From Dokdonia sp. Dokd-P16 (GTDB taxonomy: Bacteria; Bacteroidota; Bacteroidia; Flavobacteriales; Flavobacteriaceae): DNA of 64,000 nucleotides. Numbering within the stretch: the first letter of the stretch is position 1; each line of letters starts with the position of its first letter. The stretch lies in NCBI RefSeq assembly GCF_003095655.1, contig NZ_CP029151.1, positions 991,001-1,055,000 on the forward strand, written 5' to 3'. Under the pieces are notes generated by a model that saw nothing but the letters and a program-made list of their open reading frames with translations, was not told where the DNA came from and did not search any database. The translations under genes and the position numbers were made by a program. Of the stretch, positions 1 to 64,000 are shown piece after piece.

Positions 1-1
1 T

Positions 2-217
2 GGTTTATCATACGATCTTCATTTTGACAAAACGCATCAAGAAGATGACAAAGTTTTTGAAGATAATGATGTAAAGCTAATCGTAGACAAGAAGAGCTTC
101 CTTTATTTAATAGGTACCACATTAGAATATAGTGGCGGACTTAATGGAAAAGGATTTGTTTTTAACAATCCAAATGCACAGCGCACCTGTGGATGCGGAG
201 AAAGCTTTTCTCTATAA
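2..217 (+). CDS. A-type Fe-S carrier (HesB/IscA/SufA family), 5' truncated
   Basis: The reading frame is open from base 2 and ends with TAA at 215-217, giving the last 71 residues of a HesB/IscA-type protein. The diagnostic C-terminal signature is present: NPNAQRTCGCGESF, with the CGC pair that binds the cluster together with an upstream cysteine. That upstream cysteine and the start codon lie outside the window. The preceding LEYSGGLNGKGFVFNNP stretch is also typical. Such proteins accept Fe-S clusters from the SufBCD scaffold and pass them to apoproteins in the cytoplasm. Position directly upstream of sufB supports a sufA role, but sufA and iscA cannot be told apart from this fragment. Confidence 0.9.
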   Translation, partial: GLSYDLHFDKTHQEDDKVFEDNDVKLIVDKKSFLYLIGTTLEYSGGLNGKGFVFNNPNAQRTCGCGESFSL

Positions 218-223
218 TAACTT

Positions 224-257
224 AATTGGTTACGCTTTCGCGAAAGCGTAACCAATT
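224..257. repeat. 34-bp perfect palindrome built on the iterated GCTTTCGCGAAAGC core
   Basis: The core at 234-247 is extended on both sides by complementary flanks (AATTGGTTAC and its complement), giving perfect dyad symmetry over 34 bases. It starts seven bases after the stop of the A-type carrier gene. As RNA it would fold into a 15-16 bp stem and might end or attenuate the upstream transcript, but the run of T after it is short. Confidence 0.85.
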
Positions 258-271
258 TAAAACATATTACA

Positions 272-303
272 GTTTTCTTGATGACACCCTAGGACAAGAA
301 AAC
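272..303 (+). promoter_or_regulatory. 9-bp inverted repeat upstream of sufB
   Basis: GTTTTCTTG at 272-280 is perfectly complementary to CAAGAAAAC at 295-303, with a 14-base spacer. It lies 66-98 bases before the sufB ATG. It could be a leader hairpin or a regulator site (suf operons are commonly controlled by iron or Fe-S status), but no known operator consensus was recognised. Confidence 0.4.
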
Positions 304-369
304 TAGCATACCACGAAAAGTCAACCTTAGGGCAGGAATACTTTTCTATCACACATTGAAAAAAGAAAC

Positions 370-1815
370 ATGGCATATACTGAAGATGATTTAAGGGAAG
401 AACTAAAAACCAAAGAATACGAATATGGTTTTTTTACAGACATTGAGTCTGAAACATTTCCTGTAGGTTTAAATGAAGACATTATACGAGCTATTTCTAA
501 GAAAAAGGATGAGCCGCAATGGATGACTGAGTGGAGACTTGAGGCATACAAGGTTTGGCTATCTATGGAAGAGCCAGACTGGGCAAACGTAAATTACGAG
601 AAGCCAGATTTTCAAGCAATCGCTTATTACTCTGCTCCCGTAGCTGTAGACCCTAATAAAACACTAGATGACGTAGATCCAGATCTACTCGCTATGTATA
701 AGAAATTAGGAATCTCTGTAGATGAGCAAAAGAAAATGAACAACGTCGCGATGGATATCGTGGTAGATTCTGTTTCTGTAGCAACTACCTTTAAAAAGAC
801 GCTTGCAGAGAAGGGAATTATTTTCATGAGTATCTCTGAGGCTATAAAAGAGCACCCAGAATTAGTACGTAAGCACTTAGGAACTATCGTTCCTGTAAAA
901 GACAATTACTATGCAGCATTAAACAGCGCAGTATTTTCTGATGGCTCTTTCTGTTATATTCCTAAAGGTGTAAAATGTCCGATGGAACTTTCTACTTACT
1001 TCCGTATTAATCAAGGAGGAACTGGACAGTTTGAAAGAACATTACTTGTAGCAGACGAAGGTAGTTATGTAAGTTACCTTGAAGGTTGTACTGCTCCTAG
1101 TCGTGATGAGAATCAACTGCATGCTGCCGTTGTAGAACTGATCGCAATGGATGATGCAGAGATTAAATATAGTACCGTACAAAACTGGTACCCTGGTAAT
1201 GCAGAAGGAAAAGGTGGGGTTTACAACTTTGTAACAAAGCGTGGTCTTTGCGAGAAGAATGCAAAAATCTCATGGACACAAGTAGAAACAGGATCTGCAG
1301 TAACATGGAAATACCCTTCTTGTATTCTTAAAGGTGATAACTCTATAGGTGAGTTTTACTCTATCGCCGTGACAAACAATCACCAGCAGGCAGACACAGG
1401 TACTAAGATGATCCACCTTGGAAAAAACACCAAGAGTACAATCATATCAAAAGGTATCTCTGCAGGAAAATCTCAGAACTCATATAGAGGTCTTGTAAAG
1501 ATTAACGCAGGAGCGACAAACGCTCGTAACTTCTCCCAGTGTGATTCATTATTAATGGGTAACGAGTGTGGAGCACACACTTTCCCATACATTGAGACTA
1601 AAAATAAAACTGCTCAAGTAGAGCACGAAGCAACTACTAGTAAGATAGGTGAAGACCAAATCTTTTACTGCAACCAGCGCGGTATTGATACAGAAAAGGC
1701 AATTGCTTTAATTGTAAACGGATTCTCAAAAGAGGTACTTAACAAACTCCCTATGGAGTTTGCTGTAGAAGCTCAAAAATTACTTGAGATTAGTCTAGAA
1801 GGATCTGTAGGATAG
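370..1815 (+). CDS. sufB: Fe-S cluster scaffold subunit SufB
   Basis: This 481-residue protein has the length and sequence of SufB, the scaffold subunit of the cytoplasmic SufBCD complex on which Fe-S clusters are assembled from SufS/SufE-derived sulfur. Recognisable blocks include [20 protein letters not shown] near the middle and the conserved C-terminal [10 protein letters not shown] block, whose cysteine (about residue 434) corresponds to the sulfur-accepting cysteine of SufB. The ATG start matches the normal SufB N-terminus. It lies 152 bases after the A-type carrier and opens a co-directional run to sufD, although two unrelated genes separate it from sufC. No truncation or motif loss is seen. 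Confidence 0.97.
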
Positions 1816-1859
1816 TATTTATCAATACAATTAAACTGTAAACCAAGATTATCACAACA

Positions 1860-2747
1860 ATGAAAAATATATTATTAATTGCCGCTCTTGCCATCACTAC
1901 AATCTCTTGTGAAGAATTCAAGAAAGGATATGAAGATGGAAAGCAAAAAGCAGAAGATCGTAGAGAAACAGCTGCTATAAATAAATCACCAAAGGTAACT
2001 TTATATAAACTAGACGGTGGTACTGTAATGGCAAATAACTTAAACTTATTTGCACAAGGCGACACGTACAAAGGAGAATCAAAGGAGCTTGCAGATGCAT
2101 TTTTTGTAATCAAGCACCCTAAAGGAACTCTTTTATGGGATACCGGTTTACCTGAAATGCTAGTAGGTCAAGAACCATATACTCCAGAAGGAGGTGCTTT
2201 TACCATTACTCGCAAAGACTCTATAACAACCCAACTTAAAGGTATCGGGATGACTCCTGAGGATATCGATATGATTGCGTTTTCTCACATTCATTTTGAT
2301 CACACAGGTGCTGCAAATCATTTTGCAAAAGCTACGTGGTTAGTTCAAGAATCAGAATATGATTTTGCACATGGAGAAGATATCAAAGGAAATTCGTTTT
2401 ATGCGCCAGATAGCTTTAACAAGCTTACAAACGTAGAAAAACTGAATGGAGAGAAGGATGTTTTTGGAGATGGCACGGTGGTAATAAAATCTATGCCAGG
2501 ACACACACCAGGACACCAAGTATTGTTCTTACGTTTAAAGGATAATGGACCAACGCTATTATCTGGAGATATCTATCATTTTGAGCAAAACCGCAAGGAT
2601 GCGATTGTACCTCAGTTTAACTACGATATCCCAGCAACGGAGGAAAGTATAAAGGACTTTGAAGCTTTCGCGAAAGCGGAAAATGCAAAAGTAATTATCC
2701 AGCATGATGCAGGAAACTTTGCACAAACACCAGCGACACTTAATTAA
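1860..2747 (+). CDS. Metallo-beta-lactamase-fold hydrolase lipoprotein (lactonase-like), inside the suf operon
   Basis: This 295-residue protein begins with a lipoprotein signal (ITTISC, Cys17 as the lipidated residue), so it should be membrane-anchored outside the cytoplasm. The metallo-beta-lactamase ligands are complete: H143-x-H145-x-D147-H148 in SHIHFDHTG, H215 in PGHTPGHQ, D237 in SGDIYH and H282 in IIQHDAG. The overall pattern resembles the AHL-lactonase-like subgroup rather than true beta-lactamases; the substrate is unknown. It sits 44 bases after sufB and 3 bases before the next lipoprotein gene, interrupting the usual sufB-sufC adjacency. Residues 269-273 (AFAKA) are encoded by a copy of the iterated palindrome. 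Confidence 0.85.
   Translation: MKNILLIAALAITTISCEEFKKGYEDGKQKAEDRRETAAINKSPKVTLYKLDGGTVMANNLNLFAQGDTYKGESKELADAFFVIKHPKGTLLWDTGLPEMLVGQEPYTPEGGAFTITRKDSITTQLKGIGMTPEDIDMIAFSHIHFDHTGAANHFAKATWLVQESEYDFAHGEDIKGNSFYAPDSFNKLTNVEKLNGEKDVFGDGTVVIKSMPGHTPGHQVLFLRLKDNGPTLLSGDIYHFEQNRKDAIVPQFNYDIPATEESIKDFEAFAKAENAKVIIQHDAGNFAQTPATLN
2664..2677. repeat. Iterated palindrome copy (in MBL-fold gene)
   Basis: Exact 14-bp core, read in frame as Ala-Phe-Ala-Lys-Ala near the C-terminus of the metallo-hydrolase. Confidence 0.9.
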
Positions 2748-2750
2748 GTT

Positions 2751-3170
2751 ATGAAGAAGATTCTCTTTTTATTAATAGCAAGTCTCGTACTTGTATCATG
2801 TAATCAGAAATCTACCGAAGACTCGTCTTCTACCTCATATGAGGTTATTGAAGGTGAGTTTATATATCTAGTAGATGCTGCTATCATTAAAGGAGATTCC
2901 TTTATTTATGGTGTAGCTCTAGATGATAAGATGCACGAACTAGCAACCATAGTCAAACCACTACAACGTGATGAATATGATATGGTGCCAGTTATTATAA
3001 AGGGAATTATTAATCCTAAGCCCACTAATGAAGAAGGCTGGGATTACATAATAACCATTAAAGAAATAGTAGAAGTTAAAGCACCAACGGCTGACACTTC
3101 AATTAAATTAGAAGCAGGAGACAAACTCAAGACAGAGGGCGGTTCCATTAAAGTAGAAAGCGGTAAATAA
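2751..3170 (+). CDS. Small putative lipoprotein of unknown function
   Basis: This 139-residue protein has a clear SPII signal (LVLVSC, Cys17). I do not recognise the family. The mature part opens with a Ser/Thr-rich linker, and residues about 30-110 look like a small beta-rich domain (EVIEGEFIYLVDAAIIKG, then VPVIIKGIINPKP). The tail is charged and Lys/Glu-rich. The gene starts 3 bases after the MBL-fold gene and ends 23 bases before sufC, so the two inserted genes are very probably co-transcribed with suf. It may work with the neighbouring hydrolase at the cell envelope; that is inference from position only. Confidence 0.75.
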   Translation: MKKILFLLIASLVLVSCNQKSTEDSSSTSYEVIEGEFIYLVDAAIIKGDSFIYGVALDDKMHELATIVKPLQRDEYDMVPVIIKGIINPKPTNEEGWDYIITIKEIVEVKAPTADTSIKLEAGDKLKTEGGSIKVESGK

Positions 3171-3193
3171 TCGCACAATAAGAACGTAGAATT

Positions 3194-3946
3194 ATGTTAT
3201 CAGTTAAAGATTTACACGCACGAATTGAAGAGAAAGATATCCTTAAAGGTATTAATCTTGAGATAAAAGCTGGCGAAGTGCACGCTATCATGGGACCAAA
3301 CGGTTCTGGAAAAAGTACACTCGCTTCTGTTATAGCAGGAAAAGAAGAGTATGAAGTAAGCGGTGGAGACATCGAACTTGAAGGAGCATCTATACTAGAA
3401 ATGGATCCAGAAGAAAGAGCACACGAAGGTGTTTTCTTATCTTTTCAATATCCTGTAGAGATCCCTGGAGTTTCTGTAACTAACTTTATCAAGACTGCCA
3501 TAAACGAGACTCGCAAAGCAAAAGGCTTAGAAAATATGCCAGCTAGCGACATGCTTAAAAAGATTAAAGAGAAGGCAGAACTTCTTGAGATGGATCGTAA
3601 GTTTCTTTCTAGATCATTAAACGTAGGATTCTCCGGAGGAGAGAAGAAGCGTAATGAGATTTTCCAAATGGCAATGCTAGAGCCTAAACTTGCCATTCTT
3701 GATGAGACAGATTCTGGTCTTGACATTGACGCACTGCGCATTGTTGCAAATGGTGTAAATAAACTAAAGAGTAAAGATAACGCAGTACTAGTGATCACTC
3801 ACTACCAGCGTCTTCTAGAATACATCGTTCCTGATTTTGTACACGTTCTTATGAATGGTAAAATTGTACGTTCTGGAGGAAAAGAGCTTGCTCTTGAACT
3901 TGAAGAAAAAGGATACGACTGGTTAAAAGAAGAAGTGGGAGCGTAA
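3194..3946 (+). CDS. sufC: SUF system ATPase SufC
   Basis: The 250-residue protein is a soluble ABC-type ATPase. Walker A is GPNGSGKST at residues 34-42, the signature FSGGEKKRNE at about 146-155, Walker B LAILDE at 166-171 followed by the SufC-typical TDSGLDIDAL, and the switch His is in VITHYQR. SufC drives conformational change in SufBCD during cluster assembly in the cytoplasm. It lies between the inserted lipoprotein gene and sufD, which follows after an 81-base spacer with a strong hairpin. Length and motifs are normal. Confidence 0.97.
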   Translation: MLSVKDLHARIEEKDILKGINLEIKAGEVHAIMGPNGSGKSTLASVIAGKEEYEVSGGDIELEGASILEMDPEERAHEGVFLSFQYPVEIPGVSVTNFIKTAINETRKAKGLENMPASDMLKKIKEKAELLEMDRKFLSRSLNVGFSGGEKKRNEIFQMAMLEPKLAILDETDSGLDIDALRIVANGVNKLKSKDNAVLVITHYQRLLEYIVPDFVHVLMNGKIVRSGGKELALELEEKGYDWLKEEVGA

Positions 3947-3952
3947 TACGTT

Positions 3953-4008
3953 TAGACAACTCATAAGAGATATTCCCAATAAAAATATCCCTTATACTTG
4001 ACTGTCTA
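3953..4008 (+). promoter_or_regulatory. Intercistronic hairpin between sufC and sufD
   Basis: ATAAGAGATATT (3963-3974) pairs with AATATCCCTTAT (3984-3995) with one mismatch, and an outer TAGACA/TGTCTA pair (3953-3958 and 4003-4008) can close a larger structure. There is no T tract, so it looks more like an mRNA processing or stability element than a terminator. Confidence 0.4.
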
Positions 4009-4027
4009 GATTCATAACTTAGAAAAG

Positions 4028-5341
4028 ATGAGTTTAAAAGATAAATTAGTAAGTAATCATATCGTACTTCAAGAAAGTATTGATGCAGACTCTCCTATAT
4101 ACGACATTCGTAATGAGGCCATCAAGACTTTTGAAGCAGAAGGGTTTCCTACAAAGAAATTAGAAAACTGGAAGTACACATCTCTTAACAGCATTCTTAA
4201 GGAAGATTATAACATCTTCCCTAATAAAGAAGCTGCACTAGACTTTAAAGATGTTAAGCAGTATTTTCTTAATGATGTAGATACTTATAAAATCGTTTTT
4301 GTAGATGGGGTGTATAGCTCATTTCTTTCAGAAACTACGCATGATGGTATTGATGTATGCACCATGGGTGCAGCACTATCAAAACCAAAGTACAAGCAAG
4401 TTATAGATGTTTACTTTAATAAAATAGTAAAGGGAGAGTCTATGGATTCTCTTAATACTGCATTTGCAAAAGATGGTGCTTACATCTACATCCCAAAAGG
4501 AAAAGTAGCACAAAAGCCCATCCAGATTGTACACTTTGCTACAGGAGCAAATGATGCTATGATGTTACAACCACGTAACCTTATTGTTGCCGAAGAAAAT
4601 TCTGAAGTACAAATTATAGAGCGCCACCAGAGTCTTACAGACAAGAAAGTGCTTACTAATGTTGTAACAGAAATCTTTGCAGATAAAAGAGCGCTTGTAG
4701 ATTACTATAAGATTCAGAACGACAACCTAAGTGCTTCCCTTGTAGATACTACAGAGATAGAGCAGCACAAAGAAAGTATCGTTTCTGTACATACTTTTTC
4801 TCTAGGTGGAAATATTACTCGTAACAACCTGAATTTTTACCAAAAAGGAGAGTACATGGACTCTATCCTTAAGGGAATTACGATTATAGAAGGGAAGCAG
4901 CACGTAGATCACAACACACTAGTACACCACATTACTCCTAACTGCGAGAGCCACCAGGATTACAAAGGTATTTTTGCAGACAAATCTGTAGGAGTATTTA
5001 ATGGGAAAGTAGTTGTTGAGAAAGAAGCTCAAAAAACAAATGCTTATCAATCTAATAATAATATTTTATTAGATGACACTGCAACTATCAACTCAAAGCC
5101 TCAATTAGAGATTTTTGCAGATGACGTACGCTGTTCTCACGGCTGTACTATCGGCCAACTAGATGAGAGTGCACTTTTCTATCTACAATCTCGTGGGATT
5201 GGAGAAAAAGAAGGACGCGCGTTATTGATGTATGCCTTTGCAAACACAGTATTATCAAGTGTAAAAATTCCTCAACTAAAGGAAAGAATCACAAAACTTA
5301 TTGCTAAGAAAATCGGTGTAAACATCGGCTTCGAGCAGTAG
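4028..5341 (+). CDS. sufD: Fe-S cluster assembly protein SufD
   Basis: The 437-residue protein is SufD, paralogue and partner of SufB in the SufBC2D scaffold, and implicated in iron delivery. The C-terminal SufBD core shows the conserved block RCSHGCTIGQLDESALFYL (residues 368-386), whose His371 corresponds to the functionally important SufD histidine, followed by SRGIGEKEGRALL. The N-terminal part contains the family block KLENWKYTSL. The gene follows sufC and is closed by a terminator, so the first suf transcript probably ends here. Length and start are normal. Confidence 0.97.
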   Translation: MSLKDKLVSNHIVLQESIDADSPIYDIRNEAIKTFEAEGFPTKKLENWKYTSLNSILKEDYNIFPNKEAALDFKDVKQYFLNDVDTYKIVFVDGVYSSFLSETTHDGIDVCTMGAALSKPKYKQVIDVYFNKIVKGESMDSLNTAFAKDGAYIYIPKGKVAQKPIQIVHFATGANDAMMLQPRNLIVAEENSEVQIIERHQSLTDKKVLTNVVTEIFADKRALVDYYKIQNDNLSASLVDTTEIEQHKESIVSVHTFSLGGNITRNNLNFYQKGEYMDSILKGITIIEGKQHVDHNTLVHHITPNCESHQDYKGIFADKSVGVFNGKVVVEKEAQKTNAYQSNNNILLDDTATINSKPQLEIFADDVRCSHGCTIGQLDESALFYLQSRGIGEKEGRALLMYAFANTVLSSVKIPQLKERITKLIAKKIGVNIGFEQ

Positions 5342-5361
5342 GTAATTAGATCTATACATTT

Positions 5362-5391
5362 AAAGCCGTTACTCTCTAGTAACGGCTTTTT
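5362..5391 (+). terminator. Intrinsic terminator after sufD
   Basis: AAAGCCGTTAC and GTAACGGCTTT form an 11-bp stem around a TCTCTA loop, followed by a T run (TTTTTCATTTT). It is 21 bases past the sufD stop. Confidence 0.85.
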
Positions 5392-5440
5392 CATTTTAAA
5401 CACAATACGCGCTGGAGTAGTCTAGAAGTAGTCCAGTTTG

Positions 5441-5448
5441 TATCTTTG
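5441..5448 (+). promoter_or_regulatory. Bacteroidota -7 element upstream of sufS
   Basis: TATCTTTG matches the TAnnTTTG -7 consensus exactly and lies 18 bases before the sufS ATG, just after the sufD terminator. A TTTG -33 element at the usual spacing is not obvious. Confidence 0.65.
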
Positions 5449-5465
5449 TAACAAAGAAAAATGCT

Positions 5466-6680
5466 ATGCTAGACGTTAATAAAATACGCAAAGATTTCCC
5501 TATTCTCAAACGAGAAGTAAATGGAAATCCGCTTATTTATTTTGATAATGCCGCCACTTCACAAACACCACAAGTGGTGATAGATGCTATTGTAGACTAC
5601 TACTCAAACTATAATGCAAATATCCATCGCGGCGTACACTCACTTTCTCAAGAAGCAACAGATGCTTATGAGGAGGCTCGTATTACAATTCAAAAGCATT
5701 TTAACGCAGCAAAGCCTTACGAGATTATTCTCACTGCAGGAACCACACATGCTATTAATCTTGTGGCACATGGTTTTGCCTCCATACTCAAAGAAGGTGA
5801 AGAGATTTTAGTTTCGGCGCTAGAGCATCACAGTAATATTGTACCGTGGCAAATGCTTTGTGAGAAAACTGGAGCTATCCTTAAAGTAATACCTCAGACA
5901 GAAAGTGGTGAACTGGACATGGACGCTTTCGCGAAAGCGTTATCTCCTAATTTAAAGTTAGTTTTTGTAAACCATGTATCTAATGCCTTAGGAACGATAA
6001 ATCCTATCAAGCATATCATTGACGAAGCTCATAAAGTAGGCGCTGCCGTACTTATTGATGGCGCACAAGCTACGCCACACATCAAACCAGATGTACAAGC
6101 ACTAGACGCCGACTTCTACGTATGTTCTGCTCATAAAATTTGCGGTCCTACTGGAGTGGGAATTCTCTACGGAAAAGAAGAATGGCTTACTAAATTACCT
6201 CCTTATCAAGGTGGTGGCGAGATGATAGATCAAGTAAGTTTTGAAAAAACCACTTATGCTGGTTTACCTCACAAATTTGAAGCAGGAACGCCTAATATTT
6301 GTGGAGGAATTGCAACGGCTGCAGGTCTTGATTATATGAATGCTATAGGTTTTGATAATATCGCTAGCTATGAAGATGAGCTATTACAATACGGAACAGA
6401 GAAATTACTAGAAATAGAAGGTCTCAAAATTTATGGCACTTCTGCACACAAAACGGCCGTTATTTCATTTAATGTGGGCAATATTCATCCTTATGACATA
6501 GGGACTATACTTGATAAACTAGGTATTGCTGTACGTACAGGTCATCATTGTGCACAGCCTATTATGGAGTATTATAAAATACCAGGAACCGTGCGCGCTT
6601 CTTTTTCATTTTATAATACCAAGGAAGAAATAGACACCTTTGTAACTGGATTAAAACGAGCGGTCACCATGCTCTCGTAA
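5466..6680 (+). CDS. sufS: Cysteine desulfurase SufS
   Basis: This 404-residue PLP enzyme takes sulfur from L-cysteine and passes it as persulfide to SufE. The PLP lysine is K224 in CSAHKICGPTG, the stacking His is H121 in LEHHSNIVPW, and the active cysteine is C362 in RTGHHCAQP, the short-loop arrangement of group II (SufS-type) desulfurases. ATG at 5466 gives the usual N-terminus; an earlier ATG at 5461 is out of frame. It has its own promoter and leads a second suf transcript toward sufE. Residues 154-158 (AFAKA) derive from a full 18-bp copy of the iterated palindrome, in a helix that varies between SufS proteins. Confidence 0.97.
   Translation: MLDVNKIRKDFPILKREVNGNPLIYFDNAATSQTPQVVIDAIVDYYSNYNANIHRGVHSLSQEATDAYEEARITIQKHFNAAKPYEIILTAGTTHAINLVAHGFASILKEGEEILVSALEHHSNIVPWQMLCEKTGAILKVIPQTESGELDMDAFAKALSPNLKLVFVNHVSNALGTINPIKHIIDEAHKVGAAVLIDGAQATPHIKPDVQALDADFYVCSAHKICGPTGVGILYGKEEWLTKLPPYQGGGEMIDQVSFEKTTYAGLPHKFEAGTPNICGGIATAAGLDYMNAIGFDNIASYEDELLQYGTEKLLEIEGLKIYGTSAHKTAVISFNVGNIHPYDIGTILDKLGIAVRTGHHCAQPIMEYYKIPGTVRASFSFYNTKEEIDTFVTGLKRAVTMLS
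5923..5940. repeat. Iterated palindrome copy (in sufS), full 18-mer
   Basis: ACGCTTTCGCGAAAGCGT, read in frame as part of Asp-Ala-Phe-Ala-Lys-Ala-Leu. Confidence 0.92.
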
Positions 6681-6715
6681 TATCTAGCAGAACATCGTTT
6701 TCAGACATTGTTATA

Positions 6716-7264
6716 TTGATACAGGTAAATTCACATATCACATTATCGCCCGTCACCCTAGTTGATCAAGAGCTATTATATAATTTGATGAAAAGGGTGT
6801 ATCCATCTGCATATTCCCATTTTTGGAAAGATGAAGGCTCATGGTATCTCAATCAGATTTATAGTAAGGAAAACTTAAAACAAGAGCTTAGTGATGTAAA
6901 TAGCATGTACTACTTTGTGCATTATAATGATGATTTAGTAGGCATTTTGAAACTTATATCAGATTGTCTTTACCCTCCGCTAGCGTCTGAAAAAGGCTTT
7001 AAAATACATCGTATTTACCTAGACCCTTCTGTTCAAGGTAAAGGCGTAGGTAACGCCTTGATGGATTATGCACAAGAAGTCGCAATAGCGCAAAAACACA
7101 GTCTCATCTGGCTTGACGCTATGGATACACATATGCAAGCACAGCGCTTTTACAAGAAACTAGGATTTCAAAAGACAGAAAAACAAAGACTAGATTTCCC
7201 ATTATTACATGACGAGCATCGTCCCATGTGGTTTATGCATAAAATGCTAGGCTCGACAGAATGA
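6716..7264 (+). CDS. GNAT-family N-acetyltransferase
   Basis: This 182-residue protein has the GNAT acetyl-CoA-binding motif A (IHRIYLDPSVQGKGVGNALM, with Q/R-x-x-G-x-G/A as QGKGVGNA) and a C-terminal motif B-like segment (AQRFYKKLGFQKT). Substrate is unknown. The proposed start is TTG at 6716; the next in-frame ATG (about 6787) would delete the first strand and helix of the fold, so TTG is preferred. It lies 35 bases after sufS and 43 bases before a gene with its own promoter. It is probably a bystander in the suf operon. Confidence 0.85.
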   Translation: MIQVNSHITLSPVTLVDQELLYNLMKRVYPSAYSHFWKDEGSWYLNQIYSKENLKQELSDVNSMYYFVHYNDDLVGILKLISDCLYPPLASEKGFKIHRIYLDPSVQGKGVGNALMDYAQEVAIAQKHSLIWLDAMDTHMQAQRFYKKLGFQKTEKQRLDFPLLHDEHRPMWFMHKMLGSTE

Positions 7265-7283
7265 CAGTTAATCTTCTGGGCAC

Positions 7284-7291
7284 TATCTTTG
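7284..7291 (+). promoter_or_regulatory. Bacteroidota -7 element upstream of the META lipoprotein
   Basis: TATCTTTG matches TAnnTTTG exactly and lies 16 bases before the ATG at 7308. Confidence 0.6.
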
Positions 7292-7307
7292 CAAATACTC
7301 TTTTACT

Positions 7308-7736
7308 ATGAAACACACATATTACATAATTGCTTTAGCAATAGGCCTCTTTTTAAATAGCTGTGCTACCGAAAAAAAGGAAAGTGAACCTGATGTAAAA
7401 GCTCCTAGATTTTCTGGATACTACACACTTACGAGTATAGAGGATACTCCTATTACAAAACAAGGAATCACTTTTAATATAGAAAGTCAAAAAAGAAGAA
7501 TAACTGGTTTTTCTGGATGTAACTCCTATAATGCAGAATTTACGCTTACGAAGGATAAATTAGATATTACAGATCCGTTATCTACTAAGAAAGCATGTCC
7601 TGCAGAGGCTATGGACTTAGAGAAAAAAGTATTTAAAAATCTAATCAAGGTAAATAGATACACTCTCAAAAACGGAACACTTACTTTATATAATAAAGAT
7701 CAAGTACTTTTTAAAGCAACATCAACAGCACTATAA
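7308..7736 (+). CDS. META-domain lipoprotein (HslJ-like)
   Basis: The 142-residue protein has a lipoprotein signal (LFLNSC, Cys19) and then one META domain: a beta-strand YYTLTSIEDTPI, the hallmark GFSGCNSYNAEF (about residues 66-77) and TKKACPAEAMDLEKKVFKNL. META/HslJ proteins are periplasmic or outer-membrane lipoproteins of unclear function, some linked to stress resistance. It has its own promoter and ends 2 bases before sufE, so it is co-transcribed with sufE. Confidence 0.85.
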   Translation: MKHTYYIIALAIGLFLNSCATEKKESEPDVKAPRFSGYYTLTSIEDTPITKQGITFNIESQKRRITGFSGCNSYNAEFTLTKDKLDITDPLSTKKACPAEAMDLEKKVFKNLIKVNRYTLKNGTLTLYNKDQVLFKATSTAL

Positions 7737-7738
7737 TT

Positions 7739-8164
7739 ATGGCAAGCATAAAAGAAATACAAGATGAAATCGTTGATGAATTCAGCATGTTTGAAGACTG
7801 GATGCAACGTTACGAGTATATGATAGACTTAGGGAAATCACTTCCTATGATTGATAATCAGTTCAAAACTGATGACTATATTATAAAAGGTTGCCAGAGC
7901 AAGGTTTGGGTACACGCAGATATGACAGACGGCGAGATTGCCTTTACTGCAGATAGTGATGCGATTATTACAAAAGGAATCATAGCGATACTTATACGTG
8001 CTTTTTCTGGACAGCCGCCACAAGCAATTATAGATGCAGACACTTCGTTTATAGATGAGATAGGACTTAAAGATCACCTCTCTCCTACCCGTGCAAATGG
8101 ACTTGTGAGCATGATCAAGCAGATAAAGCTATATGCTGTAGCTTATCAAACCCAACTGAATTAG
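7739..8164 (+). CDS. sufE: Cysteine desulfuration protein SufE
   Basis: This 141-residue protein is SufE, which accepts the persulfide from SufS and hands it to SufB. The active cysteine is C52 in IIKGCQSKVW, the expected loop. The C-terminal helices (PTRANGLVSMIKQIK) match the family. It follows the META lipoprotein gene with only 2 bases between stop and start and precedes a SufT/MIP18-like gene. Length is normal. Confidence 0.95.
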   Translation: MASIKEIQDEIVDEFSMFEDWMQRYEYMIDLGKSLPMIDNQFKTDDYIIKGCQSKVWVHADMTDGEIAFTADSDAIITKGIIAILIRAFSGQPPQAIIDADTSFIDEIGLKDHLSPTRANGLVSMIKQIKLYAVAYQTQLN

Positions 8165-8251
8165 ATTACAAATTACGCTTGCGCGAAAATGTGATGCAAT
8201 TCACCATTATTAACTAAATAAAAGAGACTGCATTGCAGTACCACAACACAT

Positions 8252-8569
8252 ATGGAAGTAAACACAGAAGAGTTAGGAGATAAGATTGTACGAGTACTAA
8301 AAACCATTTACGATCCAGAAATTCCTGTAGATATTTATGAGTTAGGATTGATTTATGATGTTTTTGTAAACGAAGACATGGATACAAAAATCCTTATGAC
8401 ACTTACCACCCCTAATTGCCCAGTAGCCGAAACATTACCACTTGAGGTGGAAGAGAAAGTAAAATCTCTCAAAGAAGTAAAAGATTGTGAAGTAGAAATC
8501 ACATTTGACCCACCATGGACACAAGACCTTATGAGTGAAGAAGCAAAACTAGAATTAGGAATGTTATAA
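8252..8569 (+). CDS. MIP18/DUF59-family Fe-S assembly protein (SufT-like)
   Basis: The 105-residue protein is a single MIP18 (DUF59) domain. It carries DPEIPVDIYELGLIYDV near residues 21-37 and the conserved cysteine C56 in TTPNCPVAE. Members of this family act as auxiliary Fe-S maturation factors and are common in suf operons of Bacteroidota. It sits 87 bases downstream of sufE; the spacer holds a decayed palindrome copy (8174-8190). A strong terminator follows. Naming it sufT is reasonable but the family is broad, so I leave the symbol empty. Confidence 0.92.
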   Translation: MEVNTEELGDKIVRVLKTIYDPEIPVDIYELGLIYDVFVNEDMDTKILMTLTTPNCPVAETLPLEVEEKVKSLKEVKDCEVEITFDPPWTQDLMSEEAKLELGML

Positions 8570-8577
8570 TAGTATTG

Positions 8578-8620
8578 TGATGCGTTTTAGATGTATAGAT
8601 TAAAACGCATCATCACTTTT
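8578..8620 (+). terminator. Intrinsic terminator after the DUF59 gene
   Basis: TGATGCGTTTTA (8578-8589) pairs perfectly with TAAAACGCATCA (8601-8612), followed by a short T run. Confidence 0.8.
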
Positions 8621-8633
8621 TAATTACATTATT

Positions 8634-9143
8634 ATGGCAGAAGAAATCATAAATAGAGTTGCCGGAAGTAAACTCATCACTTTTGATTTGGAAGATTTAT
8701 ATCCCAAAGGAAAGAGAGAAACACTAGACATTTCTGAATGGCTAGACCAAGGTTTTATTTTACGTGAAACTCAGTTTCGCGAAAGCATAAAAAATCACGA
8801 TTGGCAGCAATATTCAGGCTCATTTGTAGCGCTACATTGCAGCACAGATGCTATTGTTCCAGCATGGGCATATATGCTTGTTTCTACCCAATTACAAGAT
8901 ATTGCACAAAAGACCATCGTAGGATCTCTAGAGCTTCTAGAAACTATTCTATACATCGCAGCTATTGCAAATCTTGACACGACACCTTATCAAGGTGCTC
9001 CTTTGATAATAAAGGGATGCTCTAATAAACCAGTGCCTCCTAACGCATACTTACTGCTTATAGAAAAACTACAACCTGTGGCACGCAGTATTATGTTTGG
9101 AGAAGCTTGCTCTACTGTACCTCTCTTTAAAAAGCGCGCTTAA
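8634..9143 (+). CDS. DUF2480-family protein
   Basis: This 169-residue soluble protein matches the Bacteroidota DUF2480 family (EEIINRVAGSKLITFDLEDL at the N-terminus, SEWLDQGFILRE, WAYMLV, and a C-terminal GCSNKPVPPNAY). The biochemical role is unknown. Conserved linkage to suf genes in flavobacteria suggests a connection with Fe-S metabolism; this is inference. The segment QFRESIKN (about residues 48-55) contains a one-mismatch copy of the iterated palindrome (8773-8786), read in the Arg-Phe-Arg-Glu-Ser frame. Gene start 14 bases after the terminator is consistent with a separate transcript. Confidence 0.9.
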   Translation: MAEEIINRVAGSKLITFDLEDLYPKGKRETLDISEWLDQGFILRETQFRESIKNHDWQQYSGSFVALHCSTDAIVPAWAYMLVSTQLQDIAQKTIVGSLELLETILYIAAIANLDTTPYQGAPLIIKGCSNKPVPPNAYLLLIEKLQPVARSIMFGEACSTVPLFKKRA

Positions 9144-9151
9144 AAATTACC

Positions 9152-9182
9152 TTGACATCCACACACTCCCTGTGTATATTTA
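9152..9182 (+). promoter_or_regulatory. Candidate promoter for the first DUF3078 gene
   Basis: TTGACA at 9152-9157 and TATATT at 9175-9180 are separated by 17 bases, and the second element also reads TATATTTA, one mismatch from the Bacteroidota TAnnTTTG. This looks like a classical sigma-70 arrangement inside a genome that otherwise shows TAnnTTTG. It ends 27 bases before the chosen ATG. Confidence 0.5.
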
Positions 9183-9208
9183 CTTCCTTAATTTTTAAGC
9201 AAGTCCCT

Positions 9209-10165
9209 ATGAGAACATATCTTTTTTTATTGCTACTAGCCACAAGCAGCATTCTAGTCGCCCAAACTAAGACTAAGAAAAAAGATTCTCTTCCTGATGG
9301 ATGGAAAAGCAAAGGACTTGCAGAATTACTTTTTAGCCAAAGTGCCTTTAACAAAGAATGGCAAGGTGGAGGTACTTCTAACATCGCAGGAAATTTTAAT
9401 ATAAACTGGGATCTAAATTACAAACGCAACAAGCTTACATGGGACACAAAGCTCACATCAATACTAGGACTTGCCGCAGCAAAAGATCAAAAATTTGCAC
9501 GTAAAACTACAGACAGGCTGGAACTTAACAGCCTTGTAGGTAGTAGAATCAATAAGTCCAACTGGTACTACTCTGGAGTTTTTAACTTTAGAACGCAAAT
9601 GGCGCCTGGTTATGAATTTTTTGACCGTAACATTCTTGATGATGATGGAGAGATTATCACCACTGTACAAGATAGAAGAGAAATAACAGACGCCTTTTCT
9701 CCAGCCTATATCCAGGCAGGACCAGGTATACTCTGGAAAAAAAGTAATGACTTTACAGTAAACCTAGCACCTGCTACGTCTAGACTTATTTTTGTACACT
9801 CTAAATTTACTAGAGTAGATGAAAACGATCCTGTGGCTGTAGCAGCATATGAACCATTCTTTGGTGTAGCTGCAAATGAAAATACCCGTTTTGAATTAGG
9901 ATCATCATTAAGTGTCTATTATAAAGAAGAGCTTTTTGAAAATGTGGTTTTTGAAAACACCTTAAACCTGTATGCAGATTATCTAGAGAAAGTGAAAAAT
10001 GTCGATCTAGATTACACGCTGAATGTTGCCATGCAAGTAAATAAGTATGTCACTACTAATCTCGCACTGCAACTCATTTATGATGAAAATGCAGTAAGCG
10101 GCTTACAAGTGCGAGAAGTACTTGGAGTAGGCCTTAAGTACGCTTTTCTTGAGTGGAAATCTTAG
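9209..10165 (+). CDS. DUF3078-family secreted/outer-surface protein
   Basis: With the ATG at 9209 the protein has 318 residues and starts with a typical Sec signal (MRTYLFLLLLATSSILVAQT). A longer TTG-initiated frame from 9152 would run through the predicted promoter, so it was rejected. After the signal come the DUF3078 hallmarks: GWKSKGLAELLFSQSAFNKEWQGGG, then alternating amphipathic strands ending YAFLEWKS, which suggests a beta-barrel-like outer-membrane protein. The function is unknown. A second DUF3078 gene follows with its own promoter. Confidence 0.85.
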   Translation: MRTYLFLLLLATSSILVAQTKTKKKDSLPDGWKSKGLAELLFSQSAFNKEWQGGGTSNIAGNFNINWDLNYKRNKLTWDTKLTSILGLAAAKDQKFARKTTDRLELNSLVGSRINKSNWYYSGVFNFRTQMAPGYEFFDRNILDDDGEIITTVQDRREITDAFSPAYIQAGPGILWKKSNDFTVNLAPATSRLIFVHSKFTRVDENDPVAVAAYEPFFGVAANENTRFELGSSLSVYYKEELFENVVFENTLNLYADYLEKVKNVDLDYTLNVAMQVNKYVTTNLALQLIYDENAVSGLQVREVLGVGLKYAFLEWKS

Positions 10166-10284
10166 ATAGCACAACACTTTACAAAACTATGTTAACTAGC
10201 TAACGATTAATGTCACATTTAATCGATAAAAAGATAATACCATTAATTTACATGAGATTGAACAGCGCAGTTTTTATTTAATTA

Positions 10285-10292
10285 TATCTTTG
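10285..10292 (+). promoter_or_regulatory. Bacteroidota -7 element upstream of the second DUF3078 gene
   Basis: TATCTTTG is an exact match and lies 27 bases before the ATG at 10320. Confidence 0.65.
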
Positions 10293-10319
10293 CGCTACAA
10301 ATCTTAACTAATAATTATT

Positions 10320-11261
10320 ATGAAAAGACTTATTGTTTTAGGAGCAGCTATACTCCTCACAATCAGCGCGCAAGCACAAACAGAAGAAGAATTAAAAGCG
10401 CAACAAGCTCCTAAGAAAGCAGAAATCGCAAAACTTCAAGGAGAAGTAAATAGTTTACAAGCACAAATCGATGCCCTTCCAGGATGGAAATACGGAGCAT
10501 TTGGAACTATAGGAGGAAATTTCTCGAAATTTAATGATTGGTATTCTCAAGGTGCACCTAACGTATCTTCAGGTAACATAGGTATTACTGGTAATGCTTT
10601 TGCAAATAAACTAGAAGAAAAATACTTCTGGAGAAACAGCCTTAGCGTAAACTTAGGATGGGTAAAATTTGATGAAGAAGGTGAGGAAGAAGAAGGCTTT
10701 CAAGAAGCTACAGATGTTTTTAATGTGTCTTCTTTATACGGTTACAAACTAACTGACAAGATTGCTGTATCTGCATTAGGTGAATACAGAACTACATTAC
10801 TAAACAACTTTAACGATCCAGGTTACTTAGATCTAGGTGTTGGTGCTACATGGACTCCTATTCCTAATCTTATTGTTGTGGTACACCCACTTAACTATAA
10901 TTTTGTATTTAGTAGTGGTGATTCTGTTTTTGAATCTTCTTTAGGGGCAAAAATTGTTGCAGATTATACGCGTCAGATTGGTAAAATTGCATTCAAGTCT
11001 AACTTATCTGCTTTCCAAAGCTATGAGTCTAGCGACTTATCAAACTTTACATGGATTAACTCTTTTAGCTATAAGCTATGGAACCAAATCGGTGTTGGTT
11101 TTGAATTTGGTTTAAGAGGAAACAGACAAGAGGCAGTAAACTTCGCAAATAACAATTTACTTGCTGAAGATCCAACGGCTATTCCTTTTGAAGTAGGTGA
11201 TAGCGCTGTAGATAACAAGATACAATCATACTACCTTCTTGGACTTACGTATGCATTCTAA
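10320..11261 (+). CDS. DUF3078-family secreted/outer-surface protein (paralogue)
   Basis: This 313-residue protein has a Sec signal (LTISAQAQ), then a short coiled-coil of about residues 22-55 (EEELKAQQAPKKAEIAKLQG and on), then the DUF3078 domain (GWKYGAFGTIGGNFSKFNDW, later SAYSKLWNQIGVGFEFGLRG-like strands) ending LLGLTYAF. A terminal Phe after alternating strands is typical of outer-membrane beta-barrels. It is a diverged paralogue of the upstream gene, from which it differs by the coiled-coil insert. It has its own promoter and a strong terminator, so it is probably expressed alone. Confidence 0.85.
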   Translation: MKRLIVLGAAILLTISAQAQTEEELKAQQAPKKAEIAKLQGEVNSLQAQIDALPGWKYGAFGTIGGNFSKFNDWYSQGAPNVSSGNIGITGNAFANKLEEKYFWRNSLSVNLGWVKFDEEGEEEEGFQEATDVFNVSSLYGYKLTDKIAVSALGEYRTTLLNNFNDPGYLDLGVGATWTPIPNLIVVVHPLNYNFVFSSGDSVFESSLGAKIVADYTRQIGKIAFKSNLSAFQSYESSDLSNFTWINSFSYKLWNQIGVGFEFGLRGNRQEAVNFANNNLLAEDPTAIPFEVGDSAVDNKIQSYYLLGLTYAF

Positions 11262-11304
11262 GTAATTGCAATACTACTAGCTTAAAGGCTAGTGATACAT
11301 AATA

Positions 11305-11337
11305 AAAATGCGAGCCTGCACAGGCTCGCATTTTTGC
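11305..11337 (+). terminator. Intrinsic terminator after the second DUF3078 gene
   Basis: ATGCGAGCCTG and CAGGCTCGCAT form an 11-bp GC-rich stem followed by TTTTTGC. The AAAAA run before the stem makes it potentially bidirectional. Confidence 0.85.
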
Positions 11338-11393
11338 TTTGTAGCAACTTCATAATATAAAAGATTAGGAATACCCAAAACCTTTTAAAATGA

Positions 11394-11420
11394 AAAAACC
11401 AGCCTAAAAGGCTGGTTTTT
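11394..11420 (-). terminator. Terminator of tRNA-Pro(UGG)
   Basis: AACCAGCC and GGCTGGTT form the stem with a TAAAA loop; flanking A and T runs make it functional on either strand. It starts immediately past the 3' end of the tRNA. Confidence 0.8.
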
Positions 11421-11421
11421 G

Positions 11422-11496
11422 TCGGGGTAGCAAGATTCGAACTTGCGACCTCCTCGTCCCAAACGAGGCGCGATAACCGGGCTACGCTATACCCCG
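11422..11496 (-). tRNA. tRNA-Pro (anticodon UGG)
   Basis: Read on the minus strand, the acceptor arms CGGGGTA and TACCCCG pair, followed by discriminator A. The anticodon stem CCTCG/CGAGG encloses the loop TTTGGGA, giving anticodon TGG. The T-arm GTTCGAAT is present. The CCA end is not encoded. A TATATTTG promoter element lies upstream and a hairpin terminator downstream. Confidence 0.96.
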
Positions 11497-11512
11497 AGTA
11501 TTTAACGGGGTG

Positions 11513-11520
11513 CAAATATA
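11513..11520 (-). promoter_or_regulatory. Bacteroidota -7 element for tRNA-Pro(UGG)
   Basis: On the minus strand the sequence reads TATATTTG, an exact TAnnTTTG match, 17 bases before the tRNA 5' end. Confidence 0.6.
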
Positions 11521-11570
11521 ATAAAATCTATTATATAATCACAAACTTTATTGACCAATTATTTTAAAAT

Positions 11571-12017
11571 TTACTCTATTCTTATATAACTCTCGCCTTC
11601 TGTTCTATTTCCATCTTCGTCTAGCTGTATTTGCTGGTAGCTATTTACTCCCATCACTAGCTCAAATCTAAAAATTTGAGTCGTATCTACTATATTCATC
11701 ATAGGCCCAGAAGCGTATTCCAACCGCTCTACTAGAAAACCATCTGTCACCTTATATGTCCCATACCCAAACCACTCATTACTATCTGAAGGATCGTTAC
11801 GCGTCCACATCACCTTCCCTTTGCTATACATCTTAACCTGCCTATAGCCATTCTCATTGGGCAACATTTCTGAGAGCATCCCATTTTCATACATCTGCTG
11901 GTTTTCTAATTCCCACACGCCTTCTAAGACCATCGCAGGTTCATCGGTATTCAATCCATCACTTGTTAAAAGTGTAGCACCCATCACATAAAAGCAAAGC
12001 ATCATTAGTGTTTTCAT
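11571..12017 (-). CDS. Secreted protein of unknown function (lipocalin-like size)
   Basis: This 148-residue protein starts with a likely Sec signal (MKTLMMLCFYVMGATLL) and has no lipobox. The mature part opens with LEGVWELENQQMYENG and continues in short strands (QVKMYSKGKVMWTRND, EWFGYGTYKVTDGFL), a pattern seen in small lipocalin-like or DUF4488-type domains of Bacteroidota. I do not recognise a specific family. It stands alone between two tRNA-Pro genes. The upstream 137 bases are AT-rich with no clear promoter. Confidence 0.7.
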   Translation of the reverse strand: MKTLMMLCFYVMGATLLTSDGLNTDEPAMVLEGVWELENQQMYENGMLSEMLPNENGYRQVKMYSKGKVMWTRNDPSDSNEWFGYGTYKVTDGFLVERLEYASGPMMNIVDTTQIFRFELVMGVNSYQQIQLDEDGNRTEGESYIRIE

Positions 12018-12134
12018 AATATTTGGGTTTAGTTAATAATTTATTTTTCAACACTTTAAGGTACGAAAAAATTAATAAGATATGCGTTGAGCGTTTTTTT
12101 GAACCCCGCTATTTCCCTAATGATTACGCTTTAT

Positions 12135-12142
12135 TATATTTA
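12135..12142 (+). promoter_or_regulatory. Probable -7 element for tRNA-Pro(GGG)
   Basis: TATATTTA has one mismatch from TAnnTTTG and lies 12 bases before the tRNA 5' end. Confidence 0.45.
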
Positions 12143-12154
12143 CGCACATAAAAA

Positions 12155-12229
12155 CGGGTAGTAGCTTAGTCCGGTTAAAGTGCTGGTCTGGGGGACCAGA
12201 GATCGGAGGTTCGAATCCTCTCTACCCGA
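12155..12229 (+). tRNA. tRNA-Pro (anticodon GGG)
   Basis: Acceptor arms CGGGTAG and CTACCCG pair, followed by discriminator A. The anticodon stem CTGGT/ACCAG encloses CTGGGGG, giving anticodon GGG. The T-arm loop GTTCGAAT is present and CCA is not encoded. With the UGG tRNA 0.7 kb away, the window carries two of the organism's proline isoacceptors. Confidence 0.95.
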
Positions 12230-12257
12230 CTTTAAGTAGATACGTAGTGTTTATTTT

Positions 12258-12275
12258 ACGCTTTCGCGAAAGCGT
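12258..12275. repeat. Iterated palindrome copy (intergenic), full 18-mer
   Basis: Lies between tRNA-Pro(GGG) and the metallophosphoesterase gene, 28 bases past the tRNA. The symmetry extends one more base on each side. Confidence 0.92.
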
Positions 12276-12323
12276 ACTCCTCTCAACCCTATTAATCTCA
12301 GTCTTTTTTAAGATATTTAACCT

Positions 12324-13220
12324 GTGAATACAAGACAGCGTTTAGACAGAGCTTACAAAGCAGCAAAGGAAATACCATTTTCTGATGCCGATAAACTAGT
12401 TTTCTTTTCTGACTGTCACCGCGGAGACAAAAGCTTTGCCGATGATTTTGCGCGCAATGAGAATATCTATTACCACGCCTTAAAACATTATTACAAGGAA
12501 GGGTTTACCTACTATGAACTAGGAGATGGTGATGAGCTATGGGAAAACAATTCCTTTGAAAGCATCTTACGTGCTCATAAAAACGTCTATACGTTACTCC
12601 AGAAGTTTCACTTTGAAAATCGACTTCACCTCATCTGGGGAAATCACGATATGGTATATCGCGATAAAAACTACGTTCAAAAACATTTAAGCACCTATTT
12701 TGACCCAAAAGACGGCAGAGAAGAGGTTTTATTTAAAAATCTAGAGTATCATGAGGCATTGATATTAAAACATCGGGAAAGCGCTCAAGAACTCTTTTTA
12801 TGCCATGGTCATCAAGCCGACTGGCTCAATTATCACGGGTGGCGTTTTAATAGATTTCTAGTTAGAATCTTATGGAAACCACTTCAAATATTTGGTATCT
12901 CTGATCCTACGAGTCCTGCAAAAAATTACAAAGAGCTTATAAAAGTAGAGCGCCGTATTAAAAAGTGGATTACCGAAAATAATAATCTACTCACCATTGT
13001 AGGGCATACGCATAGACCTCGTTTTCCTGAGCCAGGAGATATTGCTTTTTTTAATGATGGTAGTTGTGTTCACCCGCGTAGCATCACAGGTTTAGAAATA
13101 GAAAATGGCGCCATCTCTCTTATAAAATGGCATATTACCACGACAGAAGAAGGTCACCTCCATGTAAATCGCGTGCTACTAGAAGGGCCTCAAAAAATAA
13201 GGGATTATAAAACTAGCTAG
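12324..13220 (+). CDS. Metallophosphoesterase (calcineurin-like)
   Basis: The 298-residue protein has all five blocks of calcineurin-like phosphoesterases: D30-x-H32 in FFSDCHRGD, GDGDELWE (about 67-74), GNHDM (106-110), CHGHQADW and GHTHRPRFPE. The order and spacing resemble UDP-2,3-diacylglucosamine hydrolase (LpxH)-type enzymes, but the identity of the substrate cannot be read from sequence. GTG at 12324 is the start that gives a full N-terminal strand. The stop codon lies inside a 32-bp perfect palindrome that probably acts as terminator. Confidence 0.87.
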   Translation: MNTRQRLDRAYKAAKEIPFSDADKLVFFSDCHRGDKSFADDFARNENIYYHALKHYYKEGFTYYELGDGDELWENNSFESILRAHKNVYTLLQKFHFENRLHLIWGNHDMVYRDKNYVQKHLSTYFDPKDGREEVLFKNLEYHEALILKHRESAQELFLCHGHQADWLNYHGWRFNRFLVRILWKPLQIFGISDPTSPAKNYKELIKVERRIKKWITENNNLLTIVGHTHRPRFPEPGDIAFFNDGSCVHPRSITGLEIENGAISLIKWHITTTEEGHLHVNRVLLEGPQKIRDYKTS

Positions 13221-13232
13221 TTTTATAATCCC
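13201..13232. terminator. 32-bp perfect palindrome overlapping a stop codon
   Basis: The half-site GGGATTATAAAACTAG is followed directly by its exact reverse complement. It contains the last five codons and the TAG stop of the metallophosphoesterase gene and lies between convergent genes. It would form a perfect stem with almost no loop, without a proper T tract. Confidence 0.55.
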
Positions 13233-13263
13233 CATGTATAATTTCTAATACGATATTTTAGTG

Positions 13264-13593
13264 CTACTCTTCTGGCGCAAGTGTTACTCGTAATCCATCC
13301 ATTTCAGGATGTATATGAAGCTGGCAACCTAAACGGCTATTATCTTCTACATGAAAGGCTTCTGCAAGCATTGCTTGCTCGTCATCACTCATCTCTGGCA
13401 AGACGTGATCACTCTCAACATAACACTGGCAAGAAGCACACATTGCCATACCGCCACAAATACCTATGGTACCTTCTGGAGCGAGCTCATAAGAGCGCAC
13501 AACCTCCATTAAGTTCATATTCATATCTGTAGGAGCATCAATCTCGTGAGCTACGCCATCGCGATCTGTGATTGTAATTTTAATATCTGTCAT
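13264..13593 (-). CDS. [2Fe-2S] ferredoxin, adrenodoxin type
   Basis: This 109-residue protein has the adrenodoxin/putidaredoxin cluster motif: C46-x5-C52-x2-C55 in CGGMAMCASC, and the fourth ligand C90 in SRLGCQLH. The C-terminal region (IHPEMDGLRVTLAPE) matches the same class. It is a soluble electron carrier. It lies 43 bases downstream of a ferredoxin-NADP reductase gene, its likely electron donor, and at the end of an operon with nfu and mrp. A role in supplying electrons for Fe-S assembly is plausible by inference. Confidence 0.93.
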   Translation of the reverse strand: MTDIKITITDRDGVAHEIDAPTDMNMNLMEVVRSYELAPEGTIGICGGMAMCASCQCYVESDHVLPEMSDDEQAMLAEAFHVEDNSRLGCQLHIHPEMDGLRVTLAPEE

Positions 13594-13636
13594 GGATAGC
13601 GATTTATACTGTAATACTTATAAGATTCACCTATTG

Positions 13637-14689
13637 CTAGTCTATTGCTTTAACTACAGCTTTAGGAGCTTCTTTCTTTGTTCCATCAAAGCCTGTTACT
13701 CCACCTACAGTTGTATATTTCATTACATAACGCTTATCTGGAAAGATGCGCTGGTAGGCACTCTGACACATTAACGTCGCTTCGTGAAAACCACAAAGAA
13801 TTAACTTCAATTTACCAGGATACGTATTTACATCTCCTATTGCATAAATACCTGGGATGTTCGTTTGATAATCTAAACTATTATCCACTTTAATAGCATT
13901 TTTCTCAATCTCTAGTCCCCAGTCTCCTATAGGACCTAATTTTGGTGCAAGTCCAAAAAGCGGTATAAAGTGATCACAAGGCTCATTAAAAGTATCTTCA
14001 CCTTGCTTAATAGTCACTCCGCTTACATGCGCATCCCCTAGTACATCAACTACCTCTGCAGGAGTGATTAATTTAATGCGTCCTTGATTTTTGAGTTCTT
14101 GAACTTTCTCCACACTATCAAGAGCACCACGGAATTCATTACGACGGTGCACTAGTGTAACCTCACTAGCAACATCTGCTAGAAAAATACTCCAATCCAA
14201 GGCACTATCTCCACCACCAGCAATAATCACTTTCTTATCACGGTACAACTCAGGATCTCGTATAATATACTCTACCCCGATATCTTCGTAACTCGCAATA
14301 TTAGGTATAGGTGGTTTACGAGGCTCAAAACTCCCTAAACCTCCTGCAATTGCAACTACAGGTGCGTGGTGTTTTGTTCCTTTATTTGTGGTTACTATAA
14401 AGCTGCCATCCTCTTGTTTATCTATAGTTTGAGCACGCTCACCTAATGTAAATCCAGGCTGGAAAGGCTCTATTTGCTTCATTAAATTATCTACAAGATC
14501 TCCTGCAAGCACTTCTGGAAATGCAGGGATATCATAAATAGGCTTCTTAGGATAAATCTCAGAACACTGCCCTCCTGGTTGAGGAAGTGCGTCAATAAGA
14601 TGACATTTTAACTTTAATAATCCTGCTTCAAAAACGGTAAAAAGCCCTGTAGGACCAGCACCTATAATGAGTATATCTGTTTTAATCAT
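13637..14689 (-). CDS. Ferredoxin-NADP+ reductase, thioredoxin-reductase-like
   Basis: The 350-residue flavoprotein has an FAD-binding GxGxxG (IIGAGPTGLF, residues 8-17), an NADPH-binding GGGDSALDW (about 157-165) and the final FAD block GIYAIGDVNTYPGK. It follows the thioredoxin reductase architecture but lacks the CxxC redox pair, which defines the TrxR-like ferredoxin/flavodoxin-NADP reductases. It lies between nfu and an adrenodoxin-type ferredoxin, and with that ferredoxin would form an NADPH-to-ferredoxin electron chain. Confidence 0.92.
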   Translation of the reverse strand: MIKTDILIIGAGPTGLFTVFEAGLLKLKCHLIDALPQPGGQCSEIYPKKPIYDIPAFPEVLAGDLVDNLMKQIEPFQPGFTLGERAQTIDKQEDGSFIVTTNKGTKHHAPVVAIAGGLGSFEPRKPPIPNIASYEDIGVEYIIRDPELYRDKKVIIAGGGDSALDWSIFLADVASEVTLVHRRNEFRGALDSVEKVQELKNQGRIKLITPAEVVDVLGDAHVSGVTIKQGEDTFNEPCDHFIPLFGLAPKLGPIGDWGLEIEKNAIKVDNSLDYQTNIPGIYAIGDVNTYPGKLKLILCGFHEATLMCQSAYQRIFPDKRYVMKYTTVGGVTGFDGTKKEAPKAVVKAID

Positions 14690-14705
14690 TGATTCTTATT
14701 AATAC

Positions 14706-14719
14706 GCTTTCGCGAAAGC
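14706..14719. repeat. Iterated palindrome copy (intergenic)
   Basis: Exact core in the 75-base spacer between nfu and the reductase gene on the minus strand, so it is transcribed within the operon. Confidence 0.9.
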
Positions 14720-14764
14720 AAAAATAAACACATCCTCTTTCTAAGAAAATGACCTTTATCAATC

Positions 14765-15007
14765 TTACGCCTTAACATTAATAACTTCTTCTATCTGTGG
14801 AGCAAATTTTTTAATAGTCATCTCCACACCACTTTTAAGTGTCATTTGATTTACAGAGCATCCTACGCAAGCTCCTTGCAATTGAACACGTACAATTGTA
14901 TCGTTTTCTATACCTAAAAGGGTAATATCTCCACCATCACTCTGTAAAAATGGACGAATTTCTTCTAGTGCATCTTCTACTTTCTGGGTTAACTCTGCTC
15001 CGGTCAT
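14765..15007 (-). CDS. Nfu-type Fe-S carrier (NifU C-terminal domain)
   Basis: With ATG at 15007 this is an 80-residue single-domain Nfu protein. The hallmark CVGC (C47, C50) sits in VQLQGACVGCSVNQMTLKSG, and the N-terminus has PFLQSDGGDITL. Nfu holds and transfers assembled [4Fe-4S] clusters. A frame extension to 15031 would overlap the mrp stop and adds MFCCKELI, which homologues lack, so the shorter start (2 bases after the mrp stop codon) is chosen. It is tightly coupled to mrp. Confidence 0.93.
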   Translation of the reverse strand: MTGAELTQKVEDALEEIRPFLQSDGGDITLLGIENDTIVRVQLQGACVGCSVNQMTLKSGVEMTIKKFAPQIEEVINVKA

Positions 15008-15009
15008 AA

Positions 15010-16146
15010 TTAATTCTTTACAGCAGAACAACCTGCCATGGTAGTAATCTTTATAGCCTCTGTTGCAGGTAAGTTTTTATTACGTCTTACCGTTTCTTCA
15101 ACTACATTTTTAGTAAGCTCGTCAAAGGCTAGCATTGTAGGCGTATTTGCTTGTAATGCAGCTGGACGACCTATATCTCCCGCTTCACGTATACTTTGTA
15201 CTAGTGGTATCTCTCCTAGTAAGCGCACTCCTAAATCTTCGGCAAGGTGTTTTGCTCCTTCTTTTCCAAAGATGTAGTATTTATTGTCTGGCAACTCATC
15301 TGGTGTGAAATAAGCCATGTTCTCTACGATACCAAGTACTGGCACATTAATACTCTCTTGTTGAAACATCGCTACACCTTTCTTTGCATCTGCAAGTGCC
15401 ACATTTTGTGGTGTACTTACAACAACAGCACCTGTGATAGGTAGTGATTGCATAATACTCAAGTGTATATCTCCAGTTCCTGGAGGAAGGTCTAGCAGTA
15501 AGAAATCTAGTTCTCCCCAAGCAGCATCAAAAATCATTTGATTTAAAGCTTTTGCCGCCATAGGTCCTCTCCAGATAACTGCTTGATCTGGCTTAGTAAA
15601 AAATCCAATTGAAAGTACTTTTACTCCGTAGCTCTCTACAGGCTTCATTTTTGACTTCCCATCTACAGTAACAGAAAGTGGTCTCTCGTTTGCTACGTCA
15701 AACATAATAGGGACAGAAGGACCGTAAATATCTGCATCTAGAATTCCTACTTTGAATCCCATCTTTGCAAGTGTTACTGCAATATTTGATGTTACTGTAG
15801 ATTTACCTACACCTCCTTTTCCAGAAGCAATAGCTACAATATTTTTAATACCAGGAATATCCTTTCCTTTTATCTCGTTACTTTCATCTTTGGCTGGTGC
15901 GTTGACTTTTACATTAACCTTCACTTGTGCTTTTGCAAACACCTTATCGTGTATGGTTTTCATAATATCAACCTCTGTTTTTTTACGTGCTTGTAGTGTT
16001 GGGTTATTGATAGTAATATCTACTATCACCTCATCACCAAATGTAAGTACGTTTGTAACAGCACCACTATCTACCATATTTTCTCCAGCACCTGGAGCTG
16101 TTATGGTTTTTAAAGCCTCAAGAATATCGTTTTTTTGTAGTTTCAT
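15010..16146 (-). CDS. Mrp/ApbC/NBP35-family P-loop ATPase
   Basis: The 378-residue protein has an N-terminal MIP18 (DUF59) domain (about 1-85) fused to an Mrp ParA-like ATPase with the deviant Walker A GKGGVGKS (109-116) and DADIYGPSVP. It carries or inserts Fe-S clusters in the cytoplasm. The CxxC that ApbC proteins usually carry after ENMxxF is absent: the sequence here reads ENMAYFTPDELPDNKYYIFG. I remember the same variant from other Bacteroidota, so it is probably a phylum feature. Cysteines remain only near the C-terminus (MAGCSAVK). It heads the operon mrp-nfu-reductase-ferredoxin. Confidence 0.93.
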   Translation of the reverse strand: MKLQKNDILEALKTITAPGAGENMVDSGAVTNVLTFGDEVIVDITINNPTLQARKKTEVDIMKTIHDKVFAKAQVKVNVKVNAPAKDESNEIKGKDIPGIKNIVAIASGKGGVGKSTVTSNIAVTLAKMGFKVGILDADIYGPSVPIMFDVANERPLSVTVDGKSKMKPVESYGVKVLSIGFFTKPDQAVIWRGPMAAKALNQMIFDAAWGELDFLLLDLPPGTGDIHLSIMQSLPITGAVVVSTPQNVALADAKKGVAMFQQESINVPVLGIVENMAYFTPDELPDNKYYIFGKEGAKHLAEDLGVRLLGEIPLVQSIREAGDIGRPAALQANTPTMLAFDELTKNVVEETVRRNKNLPATEAIKITTMAGCSAVKN

Positions 16147-16197
16147 TGTCGTGTTTAAGCAATTCTGAATAATCTCTAATTAGATTGATTCTAAATG

Positions 16198-16205
16198 CAA
16201 AGATA
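16198..16205 (-). promoter_or_regulatory. Bacteroidota -7 element for the mrp operon
   Basis: The minus strand reads TATCTTTG, an exact match, 51 bases before the mrp ATG. Confidence 0.6.
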
Positions 16206-16314
16206 CAACCGCAAGGAGGTATATTCCAACCTTTGAAATTTCAAATAATTTGACATTTCAAGTTTAATTAATCCTTAAATAATACATTGAATTTTAAAGG
16301 TTCTCCCTCAAGTT

Positions 16315-16665
16315 TCATAAGTCTTGAGACAACTCCATACTAGGATCCCAAAAGTGTTTTTTAAAAGCTACAATTTTATCATCTACCACTTCTACTCCTT
16401 CATTTTCCAGCAGCTGCTGCATGAGGTTAGTTTGCGGAAAGTGATGCTTACCAGTGAGTAATCCCACACGATTTACAACTCTATGGGCAGGAACTTCACT
16501 ATGCGTGTGTGCCCCATTCATTGCCCATCCTACCATGCGGCTACTTCTCGCTGCCCCTAGATACTTTGCGATGGCTCCATAACTGGTTACACGGCCATAA
16601 GGTATCTGGGCTGCGACAGCATAGACCTTTGTAAAAAAGTTTTCGGTTTTTGGGGCGTAATTCAT
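16315..16665 (-). CDS. Alkyltransferase-like protein (ATL; MGMT family without the acceptor Cys)
   Basis: From ATG at 16665 the protein has 116 residues and consists of an MGMT DNA-binding domain (IPYGRVTSYGAIAKYLG, ARSSRMVGWAMN). The PCHR active site of true O6-alkylguanine transferases is PAHR here (residues 59-62), so it cannot accept an alkyl group. ATL proteins bind alkylated guanine and recruit nucleotide-excision repair. The start overlaps the upstream LysE stop as ATGA, which argues against the 18-residue longer frame. Translation is probably coupled to the transporter gene. Confidence 0.9.
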   Translation of the reverse strand: MNYAPKTENFFTKVYAVAAQIPYGRVTSYGAIAKYLGAARSSRMVGWAMNGAHTHSEVPAHRVVNRVGLLTGKHHFPQTNLMQQLLENEGVEVVDDKIVAFKKHFWDPSMELSQDL

Positions 16666-17291
16666 TCGAAGTATATGGTTCTTACCAGTGTAATGATCAT
16701 GAGTATCACCATGAGACACGCCATAAAATAATTAGAATACTTTGTAAACGTAGTTGCCCTATTTTGAATTCTAGCAAAAAATATCACATAAAAATATAAT
16801 GCTGTAAAGGTGCCCAATGCTGCTGCTAGCACAAAAAAGGCAATAGCAACAATATCATATTCTACCTTACCACTCACATTTAATGCAGCTCCTAGTGCAC
16901 AGAAATATGGTATAGGTAAAATATTAAGCGCCGAAATCATCATCCCTTTACCAAGACTCTTAAGTCCTCTGTTTTTAGAAAGCTTGACTTTAGGAACTTT
17001 TCCGCGCTTTGCTTTCATAAAAAAGAACACTGCCATAATCAAGAAGATTACAAGTCCTGTTCTTAATAACATGTTCTGTACAAATGGATTGCCAAAAATA
17101 TATTTGGCCAGTAATACCGCAATAAGTGCTTGTATGATTACAATAAATGAAGCACCAATAGCGACCAGCAATCCATTATTACGACCACGCTCTACGCAAG
17201 TTTTTGCAACCGACATATTGATTAGACCAGGAGGGATAACTCCTGCTAAAGCAGCAAAGAATGTGATTAAGAAGAGTTTTGTTATCTCCAA
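16662..17291 (-). CDS. LysE-family membrane transporter
   Basis: The 209-residue protein is hydrophobic with about six predicted membrane segments. It opens with LFLITFFAALAGVIPPGLINM, which matches the PGP/PGL motif region of LysE/RhtB exporters, and has a second family block at SALNILPIPYFCALGAAL. LysE-type proteins export amino acids or similar small solutes; the substrate here is unknown. It starts 9 bases after the trmB stop and overlaps the ATL gene by 4 bases, so the three form a likely operon. Confidence 0.88.
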   Translation of the reverse strand: MEITKLFLITFFAALAGVIPPGLINMSVAKTCVERGRNNGLLVAIGASFIVIIQALIAVLLAKYIFGNPFVQNMLLRTGLVIFLIMAVFFFMKAKRGKVPKVKLSKNRGLKSLGKGMMISALNILPIPYFCALGAALNVSGKVEYDIVAIAFFVLAAALGTFTALYFYVIFFARIQNRATTFTKYSNYFMACLMVILMIITLVRTIYFE

Positions 17292-17300
17292 GGCTAGCGT

Positions 17301-17975
17301 TTACTTAACTCTAAATTTAATATAAGTAATTGGTTTTCCTTGTTCTAGATATTGTTTTTCGTAAAAAGTTTGAATACCTACCACTTCCTTAGGAGAATAT
17401 TCATTCTTGTATACATTATGATTTGCCTCTAAAATCTCGTGACCTTCACCGTGAAGTAGTCCTAGGGTATATCCATGCATAAACTCAGAGTCTGTTTTTA
17501 AGTTTACACACCCATCTGGTTTAAGCACACGCTTATACTTTTGGAGAAACTCCGTATTAGTCATTCTGTGTTTTGTACGCTTGTACTTAATTTGAGGATC
17601 TGGAAAAGTAATCCATATTTCATCTATTTCCGCTTTCGCGAAAGCGTGCTCTATCAACTCAATTTGCGTACGCATAAAACCTACGTTAGTCAAGTTATCT
17701 TCGATAGCGGTTTTTGCTCCTCTCCAAAAACGGGCACCTTTGATGTCAATACCTACAAAGTTTTTATCTGGATATGATTGTGCAAGACCCACAGAATATT
17801 CCCCCTTACCACAGCCTAGCTCGACCACAATAGGGTTATCATTCTTAAAAAAGTCCTTATTCCATTTACCCTTTAATGGGAATGTACCATCTACGAGTTC
17901 TTCTCTCGTAGGTTGTACTACATTTGAAAAAGTCTCATTTTCTCTAAAACGCTTAAGCTTATTTTTACTTCCCAC
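17301..17975 (-). CDS. trmB: tRNA (guanine-N7-)-methyltransferase TrmB
   Basis: This SAM-dependent enzyme methylates G46 of tRNA. From the GTG at 17975 it has 224 residues and starts GSKNKLKRF, as in flavobacterial homologues; a frame extension to 18074 would run over the divergent gene and its promoter. The SAM site is VVELGCGKGEYSVG (50-63), followed by NFVGIDIKGARFWRGAK, and the substrate motif is FPDPQIKYKRTKHRM. Residues 111-115 (AFAKA) come from an iterated palindrome copy, placed between the SAM-binding strand and FPDP. Confidence 0.93.
   Translation of the reverse strand: MGSKNKLKRFRENETFSNVVQPTREELVDGTFPLKGKWNKDFFKNDNPIVVELGCGKGEYSVGLAQSYPDKNFVGIDIKGARFWRGAKTAIEDNLTNVGFMRTQIELIEHAFAKAEIDEIWITFPDPQIKYKRTKHRMTNTEFLQKYKRVLKPDGCVNLKTDSEFMHGYTLGLLHGEGHEILEANHNVYKNEYSPKEVVGIQTFYEKQYLEQGKPITYIKFRVK
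17631..17646. repeat. Iterated palindrome copy (in trmB)
   Basis: Exact 16-bp CGCTTTCGCGAAAGCG, read on the minus strand as Ala-Phe-Ala-Lys-Ala. Confidence 0.9.
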
Positions 17976-18031
17976 AGGTATATTTAATGTTTTGGTAAAA
18001 TTAAGGAAACTTTTAGTAGTTAGAAGTGTTA

Positions 18032-18039
18032 GATATTTG
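18032..18039 (+). promoter_or_regulatory. Possible -7 element for the glycosyltransferase gene
   Basis: GATATTTG has one mismatch from TAnnTTTG. If used, the transcript would start about at the GTG at 18044. Confidence 0.35.
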
Positions 18040-18043
18040 CATT

Positions 18044-19198
18044 GTGAATTATAAAAAACACATACTAGTTGCACCCCTCAACTGGGGACTGGGTCACGCT
18101 ACGCGATGCATCCCTATAATTCGCACCTTAACTTTTCATAATTATAAAGTAACAATCGCTAGTGATGGCCAAGCGTTGAAACTGCTTACAAAGGAATTTC
18201 CAAAGCTTGCTACCGTCACTTTACCTTCATATAACATTGAGTACTCTGAGAAAGGATCGCATTTTAAAAGAAAATTAATTGCAGATCTCCCTTCCATAAG
18301 AAGAACCATAAAAGAGGAGCATAGAGACCTTGAGGAACTTATCTATAAGTTAGGTATAGATGGTGTGATTTCTGACAATAGACTTGGACTATACACTAAA
18401 AAGGTGCCCTGTGTGATTATAAGCCACCAGCTGCAGGTCTTGAGTGGTAAAACCACTTGGTTCTCATCTGCCGCACATAGAATGTATCTCCAAAGATTTA
18501 ATGAATGCTGGGTTCCTGATGTAGCCGGTGATATAAATTTAAGTGGCGTCTTAGGGCATCCACAAAAAAAACTATCTATCCCTACTAAATATATAGGCCC
18601 TTTGAGCAGAATGAAATCTTCTGAAGAAGAAATTATATATGACTATATCGCTGTGCTATCTGGACCAGAACCACAGCGCACTATGCTTGAAGGCATTATT
18701 ATCGCACTTTTTAAGAAAGCCAGCGTAAAACTACTTATTGTGCAAGGAAAGGTCTCCACCGAAGAGGAGATTGATAAAATAGGCGCTAATATCAAGGTTG
18801 TAAACTTTCTAACAACGGCTGCATTAGAAAAAGCGATTAATCAAAGTAGATATGTGATTGCTCGATCTGGATATACCACAATCATGGACCTTGCTGTAAT
18901 GAGAAAAAAGGTGTTTTTTATACCTACACCTGGTCAAACTGAACAAGAATATCTCGCCGAATTATTAAAATCAAAAAAGATTGCTCCCTACTGTACGCAA
19001 GACAGCTTTAAGAGTAAAGAGTTACCAAGATTAAAAGTGTATCCTGGCTTTGAGCAAGGGATACCTGCTCATGATTTAACTCAATTCTTCGGCCTTTTCA
19101 ATGGTGAAGGAGAACTCAGAACCCACTCCAAATTCGCTTTCAACATACACTCTTTCTTCATGCGCTTCAATGATGTGCTTGACAATAGAGAGGCCTAA
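18044..19198 (+). CDS. MurG-like glycosyltransferase
   Basis: The protein (384 residues from GTG 18044; a GTG at 18026 is also in frame) opens with KKHILVAPLNWGLGHATRCIPII, the glycine-rich N-terminal loop of MurG/GT28-like transferases that act on nucleotide-sugar donors. A C-terminal donor-site stretch is IARSGYTTIMDLAVMRKKVFFIPTPGQTEQEYLA. The acceptor is unknown. The last about 40 codons (from 19076) lie antisense to the 3' end of the histidine kinase gene; the tail GELRTHSKFAFNIHSFFMRF is unlike a normal glycosyltransferase end. The gene is divergent from trmB. Confidence 0.85.
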   Translation: MNYKKHILVAPLNWGLGHATRCIPIIRTLTFHNYKVTIASDGQALKLLTKEFPKLATVTLPSYNIEYSEKGSHFKRKLIADLPSIRRTIKEEHRDLEELIYKLGIDGVISDNRLGLYTKKVPCVIISHQLQVLSGKTTWFSSAAHRMYLQRFNECWVPDVAGDINLSGVLGHPQKKLSIPTKYIGPLSRMKSSEEEIIYDYIAVLSGPEPQRTMLEGIIIALFKKASVKLLIVQGKVSTEEEIDKIGANIKVVNFLTTAALEKAINQSRYVIARSGYTTIMDLAVMRKKVFFIPTPGQTEQEYLAELLKSKKIAPYCTQDSFKSKELPRLKVYPGFEQGIPAHDLTQFFGLFNGEGELRTHSKFAFNIHSFFMRFNDVLDNREA

Positions 19199-20131
19199 TC
19201 CTGATCCACCCACCTTACGGTTACCAGATTTATCTACACGATAAAAACGCTCAAAAAGCCTAGGTATATGTACACTTTCCACACCTTCTCCATTATCTGT
19301 AATACGCACGAGGACTTTATTCTGGATTAAGTCTTGTACACTTACTTCTGTCGTTCCGTTTTCTTTACCGTACTTAATGGAGTTCTCTATAAGATTAGTA
19401 AGTAACTGCTGTATGCGCTCCTTATCTGCATTGACCATCACACCCTCATCATAAGGCGCATCAAAAGCAAGTGTGATATTTCTCTTTGCAGCCTTCATTT
19501 CTAGCATTTCAAAAGTGCTGCCTACTAACTCAATAATATCAAAATACTCGTAATTAATGTTGAGATCGCCCACTTCAAGCTTTGTAATCATATCTAGATC
19601 ATTTACTAGATATATGAGCCGCTCCACTCCTTTATCTGCCCGTTCAAGATACTTTTTACGTACAGCTTTATCATTCATTGCTCCATCTAATAATGTAAGA
19701 ATGTAACCCTGTACTGTAAAAAGTGGAGTTTTTAATTCGTGCGCCACGTTTCCTAGAAAATCTCGTCTATATTCATCTTGGATACGTAGCGATGATATTT
19801 CGATTTTCTTACGTTTTGCATAACGTTCTACCTCCTCAGATAAGGAAGCCATGTCTGTAGTTATATTATCCGGTGTAAAGCTTACGTCCTCAAGAAGTTT
19901 TATGTTATCATAAATCTCCTTTACTCCCCTGATAATAAAAAACTGCGTTCTATAATGGATGATTAAAAAAGAAATCACAAAGCATAGCCCAACACCAACT
20001 ACTGGAGCCTTCCAAGATGGCTCGCCATCACGGAATAACTCAAGCATTACAATTAGTATCGCAAATACTATCGATATGTAACTCGCTGTAATAAGAGAGA
20101 ATGAGTAAGACTGCTTATCTCCTGCGGCCAT
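19076..20131 (-). CDS. Sensor histidine kinase (PhoR-like)
   Basis: This 351-residue kinase has two membrane segments (about residues 11-33 and 42-60) with almost no periplasmic domain, a short HAMP-like linker, then H131 in the dimerisation box FLGNVAHELKTPLFTVQG, N-box TNLIENSIKYG, G1 ITDNGEGVE and G2 GGSGLGLSIV. The lack of a sensory domain suggests it senses through the membrane or a partner, as in PhoR. It overlaps the response regulator stop by 1 base (TAATG), so the pair is translationally coupled. Its 3' end overlaps the convergent glycosyltransferase gene by 123 bases. Confidence 0.93.
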   Translation of the reverse strand: MAAGDKQSYSFSLITASYISIVFAILIVMLELFRDGEPSWKAPVVGVGLCFVISFLIIHYRTQFFIIRGVKEIYDNIKLLEDVSFTPDNITTDMASLSEEVERYAKRKKIEISSLRIQDEYRRDFLGNVAHELKTPLFTVQGYILTLLDGAMNDKAVRKKYLERADKGVERLIYLVNDLDMITKLEVGDLNINYEYFDIIELVGSTFEMLEMKAAKRNITLAFDAPYDEGVMVNADKERIQQLLTNLIENSIKYGKENGTTEVSVQDLIQNKVLVRITDNGEGVESVHIPRLFERFYRVDKSGNRKVGGSGLGLSIVKHIIEAHEERVYVESEFGVGSEFSFTIEKAEELS

Positions 20132-20814
20132 TACATTACAAATTTATAGCCTACACCTTTTACTGTCTTAAATGATGCATCTCCTATTTTTTCTCTAAGC
20201 TTACGTATGTGCACATCTATCGTTCTACCACCTACTACAACTTCAAGACCCCAGACTTTATCAAGTATATCTTCACGAGTAAAGACTTTACCTGGTTTTG
20301 AGGTTAATAATGATAATAATTCGAACTCTTTGCGTGGTAGAGACAGTTCTTCTTTGCCTTTGTATACTTTATATTCTTCTCTATTTATTACCAAGTTACC
20401 CACTTTTGTAATTTGAGAAGAAACCTCCTCTTCCTTAAACCTACGCAGTAATGCTTTCACTTTACTTACTAACACTTTAGGCTTAATAGGCTTTGTGATA
20501 TAATCATCTGCTCCCGCATCAAATCCTGCTACTTGAGAATAATCTTCTCCCCTAGCGGTAAAGAATGTGATGATAGTTTGATCGAGATCACTATTTGCAC
20601 GTATTACTTCACAAGCTTCTATACCATCCATCTCTGGCATCATCACATCAAGAATAATTAAATGAGGTGAGTGTTTTTTTGCCAGTTTTACAGCTTCTAC
20701 ACCGTTTGACCCAGTTATCACTTGGTAACCTTCATTAGATAAATTATAACCTACTATTTCAAGAATATCCGGTTCATCGTCTACAAGAAGTATTTTTAGG
20801 TCCTTTTTTTTCAT
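20131..20814 (-). CDS. OmpR/PhoB-type response regulator
   Basis: The 227-residue protein has a receiver domain with DDEPD (12-16), phospho-acceptor D56 in LIILDVMMPEMDG and K at TKPIKPK, then a winged-helix DNA-binding domain (LPRKEFELLSLLTSKPGKVF, GGRTIDVHIRKLREKIG). It forms a coupled pair with the downstream kinase. Pairing and similarity point to a PhoB-type regulator, possibly of phosphate starvation, but no Pho box or pst genes are in the window. Confidence 0.93.
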   Translation of the reverse strand: MKKKDLKILLVDDEPDILEIVGYNLSNEGYQVITGSNGVEAVKLAKKHSPHLIILDVMMPEMDGIEACEVIRANSDLDQTIITFFTARGEDYSQVAGFDAGADDYITKPIKPKVLVSKVKALLRRFKEEEVSSQITKVGNLVINREEYKVYKGKEELSLPRKEFELLSLLTSKPGKVFTREDILDKVWGLEVVVGGRTIDVHIRKLREKIGDASFKTVKGVGYKFVM

Positions 20815-20981
20815 GCTCTAAATATTATATGCCTAGTGTAAATATACGTTGTTTTAGTCTTTTGATATACCCTGCAATGTATTAGCAAAATTGCCCGTTC
20901 TCATGTTAAGAGCATTAAGATTTCGTTAAGCTTTCCTACAACCACAATTATTGGCAAGGTAAAATTAAATCATTTAACTAC

Positions 20982-21083
20982 ATGATTAACAACACCTCAC
21001 TTGTAAAAAAATATTTTACAAAAGCAGACAATCGTCTTAAAAAACATTCACCTATCATTAAACTTCTTAAAAAACTAGCTTGA
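20982..21083 (+). CDS. Possible 33-residue small protein
   Basis: An ATG-TGA frame of 34 codons in the 314-base gap between the regulator and the LuxE-type gene encodes a very basic peptide (10 Lys/Arg of 33), MINNTSLVKKYFTKADNRLK followed by a helical KLLKKLA end. It ends 21 bases before the promoter of the next gene. No homologue is known to me; only its composition and clean start and stop support it. Confidence 0.35.
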   Translation: MINNTSLVKKYFTKADNRLKKHSPIIKLLKKLA

Positions 21084-21103
21084 GTACGGGTAGATATGTT
21101 TTA

Positions 21104-21111
21104 TATCTTTG
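21104..21111 (+). promoter_or_regulatory. Bacteroidota -7 element for the LuxE-type gene
   Basis: TATCTTTG is an exact match, 17 bases before the ATG at 21129. It lies inside the longer reading frame that starts at 21096, which shows that the longer start is wrong. Confidence 0.65.
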
Positions 21112-21128
21112 CACAAACACTATTCTCA

Positions 21129-22106
21129 ATGCCCCAACAGTCTATTTTTGATATCACTACAGCTCCACAATTTGAAGAAGCTGCTCTGGAGACATTTCGT
21201 TTTCAATTTGAGAATAATAGCACTTACAGATCTTTTTGTGACTTGCTATACAAACACCCTAGTGAGATAAAAAGAAGTAGAGATATTCCTTTTTTACCTA
21301 TTCAATTTTTTAAATCGCATACCATTCTCACATCTGGATCAGAGACTTCGGTTGTTTTTAGTAGTAGTGGGACTACGGGGAGCATCACTAGCAAGCACCA
21401 CGTTGCAGACTTGAGCTTGTATGAGGATAGTTTTAGGCACGCTTTCGCGAAAGCGTATGGAAACCCAAAAGATTATGTAATCCTAGCATTACTACCTTCC
21501 TATCTAGAAAGATCTGGATCTTCCCTCATATATATGGTGGATGACTTAATAAAGACTAGCGAACACCCTGACAGTGGTTTTTATTTAAACAACCTCAACG
21601 AACTTGCAAATAAACTAGACTCACTAGACAAGGCAGGGCAAAAAGTATTACTTATAGGTGTGTCGTTTGCGCTATTAGACTTGGTAGAATCTCACCGCTT
21701 TAACCTCAAGAATACTATCATAATGGAAACTGGTGGTATGAAAGGACGTCGCAAAGAATTAGTGCGTAATGAGCTGCATGAAATACTTTGCAAAGGCTTT
21801 GGCGTAAGTTCAATACATAGTGAATATGGGATGACTGAGTTATTGAGTCAAGGCTATTCTAATGGAAAAGGAATATTTACCACGCCTCCGTGGATGAAAG
21901 TATATACTCGAGATACAGAAGATGCACTAAGCTTACTAGAAGGCACAAAAACCGGTGGCCTCAATGTAATTGACCTAGCAAATAGATTTTCTTGCCCATT
22001 TATAGCAACTCAAGATCTTGGACGAGTATACAAGGATGGGAGCTTTACCGTAATAGGCCGTTTTGACAACTCAGACATACGCGGCTGTAACCTGATGTCC
22101 CTGTAA
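21129..22106 (+). CDS. LuxE/PaaK-family acyl-protein synthetase
   Basis: This 325-residue protein resembles the LuxE-type acyl-protein synthetases of the ANL superfamily. It carries the phosphate loop VVFSSSGTTGSITSKH, the block IIMETGGMKGRRKELVR, the conserved SEYGMTELLSQGY and the terminal GRFDNSDIRGCNLMSL. LuxE activates a fatty acid as acyl-AMP and takes it on a cysteine. No luxC, luxD or luciferase gene is nearby, so this is an orphan; flavobacteria commonly carry one and its substrate is unknown. AFAKA (residues about 104-108) is encoded by an 18-bp palindrome copy. Confidence 0.85.
   Translation: MPQQSIFDITTAPQFEEAALETFRFQFENNSTYRSFCDLLYKHPSEIKRSRDIPFLPIQFFKSHTILTSGSETSVVFSSSGTTGSITSKHHVADLSLYEDSFRHAFAKAYGNPKDYVILALLPSYLERSGSSLIYMVDDLIKTSEHPDSGFYLNNLNELANKLDSLDKAGQKVLLIGVSFALLDLVESHRFNLKNTIIMETGGMKGRRKELVRNELHEILCKGFGVSSIHSEYGMTELLSQGYSNGKGIFTTPPWMKVYTRDTEDALSLLEGTKTGGLNVIDLANRFSCPFIATQDLGRVYKDGSFTVIGRFDNSDIRGCNLMSL
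21439..21456. repeat. Iterated palindrome copy (in LuxE-type gene), full 18-mer
   Basis: Read in frame within His-Ala-Phe-Ala-Lys-Ala-Tyr. Confidence 0.92.
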
Positions 22107-22111
22107 AATGT

Positions 22112-22169
22112 AAACTTGCTAAAACTAATACGACTTACTTTACGTACGTATTACTAAAATAGCAAGTTT
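22112..22169 (+). promoter_or_regulatory. Nested inverted repeats abutting the YHS gene start
   Basis: AAACTTGCTA (22112-22121) pairs with TAGCAAGTTT (22160-22169), and inside it TAATACG (22126-22132) pairs with CGTATTA (22147-22153). The outer arm ends at the base before the ATG at 22170, so the folded leader would hide the start codon region. It could be the LuxE-gene terminator, a translational switch or an operator. Confidence 0.45.
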
Positions 22170-22619
22170 ATGAGATCACTATCATTTATTCTTCTGGCAT
22201 TATTTACAATTGCCGCTACCGCTCAAAAGACAGATTACAATCTTAAAAAAGGATATGTAGCCGAAGGGTATGATGTTACAGAGTACTTTAATAATACTGC
22301 AGTAGAAGGAAATAAAGAATTCACCACAACATATGATGGTGCAAAATTCCAATTTGCAAGCCAAGAAAACTTAGAAGCTTTTAAAAAATCTCCAAAAAAG
22401 TTTATCCCTCAATACGGAGGATACTGTGCCTACGCTATTGCAGATAAAGGGAAAAAAGTATCTATAGATCCAGAAACTTTTGAGATAAGAGATGGTAAAC
22501 TATATCTCTTTTATAACTCTTGGGGAGTAAATACCTTAGAGAAGTGGAATGAAGAAGGAGCGACTACTTTAAAGAAAAAAGCAGATATTGAGTGGGAAAG
22601 TGTAAGGACTAAAAATTAA
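22170..22619 (+). CDS. Secreted YHS-domain protein
   Basis: The 149-residue protein has a Sec signal (ILLALFTIAATAQ) and then a YHS-type domain: YDVTEYFNNTAVEGNKEFTT, YDGAKFQFASQENLEAFKKS, PKKFIPQYGGYCAYAIADKG. YHS domains are linked to metal binding, often copper; the cysteine in GGYCAYA is the conserved one. The C-terminal part (LYLFYNSWGVNTLEKWNEE) is also usual for the family in Bacteroidota. It is monocistronic, between a structured leader and a bidirectional terminator. Confidence 0.88.
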   Translation: MRSLSFILLALFTIAATAQKTDYNLKKGYVAEGYDVTEYFNNTAVEGNKEFTTTYDGAKFQFASQENLEAFKKSPKKFIPQYGGYCAYAIADKGKKVSIDPETFEIRDGKLYLFYNSWGVNTLEKWNEEGATTLKKKADIEWESVRTKN

Positions 22620-22653
22620 GAACGACTTTATAATAGATTGGTTAGTTAGTTAG

Positions 22654-22688
22654 AAAGCCCCAGATGTTCACTTGAACTCTGGGGCTTT
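22654..22688. terminator. Bidirectional terminator between the YHS gene and tyrS
   Basis: AAAGCCCCAGA and TCTGGGGCTTT form an 11-bp stem; the inner TTCA/TGAA can extend it. It serves the convergent genes on both sides. Confidence 0.85.
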
Positions 22689-22719
22689 CATATTTCTATA
22701 AATAAAGTTTTTATCCCAA

Positions 22720-24015
22720 CTAGACTGCTCTAATAACAAAGTAGTTTTTCTTACCTCTTTGAAGTAAGACAAAGGTTTCATTTATTAAATCTGTAGTCTG
22801 GATGGTATAATCCTCCCCTACTTTTTCCTTATTTATCGAGATTGAATTTTCTTTAAGTGCACGTCTCGCTTCTCCATTAGATTTTAAGAATCCAGTTTTT
22901 TCTGCAAGAGCTGCGATAATATCTAATCCAGCTTCTATTTCAGATTTTTCAATCTCTGCTTGTGGTACACCTTCAAAAACATCTAAAAATGTCGCCTCAT
23001 CAAGAGACTTTAGATCATCACTTGTACTTTTACCAAATAATATATTTGATGCCGCAATTGCTTTCTCTAGCGCCTCTGCGTCGTGAACCGTTGTGGTTAC
23101 TTCTTCTGCTAGTCGCTTTTGTAAAGCTCTCTCGTGTGGTGCATCTTTATGAGCCGCAACAAGTGCTTCAATTTCTTCTTTATCTAAAAAAGTAAAGATT
23201 TTAATATACTTCTCTGCATCCTCATCTGTTGTATTTAACCAGTACTGGTAAAATTTATATGGAGATGTTCGTTTTGCGTCTAGCCATACATTTCCTCCCT
23301 CACTTTTTCCAAATTTACTTCCATCAGATTTTGTGATAAGCGGGCAGGTAAGTGCATATCCTTTTCCGCCTCCTATACGGCGTACTAATTCTGTACCCGT
23401 AGTAATGTTACCCCACTGGTCACTTCCTCCCATTTGGAGTGTGATTCCTTCGTTTTTATATAAATGCAAGAAGTCATATCCTTGTACCATCTGGTACGTA
23501 AACTCTGTAAATGACATACCATCTGCATCTTCACCAGTAAGTCGGTTTTTTACAGAATCTTTTGCCATCATATAATTAACCGTAATATGCTTACCTACAT
23601 CACGAATAAAGTCAAGAAAAGAAAACTCCTTCATCCAGTCAAAGTTATTTACTAAAAGTGCCTGATTTTTTGCGCCAGAAGTAAAATCAAGAAACTGTGA
23701 TAATTGTTTTTTCACACATTCTTGGTTATGACGTAATGTTTTCTCATCAAGAAGATTACGCTCAGAAGATTTTCCAGATGGATCTCCTATCATACCTGTA
23801 GCTCCACCTACTAACGCGACAGGCCTATGACCAGATCTTTGATAATGTGCCAGTAGCATAATAGGAACTAAATTTCCGATGTGTAATGAGTCTGCCGTAG
23901 GATCAAAACCTACATATGCAGAGCGCATCGCTTCCATTAAATGTTCCTCTGTTTGTGGCATCACATCGTGTATCATTCCACGCCACTGTAATTCTTCTAC
24001 AAAATTCTTAATCAT
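22720..24015 (-). CDS. tyrS: Tyrosyl-tRNA synthetase
   Basis: The 431-residue protein is a class I aminoacyl-tRNA synthetase charging tRNA-Tyr. It has HIGH as HIGN in [13 protein letters not shown], the tyrosine-binding [22 protein letters not shown] and the KMSKS equivalent KFGKSEGG. An S4-like C-terminal domain follows (about 365-431; [19 protein letters not shown]). Length and order are those of bacterial TyrRS. Confidence 0.97.
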
Positions 24016-24037
24016 TGCTATTGTATTTAGGCAGTAG

Positions 24038-24045
24038 CAAATATA
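24038..24045 (-). promoter_or_regulatory. Bacteroidota -7 element for tyrS
   Basis: The minus strand reads TATATTTG, an exact match, 22 bases before the tyrS ATG. Confidence 0.6.
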
Positions 24046-24134
24046 AAAAGAAGCATGTGACCATGGCTATTGTTTCTCTTAAAAAGACAAATGACGTATG
24101 CAGTTCATTTTATTAAGAATTAACTCATGAGATG

Positions 24135-24142
24135 TATCTTTA
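24135..24142 (+). promoter_or_regulatory. Probable -7 element for the SDR gene
   Basis: TATCTTTA has one mismatch and lies 4 bases before ATG 24147, which implies a very short leader and argues against the in-frame ATG at 24132. Confidence 0.45.
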
Positions 24143-24146
24143 CCAT

Positions 24147-25142
24147 ATGATTTTAGTTACTGGGAGTACTGGACTTGTAGGCAAACATTTACTGTTGAGC
24201 CTCACACAAAAAGATCAAAGCGTTAGAGCTTTGTACCGAAGCGAATCTAAGAAGGCGGAGGTTGTTTCTTTTTTTGCTTTCGCGAAAGCGGAATCTCAAC
24301 TACACCGTATAGATTGGGTTCAAGGAGATATTACAGAAATACCCAGCCTCACTACTGCTTTTAAAGATGTAACCTATGTGTACCATTGCGCGGCACTCAT
24401 TTCATTTGACCCTTACCAATTTAAGGAGCTCACTAAAACAAATATTGAAGGAACAGCAAATGTTGTAAATCTAAGCCTAGCAAACAATATCAAAAAACTA
24501 GTGCATGTAAGCTCTATTGCCACGCTGGCAAGCACACCAAACAGTCCAATTACAGAAGATAATTTCTGGGATCCAGATGCCCTAAACTCAGTATATGCAC
24601 TCACAAAAAATGGTGCAGAGATGGAAGTATGGAGAGGAACACAAGAAGGATTAAACGCAATTATTTTAAATCCCGGAATCGTAATAGGTGAAGGAAACTA
24701 CCAGACCGGTAGCGGAAAGTTCTTTAATCATATTCTTGAAGGAAAAGCTTTATATCCCACTGGAGGTAGTGCCGTAATAGATGTAAAAGACTTAGTAGCA
24801 TTAATGGAGAAAGCTATGAATAGCACCCTAGCACAAGAAAGATATATTGCGACTGCTTACAATGTCACTTATCGTGATTTACTAGAAGAAATAGCAAAGA
24901 CCTTAGGCAATAAAGCACCTAGTAGACCTCTAAGCAACGGCTTACTGCAATTTTTAAACTTCTTAGACTCGATAAGAGGCATATTTACTCGTAAAAGGCA
25001 AATAACTAAAATAGGCTACAAGTCATTGCAAAGACAGACATTGTACAGTAATAATAAAATAATAGAAGCGTTTAATTACATTCCCACTCCGCTAGATGTG
25101 ACGTTGTCACGTATAGCGCTACACATTAATCAAGCTCGCTAG
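24147..25142 (+). CDS. NAD-dependent epimerase/dehydratase (extended SDR)
   Basis: From ATG 24147 the 331-residue protein begins MILVTGSTGLVGKHLLLSL, the extended-SDR Rossmann motif TGxxGxxG. The active site YxxxK is YALTKNGAE, and the upstream HVSSIATLA holds the catalytic Ser. Substrate binding ends differ from UDP-sugar epimerases, and the family resembles dihydroflavonol-4-reductase-like proteins; substrate unknown. AFAKA near residue 45 is encoded by a palindrome copy at the loop after the second strand. It overlaps the convergent DUF4296 gene by 17 bases. Confidence 0.88.
   Translation: MILVTGSTGLVGKHLLLSLTQKDQSVRALYRSESKKAEVVSFFAFAKAESQLHRIDWVQGDITEIPSLTTAFKDVTYVYHCAALISFDPYQFKELTKTNIEGTANVVNLSLANNIKKLVHVSSIATLASTPNSPITEDNFWDPDALNSVYALTKNGAEMEVWRGTQEGLNAIILNPGIVIGEGNYQTGSGKFFNHILEGKALYPTGGSAVIDVKDLVALMEKAMNSTLAQERYIATAYNVTYRDLLEEIAKTLGNKAPSRPLSNGLLQFLNFLDSIRGIFTRKRQITKIGYKSLQRQTLYSNNKIIEAFNYIPTPLDVTLSRIALHINQAR
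24276..24289. repeat. Iterated palindrome copy (in SDR gene)
   Basis: Exact core read in frame as Ala-Phe-Ala-Lys-Ala, in a variable loop of the Rossmann domain. Confidence 0.9.
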
Positions 25143-25641
25143 AATCTTCTTTAACTTGTATCATTTTTCTACTAAAAGTATCAGTAACTAAACGCCTCGG
25201 GATCTCTTTAAACTTAGTAGAATCTTTTTGTTTAAATCTTGCTTTTACCTCTTTTGCTTTTAAAGTCCTCAGAGAATCTTGCTCTTTTTTCTGCACTGTT
25301 TCTATAGAGTCATTTACTTTTAACTCTGCCTGTACTCTTGCAAGTACTTTTGCGTTTATTCCTTTGTATAAATCTACATCTGCTGTGTAATACGCTAGAT
25401 TTTGTGCGTACGTAAGACTGTCAATATCAAACTTATCATAAATATAAGTTTCTGGCTGAATTCCTAAAAGTTTAAGTTGCGCAACATTATAACCTCTAGC
25501 ACTAGATATAAGTACAGATTCATATAATATGCTCTCCATGGTATTCTCATCAATAAAGTTACCTGGCTTTTCTACAGGTGGAATGTCTTGACAACTTATC
25601 AAGCATAAAAAACCTAGAAATAAAGCATATAATCCTCTCAT
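25126..25641 (-). CDS. DUF4296-family lipoprotein
   Basis: This 171-residue protein has an SPII signal (FLCLISC, Cys17) and the DUF4296 pattern (FIDENTMESILYESVLISSA, then YIYDKFDIDSLTYAQNLAYY), followed by a long charged helix rich in Lys, Asp and Ser. The role is unknown. Its start overlaps the dihydroorotase stop by 1 base and its stop overlaps the convergent SDR gene by 17 bases. Confidence 0.85.
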   Translation of the reverse strand: MRGLYALFLGFLCLISCQDIPPVEKPGNFIDENTMESILYESVLISSARGYNVAQLKLLGIQPETYIYDKFDIDSLTYAQNLAYYTADVDLYKGINAKVLARVQAELKVNDSIETVQKKEQDSLRTLKAKEVKARFKQKDSTKFKEIPRRLVTDTFSRKMIQVKEDSSELD

Positions 25642-26981
25642 TATCTATCAAACGTAAGACGTTCACCAAAAAGTTCATCGTATACCTTAAAGTTTTTATG
25701 AGCAAGGCGTCCATTTACAAATGTGTGTGTTATTCTAGACTTAAACGTAGTCCCTTCAAAAGGAGACCAGCCACACTTATAAAGAATATTGTCTTTTTGT
25801 ACCGTCCAAGGCGCATTTAGGTCTACAAGTACAAGATCTGCTTTATACCCTTTACGTATATATCCTCTTTTTTCTACTTGAAAAAGTATTGCTGGGTTAT
25901 GACACATCTTCTCTACAATCTTCTCTAAAGAGATTTTCCCTTGATGATAAAACTCTAACATTGCCGGTAATGCATGCTGCACTAGTGGGCCACCACTAGG
26001 AGCTTTTGTGTAGACGTTATTTTTTTCTTCTAGAGTATGTGGCGCGTGATCTGTGGCTATGACGTCAATCTTATCATCTAGCAACGCTTGAAATAACTCA
26101 TCCCTATCCTTAGAAGTTTTTACTGCTGGATTCCATTTAATTTTAGATCCTTTCTCATCGTAATCTTCATCAGAAAACCAAAGATGATGAATACAAACCT
26201 CTGCTGTAATTTTCTTTTCGGCTAGTGGGATACTGTTATCAAAGAGCGCTGTTTCTTTACCCGTAGATAAGTGAAAAACGTGAAGTCTCGCTCCAGTTTT
26301 CTTTGCTAGCTCTATTGCTCTAGATGAAGATATATAACAAGCTTCCTCGCTTCTTATGATAGGGTGAAGATTCATAGGGATATCATCACCATAGCGCTCT
26401 TTATATATCGCTAGGTTTTTTCTAATAGTTTCTTCGTCTTCACAGTGGGTTGAGATAACCATATCTGTAGACTTAAAGATCTTTTCAAGCACAGCCTCAT
26501 TATCAACTAGCATATTACCTGTAGAGCTACCTAAAAATAATTTAAGTCCCGCGACATTCTTCTTGTCAACTTTTAAAATTTCTTCTAGGTTATCGTTAGT
26601 TCCGCCAAACATAAAAGAATAGTTTGCTGCAGACGAATTTGCTGCAATTTCAAACTTCTCTTCAAGTTTTTCAATCGTAGTTGTTTGAGGTACTGTGTTA
26701 GGCATTTCAATAAATGATGTAATACCTCCTGCAACGGCAGCCTTAGACTCTGTAGCTATATTTCCTTTATGAGTAAGCCCAGGCTCTCTAAAGTGCACTT
26801 GATCATCAATCACTCCAGGTATAAGGTAAGTACCCTCTGCATCAAAAATATGCACGTCACCAGATTTTGCACTTATACTCTCTGCAATTTCTTCTATAAC
26901 ACCATTATGTATTAACACGTCACCTCTAAAGATGGTTCCTTCGTTAACAATATGAGCATCTTTTATTAAAATCTTTTCCAT
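25641..26981 (-). CDS. Dihydroorotase (Bacteroidota type)
   Basis: The 446-residue amidohydrolase matches class I dihydroorotase of pyrimidine synthesis: GVIDDQVHFREPGL, EMPNTVPQTT, LKLFLGSSTG with the carboxylated-lysine position, ISTHCEDEE, HVFHLSTG and ATDHAPHT with the catalytic Asp. The usual HxH metal motif reads QVH (Q61, H63), so the first ligand His is Gln. I recall this from other Bacteroidota, so it need not mean loss of activity. It starts 2 bases before the end of the GT2 gene region and overlaps DUF4296 by 1 base. Confidence 0.9.
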   Translation of the reverse strand: MEKILIKDAHIVNEGTIFRGDVLIHNGVIEEIAESISAKSGDVHIFDAEGTYLIPGVIDDQVHFREPGLTHKGNIATESKAAVAGGITSFIEMPNTVPQTTTIEKLEEKFEIAANSSAANYSFMFGGTNDNLEEILKVDKKNVAGLKLFLGSSTGNMLVDNEAVLEKIFKSTDMVISTHCEDEETIRKNLAIYKERYGDDIPMNLHPIIRSEEACYISSSRAIELAKKTGARLHVFHLSTGKETALFDNSIPLAEKKITAEVCIHHLWFSDEDYDEKGSKIKWNPAVKTSKDRDELFQALLDDKIDVIATDHAPHTLEEKNNVYTKAPSGGPLVQHALPAMLEFYHQGKISLEKIVEKMCHNPAILFQVEKRGYIRKGYKADLVLVDLNAPWTVQKDNILYKCGWSPFEGTTFKSRITHTFVNGRLAHKNFKVYDELFGERLTFDR

Positions 26982-26983
26982 AA

Positions 26984-27706
26984 TTATTTTTTAAAAAGAT
27001 GTTGTAATCGCATTTTAACAACACCAAAAATCGCCTCAGAAATAATACCTGAACTCATTTTACTCTCACCTTTAGTTCTATCTGTAAACACCACAGGAAC
27101 CTCAACTATTTTAAACTTTTTAAGATATGCTTTATACTTCATTTCTATTTGAAACGCATAACCTACAAATTTAATATTCTCTAGATCTATTGCTCTAAGT
27201 ACCTTATGATGATAACAAATAAAGCCAGCCGTAGTATCATAGATATCCATCCTTGTAATAAACCTCACATATCTTGAGGCTCCCCAAGAAAGTAAAACTC
27301 TCCCCATAGGCCAGTTTACCACATTAACTCCCGTTACATATCTAGACCCAATAGCAAGGTCTGCACCATCTTTAATACAAGCATTATAAAGCCTGATTAA
27401 ATCATTAGGGTTGTGTGAAAAATCTGCATCCATCTCAAAAATATATTCATATTCTTGATTAAGTGCCCATTTAAAACCCGCTATATATGCAGTCCCTAAC
27501 CCATTTTTTTTAGGCCTATTTAAAAGAAATAATTTCTCTTTATATAGTTCTTGAAGTTCTTTTACCTTGGCTGCTGTTCCATCTGGAGAGTTATCATCAA
27601 CCACTAAAATATGGAAAGCGCGTTGTAACGCAAATATATTGCGCAACAGCCTCTCTATATTTTCAATTTCGTTGTAGGTGGGTATGATAACTACAGCGTT
27701 TGCCAT
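26984..27706 (-). CDS. Polyprenol-phosphate glycosyltransferase (GT2, DPM1-like)
   Basis: This 240-residue GT2 enzyme has VVIIPTYNEIENIERLL, VVDDNSPDGTAAKV and the metal-binding DADFSHNP. It lacks a C-terminal membrane domain, as in polyprenol-monophosphomannose synthases (DPM1-like), which move a sugar from GDP-mannose to a polyprenyl phosphate at the inner membrane face. The block EVPVVFTDRTKGESKMS is typical. It heads a transcript with the dihydroorotase and DUF4296 genes. Confidence 0.9.
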   Translation of the reverse strand: MANAVVIIPTYNEIENIERLLRNIFALQRAFHILVVDDNSPDGTAAKVKELQELYKEKLFLLNRPKKNGLGTAYIAGFKWALNQEYEYIFEMDADFSHNPNDLIRLYNACIKDGADLAIGSRYVTGVNVVNWPMGRVLLSWGASRYVRFITRMDIYDTTAGFICYHHKVLRAIDLENIKFVGYAFQIEMKYKAYLKKFKIVEVPVVFTDRTKGESKMSSGIISEAIFGVVKMRLQHLFKK

Positions 27707-27722
27707 GCAATCTTGTTTGAGG

Positions 27723-27730
27723 CAAATGTA
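27723..27730 (-). promoter_or_regulatory. Bacteroidota -7 element for the GT2 operon
   Basis: The minus strand reads TACATTTG, an exact TAnnTTTG match, 16 bases before the ATG. Confidence 0.55.
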
Positions 27731-27815
27731 CTTATTTTAATAAGGTCATTACACCTCAGGAGCACCTTTTGGTATAATTTGTAGTATTTTTAACGCTCTA
27801 AAAAAACTCCTCAAT

Positions 27816-28475
27816 TTGGAAAGTAGCCTACGTCTTATTACATATCAAAACTGGATAACAATAATCATTGTAAGTTGTGTCATATTACTAGCTGCTACCA
27901 AGTTTTTTTATCAAGCAAGATTTTCAGATTTTTTAAATATAGTAGGTGCAGATCGTTTTTTCAGCACAAGATCGAAGGGTGTTTTTATATTACACCCCTT
28001 ACAAGTTGTATTACTCGTCATACAATTTATAGGTATTTCTCTTTTGATTTACTTAGCATACTGCTCATTACTAAATCTCCCTTATTCAGAGAACTTCGAC
28101 ATTTTCAAGTATATCTTTTTGGGATACTCCGTCTTTGAGATTGTAAAATTCTTACTAGAACGATTTATAGCATATGTTTTAAATTTTGACAAAAAAACGC
28201 AGTCCTTTTTTTACAAGCGACTTAATGTAAAACACCTTTTAGGCCTGTTTGCTCTTTTAGGAAGCGCCTTTATCGTGTACCAACTACAAATTCCTTTTTA
28301 TTTCATTTACAGCATCCTAGGTATAATCATTACTATTTACACTATTTCGCAATTTTGGCTCATCCGTAAATACAAGAGTGACTTTTTTAGGTTTCCTTTT
28401 TATTTTATTTTGTATTTTTGCACTCTCGAAATTGGACCCTACTTTATTTTGTACTCATTCATCGCAAAACAGTAA
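27816..28475 (+). CDS. DUF4271-family membrane protein
   Basis: This 219-residue integral membrane protein has about five to six hydrophobic segments and matches DUF4271, including the block ADRFFSTRSKGVFILHPLQ. The start is TTG at 27816. The gene lies 23 bases before the hemD start, an arrangement I have seen in other flavobacteria, so the two genes likely form an operon. The function is unknown; the linkage hints at tetrapyrrole or membrane metabolism, but that is inference. Confidence 0.8.
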   Translation: MESSLRLITYQNWITIIIVSCVILLAATKFFYQARFSDFLNIVGADRFFSTRSKGVFILHPLQVVLLVIQFIGISLLIYLAYCSLLNLPYSENFDIFKYIFLGYSVFEIVKFLLERFIAYVLNFDKKTQSFFYKRLNVKHLLGLFALLGSAFIVYQLQIPFYFIYSILGIIITIYTISQFWLIRKYKSDFFRFPFYFILYFCTLEIGPYFILYSFIAKQ

Positions 28476-28498
28476 CCCAATTAAAAAAATGAGTGTTT

Positions 28499-29245
28499 AT
28501 GAAAGTGAAAACTATCCTCGTTTCGCAACCAAAGCCTAAGGTTGAAAACTCACCTTATTTTGAGCTAGAACAAAGACAACGCGTTAAAATAGACTTCATC
28601 CCCTTCATCCATGTAGAGGGTGTATCTGGAAAAGAAGTTAGATTACAAAAAGTAGACCTTAAAGACTACACAGCAATCATACTTACAAGTCGTAATGCCG
28701 TTGACCACTTCTTTAGAATTGCAGAAGAAATGCGTTTTAAAGTGCCCGATACCTTAAAATATTTTTGTCAAAGTGAAGCTGTTGCTTATTACCTACAGAA
28801 ATACGTGGTATACCGTAAGCGTAAAATATATGTTGGTAAACGCACATTTCCAGAGCTTATTCCATTAATTAAAAAGCATAAGAATGAGACATTCTTATTG
28901 CCATCATCAGATAAGTTCAAACCTAACGTACCAGAACTTTTAGATGCTTTAGGAGTTAAATGGATGCAATCTACTTTTTACAAAACAGTAGTAAGTGATC
29001 TTTCTGAATATGAAAATGTGTTTTACGACATATTAGTATTTTTTAGCCCGAGTGGTATTCAATCATTATTTGAAAACTTCCCTAACTTTAAGCAAAACGA
29101 CACACGTATTGCTGCTTTTGGGAACACCACAGTAAAAGCTGCCGAAGAAGCAGGACTTAAAGTAAATATTCAAGCACCTACACCAGAAACTCCTTCTATG
29201 ACAATGGCGTTAGAGAAGTATATTAAAGATGTAAACAAGAAGTAA
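28499..29245 (+). CDS. hemD: Uroporphyrinogen-III synthase
   Basis: The 248-residue protein (ATG 28499; a GTG two codons earlier is also in frame) has the two-domain uroporphyrinogen-III synthase fold. Visible landmarks are AIILTSRNAVDHFF, FLLPSSDKFKPNVPELL, DILVFFSPSGIQSLFENF and AAFGNTTVKAAEEAGL. The enzyme closes and inverts ring D of hydroxymethylbilane in heme and siroheme synthesis. Sequence conservation of this family is low, so the call rests on motif order. A terminator follows. Confidence 0.88.
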   Translation: MKVKTILVSQPKPKVENSPYFELEQRQRVKIDFIPFIHVEGVSGKEVRLQKVDLKDYTAIILTSRNAVDHFFRIAEEMRFKVPDTLKYFCQSEAVAYYLQKYVVYRKRKIYVGKRTFPELIPLIKKHKNETFLLPSSDKFKPNVPELLDALGVKWMQSTFYKTVVSDLSEYENVFYDILVFFSPSGIQSLFENFPNFKQNDTRIAAFGNTTVKAAEEAGLKVNIQAPTPETPSMTMALEKYIKDVNKK

Positions 29246-29263
29246 TATTCTTCTATTGTATAT

Positions 29264-29293
29264 AAAAAAACCTGCTCGATAAGCAGGTTTTTT
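29264..29293. terminator. Bidirectional terminator after hemD
   Basis: AAAAACCTGCT and AGCAGGTTTTT pair around a CGATA loop, with A and T runs on the two sides. Confidence 0.85.
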
Positions 29294-29327
29294 TATGCCT
29301 GTTAATGAAATGTATTATCAAGATAAT

Positions 29328-30101
29328 CTAAGCGTAAACCTCCTCGCGTTTTATTTCACTTAATATACCATCCCAAAGATTTAATCGCACTTTTAATGCT
29401 TCCTTAGACACAGCGACCACTTCATCCCATTTACTATTATCATCTCCACATAAATGTTCAATCATTTTCAACGCCATAGGCCCATGCTCATCTTCATCTA
29501 GCTCAATATGGCGATCAAAATAATACTTAAAATCAGATAAATCCTTAGCTGGGAAGTTCTCTTCTATTTCTCCAATAATTGCAGTAAACATTGCTGGAAT
29601 GAGATTTTCACGGCCAAAGGTGAATGCCGCAGCAATCTCGTGTAACTTGCCTCTGTCTATAATATCAAATGTAAATTTCAAAAACTGACTTACACCCGCT
29701 GGCAAATCTGCAATAGCATCATTTAATGAAATTACATCAAAATCTGTAGCAACTAGATTATCTATTACAACCGTACTCGCACCAGCTTTTTGCATAGCAT
29801 CAATGTACATCTCATAATGACTCTGTCGCTCCCCTTTTGCATTTATATCTGTCTCCTCAGCAAGAACAATTTCATTGATTAAATATCGAGTTTCGGTACT
29901 TCCTACTGGTTTCCATGGAGTTTGTGTACACGTTAATCCATTTTGCAAAGCCTTCAGTAAAGACATAAAATCCCAGACAGCATAAACATGATACTCCATA
30001 AAAACCAAAAGATCATCTGGAGTTTTTATCTCTTTGTACAAAGAATGGCTGAGCAACTGCTCTTGAAGTGGTTGTATTTCTTTTGTGACGTGTAAAATCA
30101 T
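29328..30101 (-). CDS. DUF3050-family protein, possibly heme-oxygenase-like
   Basis: The 257-residue soluble protein matches DUF3050. Candidate metal ligands are spaced as in heme-oxygenase-like diiron proteins: FMEYHVYAVWDF (about 30-41), EIVLAEETD, SHYEMYIDAM and the C-terminal RHIELDEDEHG. I believe this family belongs to that superfamily but cannot confirm it here. Its reaction is unknown. It stands alone with its own promoter, upstream of an intergenic palindrome copy. Confidence 0.8.
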   Translation of the reverse strand: MILHVTKEIQPLQEQLLSHSLYKEIKTPDDLLVFMEYHVYAVWDFMSLLKALQNGLTCTQTPWKPVGSTETRYLINEIVLAEETDINAKGERQSHYEMYIDAMQKAGASTVVIDNLVATDFDVISLNDAIADLPAGVSQFLKFTFDIIDRGKLHEIAAAFTFGRENLIPAMFTAIIGEIEENFPAKDLSDFKYYFDRHIELDEDEHGPMALKMIEHLCGDDNSKWDEVVAVSKEALKVRLNLWDGILSEIKREEVYA

Positions 30102-30164
30102 TTACTATAAATTTATTATATATAATACGCATATAATCGCGCTGTGGTTCTCATAAATAGGTGA

Positions 30165-30172
30165 CAAATTTA
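30165..30172 (-). promoter_or_regulatory. Bacteroidota -7 element for the DUF3050 gene
   Basis: The minus strand reads TAAATTTG, an exact match, 63 bases before the ATG. Confidence 0.5.
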
Positions 30173-30200
30173 CAGTATTAAGAAGGGATATTTGATTTTT

Positions 30201-30218
30201 ACGCTTTCGCGAAAGCGT
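30201..30218. repeat. Iterated palindrome copy (intergenic), full 18-mer
   Basis: Located between the divergent DUF3050 and aspS genes; symmetry extends to 22 bases (30199-30220). Confidence 0.92.
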
Positions 30219-30288
30219 AACTAAACCATATAAAAACACTTCCTTAACATTTATAGACACTAACTGTTTAAATCCCCTTTGATATATT

Positions 30289-30296
30289 TATTTTTG
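30289..30296 (+). promoter_or_regulatory. Bacteroidota -7 element for aspS
   Basis: TATTTTTG matches TAnnTTTG exactly and lies 22 bases before the aspS ATG. Confidence 0.5.
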
Positions 30297-30318
30297 CACA
30301 TCTCAAACAGAGCAAGAA

Positions 30319-32076
30319 ATGTACAGAACGCACAATAATGGAAGCCTAAGAGCTGCCGATGTAAATAAGGAAGTTACCCTCGCAGGATGGGTTCAAAAAT
30401 CTAGAGATAAAGGATTTATTATTTGGGTAGATCTACGTGATCGTTACGGAATGACGCAACTTGTTTTTGATGAGGAACGTACCGATGCATCTATCATGGA
30501 GCAAGCACGTAAACTAGGACGTGAGTTTGTAGTTCAAGTTACTGGAACCGTAATAGAGCGTGACTCAAAAAATCCAAATATCGCAACAGGAGATATCGAG
30601 ATTTTAGTATCAAAACTAGAAGTGCTTAACGCTTCACTCACTCCTCCTTTCACTATAGAAGATGAAACTGATGGTGGTGAGGATGTACGTATGAAATACC
30701 GTTACCTAGATATACGCCGCAAGCCAGTGCGCGATAGCTTAATCTTTAGACATAAAGTTGCACTAGAAGTACGTAAATATCTTTCTGATCAAGATTTTAT
30801 TGAGGTAGAAACACCATACTTAATCAAATCTACTCCAGAGGGAGCACGTGATTTTGTAGTTCCTTCTCGCATGAACGAAGGACAATTTTATGCATTACCA
30901 CAATCTCCACAAACCTTCAAGCAATTGCTTATGGTGGGAGGAATGGATAAGTACTTCCAGATTGTAAAGTGTTTCCGTGATGAAGATTTACGTGCCGACA
31001 GACAGCCAGAGTTTACGCAAATAGACTGTGAGATGGCTTTTGTAGAGCAGGAAGATATCTTGAACATTTTTGAAGGACTTACAAGACACTTACTTAAAGA
31101 AGTAAACGGTGTTGAGATTGAGAAATTCCCACGCATGCTGTATGATGATGCCATGCGTTTATATGGTAATGACAAACCGGATATCCGTTTTGGGATGAAA
31201 TTTGGAGAGCTCAATGAAGTAGCACAACATAAGGAGTTCGGAGTATTTAATAATGCAGAGCTTGTAGTAGGGATTGCTGTTCCTGGAGGAAATAGCTATA
31301 CTCGCAAAGAAATAGATAAACTTATAGACTGGGTAAAGCGTCCACAAGTAGGCGCACTAGGAATGGTGTATTCTCGTTGCAATGACGATGGATCATTCAA
31401 GTCTTCTGTAGATAAATTTTATGATCAAGAAGATCTAGCAAAATGGGCCGAAGTTACTGGTGCTCAAAAAGGAGACCTTATCTGCATCCTATCTGGAGAG
31501 ACTTCAAAAGTTCGCGCTCAAATGAGTGCATTACGTATGGAGCTGGCAACACGTTTAGGATTAAGAGATCCTAAGGTATTTGCTCCATTATGGGTAATAG
31601 ATTTCCCATTACTTGAACTAGACGAAGAGACTGGACATTACCACGCAATGCACCACCCATTTACATCTCCTAAACCTGGACAGATAGAACTACTTGACAC
31701 AAAACCAGGAGAGGTAAAAGCAAATGCATATGACCTTGTACTTAACGGTAATGAAATAGGAGGAGGATCTATACGTATACACGATAAAGAAACGCAAGCT
31801 ATCATGCTACGCCACTTAGGCTTCTCTGAAGAAGAGGCTAAGGCGCAATTTGGCTTCCTTATGGATGCCTTTGAATATGGAGCACCTCCACACGGAGGTC
31901 TTGCTTTTGGGCTAGATAGACTTGTTGCAATATTAGGTGGTCAAGAGACGATACGTGATTTTATTGCTTTCCCTAAAAATAATAGTGGTCGTGACGTTAT
32001 GATAGACGCGCCTGCTTTTCTTGATGATGAGCAAATGAAGGAATTGAATTTGAAGTTACGTGATCAAAAGTCATAA
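30319..32076 (+). CDS. aspS: Aspartyl-tRNA synthetase
   Basis: The 585-residue class II synthetase has the N-terminal OB-fold ([20 protein letters not shown]), motif 2 ([19 protein letters not shown]) and motif 3 ([15 protein letters not shown]), with the bacterial GAD insertion between. Length is that of bacterial AspRS. It charges tRNA-Asp, and possibly tRNA-Asn if the organism uses an amidotransferase route, which the window does not tell. Two short membrane-protein genes follow on the same strand. Confidence 0.97.
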
Positions 32077-32109
32077 CACCAACAAACTCATACTTAACAA
32101 AGCCAAATC

Positions 32110-32241
32110 TTGGAAACAGAAGAAAATCAAAGCAACTCTAAAGTATTTAAAACTGTTTTAAAAACGATAGCAATCACGATGGTTAGCATCTTGGTACTAG
32201 CGATTATTGCTTTTTTTATAACCATTACATTCTTTGAATAA
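32110..32241 (+). CDS. Small single-span membrane protein (43 aa)
   Basis: A TTG-TAA frame of 44 codons encodes a polar N-terminus (METEENQSNSKVF) and one hydrophobic helix (VSILVLAIIAFFITITFF). It ends directly at the base before the ATG of the next gene, and lies 33 bases past aspS. The clean one-helix architecture and the abutting neighbours support a real small membrane protein. No function is known. Confidence 0.6.
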   Translation: METEENQSNSKVFKTVLKTIAITMVSILVLAIIAFFITITFFE

Positions 32242-32508
32242 ATGAACAAAGCTCGACGTATTTTTATCATTGTTCTTTTCTTTATTCTAGCAGCAATGCT
32301 CGCATATGGATTTTACTGTAAAGACAATGTAGATGTTGCCTTGGGTCATAAATTTATTGGCCTTTCTATTGCTGGTGGTTTCTTTATCTTAATGCCCACT
32401 TTTATATATCATCGCTGGAAAGATCGCAAAGTAGCAGATTATATGCTCACCGATGATGCTTTTAAGAGAATGAAAGAATTTAACAACTCCAAAGATAAAA
32501 AGTGCTGA
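32242..32508 (+). CDS. Small two-span membrane protein (88 aa)
   Basis: This 88-residue protein has two hydrophobic helices (about residues 7-24 and 38-55) and a charged cytoplasmic C-terminal tail (ADYMLTDDAFKRMKEFNN). No family was recognised. It abuts the 43-residue small protein gene with no spacer, so the two are probably translated together in the aspS transcript. Confidence 0.75.
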   Translation: MNKARRIFIIVLFFILAAMLAYGFYCKDNVDVALGHKFIGLSIAGGFFILMPTFIYHRWKDRKVADYMLTDDAFKRMKEFNNSKDKKC

Positions 32509-32545
32509 ATTTAAAGAGTTTACATTAATATAATATTGGCAAAAG

Positions 32546-32575
32546 TTTGGTTTACCAAATAAAAGTGTAAGTTTG
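32546..32575 (+). promoter_or_regulatory. Two-element Bacteroidota promoter of the cold-shock gene
   Basis: TTTG at 32546-32549 (-33) and TAAGTTTG at 32568-32575 (-7) are separated by 18 bases, close to the usual 19-21. The ATG follows at 32600. Confidence 0.65.
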
Positions 32576-32599
32576 CACTTTATTAATACATATTTTATA

Positions 32600-32791
32600 A
32601 TGGAAGGAACAGTAAAATTTTTCAATGAGTCAAAAGGTTATGGTTTTATAACTAACGACGACACCGGTAAGGACATCTTTGTACACGTTACAGGTCTTAA
32701 CGGGGAAACTATCAACGAAGGAGACAAAGTTGAGTACGTAGAAGAAGAAGGAAGAAAAGGATTAACTGCTGCACAAGTACGTGTACTGTAG
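32600..32791 (+). CDS. Cold-shock-domain protein (CspA family)
   Basis: From ATG 32600 the protein has 63 residues: EGTVKFFNESKGYGFITND is RNP1-like (KGYGFI), and DIFVHVTGL is RNP2 (DIFVH). Csp proteins bind single-stranded RNA and DNA and act as RNA chaperones. A longer TTG-initiated frame from 32573 overlaps the -7 promoter element and was rejected. The gene has its own promoter and terminator. Confidence 0.95.
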   Translation: MEGTVKFFNESKGYGFITNDDTGKDIFVHVTGLNGETINEGDKVEYVEEEGRKGLTAAQVRVL

Positions 32792-32825
32792 TTATCAAGA
32801 TAGATAGATACTTTTTTACGATTAC

Positions 32826-32852
32826 AAAAGCTCGCCTATGGCGGGCTTTTTT
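32826..32852 (+). terminator. Terminator after the cold-shock gene
   Basis: AAAAGCTCGCC and GGCGGGCTTTT pair (one G-T pair) around TAT, followed by TTTTTT. Confidence 0.85.
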
Positions 32853-32882
32853 CGTTTACAAAAACTTTATAAAAGGTATAGT

Positions 32883-33788
32883 CTAGAATATTCTATTAAG
32901 TACCACACTTGCATCTAGAAGTACTATACAGAACACCCCAGCTACAATAATAAACTTCAAAATATTATGAAGTAGCACATAGTGAGGTCTCGCTACAGAT
33001 CGCCATAAGATGGCCAGAAATAACAACAACAAAGCCACACTCCCGTAAAAGTAATAGCTCATATACCCCAACTTAAAGTGGTTTATTAAGAAAAAGATAG
33101 GGACTATTGTAAGACCTCCTAAAATAGTAAGTAACCACTTTGAGGTAGTAGTGCCATAAATAACAGGTATTGTTCTATAGTTCTGAACGAGATCGCCTTT
33201 TAAATTCTCTAAATCTTTAACCATCTCGCGCATGGCAATAACTAGAAACAGAAATGAACCGTGTACAAAAATGACAGGTGCTAGATTCCCGTAATAAATA
33301 AACACGGCAAAGAATGGAGTAATAGCCAGCGTTGCCGCTACTAGATTCCCTACAAAAGGATATTTTTTAAGCTTATGGGAGTAGATCCAGATCCCAAAAA
33401 TATAAAGCGCATAAAATATCACTGCTTTAAAAGACACATAACTAGCAGCTATAGCGGCTAGAAAGTTAAGCACAAAATATATAGATAACTTTGTGTTTTG
33501 ACTCACGAGCCTATCTAACATAGTTTTTTTAGGCCTGTTAATCAAGTCTTTTTCAGAATCATAAAAACTGTTGATGATATAACCAGCTGCAATAGTAAAA
33601 ACTCCAGCAAGCACTAGAAATAAGAGATTGAGATCAAATATGATTTCGCGTAGGCGCAAATCTGGTGCTAATATAAATATAGATGTAAGGTACTGTGCGA
33701 TGACGATTACTAGAATATTGTAACCACGTACCACAGAAAAGAGGCTAATTAACTTAAGGATAAAACGTTTGTTTTTTCTCGAAAGCAT
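32883..33788 (-). CDS. UbiA-family prenyltransferase
   Basis: This 301-residue membrane enzyme has about eight hydrophobic segments and the two Asp-rich motifs of UbiA: NSFYDSEKD (first) and EMVKDLENLKGD (second). The closest general resemblance is to geranylgeranylglycerol-phosphate geranylgeranyltransferase-like UbiA proteins of Bacteroidota. The acceptor is not certain. It is downstream of mevalonate-pathway genes that make its isoprenoid donor, with 31 bases between its start and the upstream stop, so all three are likely co-transcribed. Confidence 0.87.
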   Translation of the reverse strand: MLSRKNKRFILKLISLFSVVRGYNILVIVIAQYLTSIFILAPDLRLREIIFDLNLLFLVLAGVFTIAAGYIINSFYDSEKDLINRPKKTMLDRLVSQNTKLSIYFVLNFLAAIAASYVSFKAVIFYALYIFGIWIYSHKLKKYPFVGNLVAATLAITPFFAVFIYYGNLAPVIFVHGSFLFLVIAMREMVKDLENLKGDLVQNYRTIPVIYGTTTSKWLLTILGGLTIVPIFFLINHFKLGYMSYYFYGSVALLLLFLAILWRSVARPHYVLLHNILKFIIVAGVFCIVLLDASVVLNRIF

Positions 33789-33819
33789 CAGTTGCCTTTT
33801 AAGTAAATAATATGAATTA

Positions 33820-34758
33820 CTAGAAGGTATAAACCACTTCTAGCTTGTGTCCTTTGAGAGCGTGTTGTGCCTTTTCTAAGTCTTCAGTAAAGCCAAGCAT
33901 GTAACCACCACCTCCAGAGCCGCAAAGCTTCAAGTAATAGTCATTAGTATCTATTCCTTGCTTCCATAAATCATGAAATTTTGCAGGAATCATAGGCTTA
34001 AAGTTGCTAAGCACCACTTTAGATAATTGCTTCACATTTCCAAAAAGTGACTTTACGTCTCCCTTTAAAAAATCATCTACACAAGCATCTGTGTGTTTTA
34101 CAAACTGATCTTTAAGCATCGCTCTAAAACCATCTTGCTTCATGCTCTCCATAAAGATGTTTACCATAGGAGCAGTCTCACCTACGATACCACTATCTAA
34201 TAAGAATACAGCACCTGTACCTGTTTGAGCTTGAGAAGGAATCCCAGCAGCTTCAATATGATCTTTACTATTGATAAGAATAGGTAGGCTCAAATAACTA
34301 TTAAGAGGATCTAAGCCAGAAGATTTACCATGAAAGAAAGACTCCATACCTCCAAAGATTTGCTTCAAATTAAGCAACTTCTCGCGTGTAAGATTTTCTA
34401 ACACTGTAATTTTATCTACTGCATATTTATCATAAATAGCAGCTACTAGCGCACCACTACTTCCCACTCCGTAACCTTGAGGTATACTAGAGTCAAAGTA
34501 CATTCCTGCAGCTACATCTTCTTGCATTTGATCAATATCAAATGAAACAAGCTCTGGCTGCTCAGTTTGTAAGTTCTTTAAGTAAATAACAAAACGTGCA
34601 AGATGCCCGTTTGATGCAATCGCATCATCACTAGGGTTCTCTTCTATTTTAAGGGCTCCATTATAGAAGTTATAAGGAATAGCAAGACCTTTGGAATCTT
34701 TTATGATTCCATACTCGCCGAACAATAAAATTTTTGAATAAAAAAGTGGACCTTTCAT
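33820..34758 (-). CDS. GHMP kinase, probable mevalonate kinase
   Basis: The 312-residue protein has the GHMP kinase ATP loop GYGVGSSGALVAAIYDKY (about residues 97-114) and the C-terminal KLCGSGGGGYMLGF. LFGEYGIIKDSKGLAIPYNF resembles the start of mevalonate kinase. Location between diphosphomevalonate decarboxylase and a UbiA prenyltransferase supports mevalonate (or phosphomevalonate) as substrate; sequence alone cannot separate the two. Confidence 0.85.
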   Translation of the reverse strand: MKGPLFYSKILLFGEYGIIKDSKGLAIPYNFYNGALKIEENPSDDAIASNGHLARFVIYLKNLQTEQPELVSFDIDQMQEDVAAGMYFDSSIPQGYGVGSSGALVAAIYDKYAVDKITVLENLTREKLLNLKQIFGGMESFFHGKSSGLDPLNSYLSLPILINSKDHIEAAGIPSQAQTGTGAVFLLDSGIVGETAPMVNIFMESMKQDGFRAMLKDQFVKHTDACVDDFLKGDVKSLFGNVKQLSKVVLSNFKPMIPAKFHDLWKQGIDTNDYYLKLCGSGGGGYMLGFTEDLEKAQHALKGHKLEVVYTF

Positions 34759-34783
34759 AATGGGGATCTCCTAATGAGTTACA

Positions 34784-34791
34784 CAAATTTA
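34784..34791 (-). promoter_or_regulatory. Bacteroidota -7 element for the GHMP kinase gene
   Basis: The minus strand reads TAAATTTG, an exact match that overlaps the mvaD stop, 25 bases before the ATG. It may be an internal promoter. Confidence 0.4.
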
Positions 34792-35871
34792 CAGTTTTTT
34801 TGCTCCATTACCCACACAATCATCAATATAGTGGTTGTTTTGGCAAAATTTTGAAAGTTCGCTAGCTATAAATTTCTGAACAGACTCCTTTTCATTTTCC
34901 GGATATAACACATGAACGTTTGCTCCAGCATCAAGTGTAAAGCAAATCTTAGAACCTGTTTCATTACGGTAAGCCCAGATTTCACTAATAATCTCGAGTG
35001 TTTTAGGCTTCATCAAGATAAAATACGGATGACTCGTCATCATCATAGCATGTAGAGTGAGTGCCTCACTCTCCACAATCTTAATGAACTGATCTACATC
35101 ACCTTGCTTAAAAACTTGCATCAAGCTTGATAAATTTTCATGAGCTTGGGTAAATCTCGCTTTCGCGAAAGCGTGACCATGCATTAAATCATGTCCTACA
35201 GTACTACTTACCTGCTTCTCACCTTTATCAACTAGCAATATAGTGTCCTGATAGTTGTGGAATTTCTCATGAATTTCTCCTTCGTAAGATGTTCCATAAA
35301 AGTTTGTGCTCCCTTCTATTTCTGCATGTTTACCCCAGACCACAAGAGGTCCCTCTATACTTCTACACGCACTTCCAGAACCTAATCTTGCAAGAAAACT
35401 TGCCTTCTCATTAAAGAAAGTATCTGTCATGGCTACCTCCATACCTCGCTCCATTTCCATAAGACAGAGCGCAAGTGCACTCATACCAGATGCAGAACTC
35501 GCAATACCAGAACTATGTGGAAAAGAGTTAGATGTTTCAATTTTATACTCATATTCCTTTACAAAAGGCATATAAATGGCTATACGCTCAAAAAATTTGG
35601 CAATTTTCGGCTTGAAGTCTGGCACTGCTTCTCCATCTAAAAAGATTTCAAAAGGAATCTCGCCAGAAACATTACTATTCTTTTTGTAAGACAGCGTAGT
35701 TGTTGTATGGCAGTTAGATAAGGTAAAACTTATGCTTGGGTTTTGAGGTAACTGCTCACCATATTTACCCCAATACTTAACAAGGGCTATATTACTAGGA
35801 GATTGATAACTTACAGATCCTGAAGGTAAAACTTTGTAATCACCAGAGGGTATAAAATCGCTTTCGGTCAT
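34789..35871 (-). CDS. mvaD: Diphosphomevalonate decarboxylase
   Basis: This 360-residue GHMP enzyme converts mevalonate diphosphate to isopentenyl diphosphate. It has NIALVKYWGKYGEQLPQNPS, typical of mvaD, the loop HSSGIASSASGMSAL with the ATP site, and GSACRSIEGPLVVWG. ALTLHAMMMTSHP and FTLDAGANVHVLYP near the C-terminus are also characteristic. AFAKA at about residue 237 comes from an exact palindrome copy inside a helix. Confidence 0.95.
   Translation of the reverse strand: MTESDFIPSGDYKVLPSGSVSYQSPSNIALVKYWGKYGEQLPQNPSISFTLSNCHTTTTLSYKKNSNVSGEIPFEIFLDGEAVPDFKPKIAKFFERIAIYMPFVKEYEYKIETSNSFPHSSGIASSASGMSALALCLMEMERGMEVAMTDTFFNEKASFLARLGSGSACRSIEGPLVVWGKHAEIEGSTNFYGTSYEGEIHEKFHNYQDTILLVDKGEKQVSSTVGHDLMHGHAFAKARFTQAHENLSSLMQVFKQGDVDQFIKIVESEALTLHAMMMTSHPYFILMKPKTLEIISEIWAYRNETGSKICFTLDAGANVHVLYPENEKESVQKFIASELSKFCQNNHYIDDCVGNGAKKL
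35158..35173. repeat. Iterated palindrome copy (in mvaD)
   Basis: Exact 16-bp copy, read on the minus strand as Ala-Phe-Ala-Lys-Ala. Confidence 0.9.
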
Positions 35872-35893
35872 TGAGTTTGAGTAGAAATTTATA

Positions 35894-35901
35894 CAAAGAT
35901 A
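35894..35901 (-). promoter_or_regulatory. Bacteroidota -7 element for mvaD
   Basis: The minus strand reads TATCTTTG, an exact match, 22 bases before the ATG. Confidence 0.6.
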
Positions 35902-35966
35902 GCAATATCAACGCTTAGAGACGTCTAAGATTATTCACTACCTTTAAGTCTTAACCAATTTATTTT

Positions 35967-36443
35967 ATGGACAAAGATTTATTAATTCGCATTGTTCTCA
36001 GTATAATCATTTGCCTTCTTGTAGGCACTATAGGTGCTCTAGCAACCCAAAGCAGTATAGATACGTGGTATGTAGGTCTTATGAAACCTAGCTGGAGTCC
36101 GCCTAACTGGATATTTGCACCCGTGTGGATTATACTTTATATCATGATGGGTATAGCCGCAGGTATTGTGTGGAATAGAGGCTTTTACCACAAGTGGGTA
36201 AAAGTAGCTTTATACCATTTTGGCTTTCAGCTTATACTTAATGGATTGTGGAGCATCATATTCTTTGGACTAGAACAACCTTTCTTTGCACTACTCACAA
36301 TTTGCGGCCTTTTCATCCTCGTAATCTTGACGATAAAATGGTTTAAGGTTGTAAATAGGTGGAGTGCAGCATTACTTATTCCTTATATACTTTGGCTTGC
36401 TTTTGCCACAGCACTTAATTTTGAAATCTGGCGTCTTAACTAG
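35967..36443 (+). CDS. TspO/MBR family protein
   Basis: The 158-residue protein has five hydrophobic helices and matches TspO/MBR: WYVGLMKPSWSPPNWIFAPVW, then a Trp-rich ending (IPYILWLAFATALNFEIWRLN). TspO proteins bind tetrapyrroles and other hydrophobic ligands in the membrane and are often tied to light or oxidative regulation. It is convergent with the DUF1697 gene with an 8-base overlap. Confidence 0.93.
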   Translation: MDKDLLIRIVLSIIICLLVGTIGALATQSSIDTWYVGLMKPSWSPPNWIFAPVWIILYIMMGIAAGIVWNRGFYHKWVKVALYHFGFQLILNGLWSIIFFGLEQPFFALLTICGLFILVILTIKWFKVVNRWSAALLIPYILWLAFATALNFEIWRLN

Positions 36444-36966
36444 AGAGCTCAAGCAGTTTCTTTATAGTCTTATAATTTCGGGTGGTTGCAGTCACGCCAA
36501 GTTTTTTCTCAAAAAATGAATTAGTGCCCTTCGCCCTGCCATATCCTTTTTCTGGATAAAAGTAGATGCAATTCTCTGTTACTACAAAATGCTCAAATGG
36601 AATCTCTATTGTATTTACTGCCGCAATATCTTCTGCTTGCGCAGGAGTATGTAACAATGTAAAGTAACTTGACTCTATATATGCTGGCGAAAGCGCATTG
36701 CTCTCATAAACCTGAGTGAGCATTGTACGAGTTAAAACAAATACTGGCACCTCAAAACCGTACGTATCTGCAATAGCTTTCTTTATAACAGCAGTTATCT
36801 CATCTATACCTATCTCGTGATATTTAAATATAATATTCCCACTTTGTATATAGGTGACTACCTCGGCATATCCTAGCGAAGTGAAAAGGCTTTTGAGGTC
36901 TACCATCTTGATTTTTTTATGACCACCCACGTTAATGCCGCGTAACAAACATATGTGCGTTTTCAT
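36436..36966 (-). CDS. DUF1697-family protein
   Basis: The 176-residue protein matches DUF1697: the N-terminal LLRGINVGGHKKIKMVDLKS, then VVTYIQSGNIIF and the C-terminal RNYKTIKKLLEL. These are small proteins with a ferredoxin-like fold of unknown function. It ends 8 bases into the convergent TspO gene and lies 9 bases downstream of the flavoprotein gene, so it may belong to the same transcript. Confidence 0.88.
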   Translation of the reverse strand: MKTHICLLRGINVGGHKKIKMVDLKSLFTSLGYAEVVTYIQSGNIIFKYHEIGIDEITAVIKKAIADTYGFEVPVFVLTRTMLTQVYESNALSPAYIESSYFTLLHTPAQAEDIAAVNTIEIPFEHFVVTENCIYFYPEKGYGRAKGTNSFFEKKLGVTATTRNYKTIKKLLELSS

Positions 36967-36975
36967 AAACTTATT

Positions 36976-38217
36976 TTAAGATTCTATAGCCTGAGCAATG
37001 AGATAACCACCCGTCCATGCATTTTGAAAATTAAAACCACCTGTAATTGCATCTATATTGAGTACCTCTCCTGCTAGATAAAGATTTGGCACTTTTTTAC
37101 TTTCAAAGGTTTTAAAATTCACCTCCTTTAAGTTAACACCTCCCGCAGTTACAAACTCTTCTTTAAACGTACTTTTACCGCTTACGCGAAAACGGGATTG
37201 CGTGAGCTCACGACTTAATGACTGCAATTGCGTCTTCGTCAGTTCGGCCCATTTGGTAGCCTGCTGAATCCCTGAGGCGATTAATAAATTATGCCATAAA
37301 CGCTTAGGCAACTCAAGTTGTGCATAGGTAAACGGAGACTGTTTTGCGTGTTGCAACTTGAGCTCTAAAAGCTCATCTAAAGCATCTTCTTGTGTGAGAA
37401 ACTGGAGCCAATTTACTTGAATCTCAAACTGATATTTCAAATCGGCAAGTTCTCTTGCTCCCCATGCAGAGAGTTTTAAAATAGCTGGACCGCTCATTCC
37501 CCAGTGGGTAATAAGTAAAGGCCCTTCAGATTTTTGTTTGGTTCCTAGCACCTTTACGGTGACATTAGTTGCCAGACCCATAAGGCCATCTATCTTTTCA
37601 TCTTTAATATTAAATGTAAAAAGTGAGGGTACTGCATCTGTGATAGAGTGACCTAGCTTTTGCAATAAAGACCACATCTTAGGATTGCTTCCGGTAGTCA
37701 TCACGAGGTGATTACAAATAAAATCTCCCTTACTCGTCTTTACATAAAACGGATCTTCATTTGAAATTCTCGCTTTCGCGAAAGCGGAATCAAAACCAAC
37801 ATCTTGCACAGAGTGGTTAGAAAGCACTTCAATATTGTGCTTATGAGCCTCTTTTAAAAAACAATCTACAATGGTAGATGAAGAATCTGTGATGGGGAAC
37901 ATTCTCCCATCTTCCTCAATTTTAAGTTCGACACCTCGCTCTTCAAACCAAGCGATAGTATCTCCAGTCATAAAAGTGTGGAAAGGCCCTAATAATTCTT
38001 TCTGTCCTCTAGGATATTTTTTTGAAAGTTCTTTAGGTATAAACTCGGCGTGAGTAACATTACAACGCCCACCTCCAGAGATTTTTACTTTAGTAAGCAC
38101 ATCCTTACCTCGTTCTAAAATGGCAATTTTGAGCGATGGTCTCTTCTCGGCTATATTGATAGCGGTAAAAAAACCAGCTGCTCCTCCACCTACTATAAGT
38201 ATATCAAATTTATTCAT
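36976..38217 (-). CDS. HI0933/YhiN-family flavoprotein
   Basis: From ATG 38217 the 413-residue protein begins FDILIVGGGAAGFFTAI, an FAD-binding Rossmann motif. It continues with KVKISGGGRCNVTHA, TGGSNPKMWSLL-type and LYLAGEVLNIDAITGGFNFQNAWTG blocks that define the HI0933/BaiN-like NAD(P)/FAD oxidoreductases; physiological substrate unknown. The start overlaps the alpha-amylase stop by 8 bases, so the two genes are coupled. AFAKA at about residue 148 is encoded by a palindrome copy. Confidence 0.9.
   Translation of the reverse strand: MNKFDILIVGGGAAGFFTAINIAEKRPSLKIAILERGKDVLTKVKISGGGRCNVTHAEFIPKELSKKYPRGQKELLGPFHTFMTGDTIAWFEERGVELKIEEDGRMFPITDSSSTIVDCFLKEAHKHNIEVLSNHSVQDVGFDSAFAKARISNEDPFYVKTSKGDFICNHLVMTTGSNPKMWSLLQKLGHSITDAVPSLFTFNIKDEKIDGLMGLATNVTVKVLGTKQKSEGPLLITHWGMSGPAILKLSAWGARELADLKYQFEIQVNWLQFLTQEDALDELLELKLQHAKQSPFTYAQLELPKRLWHNLLIASGIQQATKWAELTKTQLQSLSRELTQSRFRVSGKSTFKEEFVTAGGVNLKEVNFKTFESKKVPNLYLAGEVLNIDAITGGFNFQNAWTGGYLIAQAIES
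37771..37786. repeat. Iterated palindrome copy (in flavoprotein gene)
   Basis: Exact 16-bp copy, read on the minus strand as Ser-Ala-Phe-Ala-Lys-Ala. Confidence 0.9.
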
Positions 38218-39652
38218 CTGCGATATCTGGTACAATACGAGTGTCAAAGATAAGTGTATTCACAGGCTTTAAGATATAAAACTCCCAAGGCTCAAGTGCA
38301 AATTCATTATTTGAATTTACTATTACCTCTTCACCGCTTACAGCATTTGTAAATGTACCGCTATATGGGTAGGTAGTTTTTACAGTCTTTCTTGAGAAAT
38401 TACCAATGAATACTAATTGCTCTGCTTCCTTTTCTCTTCCAAAACTCATTATAGTTGGATGATTTACGTCAATCTTAATGAGTGAAGCTTTTTCTTTACC
38501 TCCATGCAGTGCGCTATTGTTGTTTTTAAGATTCCCTAGTGTTGCTAAGAGTTTAAAATAATCTCCTCGCTCCTTAGGAATACTATCTTTTTCGAAAAAG
38601 GCTAAACGTTTATCCAAGTCATATTCTTGCCCACTATATATGAGCGGCATGCCAGGCATCAGGTATGTAAGTGTGGTAAAAAGTTCTTTATTATCTGGCA
38701 TGCGCTCACCTAGCGTTCCGGCCCAGCTATTTTCGTCGTGGTTTGTAACAAAGTACATATTCATATCATCTTGAGCTAGCGTTTGATCATACTGCGCGAG
38801 TAGGGTCCAAAAATCCTCTACACTTTTTTCTTCTTTGGCCATTTTATTTAGCAAATGATGCATCTGCCAAGCGTAGTGCATATCAAACCCATTTGCCATT
38901 AAATCTACTTGCTCTGCCTCTGCTAGCATAAAGAGCGGTGACTTTATTTTTTCAAGAGAATCTATCGCTCTCTTAAAGAATGGCACTGGCACTTTATGAG
39001 CAACATCCATTCTAAAACCATCAACATTATGCTCCTTTACCCAGTACGATAAATCTGCTATCATCTCATCGCGCATCGCTTGATTATCATAATTAAGATC
39101 TGCAACATCTGTCCATCCCCACGATTTACCCGTTACTGGATCTATAGGATCTACAATCTCTCCTTTATCATTTTGTGTATACCATTCTGGATGTTTTGTA
39201 ATCCACGTGTGATTCCATCCCGTATGATTAGGCACCCAGTCAAGCACAACTGCTATTCCATGCTCATGAGCAATCTCAATCATATCATCCACATCTTGTA
39301 AAGTTCCAAATTCAGGATTTACTTCTCTAAAATCTGAGACTGCATAATAACTTCCTAGGTTCCCTTTTCTATTAGTTTCAGATATTGTAAAAATAGGCAT
39401 CACCCAGAGTATCTTAACCCCAAATTCCTTTAAAAAAGGTATATCTTTTGTAAAAGATGCAAAGGTGCCTTCCGGAGAATACTGCCTTATATTTACTTCA
39501 TAAATAACTCCAGACTCTTCCATAGTTTCATCAAACTGAAAAGATGTGTTTGATAACGCTTTCGCGAAAGCTGGAGTTTCATTTGAAGTATTGAATTCAC
39601 AAGAACATAGTATTGTTACAAGAACAACAAGACTTAAAAAATGTTTTTTCAT
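38210..39652 (-). CDS. Alpha-amylase family lipoprotein (GH13)
   Basis: From ATG 39652 the 480-residue protein has a lipoprotein signal (ILCSC, Cys18) and a GH13 barrel with all four conserved regions: DWVPNHT (138-144), GFRMDVAH (212-219, nucleophile D216), FMLAEAEQ (241-248, acid/base E245) and FVTNHDEN (301-308). It should hydrolyse alpha-1,4-glucans at the cell surface or in the periplasm. AFAKA at 28-32, right behind the lipid anchor, comes from a palindrome copy. It is divergent from susC with a promoter region between, which suits a starch locus. Confidence 0.93.
   Translation of the reverse strand: MKKHFLSLVVLVTILCSCEFNTSNETPAFAKALSNTSFQFDETMEESGVIYEVNIRQYSPEGTFASFTKDIPFLKEFGVKILWVMPIFTISETNRKGNLGSYYAVSDFREVNPEFGTLQDVDDMIEIAHEHGIAVVLDWVPNHTGWNHTWITKHPEWYTQNDKGEIVDPIDPVTGKSWGWTDVADLNYDNQAMRDEMIADLSYWVKEHNVDGFRMDVAHKVPVPFFKRAIDSLEKIKSPLFMLAEAEQVDLMANGFDMHYAWQMHHLLNKMAKEEKSVEDFWTLLAQYDQTLAQDDMNMYFVTNHDENSWAGTLGERMPDNKELFTTLTYLMPGMPLIYSGQEYDLDKRLAFFEKDSIPKERGDYFKLLATLGNLKNNNSALHGGKEKASLIKIDVNHPTIMSFGREKEAEQLVFIGNFSRKTVKTTYPYSGTFTNAVSGEEVIVNSNNEFALEPWEFYILKPVNTLIFDTRIVPDIADE
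39558..39571. repeat. Iterated palindrome copy (in alpha-amylase gene)
   Basis: Exact core in the linker behind the lipobox, read on the minus strand as Ala-Phe-Ala-Lys-Ala. Confidence 0.9.
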
Positions 39653-39696
39653 GAGTTTAAATTTCAGGCAGAGGAAGTACAATTATGTAATCTAAC

Positions 39697-39704
39697 CAAA
39701 GTTA
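39697..39704 (-). promoter_or_regulatory. Bacteroidota -7 element for the alpha-amylase gene
   Basis: The minus strand reads TAACTTTG, an exact match, 44 bases before the amylase ATG; CAAA at 39727-39730 gives a TTTG -33 at 22-base spacing. Confidence 0.5.
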
Positions 39705-39838
39705 ATAAATTGTACCACTCGTACACCAAAACATGACATAAAGCAAAATCGAGTAATTATATAAAAAAACTAGCCCTAGTTAAATCACAATACAACAATC
39801 AAAGTCATTAAATATTGCGGTATTCTCACCAAAAAGAG

Positions 39839-39870
39839 TTTGTTCACACGAAATCGTTTTCGTAACTTTA
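39839..39870 (+). promoter_or_regulatory. susC promoter with overlapping candidate LacI operator
   Basis: TTTG at 39839-39842 and TAACTTTA at 39863-39870 are spaced by 20 bases, as expected for a Bacteroidota promoter. ACGAAATCGTTTTCGT at 39848-39863, an imperfect palindrome with a central CG, fills the space between them. The 12-mer ATCGTTTTCGTA (39853-39864) recurs in inverted orientation upstream of the lacI gene. Confidence 0.6.
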
Positions 39871-39976
39871 TGGGGGGTCACACACTATCTTAACATAAAA
39901 TTTGCATATTTTTAACCCTTAGAACGTGTACAAACACTCAAATAAACTAAGCAAACTAATTTTAAACAAGATTCTT

Positions 39977-42900
39977 ATGAAGAAAGTAATACTTAAAAGT
40001 ATGCTCTTGTTTGTTGCAATTCTCTTTGTAGGAATTGCCCAAGCCCAGACGGTGACCGGAACGGTTACTGAGGAAAACGGCCCATTACCGGGAGCAAATG
40101 TTATTGTAAAGGGTACATCTAACGGTGCAACTACCGATTTTGATGGAAACTACAGTCTTAACAACGTACCAAACGATGCAACACTCGTTTTTAGTTACGT
40201 AGGTTATGCTACTCAAGAAGTAGCTGTAGGTGGAAGAAGCACAATTAATATTGCTCTTGCTTCAGATAATGCACTTGATGAAGTGGTACTTATCGGTTAC
40301 GGATCAACAACTATAAAAGATGCTACGGGAGCTGTAGATAATGTAGGTGCTGAAGACTTTAACCAAGGTGTAATTCAAACACCAGAACAACTTATACAAG
40401 GTAAAACTGCTGGTGTTCAAATATCAGAATCTTCTGGAGAGCCTGGTGCTGGTGTTGCAATACGTATACGTGGTAATAACTCTATACGTTCTGGAAACGA
40501 TCCATTATTTGTAGTAGATGGTGTGCCTCTAGCTGGAGGTGGAGCACCTGGTGTAACTACTGGAGGTATTGCTCAAGCTGGTGGTGGAAATCCGCTAAGC
40601 TTTATCAACCCAAATGATATTGAGAGCATCTCTATACTAAAGGATGCATCTGCAACTGCGATTTACGGTTCACGTGGAGCTAATGGAGTTATTATCGTTC
40701 AAACAAAAGGTGGTCGAGGAGCTTCTAAAGGTGTTTGGGAAATCAACTCATCTGTAAGTTCTTCTAACGCTGCACAACGATATGACCTACTTAACAGAGC
40801 AGAATATCTTGAGGCAATCGCAGATCTTCCAAACACTCCAATTATAGGTAATGCAGATACAGATTGGCAAGATGTTTACCTACGCAATTCTTTCTCAAGA
40901 CAGACAGATTTGAGCTATTCTAAAAGCTACACTGGCGGTAACGTACGTGCATCTTTTGGGTATGGAAATAATAATGGTGTTGTAGAAAATACATCATTAG
41001 AAAGAATTTCTGGCAGACTTAACTTTTCACAAAAGTTTTTTGATAACAAACTTACAGTAACGGGTACTGGTAGTATATCTCGCATTAATAGAGAGACTGC
41101 TCCATTAAATGGCGGTGCAGGATCTAGAGGTGATATAATAGGAGCATCAATATCTGCAAATCCAACATTCCCATTAGATGAAGAATTCTTTTTACAAACA
41201 CCTGGTTTTTTCAGCCCTGTAAACTATCTAAACAGTTTTCAAGGGCTTTCTGAAAGTGATCGTATACTTGCTAACTTGTCTCTAGATTATAATTTCACAG
41301 AAGAGTTTAGTGCTAAGGTTACTGTAGGTTATGATAAGACAGAATCAAATACAACCGGTGTAGTTGCTTCTTCAATATTAAACGCAGAAGGACTTAGTAA
41401 TATAGGGCGAGGAGATTACAACATTAATAATAATGAAAACAAACTTCTTGAAGCTACACTTAATTATAAGAAAGATTTTGGCAATGTAACTCTTGACCTT
41501 TTAGGAGGATTTTCTTACCAAGAATTTCAAAGAGATGGTGTTTTCTCTAATGGAGCTGGGTTCAACACTACTGATTTAGGAGCAATGAGAAGTCAACTCA
41601 TTGATCAATACAATATTTTAAATAGTGTAGTTCCAAGCAATGCTCAAGTATTTGGATATGGAAACGACGGAAGCTTTGTTACAACACTCCTTCCTGAAAT
41701 ACAAACAGGACTTACAATTCCTGAAGGTTTTAACCGTATACTACCTGCATATATAGCAGGACGCTATAACAATACAGACGAATTACAATCCTTCTTCACA
41801 AGAGCTAATTTAACTTTCAACGAGAAGTTCTTAGTAACTGCCACTTTTAGAGCAGATGGGTCATCTACTTTTGGTGAGGAAGAGCGTTATGGATACTTCC
41901 CTTCTGGAGCTTTCGCTTGGAAGCTAGATCAAGAAGATTTTATAGGAGATAATATTTCTACACTAAAATTACGTCTTGGAGCTGGTATTGTAGGTTCTCA
42001 AGAAGGATTAGGTTATGGTCAATTTACTACTAGAACTCAAGCTAACTTTACTGCAATTGATAATGGACTCAATATTATAGGCGGCGGTGATAATATACCT
42101 GGAACTTCTCCTGTGGGAGATGTGAATGCAGGTTTAAAGTGGGAAGAAACCACAGACTTCAACATTGGACTTGACTTTGGTTTTAATGATGATCGTCTTA
42201 ACGGTTCTTTTAACCTATATCGCAAAGAAACTAATGATCTCTTATTACTTGCTGAAACAGCCGCACCATCAAACGTACAGACAGCCTTTGGTAATTTAAG
42301 TGATGGAACTGTTTTAAATCAAGGGGTTGAATTTGCTTTAAACTATGCCTTTATAGATACTGAGGACTTTGGATTTGATGCATCATTTAATATTGCATAT
42401 AACAAAAATGAAGTTCAAGATACTCAACGTATCATTCAAACTGGAGCTATACGTGGTAACGGTCTGACCGGTGCTTTTGCTCAACAGCTACAAGCAGGAC
42501 AGCCACTATTCTCTTTCTATATGGCAGAATTTACTGGTTTTGATGAGAATGGCGATCCTACTTACTTAGATTTTGATGGTGATGGTATAGGAGACCCAGA
42601 TGCAGATAAGTTTTTTGTAGGAGAAAATGCCGTACCTAAAGTTACTTCAGGTTTATCACTTAGTGCTCGTTACAAAAACTTTGATCTAAGCACTTACTTC
42701 AATGGACAGTTTGGATTCTCAGTGTACAATGCAACAGATAATGCATTCTTTACTAAATCTGCCCTAATTATTGGAAGAAACGTAACACAAGACGCCGCAA
42801 ATAGTTTAGAAAATCCTAACTCATCTGTAGCTGTTTCTACGCGTTTTCTTGAAAAAGGAGATTTTGTAAGACTACAGTCTGCTTCACTAGGTTATAACTG

Positions 42901-43111
42901 GCCTTTGAGTGGAGATGGAATGTTTGATTCTCTACGTTTGTCTTTCACAGGTCAGAATCTCTTCTTGATTACAGGATACAGTGGTCTTGATCCAGAAATC
43001 AGTTCTAATACTGGATCACTCAATGCATCTTCTATTCCAACAGCAGGAATCGATTATGCTCCATATCCAAGAGCTCGTACTTTTACACTTGGTGTAAATG
43101 CTAGATTTTAA
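39977..43111 (+). CDS. SusC-family TonB-dependent outer-membrane receptor
   Basis: From ATG 39977 the protein has 1,044 residues: a Sec signal (LFVAILFVGIAQAQ), a carboxypeptidase-D-like domain (VTGTVTEENGPLPGANVIVK), a TonB-box/plug region (ALDEVVLIGYGS, VDGVPLAGGG, ILKDASATAIYGSRGANGVI) and a large beta-barrel ending FTLGVNARF. SusC forms the channel that imports oligosaccharides (or peptides) with the lid SusD, powered by TonB. Start upstream at 39926 (GTG) is possible but would place 17 residues before the signal. It heads a long + strand array. Confidence 0.96.
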   Translation: MKKVILKSMLLFVAILFVGIAQAQTVTGTVTEENGPLPGANVIVKGTSNGATTDFDGNYSLNNVPNDATLVFSYVGYATQEVAVGGRSTINIALASDNALDEVVLIGYGSTTIKDATGAVDNVGAEDFNQGVIQTPEQLIQGKTAGVQISESSGEPGAGVAIRIRGNNSIRSGNDPLFVVDGVPLAGGGAPGVTTGGIAQAGGGNPLSFINPNDIESISILKDASATAIYGSRGANGVIIVQTKGGRGASKGVWEINSSVSSSNAAQRYDLLNRAEYLEAIADLPNTPIIGNADTDWQDVYLRNSFSRQTDLSYSKSYTGGNVRASFGYGNNNGVVENTSLERISGRLNFSQKFFDNKLTVTGTGSISRINRETAPLNGGAGSRGDIIGASISANPTFPLDEEFFLQTPGFFSPVNYLNSFQGLSESDRILANLSLDYNFTEEFSAKVTVGYDKTESNTTGVVASSILNAEGLSNIGRGDYNINNNENKLLEATLNYKKDFGNVTLDLLGGFSYQEFQRDGVFSNGAGFNTTDLGAMRSQLIDQYNILNSVVPSNAQVFGYGNDGSFVTTLLPEIQTGLTIPEGFNRILPAYIAGRYNNTDELQSFFTRANLTFNEKFLVTATFRADGSSTFGEEERYGYFPSGAFAWKLDQEDFIGDNISTLKLRLGAGIVGSQEGLGYGQFTTRTQANFTAIDNGLNIIGGGDNIPGTSPVGDVNAGLKWEETTDFNIGLDFGFNDDRLNGSFNLYRKETNDLLLLAETAAPSNVQTAFGNLSDGTVLNQGVEFALNYAFIDTEDFGFDASFNIAYNKNEVQDTQRIIQTGAIRGNGLTGAFAQQLQAGQPLFSFYMAEFTGFDENGDPTYLDFDGDGIGDPDADKFFVGENAVPKVTSGLSLSARYKNFDLSTYFNGQFGFSVYNATDNAFFTKSALIIGRNVTQDAANSLENPNSSVAVSTRFLEKGDFVRLQSASLGYNWPLSGDGMFDSLRLSFTGQNLFLITGYSGLDPEISSNTGSLNASSIPTAGIDYAPYPRARTFTLGVNARF

Positions 43112-43127
43112 TAAAAAAAGAAAAATT

Positions 43128-44744
43128 ATGAAACGAAACATTAAACTAAATGCAACCCGCTTCATAGCGGGAGCATTTATGATCGGAGCGCTGGCTACAT
43201 CGTGTACTGATCTAGAAATCGAAAGCACAGATTCGGTAATTACTGGAGAAAGTTTTAACGGAGTACTTGAACCTACATCTTTTTTAGATAATATGTTTAA
43301 TACTCTCAATGGGCAAATAGGAGATCAAGCAAACATCTTTGCACTTCAAGAAGTGACAACCGATGCGGCGATTATCCCGACAAGAGGTTCTGACTGGGGA
43401 GATAATGGTATCTGGAGACAATTACACCAACATAACTGGCTAACTACACACCAATTTATTCAAACGGCCTTTTTACAATGGAACACGACGCACTTTCAAG
43501 CTGCCCAGGTTCTTTCTGACTTATCTGTTAACGCTACAGCAGAGGACCGTGCAAATGCATACTTCTTAAGAGCGCTAGGAATGTGGTTTGTTCTTGATAA
43601 CTGGGGTCAAGTACCTGTGCGTGATCCTGAACTTTCTTTATTTGAAGACCCTATCGTACTAAGAGGTGCTGAAGCAGTTGATCAAATTGTCTCTGATTTA
43701 AATCAAGCAATTGAACAACTTCCTGCTGGCGCTCCAATGACAAATAACAATAGGCCAAATAAGGCTGCTGCAAGGTATTTACTAGCTAAAGTACTCCTTA
43801 ATAAGCACATTTATTTAGATACTGAAGCTGCAAGTGCAGACATGAATCAAGTAATATCTCTTGTAGATCAAATTAACGGAGAAGGTTACGACTTACAAGA
43901 AGGTTATTTTGATCTCTTCCGTGATTCTGGAGATAATGAGACTATCTGGTTCTTAGGAGCTGGTGTAAGTAACAGAATATGGAATGGACTTCACTACGCG
44001 CAAACTAGTGAGCGTGACAACACCGGTGGTGGGTGGAATGGATTTGCTACTTTATCTTCTTATTACGACCTTTTTGAAGGAGATCCAGAAATTAATGAAG
44101 AAGGAAGCGGTCAAGAGGAACGCAGAGGTGTAGTACCTACATCTGGTGAGCCTATTGGAGCATGTGATGGATGTACTGACAATAACGGAGATGGTATTGC
44201 AGATGCTTCACATATTGGTCTTGGATTCTTAATAGGACAACAATACGGTGCAGATGGAACACCACTTGAGGATAGAGCTGGAGCTCCTTTAACTTTTAAA
44301 AGAGATTTCCAGGATGGAGATGGTAACTCAAGTCTTATCAATAATGATGAAACCACAGGTATACGTTTACAGAAGTATGCTGCTCGTTATGGATCTTTCA
44401 ATACTCACGAGATTTTCTTTAGATATGCAGATGCACACCTTATGAAGGCAGAAGCACTTTTCCGATCTGGAGGAGATGCTACACCATTAGTAAATGAACT
44501 TCGTGTATTAAGAGGAGCTACTCCACTTGGCTCTGTAGGAGCTCAAGAACTTATAGACGAGAGAGGACGCGAATTATATGCAGAATTATGGAGACGTAAT
44601 GACTTAATTAGATTTGGACAATTTACTGCAGACTGGGAACTTAAAGCTCCTGGAGCTGTAGGAGATGAGACTAGAAACCTCTTCCCTATTCCAGCAAGTC
44701 AGGTAACATTAAACCCTAATCTTACTCAAAATCCAGGCTACTAA
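43128..44744 (+). CDS. SusD/RagB-family substrate-binding lipoprotein
   Basis: This 538-residue protein has an SPII signal (IGALATSC) and the usual SusD pattern of a TPR helix scaffold (RANAYFLRALGMWFVLDNWG) and the ending RRNDLIRFGQFT, NLFPIPASQV. It sits 16 bases after susC and is its lid. One unusual loop, CDGCTDNNGDGIADASH (about residue 343), has a DxNxDGxxD calcium-type motif next to a CxxC pair. The SusC/SusD ligand cannot be told from sequence. Confidence 0.94.
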   Translation: MKRNIKLNATRFIAGAFMIGALATSCTDLEIESTDSVITGESFNGVLEPTSFLDNMFNTLNGQIGDQANIFALQEVTTDAAIIPTRGSDWGDNGIWRQLHQHNWLTTHQFIQTAFLQWNTTHFQAAQVLSDLSVNATAEDRANAYFLRALGMWFVLDNWGQVPVRDPELSLFEDPIVLRGAEAVDQIVSDLNQAIEQLPAGAPMTNNNRPNKAAARYLLAKVLLNKHIYLDTEAASADMNQVISLVDQINGEGYDLQEGYFDLFRDSGDNETIWFLGAGVSNRIWNGLHYAQTSERDNTGGGWNGFATLSSYYDLFEGDPEINEEGSGQEERRGVVPTSGEPIGACDGCTDNNGDGIADASHIGLGFLIGQQYGADGTPLEDRAGAPLTFKRDFQDGDGNSSLINNDETTGIRLQKYAARYGSFNTHEIFFRYADAHLMKAEALFRSGGDATPLVNELRVLRGATPLGSVGAQELIDERGRELYAELWRRNDLIRFGQFTADWELKAPGAVGDETRNLFPIPASQVTLNPNLTQNPGY

Positions 44745-44765
44745 ACTTGGTAATTTAATTAGCTT

Positions 44766-44799
44766 AAAAGAGGGTTAGATAATATCTAGCCCTCTTTTT
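44766..44799 (+). terminator. Terminator or attenuator between susD and the FG-GAP array
   Basis: AAAGAGGGTTAGATA and TATCTAGCCCTCTTT form a 14-15 bp stem with one wobble, followed by TTTTT. It lies 21 bases past the susD stop and 27 before the next start codon. Confidence 0.75.
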
Positions 44800-44826
44800 A
44801 TATATACAACTTAGACGTACATCATC

Positions 44827-47800
44827 TTGAAACAGGTTTTTACATTCATAGCTTTAATGTTCTTCATATTTTCATGTAAGAACAAAAAAACAGATGCAAG
44901 ATTTACACTTAAAACAGATTCAGGAATCACATTCATAAATGACTTATCTCCTGACTCAGATTTAAATATCTTAAACTACCTCTACTATAATAACGGAGCA
45001 GGTGTAGCCACTGGAGATTTTGATAATGATGGATTAATAGATATTTACTTTACTTCAAATCAAGGACCTGATAAGCTATATCACAATCAAGCTAATCTCA
45101 CTTTCAAAGATATTACAGCACAAGCTAGCATCTCTAATGATACTGGCTGGACCACAGGTGTAACTACCGTAGACATAAACAACGATGGCTTATTAGATAT
45201 CTATATATCCAAAGTAGCTGGTCACCTCAAGCTTGAAGGACATAATCTTCTTTATGTTAATCAAGGTCTCAAAAATGGCCAACTTACCTTTAAAGAGGAA
45301 TCAAAAAAATACCAATTAAATCTATCTGGATTATTTACCCAATCTGCATTTTTTGATTATGATAATGATGGTGATCTCGACGCCTATATTATGGGGCATT
45401 CGTTATATCCCAATGCATATTTTGGACGTGGAAGTCAGCGTACAAAAATAGATAGTATTAATGGCGACAAACTATTAGAGAATCGAGATGGTGTTTTTAT
45501 AGACGTTTCCGCGAAAGCGAATATATTTTCATCTAGAATAGGTTACGGACTGGGACTTGCCATAAGCGACATAAACAATGATGGTTATCCTGACATTTAT
45601 ATAGGTAATGATTTCTTTGAAGACGACTATCTATACATAAATCAGACGGATGGAACATTTAAGGAGGTAAACACTAGAGAAGGGAAACTAGGACACACTA
45701 GCCATTTTTCTATGGGTAATGATATTGCAGATGTCAATAATGATGGTCTTACCGATATTCTATCTGTAGATATGCTACCAGAAGATCTAAAAACTTTAAA
45801 ATCATCTGGAACGGAATTTAATTTCCCTATTTTCCAAAATCAGTTACGTCAAGGATATCAACCTCAATTTATGCAAAACACCTTGCATATTAATCAAGGG
45901 AAAGAACAATTTTCTGAAACTGCTTTTCTAAGTGGTATTTCAAGTACAGAATGGAGCTGGTCTCCCCTACTAGCAGATTTTGATAACGATGGTGATAAAG
46001 ACATCTATATCACCAATGGTATTGTGGGTGCAACAAATGATATGGATTTTATAAATTTTATATCAAATGAAAATATTCAAAAAAGAATAGGCAGTCGCAT
46101 GACTGATAAAGAGCTTCCGCTATTAGAAGAAATTCCACAAAAGAAAACGTCCAATTATTTCTTCTCAAATAATGGTGATGGCACATTTAGGAACACCTCA
46201 AAGTCGTGGATAAAGAGTACTACCTCCTTTAGTAACGGAAGTAGTTATGCAGATTTAGATAACGATGGCGATCTAGATCTCATCGTAAATAACGTAAATG
46301 AACAAGCGTATCTCCTAGAAAACAGAACCCAACAATTAAAAGATAGTGTGCATTATCTAAAAATTCGTTTTAAAGGATCTCCACAAAATACCTTGGGTAT
46401 AGGAGCAAAAGTTCATGCATACACCTCAACAGACTATCAATATTTTGAAAACTATACTACGAGAGGCTACTTGTCTTCTATTGCGCCCGAGTTATCAATT
46501 GGTTTAGGAGAACACAAGAGTATCGATTCGCTCACTGTTATATGGCCGGACGGTAAACTACAAACTTTACAAAATATAAAAGCAGATCAACTAATCACAC
46601 TTTCTTCTATTGCATCTTCTAAGGTTCCTTTTACAAAAAGAGAGCATATAAAAGAACAAAAAACGGATAGCCTTATCCCATTTAAACATCAAGATAACGC
46701 AACACTAGAATTCAGCAGAAATCCACTTGTGCCTTATGCATCTACTAATCTAGGTAAAGCTATTGCAACAGGAGATTTAAATAACGATGGACTTGATGAT
46801 ATAATCGCTCTGGGTTCAAAAAAGCAACAATCCACTACTTATATTCAAAAACCTTCAGGTACCTTTAGAGAACTAAAACTTCCTAAGAGCAAGGAGCATC
46901 AAATACATGAGGACATTAATGCTGTCATTGCAGATGTAAATGGTGATTCTTTCAACGACTTAATTATGGTAAGCGGTGGAAATGAAATAAAATCTGGTAA
47001 ACCCCTTCACCCGCGGTTATATATTAACAATGGAACATCATTCACCTATGATGAAGCTGCATTTTCAGATATAGCAGTAAATGCGTCTACCGTAAAAACC
47101 ATAGATATCGATAATGATGGAGATCTTGATATATCTATAACGAGTGATGTGGTTCCTCAACAATTTGGCACAACTCCACTCCAATATATTCTTGAGAATA
47201 ATGGAAAAGGTGTTTTTAAGGATGTAACTGCACAATACAGCACTTCTTTTCAGCGTATAGGAAACGTGCGAGATATTCAATGGATAGATATAGATAATAA
47301 TGGATATGAGGATGCCGTGGTTATAGGTCACTGGATGTCTCCTGTAATTTTTCTTAATGATGGAACTAAGCTTACAAAACAAGATAATAATGGATTAGAA
47401 GCGTCTACAGGGTGGTTCAATTCATTGAAAGTAGCAGATTTTGATAATGATGGAGATTTAGATATCATTGCTGGGAACTGGGGACTTAATTCAAGGCTTA
47501 CTGCTTCTGCAAATCAACCGTTACAGTTTTATATTCAGGACTTTGATAGTAATGGAAGCTTAGACCCTATTGTAACATATTATTATCAAGGAGAAGAAAC
47601 TACGATTGCAACAAAGGATGAACTCGTAAAACAGCTACCTCAACTTAATAAGAAATATTTATCTTATAACGCTTTCGCGAAAGCGAGATTTAAAGAAATA
47701 CTACCTGAAGACAAATTGAAAGAAGCTCAAGTAAAATCTATCACAACACTTGCCTCCATGTATTTTGAGAATGATGGAGACAATAGATTTACAGCACATG

Positions 47801-48111
47801 AGCTACCACTACTTTCTCAAATCTCATCTGTACATGACATCCTAGTAGATGATGTAAATGATGATGGATACAAAGATGTATTGTTAGTGGGTAATGATTA
47901 TGAAATAAGTACTCAAATAGGAAGACTAGATGGGTCACAAGGTGTTCTCCTTATCAATGATAAAAAGGGCTTCTTCCGCATAGAAAAACAACCAAAATTT
48001 AATATTTTAGGAGCCTCTAGGAGTATACAAACAATTACTATTTCTGGAACCACCTATTACCTTATAGGAAGGAATAATGACACCCCATTATTCATAAAAA
48101 AAGACGATTAA
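44827..48111 (+). CDS. FG-GAP/VCBS-ASPIC lipoprotein 1 (two seven-blade sets)
   Basis: The 1,094-residue protein starts at TTG with an SPII signal (FFIFSC, Cys17). I count seven Ca2+-loop FG-GAP motifs (DFDNDGLIDIYF, DINNDGLLDIYI and five more) before an ASPIC/UnbV domain (SIDSLTVIWPDGKLQTLQ, about 555-590) and seven after it (DLNNDGLDDIIA to DVNDDGYKDVLL). That fits two seven-blade integrin-like beta-propellers around a small domain. It should be a surface-exposed, calcium-binding protein next to SusC/SusD. Two palindrome copies, one decayed (45503-45519), occur. Confidence 0.9.
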   Translation: MKQVFTFIALMFFIFSCKNKKTDARFTLKTDSGITFINDLSPDSDLNILNYLYYNNGAGVATGDFDNDGLIDIYFTSNQGPDKLYHNQANLTFKDITAQASISNDTGWTTGVTTVDINNDGLLDIYISKVAGHLKLEGHNLLYVNQGLKNGQLTFKEESKKYQLNLSGLFTQSAFFDYDNDGDLDAYIMGHSLYPNAYFGRGSQRTKIDSINGDKLLENRDGVFIDVSAKANIFSSRIGYGLGLAISDINNDGYPDIYIGNDFFEDDYLYINQTDGTFKEVNTREGKLGHTSHFSMGNDIADVNNDGLTDILSVDMLPEDLKTLKSSGTEFNFPIFQNQLRQGYQPQFMQNTLHINQGKEQFSETAFLSGISSTEWSWSPLLADFDNDGDKDIYITNGIVGATNDMDFINFISNENIQKRIGSRMTDKELPLLEEIPQKKTSNYFFSNNGDGTFRNTSKSWIKSTTSFSNGSSYADLDNDGDLDLIVNNVNEQAYLLENRTQQLKDSVHYLKIRFKGSPQNTLGIGAKVHAYTSTDYQYFENYTTRGYLSSIAPELSIGLGEHKSIDSLTVIWPDGKLQTLQNIKADQLITLSSIASSKVPFTKREHIKEQKTDSLIPFKHQDNATLEFSRNPLVPYASTNLGKAIATGDLNNDGLDDIIALGSKKQQSTTYIQKPSGTFRELKLPKSKEHQIHEDINAVIADVNGDSFNDLIMVSGGNEIKSGKPLHPRLYINNGTSFTYDEAAFSDIAVNASTVKTIDIDNDGDLDISITSDVVPQQFGTTPLQYILENNGKGVFKDVTAQYSTSFQRIGNVRDIQWIDIDNNGYEDAVVIGHWMSPVIFLNDGTKLTKQDNNGLEASTGWFNSLKVADFDNDGDLDIIAGNWGLNSRLTASANQPLQFYIQDFDSNGSLDPIVTYYYQGEETTIATKDELVKQLPQLNKKYLSYNAFAKARFKEILPEDKLKEAQVKSITTLASMYFENDGDNRFTAHELPLLSQISSVHDILVDDVNDDGYKDVLLVGNDYEISTQIGRLDGSQGVLLINDKKGFFRIEKQPKFNILGASRSIQTITISGTTYYLIGRNNDTPLFIKKDD
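47670..47685. repeat. Iterated palindrome copy (in FG-GAP gene 1)
   Basis: Exact 16-bp copy read as Asn-Ala-Phe-Ala-Lys-Ala, in a linker between propeller motifs. Confidence 0.9.
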
Positions 48112-48116
48112 ACTTT

Positions 48117-51100
48117 ATGGAAACACTACAAAAATATGGGCTTTTATTAATAGTCCTTCCCCTATTATTACTTTCTTGTGATGAGCAGTTTAGCACAAGC
48201 CAAAAGAAAGAGAGTGATACATTATTTACAGAGATGTCCTCGGACAGCACAGGAATCAATTTTATAAATAGCATTAAAAATGAATCCGACTTCAACATTT
48301 TTAAATACCGAAACTTCTATAATGGCGGTGGTGTTGCCATAGGTGACATCAACAATGACGGTCTAGCCGATATTTATCTCACGGCAAATATGGGTAAGAA
48401 TAAACTCTTCTTAAATAAAGGAGATTTTAAATTTGAAGATATTTCAGCATATGCTGGAATTGAAGGTAACAAGCCTTGGTCTACAGGAGTAACAATGGCA
48501 GATGTAAATGCAGATGGACTTCTTGATATTTATGTAAGTAACGCAGGAAACCTCGAAGAAGATAGTCATGATAATGATTTATACATAAACAATGGCGACC
48601 TCACCTTTACTGAAAAAGCAAAGGAATATAACCTAGCGACTTCAGGATTTTCAACCCAAGCTTCCTTTTTTGATTATGATAAAGATGGAGATCTTGATGT
48701 ATATATCCTTAACAATAGTAACGTACCTGTAAATAGCCTTGGTAATAAAGGACAGCGTGATAAACGCGCTCAAGATTGGGCAAATGTAAATGAAGACATA
48801 CGCGGCGTAGGAGACTTACTAATGCGTAATGATGGTGGAGTATTTACAGACGTAAGTGAAGAGGCAGGTATTTATGGTTCGTTGATAGGCTTTGGACTGG
48901 GTGTCGTAGTTACTGATATTAACCAAGATTTATGGCCAGACATTTACATCTCAAATGATTTCTTTGAGCGTGACTATTTATACATCAACAATCAAGATGG
49001 AACATTTACAGAAGAAATAAAAGAATGGACCTCTCACTTATCACTGTCGGCGATGGGAATTGATATTTCTGATATAAATAACGATGGTTTACAAGATATT
49101 TTTATCACCGATATGTTGCCCGAAAATGAGCAACGTGTTAAGTCTGTTATGGAGTTTGATGGGTACAATATTTACAAGCGCAAGCAACGTGATGATTTTT
49201 ACCAGCAGTTTATACAGAATACATTACAAATAAATAATGGTAATGGTTCATTTTCTGAAACTGCATATCATAGTGGAGTGAATGCTACAGACTGGAGTTG
49301 GTCTGGACTCGTATTTGACATGGATAATGATGGTTACAGAGATATTTATGTTACAAATGGTATAAATCATGACCTAACAGATCTTGACTTTGTAGACTTC
49401 TTTGCAAATGAACTTATAAGAAGTAAAGCTAATGGCAAAACACATCCTGTAGATTCTATTATAAATAAGATGCCAATCAAACCGCTGGCAAATTATGCGT
49501 ATCACAATCAAAAAGACATCACGTTTAAAAATAAATCTAAGGATTGGGGACTTGCTACACCAAGCATGAGTAATGGTGCAGCCCATGCAGATCTTGATAA
49601 TGATGGTGACTTAGACATTGTGGTCAATAATGTAAATATGCCTTCCTTTGTGTACCGCAACAACACGAAGGTTGATAAAGATCACAACTATATTAAACTC
49701 ACTTTTAAAGGAAGTGACAAAAACAAGTTTGCCGTAGGCACCACAGTAAGGCTATACCACAATAATCTTTCTGTATTGCAAGAACTTATACCCTCTCGCG
49801 GATTCCAATCATCTATGGATCATGATATGACTATAGGACTAGGAAGCTCTACAACCATAGACTCACTTCGCGTGATATGGCCTAATGACAAAACACAATT
49901 CTTAACAAATGTAAAAGCAAACCAAACACTTAGGTTATCAATTACAGATGCTTCTGAAACATATATCCCTGTAAAAAAGAATAAGCCTACATTACTTAAG
50001 GAAATTACAAACCCTACACTCATTGCTCACAAAGAGAATAATTATAGTGACTTTGATTTTGAGGGACTCATTGCCAAAAAACTTTCTCAAGAAGGTCCTG
50101 CAATTGCAATAGGAGATATAGATAATGATGGCAATGACGATATCTTCATAGGTGGGGCCAAAGGGCAAACTAGCATGCTCTATCTTCATAAAGGGAAAGG
50201 TAATCTTGTCCCATCTAGTAAAATTACTTTTGAAAAAGCTGCATTATTTGAAGACACAGCAGCCACTTTTGTAGATGTAAATAATGACGGCTTTTTAGAT
50301 CTTATTGTATCCACTGGAGGTGGTCAAGTGGATGCGGAGGCTTACTATATTTCTAGACTTTACATAAATAACGGCAATGGAACTTTTAAAGACGCACGTA
50401 GTTTACCATCTGCACATCAAAGTGCATCTGTAATTGCATCTAACGACATTGATGGCGATGGAGATATCGATTTATTTATTGGTAGTAGAAGCGTCGCAGG
50501 TGTTTATGGTATTGACCCACCGCACGTAATCTTAATTAATGATGGAAAAGGGAATTTCACTAAAGACAATGTGTTATCTAAGCAGCTCAACCCTGCTGGA
50601 ATGGTAACAGACGCGCTATGGTTAGATCTTGATGGTGACAACAACAAAGAATTAATAACGGTTTCAGACTGGGGAACTCCTACCGCATTTAAAGTCACAA
50701 GCGAGTCCATTAAACTTATAGATACTGGACTATCATCTTATGCAGGATGGTGGAATGCTATACAAAGCGCAGATCTGGACAATGATGGCGACTTAGACCT
50801 TATACTTGGTAATGATGGAACAAATGTGCATTACAAACCAGGAAGTGACGGCCCGCTTAAAATGTTTATCACAGACTTTGATGGAAATGGTACGATAGAA
50901 CAAATCACAACCTACTCAGAAGATGGCAAAGACTTTCCAATACATCAAAAGAGCGAAATTACATCACAAATAGTTTCTCTCAAAAAAAGAAATCTGAAAG
51001 CATCAGATTATGCAAGGAGATCTATTGATGAGCTTTTTTCCGAAGATATCTTAGCTAATGCAATTGTAAAAGAAGTCAACACTGCCGAAACAATAATTTC

Positions 51101-51455
51101 AATAAACGAAGGAAATGGAAACTTTACCATGAAAGCATTACCTACCCGAGTACAACTATCTTGTGTTTGTGGTATTACGTGTACAGATGTAAACAATGAC
51201 GGTAATCTTGATATTTTAATGGGAGGTAATAATTTTGAATTCAAACCTCAGTACTCCCAACTTGACGCTGGATATGCTCATGTGTTACTAGGTGATGGTA
51301 AAGCAAATTTTGAATGGCAAAATTACACAGACACCGGATTCTTTGTTCGCGAAGAAATGAAACATCTAAAGTCATTTAAAGATGCTCAAGGCAATGTATT
51401 TCTTGTAGCAGCAATTAATGATGGAAAACCTAGAATCTTCACTGCAAATAAATAA
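48117..51455 (+). CDS. FG-GAP/VCBS-ASPIC lipoprotein 2 (two seven-blade sets)
   Basis: This 1,112-residue paralogue has an SPII signal (LLLLSC, Cys21), seven motifs (DINNDGLADIYL to DLDNDGDLDIVV), the ASPIC/UnbV block (TIDSLRVIWPNDKTQFL, about 580-597) and seven more (DIDNDGNDDIFI to DVNNDGNLDILM). The fourth motif (DINQDLWPDIYI) and the sixth of the second set (DFDGNGTIEQIT) are degenerate. It starts 5 bases after gene 1 stops. The last domain has a CVCGITC stretch (about residue 1020) absent in its neighbours. Confidence 0.9.
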   Translation: METLQKYGLLLIVLPLLLLSCDEQFSTSQKKESDTLFTEMSSDSTGINFINSIKNESDFNIFKYRNFYNGGGVAIGDINNDGLADIYLTANMGKNKLFLNKGDFKFEDISAYAGIEGNKPWSTGVTMADVNADGLLDIYVSNAGNLEEDSHDNDLYINNGDLTFTEKAKEYNLATSGFSTQASFFDYDKDGDLDVYILNNSNVPVNSLGNKGQRDKRAQDWANVNEDIRGVGDLLMRNDGGVFTDVSEEAGIYGSLIGFGLGVVVTDINQDLWPDIYISNDFFERDYLYINNQDGTFTEEIKEWTSHLSLSAMGIDISDINNDGLQDIFITDMLPENEQRVKSVMEFDGYNIYKRKQRDDFYQQFIQNTLQINNGNGSFSETAYHSGVNATDWSWSGLVFDMDNDGYRDIYVTNGINHDLTDLDFVDFFANELIRSKANGKTHPVDSIINKMPIKPLANYAYHNQKDITFKNKSKDWGLATPSMSNGAAHADLDNDGDLDIVVNNVNMPSFVYRNNTKVDKDHNYIKLTFKGSDKNKFAVGTTVRLYHNNLSVLQELIPSRGFQSSMDHDMTIGLGSSTTIDSLRVIWPNDKTQFLTNVKANQTLRLSITDASETYIPVKKNKPTLLKEITNPTLIAHKENNYSDFDFEGLIAKKLSQEGPAIAIGDIDNDGNDDIFIGGAKGQTSMLYLHKGKGNLVPSSKITFEKAALFEDTAATFVDVNNDGFLDLIVSTGGGQVDAEAYYISRLYINNGNGTFKDARSLPSAHQSASVIASNDIDGDGDIDLFIGSRSVAGVYGIDPPHVILINDGKGNFTKDNVLSKQLNPAGMVTDALWLDLDGDNNKELITVSDWGTPTAFKVTSESIKLIDTGLSSYAGWWNAIQSADLDNDGDLDLILGNDGTNVHYKPGSDGPLKMFITDFDGNGTIEQITTYSEDGKDFPIHQKSEITSQIVSLKKRNLKASDYARRSIDELFSEDILANAIVKEVNTAETIISINEGNGNFTMKALPTRVQLSCVCGITCTDVNNDGNLDILMGGNNFEFKPQYSQLDAGYAHVLLGDGKANFEWQNYTDTGFFVREEMKHLKSFKDAQGNVFLVAAINDGKPRIFTANK

Positions 51456-51458
51456 TTC

Positions 51459-54400
51459 ATGAAGTGGGGAGTTCTATTAGTTCTGTGTTATCTGCTCACT
51501 GGTTGTACTAATCAACCAGCACAAGAAGCGCCTGCATTATTTTTAAACCCTACAAGCACGAGTACTGGAATCACTTTTTCAAACAATCTCACAGAAACAG
51601 ACAGTCTCAATATACTCGACTACTTGTACTTCTATAATGGTGGTGGCACTGCTGTAGGAGATATTAACAATGACGGGTTGCCAGACATCTATCTCTCTGG
51701 AAACCAAGTAAAAAATAAGCTCTACCTCAATAATGGCGACCTTACATTTAATGATATCTCGGCTAGTGCTGGCGTAGAAGGCAAAAGCTCTTGGAGTACT
51801 GGTGCAATAATGTTTGACGCAAACTCAGATGGACTGTTAGATATCTATGTGCGTGCCGTAGTAGGCATAAATGATTTCCAGGGACACGACGAGCTCTTTA
51901 TAAATAATGGCGATAAGACCTTTACAGAGCGTGCTGCAGAGTTTGGCCTTGCTTTTCAAAATTATGGAACCACTGCCGCCGTTCTTGATTATGATAAAGA
52001 TGGTGATCTCGACTTATATATACTCAACCATGCGGTACATACAGAATCCTCATTTGGACATGCCGATTTACGCCTAGAACGCAACGAATTTACGGGAGAC
52101 AAGCTTCTTAGAAATGACGGAAATACCTTTACAGATGTCAGTGAAGAAATGGGCATTTATGGCGGTATTAATGGTTATGGGCTCGGTATTTCTATTGCAG
52201 ATTTTAATCAGGATGGTTATCCAGATATTTACGTAGGTAATGATTTTCATGAGGATGACTATTACTATATCAATAAAGGAGGATTACGCTTTCGCGAAAG
52301 CTTAAAAGAGCAATTCCCACATACCTCAAGATTTTCAATGGGTAATGACGTAGCCGATATTAATCATGATGGTTTTCCTGATCTCATGTCGCTAGATATG
52401 TTACCAGAAGACGAGAACGTCCTAAAGGCATCCGAAGGTGATGATAATATACAGACACAGAAACTGCGTACAGAACGTTTTGGTTACCACTACCAGTTTA
52501 CTCGTAATATGTTATTTATAAATCAGCCAGGGTATCAATTTCAAGAACGAGCGCTCTCCTCTGGAGTTGCTGTGACAGACTGGAGTTGGAGTGCTCTCTT
52601 TGCAGATTTTAATCAAGATGGTAATCAAGACTTATTTATTTCAAATGGTATCCCAAAACGCCCTAATAATCTTGATTTTATTAATTTCATTTCTAGCGGT
52701 AAGATTCAAAACAGGCTCAACGAGACTAGGCTTTTAGATAACGAAGCTCTTAATCTTATGCCTAACGGTGCTTCACATAATTATGTCTACCAAGGAAGTA
52801 AAGACCTCGTATTTACAGACCAATCTGGAGTATGGATTGACAAAAAACCTACGGTGTCTGGCGCATCTGCGCTTGCAGATCTTGATAATGATGGAGATCT
52901 TGATGTCGTTGTTAATAACATCAATCAAGAGGCAACTATCTACGTGAACCAAACTGATACTACCGCAACCTACCTAAAATTAAAATTTGAGTATTCTAAG
53001 GATAATTCGCTAGGTATAGGCACTAAGGTTTTTGCATATCAAAATGGAGCCTTACAATATAAAGAATTATACACTGCACAAGGATTTCAGGCATCCTCTG
53101 AGCCTATTGTTCACTTTGGTTTTAAAAAGAATACTTCAATAGACTCACTTCGTATTATTTGGCCAGATAACAAGCAGCAAGTGCTATACGATATCCCTAC
53201 AAATCAAACATTATCCTTATCACCAAAAAATACAACCGCTTTTGACTATAGTTCGCTTCAAATAAAAAGCAAGCCGCTATTTACTAAAGTAGCAGGAAAT
53301 CTAGGTATAGACTATGTACACAAGGAGGATGCCTATATAGATTTTAACAGGCAGCAATTAATACCTTATCAGATATCTGACCGTGGTCCTGCAACGACAA
53401 TTGGTGATATAAATGGTGATGGTATTGAAGACGTCTACTTTGGAAGTTCTAAGTTTACACCTTCAGCCGTGTATACTGGAGGAAATAACGCTTTCGCGAA
53501 AGCGTACTCAGCCCCACTAAAATCTCTTTCAAAAACTGAAGATGTCGCGGCTACTATCATAAATAATGAAATTATTATAGGTACAGCAGGAGGTGATTTT
53601 TCTGAAGTGAACGAGGCTTTAGAAAACTATTATTTAAAAGTATCAGACACCTTAACCTTGGAGATGTCAGGCATACGAGCTAACACCTCAATCATTATCG
53701 CAAGCGACTATGATCAAGATGGAGATGAAGATTTATTTGTAGGCAATTATGCCGTTACGGGTGACTTTGGAAAAGTTCCTGCATCGTTTCTTTTAAAGAA
53801 TGATGGAGGTAAGTTTGTCAAAGATCAAGACAACCCTCTAGGCAAGATAGGCATGGTTACAGATGCCGTCTGGACAGATTTAAATAACGATGGCGCCGAA
53901 GATTTAATTGTCATAGGAGAATGGATGCAGCCACTTTTTTACAAAAATGAAGATGGCATTCTTAACAAAGAAGAAGTACTAGACGCTACGCTCAATGGTT
54001 TATGGCAAAGAATACAACCGTTTGATATGGATCATGATGGTGATATGGATTACCTTCTTGGCAACTGGGGAACAAACAGTAAGTTTACAGCATCTCCAGC
54101 GTTTCCCATGACAATGTATTATTCAGACTTTGATAATAATGGGCAAACAGAAACTGTTGTTACTACGGCAAAAGAAGGAAACTACTACCCTATTCAAAAT
54201 CTTCAAGAGCTAGGAGCTCAACTTGTATTTCTCAAAAAGAAATATGCAAATAATAATGACTTTGCTGGAGATACCGTGTCCCAAATTTTTGGAGAAAGAG
54301 CACTCAATACCGCTCAGCGATTTGAAGTAAACACCTTAGCCTCCGGATATTTAAAAAATGAAAAAGGAATTTTTACTTTTGTACCTTTCACTGGTGAATT

Positions 54401-54698
54401 GCAAGTAGCGCCTATTATGGATTTCGTGGTTCACGACTTTAATGGCGATGGCCGCGAGGAAGCACTGGCTGGAGGAAATTATTTTGGCACAAAACCATAT
54501 CACGGCAGGCTAGATTCATTTTCTGGGGCACTCATAGCATCCGAAAATAAAGTAACTTTAGGATATGAACTAGGTCTAGATTTTGCACAAAAATCCATAA
54601 GACATTTAAACATTATAACCGTTAACAATATCTCATACTTGCTCGTAACCTTCAATAACGAAGCCGCACAAGTTTATAACATACAAATCCCTGATTAA
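51459..54698 (+). CDS. FG-GAP/VCBS-ASPIC lipoprotein 3 (one blade motif lost)
   Basis: This 1,079-residue paralogue has an SPII signal (CYLLTGC), seven motifs (DINNDGLPDIYL to DLDNDGDLDVVV), ASPIC/UnbV (SIDSLRIIWPDNKQQVL, about 558-574) and a second set in which the second motif is missing: the expected place reads IINNEIIIGTAGGDFSE. The others run from DINGDGIEDVYF to DFNGDGREEALA. Two palindrome copies lie in this gene, one read as RFRES and one as AFAKA. Its stop overlaps the haloperoxidase start by 1 base (TAATG). Confidence 0.9.
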   Translation: MKWGVLLVLCYLLTGCTNQPAQEAPALFLNPTSTSTGITFSNNLTETDSLNILDYLYFYNGGGTAVGDINNDGLPDIYLSGNQVKNKLYLNNGDLTFNDISASAGVEGKSSWSTGAIMFDANSDGLLDIYVRAVVGINDFQGHDELFINNGDKTFTERAAEFGLAFQNYGTTAAVLDYDKDGDLDLYILNHAVHTESSFGHADLRLERNEFTGDKLLRNDGNTFTDVSEEMGIYGGINGYGLGISIADFNQDGYPDIYVGNDFHEDDYYYINKGGLRFRESLKEQFPHTSRFSMGNDVADINHDGFPDLMSLDMLPEDENVLKASEGDDNIQTQKLRTERFGYHYQFTRNMLFINQPGYQFQERALSSGVAVTDWSWSALFADFNQDGNQDLFISNGIPKRPNNLDFINFISSGKIQNRLNETRLLDNEALNLMPNGASHNYVYQGSKDLVFTDQSGVWIDKKPTVSGASALADLDNDGDLDVVVNNINQEATIYVNQTDTTATYLKLKFEYSKDNSLGIGTKVFAYQNGALQYKELYTAQGFQASSEPIVHFGFKKNTSIDSLRIIWPDNKQQVLYDIPTNQTLSLSPKNTTAFDYSSLQIKSKPLFTKVAGNLGIDYVHKEDAYIDFNRQQLIPYQISDRGPATTIGDINGDGIEDVYFGSSKFTPSAVYTGGNNAFAKAYSAPLKSLSKTEDVAATIINNEIIIGTAGGDFSEVNEALENYYLKVSDTLTLEMSGIRANTSIIIASDYDQDGDEDLFVGNYAVTGDFGKVPASFLLKNDGGKFVKDQDNPLGKIGMVTDAVWTDLNNDGAEDLIVIGEWMQPLFYKNEDGILNKEEVLDATLNGLWQRIQPFDMDHDGDMDYLLGNWGTNSKFTASPAFPMTMYYSDFDNNGQTETVVTTAKEGNYYPIQNLQELGAQLVFLKKKYANNNDFAGDTVSQIFGERALNTAQRFEVNTLASGYLKNEKGIFTFVPFTGELQVAPIMDFVVHDFNGDGREEALAGGNYFGTKPYHGRLDSFSGALIASENKVTLGYELGLDFAQKSIRHLNIITVNNISYLLVTFNNEAAQVYNIQIPD
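52286..52301. repeat. Iterated palindrome copy (in FG-GAP gene 3, first)
   Basis: Exact core, read in the second frame as Arg-Phe-Arg-Glu-Ser. Confidence 0.9.
53488..53505. repeat. Iterated palindrome copy (in FG-GAP gene 3, second), full 18-mer
   Basis: Read as Asn-Ala-Phe-Ala-Lys-Ala-Tyr, just before the propeller position that has lost its calcium motif. Confidence 0.92.
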
Positions 54699-56053
54699 TG
54701 AAAACAGCATACCACTTTCTTATAGTTGTCCTTATTACTGCATGCATCACTTCTTGCGCGTCAAAAGATGAGCCTATTGTCATTACTCCAGAGCACTTTC
54801 ATAATGCAATAGATAAGGTTACCGAGGTTATTATACATGACATTTTCTCACCACCTGTTGCGAGTCGTATTTATGCGTATCCTAATATTGCAGCTTATGA
54901 AATACTAGCCGTAAATGATACTCAATTTAACTCTCTTTCTGGACAGCTAGCAGGCCTTAAAAGTATTCCAACTCCATTAAAGGACGCGACTATAAACTTT
55001 GAACTTGCAGCACTCGTTGCTCACATGGAAATGAGCAAGCGTCTCATATTTTCTGAGCAAGAAATTGAGACATATAGAGATAGCCTATACACAACATGGA
55101 AAGAGAGTAATGAGGATGTTTTTATACAGTCTCGAGATTATGGGCTAGAAGTAGCAGGCCATATCGCACAATGGATGGACGGTGATAACTATAAACAGAC
55201 GCGCACAATGCCAAAGTTTTCTGTGTATGCAGATGAGCCTTCTCGCTGGCAGCCTACGCCTCCAGCATACATGGACGGCATAGAACCTCACTGGAATAAA
55301 ATAAGACCATTTACACTTACATCTGCAGACCAATTTAAGCCTGTACCACCACCTGCTTTCTCACTAGAAGAAGATTCAGATTTTTATAAGGAGCTTAAAG
55401 AGGTTTATGACATAAGCAAGCAAATCACAAAAGATGGTGACACCTCAGAAGAGATTGCGATTGCTCAGTTTTGGGATTGTAATCCATACGTATCTGTAAC
55501 TCGTGGTCACTTAATGTTTGCTACCAAGAAGATTACTCCTGGAGGTCACTGGATAGGTATTACAAAGATTGCTTCAAAGAAGGCAGGTTTTGATGTAATG
55601 AATACATTACATGCCTATGCAAAAACATCTATCGCCATGAACGATGCGTTTATCTCTTGCTGGGATGAAAAATATCGATCTAACCTGATACGCCCAGAAA
55701 CACTAATCAACAATCACATAGACGACTCGTGGAAACCTATATTACAAACGCCTCCGTTTCCTGAGTATGTGAGTGGACACTCTGTAGTATCTGGTGCGGC
55801 ATCTGAGACATTGACTAGCATTTTTGGCGATGACTTTTCTTTTGATGATGATACAGAAATAGCATACGGACTTCCGGTGCGTAGCTTCACATCTTTTAAA
55901 GCCGCGGCTGAGGAAGCTGCTGTGAGCCGTATGTATGGAGGAATACACTATCGTGCTGCAGTAGCAATAGGACTAGACCAAGGCAAAAAGCTAGGACAGT
56001 TTGTTGTCTCTACACTCGAGATGAAAAATGAAACAATGGTTGCAACTAACTAA
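54698..56053 (+). CDS. Vanadium-dependent haloperoxidase/PAP2-superfamily lipoprotein
   Basis: The 451-residue lipoprotein (ITSC, Cys20) has the vanadate/phosphate site of the PAP2 superfamily: K325-x6-R332-P333 in KYRSNLIRP, S359-G360-H361 in YVSGHSVV, and R411 with H417 in SRMYGGIHYR. The long helical N-terminal domain and GGHWIGITKIA favour a vanadium-haloperoxidase-like protein over a lipid phosphatase. Whether it oxidises halides or acts as a phosphatase cannot be read here. It is coupled to the third FG-GAP gene by a 1-base overlap. Confidence 0.88.
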   Translation: MKTAYHFLIVVLITACITSCASKDEPIVITPEHFHNAIDKVTEVIIHDIFSPPVASRIYAYPNIAAYEILAVNDTQFNSLSGQLAGLKSIPTPLKDATINFELAALVAHMEMSKRLIFSEQEIETYRDSLYTTWKESNEDVFIQSRDYGLEVAGHIAQWMDGDNYKQTRTMPKFSVYADEPSRWQPTPPAYMDGIEPHWNKIRPFTLTSADQFKPVPPPAFSLEEDSDFYKELKEVYDISKQITKDGDTSEEIAIAQFWDCNPYVSVTRGHLMFATKKITPGGHWIGITKIASKKAGFDVMNTLHAYAKTSIAMNDAFISCWDEKYRSNLIRPETLINNHIDDSWKPILQTPPFPEYVSGHSVVSGAASETLTSIFGDDFSFDDDTEIAYGLPVRSFTSFKAAAEEAAVSRMYGGIHYRAAVAIGLDQGKKLGQFVVSTLEMKNETMVATN

Positions 56054-56061
56054 GGTTCGAA

Positions 56062-56955
56062 ATGATGAAAAAAGTTATAGCGCTATTATTTATTATCTTA
56101 ATTGCAGTTGCAGGCTGGTACTTCTTTTTAAAACCAGGAGACTTTACTGCAAAAATAAAAGCCAAAGGAAACCTAGGAACCATCGAGCAATCTATAAAAA
56201 ACTGGAACGAACGAGCTCTAATTACTGATGTAAAAATAGGAGAGGAAAATATCCAACTTACACAAGAGTTCACAAGGCAAGACTCCACTCATATCTATGA
56301 GTGGAATATAGTTAAAATACACGACTCGCTTTCTGAGATTACTGTACACGTAACAGATCCTACACATTCAATAAGCAATCGTTTGCATAGTGTTTTTAAG
56401 ACTACAGATTTTAAGAAAAGTGCGACGGCAACGGTTTTAGAATTTAATGAACTACTACAAGATCACTTAGACAGAATTACAGTAACTATAATAGGTGAAG
56501 AAGAGTTACCAGCAAAGTTTTATGCCTACACAACTTTAGAGGGGTTACAAATTCTCAAAGCAGGCGGAATGATGCGTGACATAAACCACCTCCAAGGCAC
56601 GATGGCATCTTATGACATAGCACTTGATGGCCGTCCATTTGTACAAATAACAGACTGGAACCGCGAGACAGATAGTATAAAATATCACTTTGCTTTCCCT
56701 ATAATTGAGCGTGACTCGCTCCCGCAAGTAAAAGATATAAAGTATGGATCAAGACCGGCCACAAAAGCTATTAAAGCTATCTATAATGGCAATTATATCA
56801 CTTCAGATCGCGCTTGGTATGCCTTACTTAATTATGCAAAAAGCAATAACATCAGAGTAGACCCAAAGCCAACTGAAGTATTTTATAATAATCCTAACAT
56901 GGGTGGAGACGAGAGCAATTGGAAAACAGAAATCTACATGCCGATAATAAACTAG
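56062..56955 (+). CDS. Membrane-anchored GyrI-like ligand-binding protein
   Basis: This 297-residue protein has one N-terminal membrane helix (VIALLFIILIAVAGWYFFL) and a C-terminal GyrI/AraC-effector-binding-like domain ending YITSDRAWYALLNYA and WKTEIYMPI, the usual last strand. The middle (about 30-150) may be an SRPBCC/START-like fold (NERALITDVKIGEENIQLTQ region), but this is weaker. Its ligand is unknown. The gene starts 8 bases after the haloperoxidase stop and ends 1 base before the pentapeptide gene, so it is in the same transcript. Confidence 0.8.
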   Translation: MMKKVIALLFIILIAVAGWYFFLKPGDFTAKIKAKGNLGTIEQSIKNWNERALITDVKIGEENIQLTQEFTRQDSTHIYEWNIVKIHDSLSEITVHVTDPTHSISNRLHSVFKTTDFKKSATATVLEFNELLQDHLDRITVTIIGEEELPAKFYAYTTLEGLQILKAGGMMRDINHLQGTMASYDIALDGRPFVQITDWNRETDSIKYHFAFPIIERDSLPQVKDIKYGSRPATKAIKAIYNGNYITSDRAWYALLNYAKSNNIRVDPKPTEVFYNNPNMGGDESNWKTEIYMPIIN

Positions 56956-56956
56956 T

Positions 56957-57526
56957 ATGTCTAACTTTTTTGATGACCAAGATTTTGAATCCATAGATTT
57001 TACCTTACAATCCTTTAAAAAAGGTGAGTATGACAATTGCACATTTACAGACTGTAACTTTGAAAATCTTCATGTCTCAAATACAAGCTTTCTAGAATGT
57101 ACATTCATAGATTGTAACCTTACTAATGTAAAATTTGGCGGCACCACTCTCAATCAAGTTATATTCGATTCGTGCAAGTTATTAGGCGCAGATTTCAGCG
57201 TTTGCCAGCCATTTATGTTAGATATACGCTTTCGCGAAAGCATACTACAGCTAGCAAATTTCACACAATTACCTTTAAAAGGAACATCTTTTACTTCTTG
57301 CCAAGTTACCGAGGTAGATTTTACTAGTGCAGATTTATCGCAGGCCACATTTACTGGATCAACATTGAGTAAAACCATCTTTGACAATACAAATCTTACT
57401 AAAGCAGATTTCATAGGGGCAATCGACTTTACTATTGACACTACAAATAACAATATGAAAGGTGCTATATTTTCTAAAGACAACTTGGAAGGACTCGTAA
57501 CACACTTACAACTCAATCTTAAGTGA
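56957..57526 (+). CDS. Pentapeptide-repeat protein
   Basis: The 189-residue cytoplasmic protein is made of A(D/N)LxX-type pentapeptide repeats: FTDCNFENLHVSNTSFLECT, GADFSVCQPF, DFTSADLSQATFTGSTLSKT, DNTNLTKADFIGA. The repeats give a right-handed square beta-helix like Qnr and MfpA, which mimic DNA and shield gyrase. It is shorter than Qnr (about 215 residues), and no loops characteristic of QnrB were recognised, so a gyrase role is only possible. An iterated palindrome encodes RFRES within the repeats. Confidence 0.87.
   Translation: MSNFFDDQDFESIDFTLQSFKKGEYDNCTFTDCNFENLHVSNTSFLECTFIDCNLTNVKFGGTTLNQVIFDSCKLLGADFSVCQPFMLDIRFRESILQLANFTQLPLKGTSFTSCQVTEVDFTSADLSQATFTGSTLSKTIFDNTNLTKADFIGAIDFTIDTTNNNMKGAIFSKDNLEGLVTHLQLNLK
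57226..57241. repeat. Iterated palindrome copy (in pentapeptide gene)
   Basis: Exact core with 5' AC extension, read as Ile-Arg-Phe-Arg-Glu-Ser; it fits the pentapeptide rhythm poorly, which suggests later insertion. Confidence 0.9.
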
Positions 57527-57638
57527 GATTTGTAATACAGAAAAGGGGGTAAATGCCCCTACTAAAAAGCTATCCCTCAAACTATATTTACATCAATAAT
57601 CAATGAGGGATTAAATTGGGGGATTTATAAACTCATAT

Positions 57639-57664
57639 GGCCACACTAACGTGTGGCTTTTTAT
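57639..57664 (+). terminator. Terminator at the end of the susC-pentapeptide array
   Basis: GCCACAC and GTGTGGC form a 7-bp stem around TAAC, followed by TTTTTATTTT. It lies 113 bases past the pentapeptide stop. The bases between hold imperfect repeats (CCCTCA/TGAGGG) but no gene. Confidence 0.7.
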
Positions 57665-57696
57665 TTTATGTACCTTAGTTATGGAAAAACACAACT

Positions 57697-58302
57697 ATGC
57701 GTAACATACTTTTTGGTGCAATACTCACCTTACTTATTGTCTTTGGCTTACGTTATTGCGAGCATACTCAAAATGAGAAAGAACAGCTGCGAGCAAATAC
57801 CGCTCTTATAGAAAAACAAATTAAAAATGTAGGTAAGCTTATTGTTACAGAAGGTAACTATGCACAAGTTTTCACCTATGAAGATTCAAAAAAGTTCTAT
57901 GTAGATGTACTTTCTGCTACAAAAAAGGCACTAGTGATAGTAAATGCCGAAGCAACCATTGCCTACGATCTTTCTAAGGTTACTACAGAAATTGATGAGG
58001 TCACAAAAACTGTAAGCATTACCTATATCCCAGAACCTGAGTTGAAAATTAATCCTAATATAGAATATTACGATGTGCAGCAGGACTACCTCAACCAGTT
58101 TAATGCTCGAGATTATAATATCATAAAATCACGCGTACAAAAAGGACTTGAGAAGGAAATTAAAAATTCTACCTTGTACACAAATGCACAAAACAGACTC
58201 ATCTCGGAGCTGTCTAAAATTTATCTCCTTACTAGTTCGCTAGAATGGACGCTAGAATATAATGGCAATATTATAGATGAAGCACACCCTATTAAACCTT
58301 AA
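57697..58302 (+). CDS. DUF4230-family membrane-anchored protein
   Basis: The 201-residue protein has one N-terminal membrane helix (FGAILTLLIVFGLRYC) and matches DUF4230 (GKLIVTEGNYAQVFTYED, TIAYDLSKVTTEI, YIPEPELKINPNIEYYDVQQ). DUF4230 proteins are widespread in Bacteroidota and Firmicutes; their function is unknown. It follows the preceding terminator by 32 bases and converges with the GH65 gene. Confidence 0.87.
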   Translation: MRNILFGAILTLLIVFGLRYCEHTQNEKEQLRANTALIEKQIKNVGKLIVTEGNYAQVFTYEDSKKFYVDVLSATKKALVIVNAEATIAYDLSKVTTEIDEVTKTVSITYIPEPELKINPNIEYYDVQQDYLNQFNARDYNIIKSRVQKGLEKEIKNSTLYTNAQNRLISELSKIYLLTSSLEWTLEYNGNIIDEAHPIKP

Positions 58303-58321
58303 CAAACTAGTTTTATTAAAT

Positions 58322-58361
58322 AAAAACGCATCATAAAGTGAATCTCTATGATGCGTTTTTT
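58322..58361. terminator. Bidirectional terminator between DUF4230 and GH65 genes
   Basis: AAAAACGCATCATA and TATGATGCGTTTTT pair around AAGTGAATCTC. The same AAACGCATCA stem is used by the 8578 terminator. Confidence 0.85.
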
Positions 58362-58378
58362 GCTATGTATAAGATAGC

Positions 58379-60670
58379 TTATGCTTTTACTGTTTGCTCA
58401 TTACCATTTACAATAATATCTAGCGCTTCTCCGCTCACAAGTGTAAATGCTGTCTCACTTTTATTGACCTCAACCTTAAGAATCTGTCCTCTAAAGTTTA
58501 CTTTAAAAGAATAAGCTTCCCATGCGTCTGGAATTTTAGTTTCAAAAGATAGTGTGTCATTTTTAACTCGCATTCCTCCAAAGCCTTCTACTACGCTCTG
58601 CCAGGTTCCAGCCATACTCGTGATATGTAAACCTTCTTCTACTTCTTTATTGTAATCATCTAGATCAAGTCTTGATGTACGCAAGTAGAATTCGTAAGCC
58701 TGGTCCATTCTTCCAAGTTTAGCTGCTTGTATAGCATGCACACATGGCGACAGCGAACTTTCATGTACCGTAAATGGTTCATAGAAATCAAAGTGCTTTT
58801 CTAGATTTTCCTGAGTAAAATGATCTTCAAAAAAGTAAAAGCCTTGTAACGTGTCTGCTTGTTTAATATACGGCGAACGCAAGATGCGATCCCAAGACCA
58901 TTTTTGATTAATAGGTCGGTTGGATTTTGGTAAATCTGCTACAGTGATTAATTCTTTATCTAAGAAGCCATCTTGTTGCAAGAATACGTCATGCTCTTCA
59001 GAATATGGGAAATACATCTGTTCTGCCGTAGATTTCCAAGAGAGCATCTCGTCGTAAGACAGATGAGTTTTACCAGATATACGTGACCAGTCTTGCTTTT
59101 GAGTATCTCTTATCAATTCTGCTTTCGCAAAAGCGAACTCCATACACCACTTTGCGATATAGTTTGTAAACCAGTTATTGTTTACATTATTTTCATATTC
59201 ATTAGGCCCTGTAACTCCTAGAATCACATAGGCATTCTTAGCCTTAGAAAAAGTTGCTCGCTGTCTCCAGAAACGTGCCACAGCTATAATCACTTCTAGC
59301 CCCATTTCTGGAATATAAGTAGTATCGCCTGTGTAACGCTCATAGTTATAAATAGCATATACCATAGAGCCATTGCGGTGTATCTCCTCAAAGGTAATCT
59401 CCCACTCGTTATGACACTCTTCCCCGTTCATTGTGACCATAGGGTATAATGCAGCACCTCCTGAGAAGCCTAGCTTCTCTGCATTCTCAATAGCTTTATC
59501 CAGCTGATTATAACGATAGGTGAGTAACTGCCTAGCTACTTGTTGATCCTTAGTTGCCATGTAAAAAGGTATACAATATGCTTCCGTATCCCAATAAGTT
59601 GATCCTCCATACTTCTCACCTGTAAATCCTTTTGGACCTATATTAAGGCGGCTATCTTGTCCCGTATATGTTTGATTGAGATGAAAGATATTAAAGCGTA
59701 TACCTTGTTGCGCCTTTACGTCACCATCTATAGTAATATCAGACATTTCCCAGGTCTTCGCCCACACCTCCTTTTGAAATTGTTGTAACGCATCAAAACC
59801 AACTGCAGCTGCTTCATTAATTACAGTCGTAGCAGCGTTTACAAGATTATCTTGCTCATGATTAAGGCTACTTACATATCCTCCTAATTTATGAATACTA
59901 AACGTTTCTCCTTGAGAGATTTCTGTTTCATAAACATGCCCAATATATGTTTCTGTAGTATTAGTACGCTTTCGCGAAAGCGCAACCTTTCTACCATCTA
60001 TATTAAAGCTATTATGCATCATAGTGCACACATGAAACTCTGTCTTCATGGTGTGTGCCGTGATAAAAGCCATATCACCATCTTCTGAAACCTCTAGCGT
60101 GTTCCAAAACTTATCATCCCAATTAGAATCTTCATTAGTTATGCCGCTATCTAAATATGGTTCATAACTTATAGTTGCATCTTTATTAATAGGTGTTACT
60201 TCGTAGTTAATAGCACCTAGCTCATCCATTTTCATGCTCAAAAAGCGAGTAGACTTTACTGTAATATCTACATCATTTTGTAAGGTCGCATTAAAGCTTC
60301 TGTACAATACACCGCTTTTCATATCAAGTTCGCGACGGAAATCTTTTACCTCTTTACACGTATGTAAATCTAGGCTCTCACCATTTACAGTCACTTTTAT
60401 ACCTATCCAGCTAGGAGCATTGAGCACTTTTGCAAAGTATTCTGGATATCCATTTTTCCACCAGCCTACACGAGTTTTATCTGGATAATAAACACCTCCT
60501 ATATAGCTTCCTTGAAAAGTTGCTCCGCTATAATCTTCTTCAAAATTTGCGCGTTGCCCCATGGCTCCATTTCCCAGTGCCATTAAACTCTCTGAAGATT
60601 TTATGTTATCTGGGTTCCATCCCTCTTCTATAATGGACCAACTATTTGGTGTGATATAATCTATATGCAT
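58379..60670 (-). CDS. GH65 maltose phosphorylase
   Basis: This 763-residue GH65 enzyme should split maltose with phosphate into glucose and beta-glucose 1-phosphate. The catalytic acid is E491 in GVTGPNEYENNVNNNW, and GEECHNEWEITFEEIHRNGS (417-436) is typical of maltose phosphorylases. The (alpha/alpha)6 barrel sits between an N-terminal beta domain and a C-terminal beta region. LSRKR at 231-235 comes from an exact palindrome; a one-mismatch copy (59121-59134) encodes FAFAKAE. Beta-phosphoglucomutase follows upstream, giving glucose 6-phosphate. Confidence 0.93.
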   Translation of the reverse strand: MHIDYITPNSWSIIEEGWNPDNIKSSESLMALGNGAMGQRANFEEDYSGATFQGSYIGGVYYPDKTRVGWWKNGYPEYFAKVLNAPSWIGIKVTVNGESLDLHTCKEVKDFRRELDMKSGVLYRSFNATLQNDVDITVKSTRFLSMKMDELGAINYEVTPINKDATISYEPYLDSGITNEDSNWDDKFWNTLEVSEDGDMAFITAHTMKTEFHVCTMMHNSFNIDGRKVALSRKRTNTTETYIGHVYETEISQGETFSIHKLGGYVSSLNHEQDNLVNAATTVINEAAAVGFDALQQFQKEVWAKTWEMSDITIDGDVKAQQGIRFNIFHLNQTYTGQDSRLNIGPKGFTGEKYGGSTYWDTEAYCIPFYMATKDQQVARQLLTYRYNQLDKAIENAEKLGFSGGAALYPMVTMNGEECHNEWEITFEEIHRNGSMVYAIYNYERYTGDTTYIPEMGLEVIIAVARFWRQRATFSKAKNAYVILGVTGPNEYENNVNNNWFTNYIAKWCMEFAFAKAELIRDTQKQDWSRISGKTHLSYDEMLSWKSTAEQMYFPYSEEHDVFLQQDGFLDKELITVADLPKSNRPINQKWSWDRILRSPYIKQADTLQGFYFFEDHFTQENLEKHFDFYEPFTVHESSLSPCVHAIQAAKLGRMDQAYEFYLRTSRLDLDDYNKEVEEGLHITSMAGTWQSVVEGFGGMRVKNDTLSFETKIPDAWEAYSFKVNFRGQILKVEVNKSETAFTLVSGEALDIIVNGNEQTVKA
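59967..59982. repeat. Iterated palindrome copy (in GH65 gene)
   Basis: Exact 16-bp copy, read in the third frame as Leu-Ser-Arg-Lys-Arg on the minus strand. Confidence 0.9.
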
Positions 60671-60759
60671 ACTCTCAATAAAATTTTAAACAATAGTCCT
60701 AACCCTACAAATTAGTGCGACAGAACGTTTATTAAATAAATTGTTATTTTTCTAGTACC

Positions 60760-61422
60760 TTATGCTTCAATAAGTGAGGATAAAAATGCGTCACTCATTT
60801 CTGTAAAGTCTGTAAATACATAATCTGCTTCATGTAATACATCTTTTTCTCCTATACCTATACTTACCATTCCAGCAGCATTTGCCGCCTGTACTCCCGC
60901 AATAGAATCTTCAAAAACAATACAATCTGTACGTTCTATTTTTAAAGCCTCTCCTCCTTTTAAAAATACTTCTGGATCTGGCTTTGCAGCCGTTACATCA
61001 TTACCATCTACAATAGCCTCAAATTTCTGTATGAGATTAAGTTTTGTTAAGATAGGCCTAGCGTTTTTACTAGCACTGCCAAGAGCGACACCTTGATTCT
61101 TTTCGTGTAAAAAGTTTAATACACGTACTACATCTGGAAGAATCTCACTATCATCCATTCCCTCTATATATTTGAGGTATTCTTCATTCTTCTGTATAAG
61201 CCAGTGTTCTTTTTGTTCTTGCGTAGCTTCGTAGGATGCTAGATCAAGTAAGATTTCAAGCGATCGCACACGGCTTACTCCTTTAAAAAGTTCGTTCTGT
61301 TCTTCTGTAAAATCAAAGTTCATTTCCTTAGCGAGATTGCGCCATGCCAAGTAATGAAATTTTGCTGTATCTACTATTACGCCATCTAGGTCAAATAAGA
61401 ATGCTTTTTTTTTCAATGTCAA
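60760..61422 (-). CDS. pgmB: Beta-phosphoglucomutase (HAD superfamily)
   Basis: The 220-residue HAD protein has the nucleophile and acid D11 and D13 in FLFDLDGVIVDTAK, followed by FHYLAWRNLA as in beta-phosphoglucomutases, and GSASKNARPIL and EDSIAGVQAA (motifs 2-4). It turns beta-glucose 1-phosphate into glucose 6-phosphate, completing the maltose route. It is 90 bases upstream of the GH65 gene on the same strand. Confidence 0.94.
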   Translation of the reverse strand: MTLKKKAFLFDLDGVIVDTAKFHYLAWRNLAKEMNFDFTEEQNELFKGVSRVRSLEILLDLASYEATQEQKEHWLIQKNEEYLKYIEGMDDSEILPDVVRVLNFLHEKNQGVALGSASKNARPILTKLNLIQKFEAIVDGNDVTAAKPDPEVFLKGGEALKIERTDCIVFEDSIAGVQAANAAGMVSIGIGEKDVLHEADYVFTDFTEMSDAFLSSLIEA

Positions 61423-61477
61423 GTTATTTTCATGCCTATTGGTTTATGGATAAACCAATCGCTTTTGTGATTTTAAT

Positions 61478-61491
61478 TTTTCGCGAAAGCG
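61478..61491. repeat. Decayed iterated palindrome copy (intergenic)
   Basis: TTTTCGCGAAAGCG keeps one half-site and the center, in the gap between lacI and pgmB on the minus strand. Confidence 0.7.
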
Positions 61492-61494
61492 TTA

Positions 61495-62535
61495 TTATTT
61501 AATTCGCTTCGTACTCTCTCGTTCTACAAGACTCGTTTCTATATAAGCCGTTGTGTATTCCTCTATTTCCTCTTCTGGACGTTCTAATTTATTGATAAGA
61601 AGCTCTGCTGCCTTGCGTCCCATTTGTTCTCCGTGCTGGCTTACTGTAGTGAGGCTAGGTACAAAGTGCTGTGACAACTCACCATCTGAGAAGCTCACGA
61701 TACTCACATCTTCAGGTATGCTTTTGTCTGCCTCCATAATATATTTGGCAGCGGTCACAGCAAAAATTTCATTTATCGTAAATACACCATCTATGTCCTT
61801 CCCTTTTAAGAAATGTTTGATACGTGCTTTTGCCTTATCATTGAGCTCATCTATAGCATCTAGTTTTAAAATAAGATCTGGATCTATTTTTATACCTGCA
61901 GATTCTAATGCTTCTATGTAACCCTTTGTTCTTAATTTACCTATCGTTATATAGTCATCTGTAGTGATGATAGCTATTTTTTTACAGCCTGTTTTTATCA
62001 AGTGGTTTACGCCTAGCTTTGCTCCCTCGCGGTCATCTATAAGTACTTTGTCACAAGGTATCTCATCTACTACACGATCAAACATTACAACAGGCATTCC
62101 TTGATCAATAGCCTCTGTTAGGTGTCTAAAGTCGTCCTTTTGCATTGTTTCTTTTGATAAAGAAAGGATAAATCCATCTGTACTACCATTTGCGAGTAGC
62201 TCCATATTAAGGACCTCTTTATCAAAATCATTATTAGAAAGGGTGATAATCACATTGTAATTGTGCTCTCTCGCCATTTGCTCAACTCCACGTATTACAG
62301 TGGTAAAAAAGTGATGCACTATTTGCGGTATAATAATCCCGATAGTGCGTGTCTTCCTGTTTTTAAGACTTAACGCGATATTATTAGGCTTATAATTATA
62401 CAGCTTTGCAAAGGCTTTAATCTTCTGGCGTGTGTCTTCACTTATTTCTGCACTATCACGCAGTGCTTTTGAGACAGTAGAGATAGAAACATCAAGTTCT
62501 TTGGCAATTAATTTTAAGGTGAGTTTTCTTTTCAT
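61495..62535 (-). CDS. LacI-family transcriptional regulator
   Basis: The 346-residue regulator has an N-terminal LacI helix-turn-helix (LIAKELDVSISTVSKALRDS) and hinge (NNIALSLKNRKTRTIGIIIP), then a periplasmic-binding-protein-like effector domain (FDRVVDEIPCDKVLIDDREG; ISIVSFSDGEL-type). Its genes on both sides (pgmB, GH65, GH32) point to control of maltodextrin or fructan use, with a sugar as effector. The candidate operator TACGAAAACGAT lies 63 bases upstream and recurs at susC. Confidence 0.93.
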   Translation of the reverse strand: MKRKLTLKLIAKELDVSISTVSKALRDSAEISEDTRQKIKAFAKLYNYKPNNIALSLKNRKTRTIGIIIPQIVHHFFTTVIRGVEQMAREHNYNVIITLSNNDFDKEVLNMELLANGSTDGFILSLSKETMQKDDFRHLTEAIDQGMPVVMFDRVVDEIPCDKVLIDDREGAKLGVNHLIKTGCKKIAIITTDDYITIGKLRTKGYIEALESAGIKIDPDLILKLDAIDELNDKAKARIKHFLKGKDIDGVFTINEIFAVTAAKYIMEADKSIPEDVSIVSFSDGELSQHFVPSLTTVSQHGEQMGRKAAELLINKLERPEEEIEEYTTAYIETSLVERESTKRIK

Positions 62536-62597
62536 AATGGTATCGTAAAAATAGGCTTACTAAAAGCTATAGTACAATTTAAACAAATCCTTTTGGG

Positions 62598-62614
62598 TAC
62601 GAAAACGATGTATT
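62598..62614. promoter_or_regulatory. Candidate LacI-type operator in the lacI-GH32 intergenic region
   Basis: TACGAAAACGAT at 62598-62609 is the exact reverse complement of ATCGTTTTCGTA within the susC promoter; the other half-site (GTATT) is less conserved. Confidence 0.55.
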
Positions 62615-62741
62615 CTTAATAAGTTATTATATTTATTATCAAAATGTGAATTTTTGCTCTATTTTAGGATGTTTTAAATAGCATTTAGATCATTTTAAAT
62701 TAATCTACTTGTTCAATTTATGTCTAAAAACTAGTCAAAAC

Positions 62742-64000
62742 ATGAAGCAGCTTCTTATCATTCTTGCACTTTTTACTCTTATAGGTTGTAAAGAAAAAAC
62801 AACTCCTGTAAATGAAGTGGCAGTGGTAGAAGACCGCTTTCGCGAAAATTATCGCCCTCAATACCACTTCACTCCTCCCACAATGTGGATGAATGACCCT
62901 AACGGCCTCATATACCACAACGGCACTTATCACTTATTTTATCAGCATTACCCAGAAGACATTGTCTGGGGACCTATGCACTGGGGTCACGCCACCTCAA
63001 AAGACCTTATCTCTTGGGAGCACAAACCCATTGCCTTATATCCTGATGAGCTAGGTCTTATCTTTTCTGGTAGCGCTGTGATGGATATACATAACACCTC
63101 TGGCTTAGGGACAAAAGACAATCCTCCTATGGTTGCTATTTTCACCTATCACCTTATGGAAGGTGAAAAAGCAGGACGCAAAGATTTTCAAACTCAGGGT
63201 ATAGCTTATAGTCTAGATGAAGGTGAAACTTGGAAAAAATACAGTGGCAACCCTGTTATAAGTAATGACGGAAACATCAAAGACTTTAGAGATCCTAAAG
63301 TATTCTGGGATGAAAATACTGAGCAATGGGTGATGACACTTGTCGCTGGCGATCACGCCAAATTTTATAGTAGCCCAAATCTCAAATACTGGACTCTTAT
63401 GAGTGAGTTTGGAAAAAATATAGGGGCACATGGTGGAGTTTGGGAATGTCCCGATTTATTTCCATTACAGATTGCAGGAAGTGATGAGACAAAATGGGCA
63501 TTACTAATCAGTATAAACCCAGGAGCACCTAATGGAGGTTCTGGGACGCAATACTTCATTGGTGATTTTGATGGAACTACATTTACCCCAAATCAAACAG
63601 AAACAAAATGGCTAGATTATGGGACAGATAATTATGCTGGCGTCACATATAACGGCCTAGCAGATAATGACCGAACATTTATAGGATGGATGAGTAACTG
63701 GAACTATGCTAGAGATACACCTACAGAAGTATGGCGCAGTGCAATGACGCTTTCACGAAAGCTAACGCTTCATAAAAACGAAGAAAATGGATATTATTTA
63801 AAAAATTATCCTGTACCATCGATTGAAAATTACAATTATGATAAAGTGACACATGAAACAATGAATGATGGCATGTCACTTTCCAGTGATAATTATAATG
63901 AACAACGATTAGATTTTATAATTCCTGGAGAATTAGACACATTTACATTGACATTTTCTAATGCAAATAACGATTCTCTCAAATTTGGGTATAACGCTGA
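62742..64000 (+). CDS. GH32 fructan hydrolase lipoprotein, 3' truncated
   Basis: The frame is open from ATG 62742 to the window end (419 residues so far). It begins with a lipoprotein signal (LIGC, Cys16) and then has the three GH32 catalytic blocks: WMNDPNG with nucleophile D52, FRDPK with D184, and GGVWECPDLF with acid/base E235. WGPMHWGHATSKDLISW is also characteristic. The beta-sandwich module starts but is cut off. Levanase or inulinase activity on fructan is likely; specificity cannot be told. Copies of the palindrome at 62835-62848 and 63749-63762 are decayed. Confidence 0.93.
   Translation, partial: MKQLLIILALFTLIGCKEKTTPVNEVAVVEDRFRENYRPQYHFTPPTMWMNDPNGLIYHNGTYHLFYQHYPEDIVWGPMHWGHATSKDLISWEHKPIALYPDELGLIFSGSAVMDIHNTSGLGTKDNPPMVAIFTYHLMEGEKAGRKDFQTQGIAYSLDEGETWKKYSGNPVISNDGNIKDFRDPKVFWDENTEQWVMTLVAGDHAKFYSSPNLKYWTLMSEFGKNIGAHGGVWECPDLFPLQIAGSDETKWALLISINPGAPNGGSGTQYFIGDFDGTTFTPNQTETKWLDYGTDNYAGVTYNGLADNDRTFIGWMSNWNYARDTPTEVWRSAMTLSRKLTLHKNEENGYYLKNYPVPSIENYNYDKVTHETMNDGMSLSSDNYNEQRLDFIIPGELDTFTLTFSNANNDSLKFGYNA

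Follow-up and report, generated by a model that had tools for sequence, protein, structure and literature searches.

A strictly conserved 14-bp palindrome dispersed through the chromosomes of Dokdonia sp. Dokd-P16 and its relatives: a possible mark of self-DNA

The 14-mer GCTTTCGCGAAAGC, identical to its own reverse complement, is a duplex DNA site that, together with its arms and G-poor flanks, is kept by certain flavobacterial hosts. A single contig of 3,623,447 bases (3.62 Mb) holds 808 exact copies, a density of 223 per Mb (~0.22 per kb, or one per 4.5 kb), and the reversed sequence, searched as a control across the same contig, does not occur. Seventeen copies fall within the window, the 64-kb stretch of DNA analysed here, all of them where the initial annotation had placed them; its observation is confirmed and is far larger than was reported, and its interpretation is partly supported. 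No description of this palindrome was found in a literature search. The reading preferred here, tentatively, is that the 14-mer serves in the recognition of self-DNA.

The claim that the word lies far above chance holds against a Markov background as well as by the genome-wide count: a 464-kb sample contains 103 copies where a motif-masked Markov-2 model predicts 0.001. With up to two mismatches allowed, the window yields 24 matches, whereas 100 dinucleotide-preserving shuffles averaged 0.15 and never exceeded 2. Decayed copies had also been listed, and those at 8773, 45505, 59121, 61477, 62836 and 63749 are present; the one placed near 8174 is a three-mismatch sequence, GCTTGCGCGAAAAT, at 8177, which lines up with an exact site in the relative G016. 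A further decayed copy, absent from that list, lies at 37180. Over 1.03 Mb from seven saturated genomes (stretches partly overlapping, with 231 distinct sites with full flanks), exact and one-mismatch copies stand at 235:30.

The TTTCGCGAAA decamer is nearly invariant, GC arms complete the 14-mer and a weaker extension reaches about 22 bp. Strictness is highest in the inner ten bases; 33 decamers occur without full arms, and the full 18-mer ACGCTTTCGCGAAAGCGT is found only six times in the window. The copies were first described as sharing no flanks beyond the symmetric arm, which needs amending on two points: the arm runs on weakly to TTACGCTTTCGCGAAAGCGTAA, and the copies have in common G-poor 3′ flanks to about +22. 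G is depleted in both 3′ flanks over about 20 bases per strand (8.0% vs 16.7%, z −20), a feature missed in the first reading, and the flank signal may have a slight modulation near 10-11 bp, which is what a duplex-bound protein might give. The remark that copies lie on both strands is uninformative, since a perfect palindrome has no strand.

Copies stay in fixed positions from species to species: all 16 covered window sites are letter-perfect in two relatives with 77-78% identical aligned DNA, compared with 7-8% of ordinary 14-mers in the same two. Both counts come from alignments whose seeding may itself be aided by a 14-base identity. Four genic sites, including one two-mismatch copy, could be followed through 123 ortholog alignments (10+57+54+2; loci not covering the site were dropped) with 0 gaps at the site, and genic copies therefore arise by substitution, not insertion. 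The gap-free alignment of genic orthologs lacking the site bears out the earlier statement that this is not an IS or MITE, and per-site gene assignment agrees that copies are both intergenic and inside unrelated genes (Table 1). Intergenic alignments, such as that at 14706, are too poor to judge insertion.

Table 1. Exact and decayed copies of the palindrome in the window, with their location and their state in relatives
Copy	Position	Strand	Location	State in relatives
Exact 14-mer	234..247	.	Intergenic, upstream of sufB; palindrome runs 10 further bases each side	Exact in all 8 aligned loci, also G281
Exact 14-mer	2664..2677	.	Metallo-beta-lactamase-fold gene (1860-2747), frame A-F-A-K-A	Exact in G016, G003, G004, G017, G230
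Exact 14-mer	5925..5938	.	sufS-like aminotransferase gene (5466-6680)	Covered by 57/79 named loci, 0 gaps; exact in G230; absent in G281, G433; one mismatch in G004, G017
2-mismatch copy	8773..8786	.	DUF2480 gene (8634-9143)	Exact in G017, G433
Exact 14-mer	12260..12273	.	Intergenic, after tRNA-Pro(ggg)	
Exact 14-mer	14706..14719	.	Intergenic	Not kept in several; alignment gapped there
Exact 14-mer	17632..17645	.	trmB-like methyltransferase gene (17301-18074, minus strand)	Exact in aligned g1 loci, G230, G281, G027; not G433
Exact 14-mer	21441..21454	.	LuxE-like gene (21096-22106)	
Exact 14-mer	24276..24289	.	NAD-dependent epimerase-like gene (24132-25142)	
Exact 14-mer	30203..30216	.	Intergenic, upstream of aspS (30319-32076)	
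Exact 14-mer	35159..35172	.	Mevalonate-diphosphate decarboxylase-like gene (34789-35871, minus strand)	
Exact 14-mer	37772..37785	.	HI0933-like gene (36976-38247, minus strand)	
Exact 14-mer	39558..39571	.	Alpha-amylase-like gene (38210-39682, minus strand)	
Exact 14-mer	47671..47684	.	FG-GAP/UnbV_ASPIC gene (44827-48111)	
Exact 14-mer	52288..52301	.	FG-GAP/UnbV_ASPIC gene (51459-54698)	
Exact 14-mer	53490..53503	.	Second copy in FG-GAP/UnbV_ASPIC gene (51459-54698)	
Exact 14-mer	57228..57241	.	Pentapeptide-repeat gene (56957-57526)	
1-mismatch copy	59121..59134	.	Glycosyl hydrolase 65 gene (58379-60670, minus strand)	
Exact 14-mer	59968..59981	.	Same glycosyl hydrolase 65 gene as the 59121 copy (58379-60670)	
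1-mismatch copy	63749..63762	.		Exact in G016, G003

Along the chromosome, close neighbours are avoided. Pairs less than 1 kb apart number 6 vs 18.3 expected among the first 100 sites of G000, 2 vs 16.3 among the first 67 of G016 and 0 vs 7.7 among the first 58 of G230, and are likewise fewer than expected in the window. The coefficient of variation (CV) of the spacing is 0.62 in G016, 0.72 in G230 and 0.49 in the window; in G000 it is 1.07, not below random. One pair, 132 bp apart (G000, 18915/19047), lies upstream of a short lipoprotein-like ORF and offered no lead. Copies are enriched 2.2-6.5-fold in non-coding DNA across seven genomes (small numbers in four), and many are genic. Mapping relative to origin and terminus, as had been proposed, revealed no bias at 20-kb sampling: 4 sites lie in the 20 kb with the parS-like cluster and 3 and 5 near its antipode, with 4.5 expected. 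The site-poor stretches L111 and L129 contain very long or repetitive surface-protein-like genes.

Among genomes, the palindrome divides genera sharply into saturated and unsaturated. All 18 genomes examined of one genus, probably Dokdonia, carry 369-905 copies each, and two other genera of the same family are also saturated. The saturated group g11 is placed apart from g1 and G230, as if reading specificity can be gained anew. No comparable lineage-specific iterated palindrome appeared in thirteen pools (small and partly orthologous) of named loci from other Flavobacteriaceae. A 78-kb island in the unsaturated G116 has 16 exact copies plus at least 9 with one mismatch, compared with 103 exact and 11 one-mismatch in the G000 sample (Fisher P 0.002), and the island copies in this other genus look partly decayed. 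Matches with up to two mismatches are near control in the unsaturated G018, G023, G031 and G435, and above it in the unsaturated G091, G113, G116, G326 and G361, with the highest count in G184 (86 vs 20); it is not clear whether such counts are a trace of past saturation. Among viral contigs, 4 of the 80 stretches listed, from at least 120 in all, hold 2-3 copies.

What might a site of this kind do for its hosts? In our preferred but still tentative reading, the 14-mer is a mark by which self-DNA is recognised, in the manner of the USS (Pasteurellaceae) and DUS (Neisseriaceae) uptake sequences, whose hallmarks were listed by Redfield (2006; PMC1626085). These too are present as hundreds of near-invariant copies with exact exceeding one-mismatch forms, originate by substitution, are enriched in non-coding DNA with many copies genic, avoid one another at short distance and have a flank signal (PMC1626085, PMC1939737). 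The uptake reading is favoured because exact copies outnumber one-mismatch copies (235:30), because genic copies originate by substitution (0 gaps in 123 alignments), because neighbours within 1 kb are avoided and non-coding enrichment goes with frequent genic copies, and because there is a flank signal and the site is present in every genome examined of the genus (18/18). The dependence on host seen between the G116 island and the G000 sample (P 0.002) and the placement of g11 apart from g1 and G230, as if reader specificity can be acquired afresh, favour it also. Mechanistically, a dimeric protein would read the two half-sites, and uptake or recombination of DNA released by lysed kin would favour fragments bearing the 14-mer. 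Such a bias would act as a molecular drive, restoring copies that had mutated and creating others, so that single copies need not help the cell, and copies would erode after transfer into other hosts.

Several points count against the uptake reading. The 14-mer is a perfect palindrome of at least 14 bp that occurs once per 4.5 kb (about 0.22 per kb), whereas USS and DUS are directional words of 9-10 bp, reported at about one per kb (PMC1626085) and as not palindromic (PMC1939737). It also belongs to a different host phylum, Bacteroidota. No reading protein was found, the spacing in G000 (CV 1.07) is not below random, 33 decamers lack full arms, and most of the features would also be expected of an intracellular binding site under strong selection. 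A ComEC-like gene (ComEC family, PF03772) is present in 32 of 32 genomes tested, saturated or not, and so does not discriminate; a limited search of the literature revealed no account of Dokdonia undergoing natural transformation. More speculatively, this may be an independently evolved self-DNA recognition system, in which a dimeric reader, with a specificity that separate genera can acquire, has inscribed the 14-mer hundreds of times in at least two lineages, and metal-resistance islands export the mark, which then decays. To our knowledge, no earlier self-DNA recognition system is known in Bacteroidota, and none with a palindromic mark.

A serious rival, if on balance a doubtful one, is a chromosome-organising binding site, in which a dimeric nucleoid-associated, domain-forming or nucleoid-occlusion protein would occupy all ~800 sites, with selection acting per site and on spacing. 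Dyad symmetry, strict conservation, few-kb spacing with avoidance below 1 kb, and the lack of any origin-terminus bias in samples of 20 kb all accord with such a protein, and the slight flank modulation near 10-11 bp may do so. However, selection would have to be effective on each of ~800 sites, and the paucity of near-misses is anomalous beside the relaxed consensus of regulatory-protein sites described by Redfield (2006; PMC1626085). No candidate protein was found, and a second ParB-domain match is absent in 14 of the 15 saturated genomes tested. A nucleoid-binding protein at the 14-mer is possible, but the more specific proposal of the initial annotation, a site for a ParB/Noc-type protein evolved from ParB, is not supported and is very improbable. 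The consensus parS and Noc sites share with the 14-mer a palindrome of TTTC and GAAA half-sites, but these stand 4 bases apart rather than 2, and parS/Noc sites are few, where the 14-mer is dispersed in ~800 copies across the chromosome. The ParB HTH domain, on which the search was keyed (a ParB relative without it would be missed), gave one full-scoring match in each of 32 genomes tested. A second, weak match (open frames about 600-616 aa) is commoner in other genomes (5/17) than in saturated ones (1/15), and a dedicated ParB/Noc paralogue is not supported. The window's genome also has a separate parS-like cluster of three sites within about 3 kb (1.337-1.340 Mb), marked out by clustering common to several relatives since by count alone they are not above control (3 vs 2).

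The likeness to HIP1 that was first suggested is upheld at the level of behaviour. HIP1 (GCGATCGC) of cyanobacteria is likewise a highly iterated palindrome across related genomes, and its presence tracks methyltransferases (PMC4390886); GCTTTCGCGAAAGC might similarly be maintained by a methyltransferase or repair enzyme whose target is an inner sub-sequence. This is improbable, however: it is the long word that is enriched, and TCGCGA outside the decamer was seen 34 times vs about 31 expected, so the inner 6-mer alone is not enriched and origin from a short methylase site is not supported. HIP1 is an octamer at around 500-2500 per Mb (PMC4390886), whereas the 14-bp word is rarer (223 per Mb) and is neither GCGATCGC nor a close variant. 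A structured element, whether hairpin or cruciform, RNA element, bidirectional terminator or small mobile palindrome (MITE, REP or RPE type), would suit a perfect, partly intergenic palindrome with gaps at the site in some intergenic alignments (14706), but is very improbable. Opposite flank bases do not covary (absolute z <2 at all 25 positions), and no symmetric double change was seen beside 64 asymmetric ones, where the number of words would predict about 1.7. Of the 38 intergenic sites with a neighbour on each side, only 5 are flanked by convergent genes, and an Rfam search of the window returned two tRNAs and no other match. Hairpin, cruciform and terminator are not supported by these tests, nor is a mobile palindrome by the genic orthologs, which show no insertion gaps.

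Few words are both strictly conserved and dispersed genome-wide, and even for HIP1 the significance was still little known according to PMC4390886. The Dokdonia palindrome is a longer and cleaner case, with ~800 letter-perfect sites and a defined flank signature, and the mobile islands that carry it serve as experiments of nature in its decay. Should it prove to be an uptake mark, specificity of uptake would have evolved once more, outside the families known to us to have it; should it prove to organise the chromosome, it would point to a global DNA-binding protein new to science in this marine genus. On either reading, the 14-mer could be used to identify donors when flavobacteria exchange DNA horizontally.

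The initial annotation placed 17 exact copies of GCTTTCGCGAAAGC in the window, and all of these positions were confirmed; copies with up to two mismatches number 24, against 0.15 expected. It had also proposed a genome-wide count, and the window's own genome (G000, one contig of 3,623,447 bases) proved to hold 808 exact copies and none of a control 14-mer, the reversed motif (1148 and 20 words, respectively, when up to two mismatches are allowed). Two stretches at the contig ends, L129 (G000 3600001-3620000) and L111 (G000 1-20000), hold zero and two sites; their genes are long, repetitive or very long and surface-protein-like, one encoding 3210 aa. Window positions 44827-54698 carry a run of three ORFs of 1079-1112 aa, of which the first and third match FG-GAP/UnbV_ASPIC in Pfam.

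Saturation, meaning hundreds of exact copies, occurs in few of the lineages scanned. Among 59 genomes, G000 included, all 18 of the window's genus (g1) carry 369-905 copies, the two lowest counts coming from genomes only 78% and 85% complete. Hundreds of copies occur in 6 of 397 family genomes: two from g1, three from a second genus, g11 (578, 664, and 609), and one, G230, from a third, g210 (408); 74 of the remainder hold 1-19 copies and 317 none. G000 is the sole saturated member of a 395-genome phylum sample, in which genomes outside the family have at most one copy. Among the 80 named loci best matching the window's SufB protein, a set that may lack the records nearest to the window's genome, the closest is Dokdonia sp. 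isolate MAG-19 (98% SufB identity), with six exact copies in 16.6 kb; the other 79 have none. MAG-19 nests within the G016/G003 group of g1 in a concatenated tree, which makes Dokdonia the probable identity of g1. A tree of 11 genes, for which a large share of the data is missing, places g210 beside g1 (split 99.7/100) and g11 with Tenacibaculum, Polaribacter and Lutibacter (92.8/74), and this separation implies two gains, or one old gain and many losses. An aspS-only tree is poorly resolved and does not unite g1. G184 has 86 words within two mismatches (control 20), only nine of them exact, and those listed are scattered over contigs; it is possibly a decayed former carrier, or a composition effect. 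A viral contig, L212 (IMGVR_UViG_2617271332_000001), has three exact copies in 11 kb and may represent a prophage from a saturated host.

Sites are strongly conserved between saturated relatives, as measured at window sites covered by blastn alignments.

Conservation of window sites, with ordinary 14-mers identical in the same alignments as control (G016 and G003 are closely related, so not independent)
Genome	Identity	Exact window sites	Control 14-mers
G016	77.2%	16/16	7.0%
G003	78.2%	16/16	8.4%
G008	87.8%	17/17	27.2%
G004	74.1%	9/14, 3 more with one mismatch	3.2%
G010	75.5%	4/6	4.3%
G011		2/2	
G013		1/2	
G014		1/2	
G017		1/3	
G027		2/2	
Dokdonia MAG-19		3/3	
G029 (unsaturated)		0/1	
G023 (unsaturated)		0/1	
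G024 (unsaturated)		0/2	
G026 (unsaturated)		0/2	

Conversely, exact sites of the relatives are exact in the window in 15/17 (G016), 15/16 (G003), 7/8 (G004), 17/17 (G008), and 4/4 (G010) cases, and G230, aligned at 68-73% identity, has the exact motif at three of the four window sites covered. Lost intergenic sites are possibly undercounted because alignments can be seeded by the 14-base match itself, a bias that is smaller at genic sites (e.g., 2664, 5925, 17632). Motif-free orthologs align without a gap at the four sites examined, all genic: 10 at 2664, 57 at 5925, 54 at 8773 (a two-mismatch copy), and two at 17632, from 79 named loci searched for the first three and eight others for the last, leaving out loci that do not cover the site. 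One blastn alignment to G281 has a one-base gap at 5925, and at 14706, which is intergenic, the alignments to several genomes are gapped. AFAK is already encoded at 17632 in an unsaturated ortholog, and among g11 genomes G027 and G281 have the exact motif there whereas G433 does not, a pattern compatible with parallel gain at positions that the protein tolerates. The 121 genic sites of seven saturated genomes favor the frame GCT TTC GCG AAA GC (73; others 22 and 26).

A 464-kb sample of G000 contains the decamer TTTCGCGAAA 136 times, with both GC arms in 103; the 33 without both arms compare with 0.42 expected. Of 30 one-mismatch copies from seven saturated genomes, 19 differ in the first or last two bases and none in the leading TT of TTT or the positions pairing with it; between genes, the motif lengthens to TTACGCTTTCGCGAAAGCGTAA. 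In the 3′ flank of each strand, G makes up 8.0% of bases at +4 to +19 and 16.7% at greater distance (z -20, 231 distinct sites), and A and C are elevated. Five control palindromes lack such a depletion, and one of them has a G excess. The depletion is seen singly in G000, G016, G004, G010, G011 (nine sites), and G027 (seven sites), and is less clear in G230 (nine sites); the flank signal may also be slightly modulated near 10-11 bp. Since no covariation links opposite flank positions, the two halves are seemingly read independently, as by a dimer, and we infer a dimeric reader.

What maintains the motif? Its pattern fits uptake signal sequences (USS/DUS) as described in PMC1626085, except in palindromy and density; ComEC was found in 32/32 genomes tested, saturated or unsaturated alike. 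We favor a self-mark for uptake or recombination, a tentative reading falling somewhat short of even confidence, in which molecular drive would keep copies, over a chromosome-organizing site, a somewhat less probable but serious rival. Pairs less than 1 kb apart are scarce in G000 (6 vs. 18.3 expected, first 100 sites), G016 (2 vs. 16.3, first 67), G230 (0 vs. 7.7, first 58), and the window (0 vs. 3.6); spacing CV is 0.62 in G016, 0.72 in G230, and 1.07 in G000, whose chromosome has long site-free stretches. Sites are enriched 2.2-6.5-fold in non-coding DNA of seven genomes (about 3-fold in G000, whose sample has 45 intergenic and 58 genic copies, or 43 and 60 under a slightly different gene call), and genic copies are skewed to the 5′ half of genes (74/121). 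parS sits near the origin, and three parS-like sites (1-2 mismatches) cluster at 1.337-1.340 Mb of G000, the likely origin, the genome-wide total being three vs. two for the control. For the position relative to oriC/terC, 20-kb samples gave 4 sites at this likely origin and 3 and 5 near its antipode, vs. 4.5 expected.

The 14-mer was not found in full-text literature covering few subscription journals and no bioRxiv preprints. TTTCGCGAAA occurs in ten papers; in PMC8034619, where it is most frequent, it belongs to words that the human genome lacks, and the other nine are apparently unrelated, judged by title and abstract start. Iterated palindromes in Bacteroidetes and palindromic uptake sequences in flavobacteria gave no matches, and no description of the motif occurs among the matches listed for dispersed palindromic repeats in Flavobacteriaceae, 20 of 90, or for palindromes or DNA methylation in Dokdonia. 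The genome paper on Dokdonia PRO95 (PMC3587595) has no occurrence of “palindrom”.

In the unsaturated genome G116, all 16 exact copies lie within one 78-kb stretch (G116:C3:32331-110029) with at least nine one-mismatch copies, a ratio of at least 9:16 vs. 11:103 for the 464 kb sampled from G000 (P 0.002 by Fisher's test). Fetched stretches of G118, G127, G254, G376, and G029 place copies amid apparent metal-handling genes. Eight island proteins were compared with Pfam: the families matched were ACR_tran, OEP, multicopper oxidase, P-type ATPase (two proteins, one of which has heavy-metal domains), cation efflux, and ArsP_1, and the Fur-like ORF among the eight had no match at 1e-10. The same G-poor flanks surround the 31 copies examined from G116 and these other stretches. 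Metal-resistance islands in several unsaturated flavobacterial genera (L331-L335, L298, L299, G116), with genes for RND efflux, multicopper oxidase, P-type ATPases, and cation efflux, have motif densities like saturated genomes; an outer-membrane efflux gene of L331, L333, and L335 carries two copies at a distance of exactly 933 bp, which recurs in G116, G141, and G200. Another protein with a ParB domain, scoring weakly (open frames of some 600-616 aa; G029:C18:76370, G010, G034, G113, G184, G435), close to a motif-bearing island in G029, is perhaps part of an integrative element. The islands would have matured in saturated hosts, their mark decaying abroad, and the motif on metal-resistance islands may possibly serve as a donor tag for transfer.
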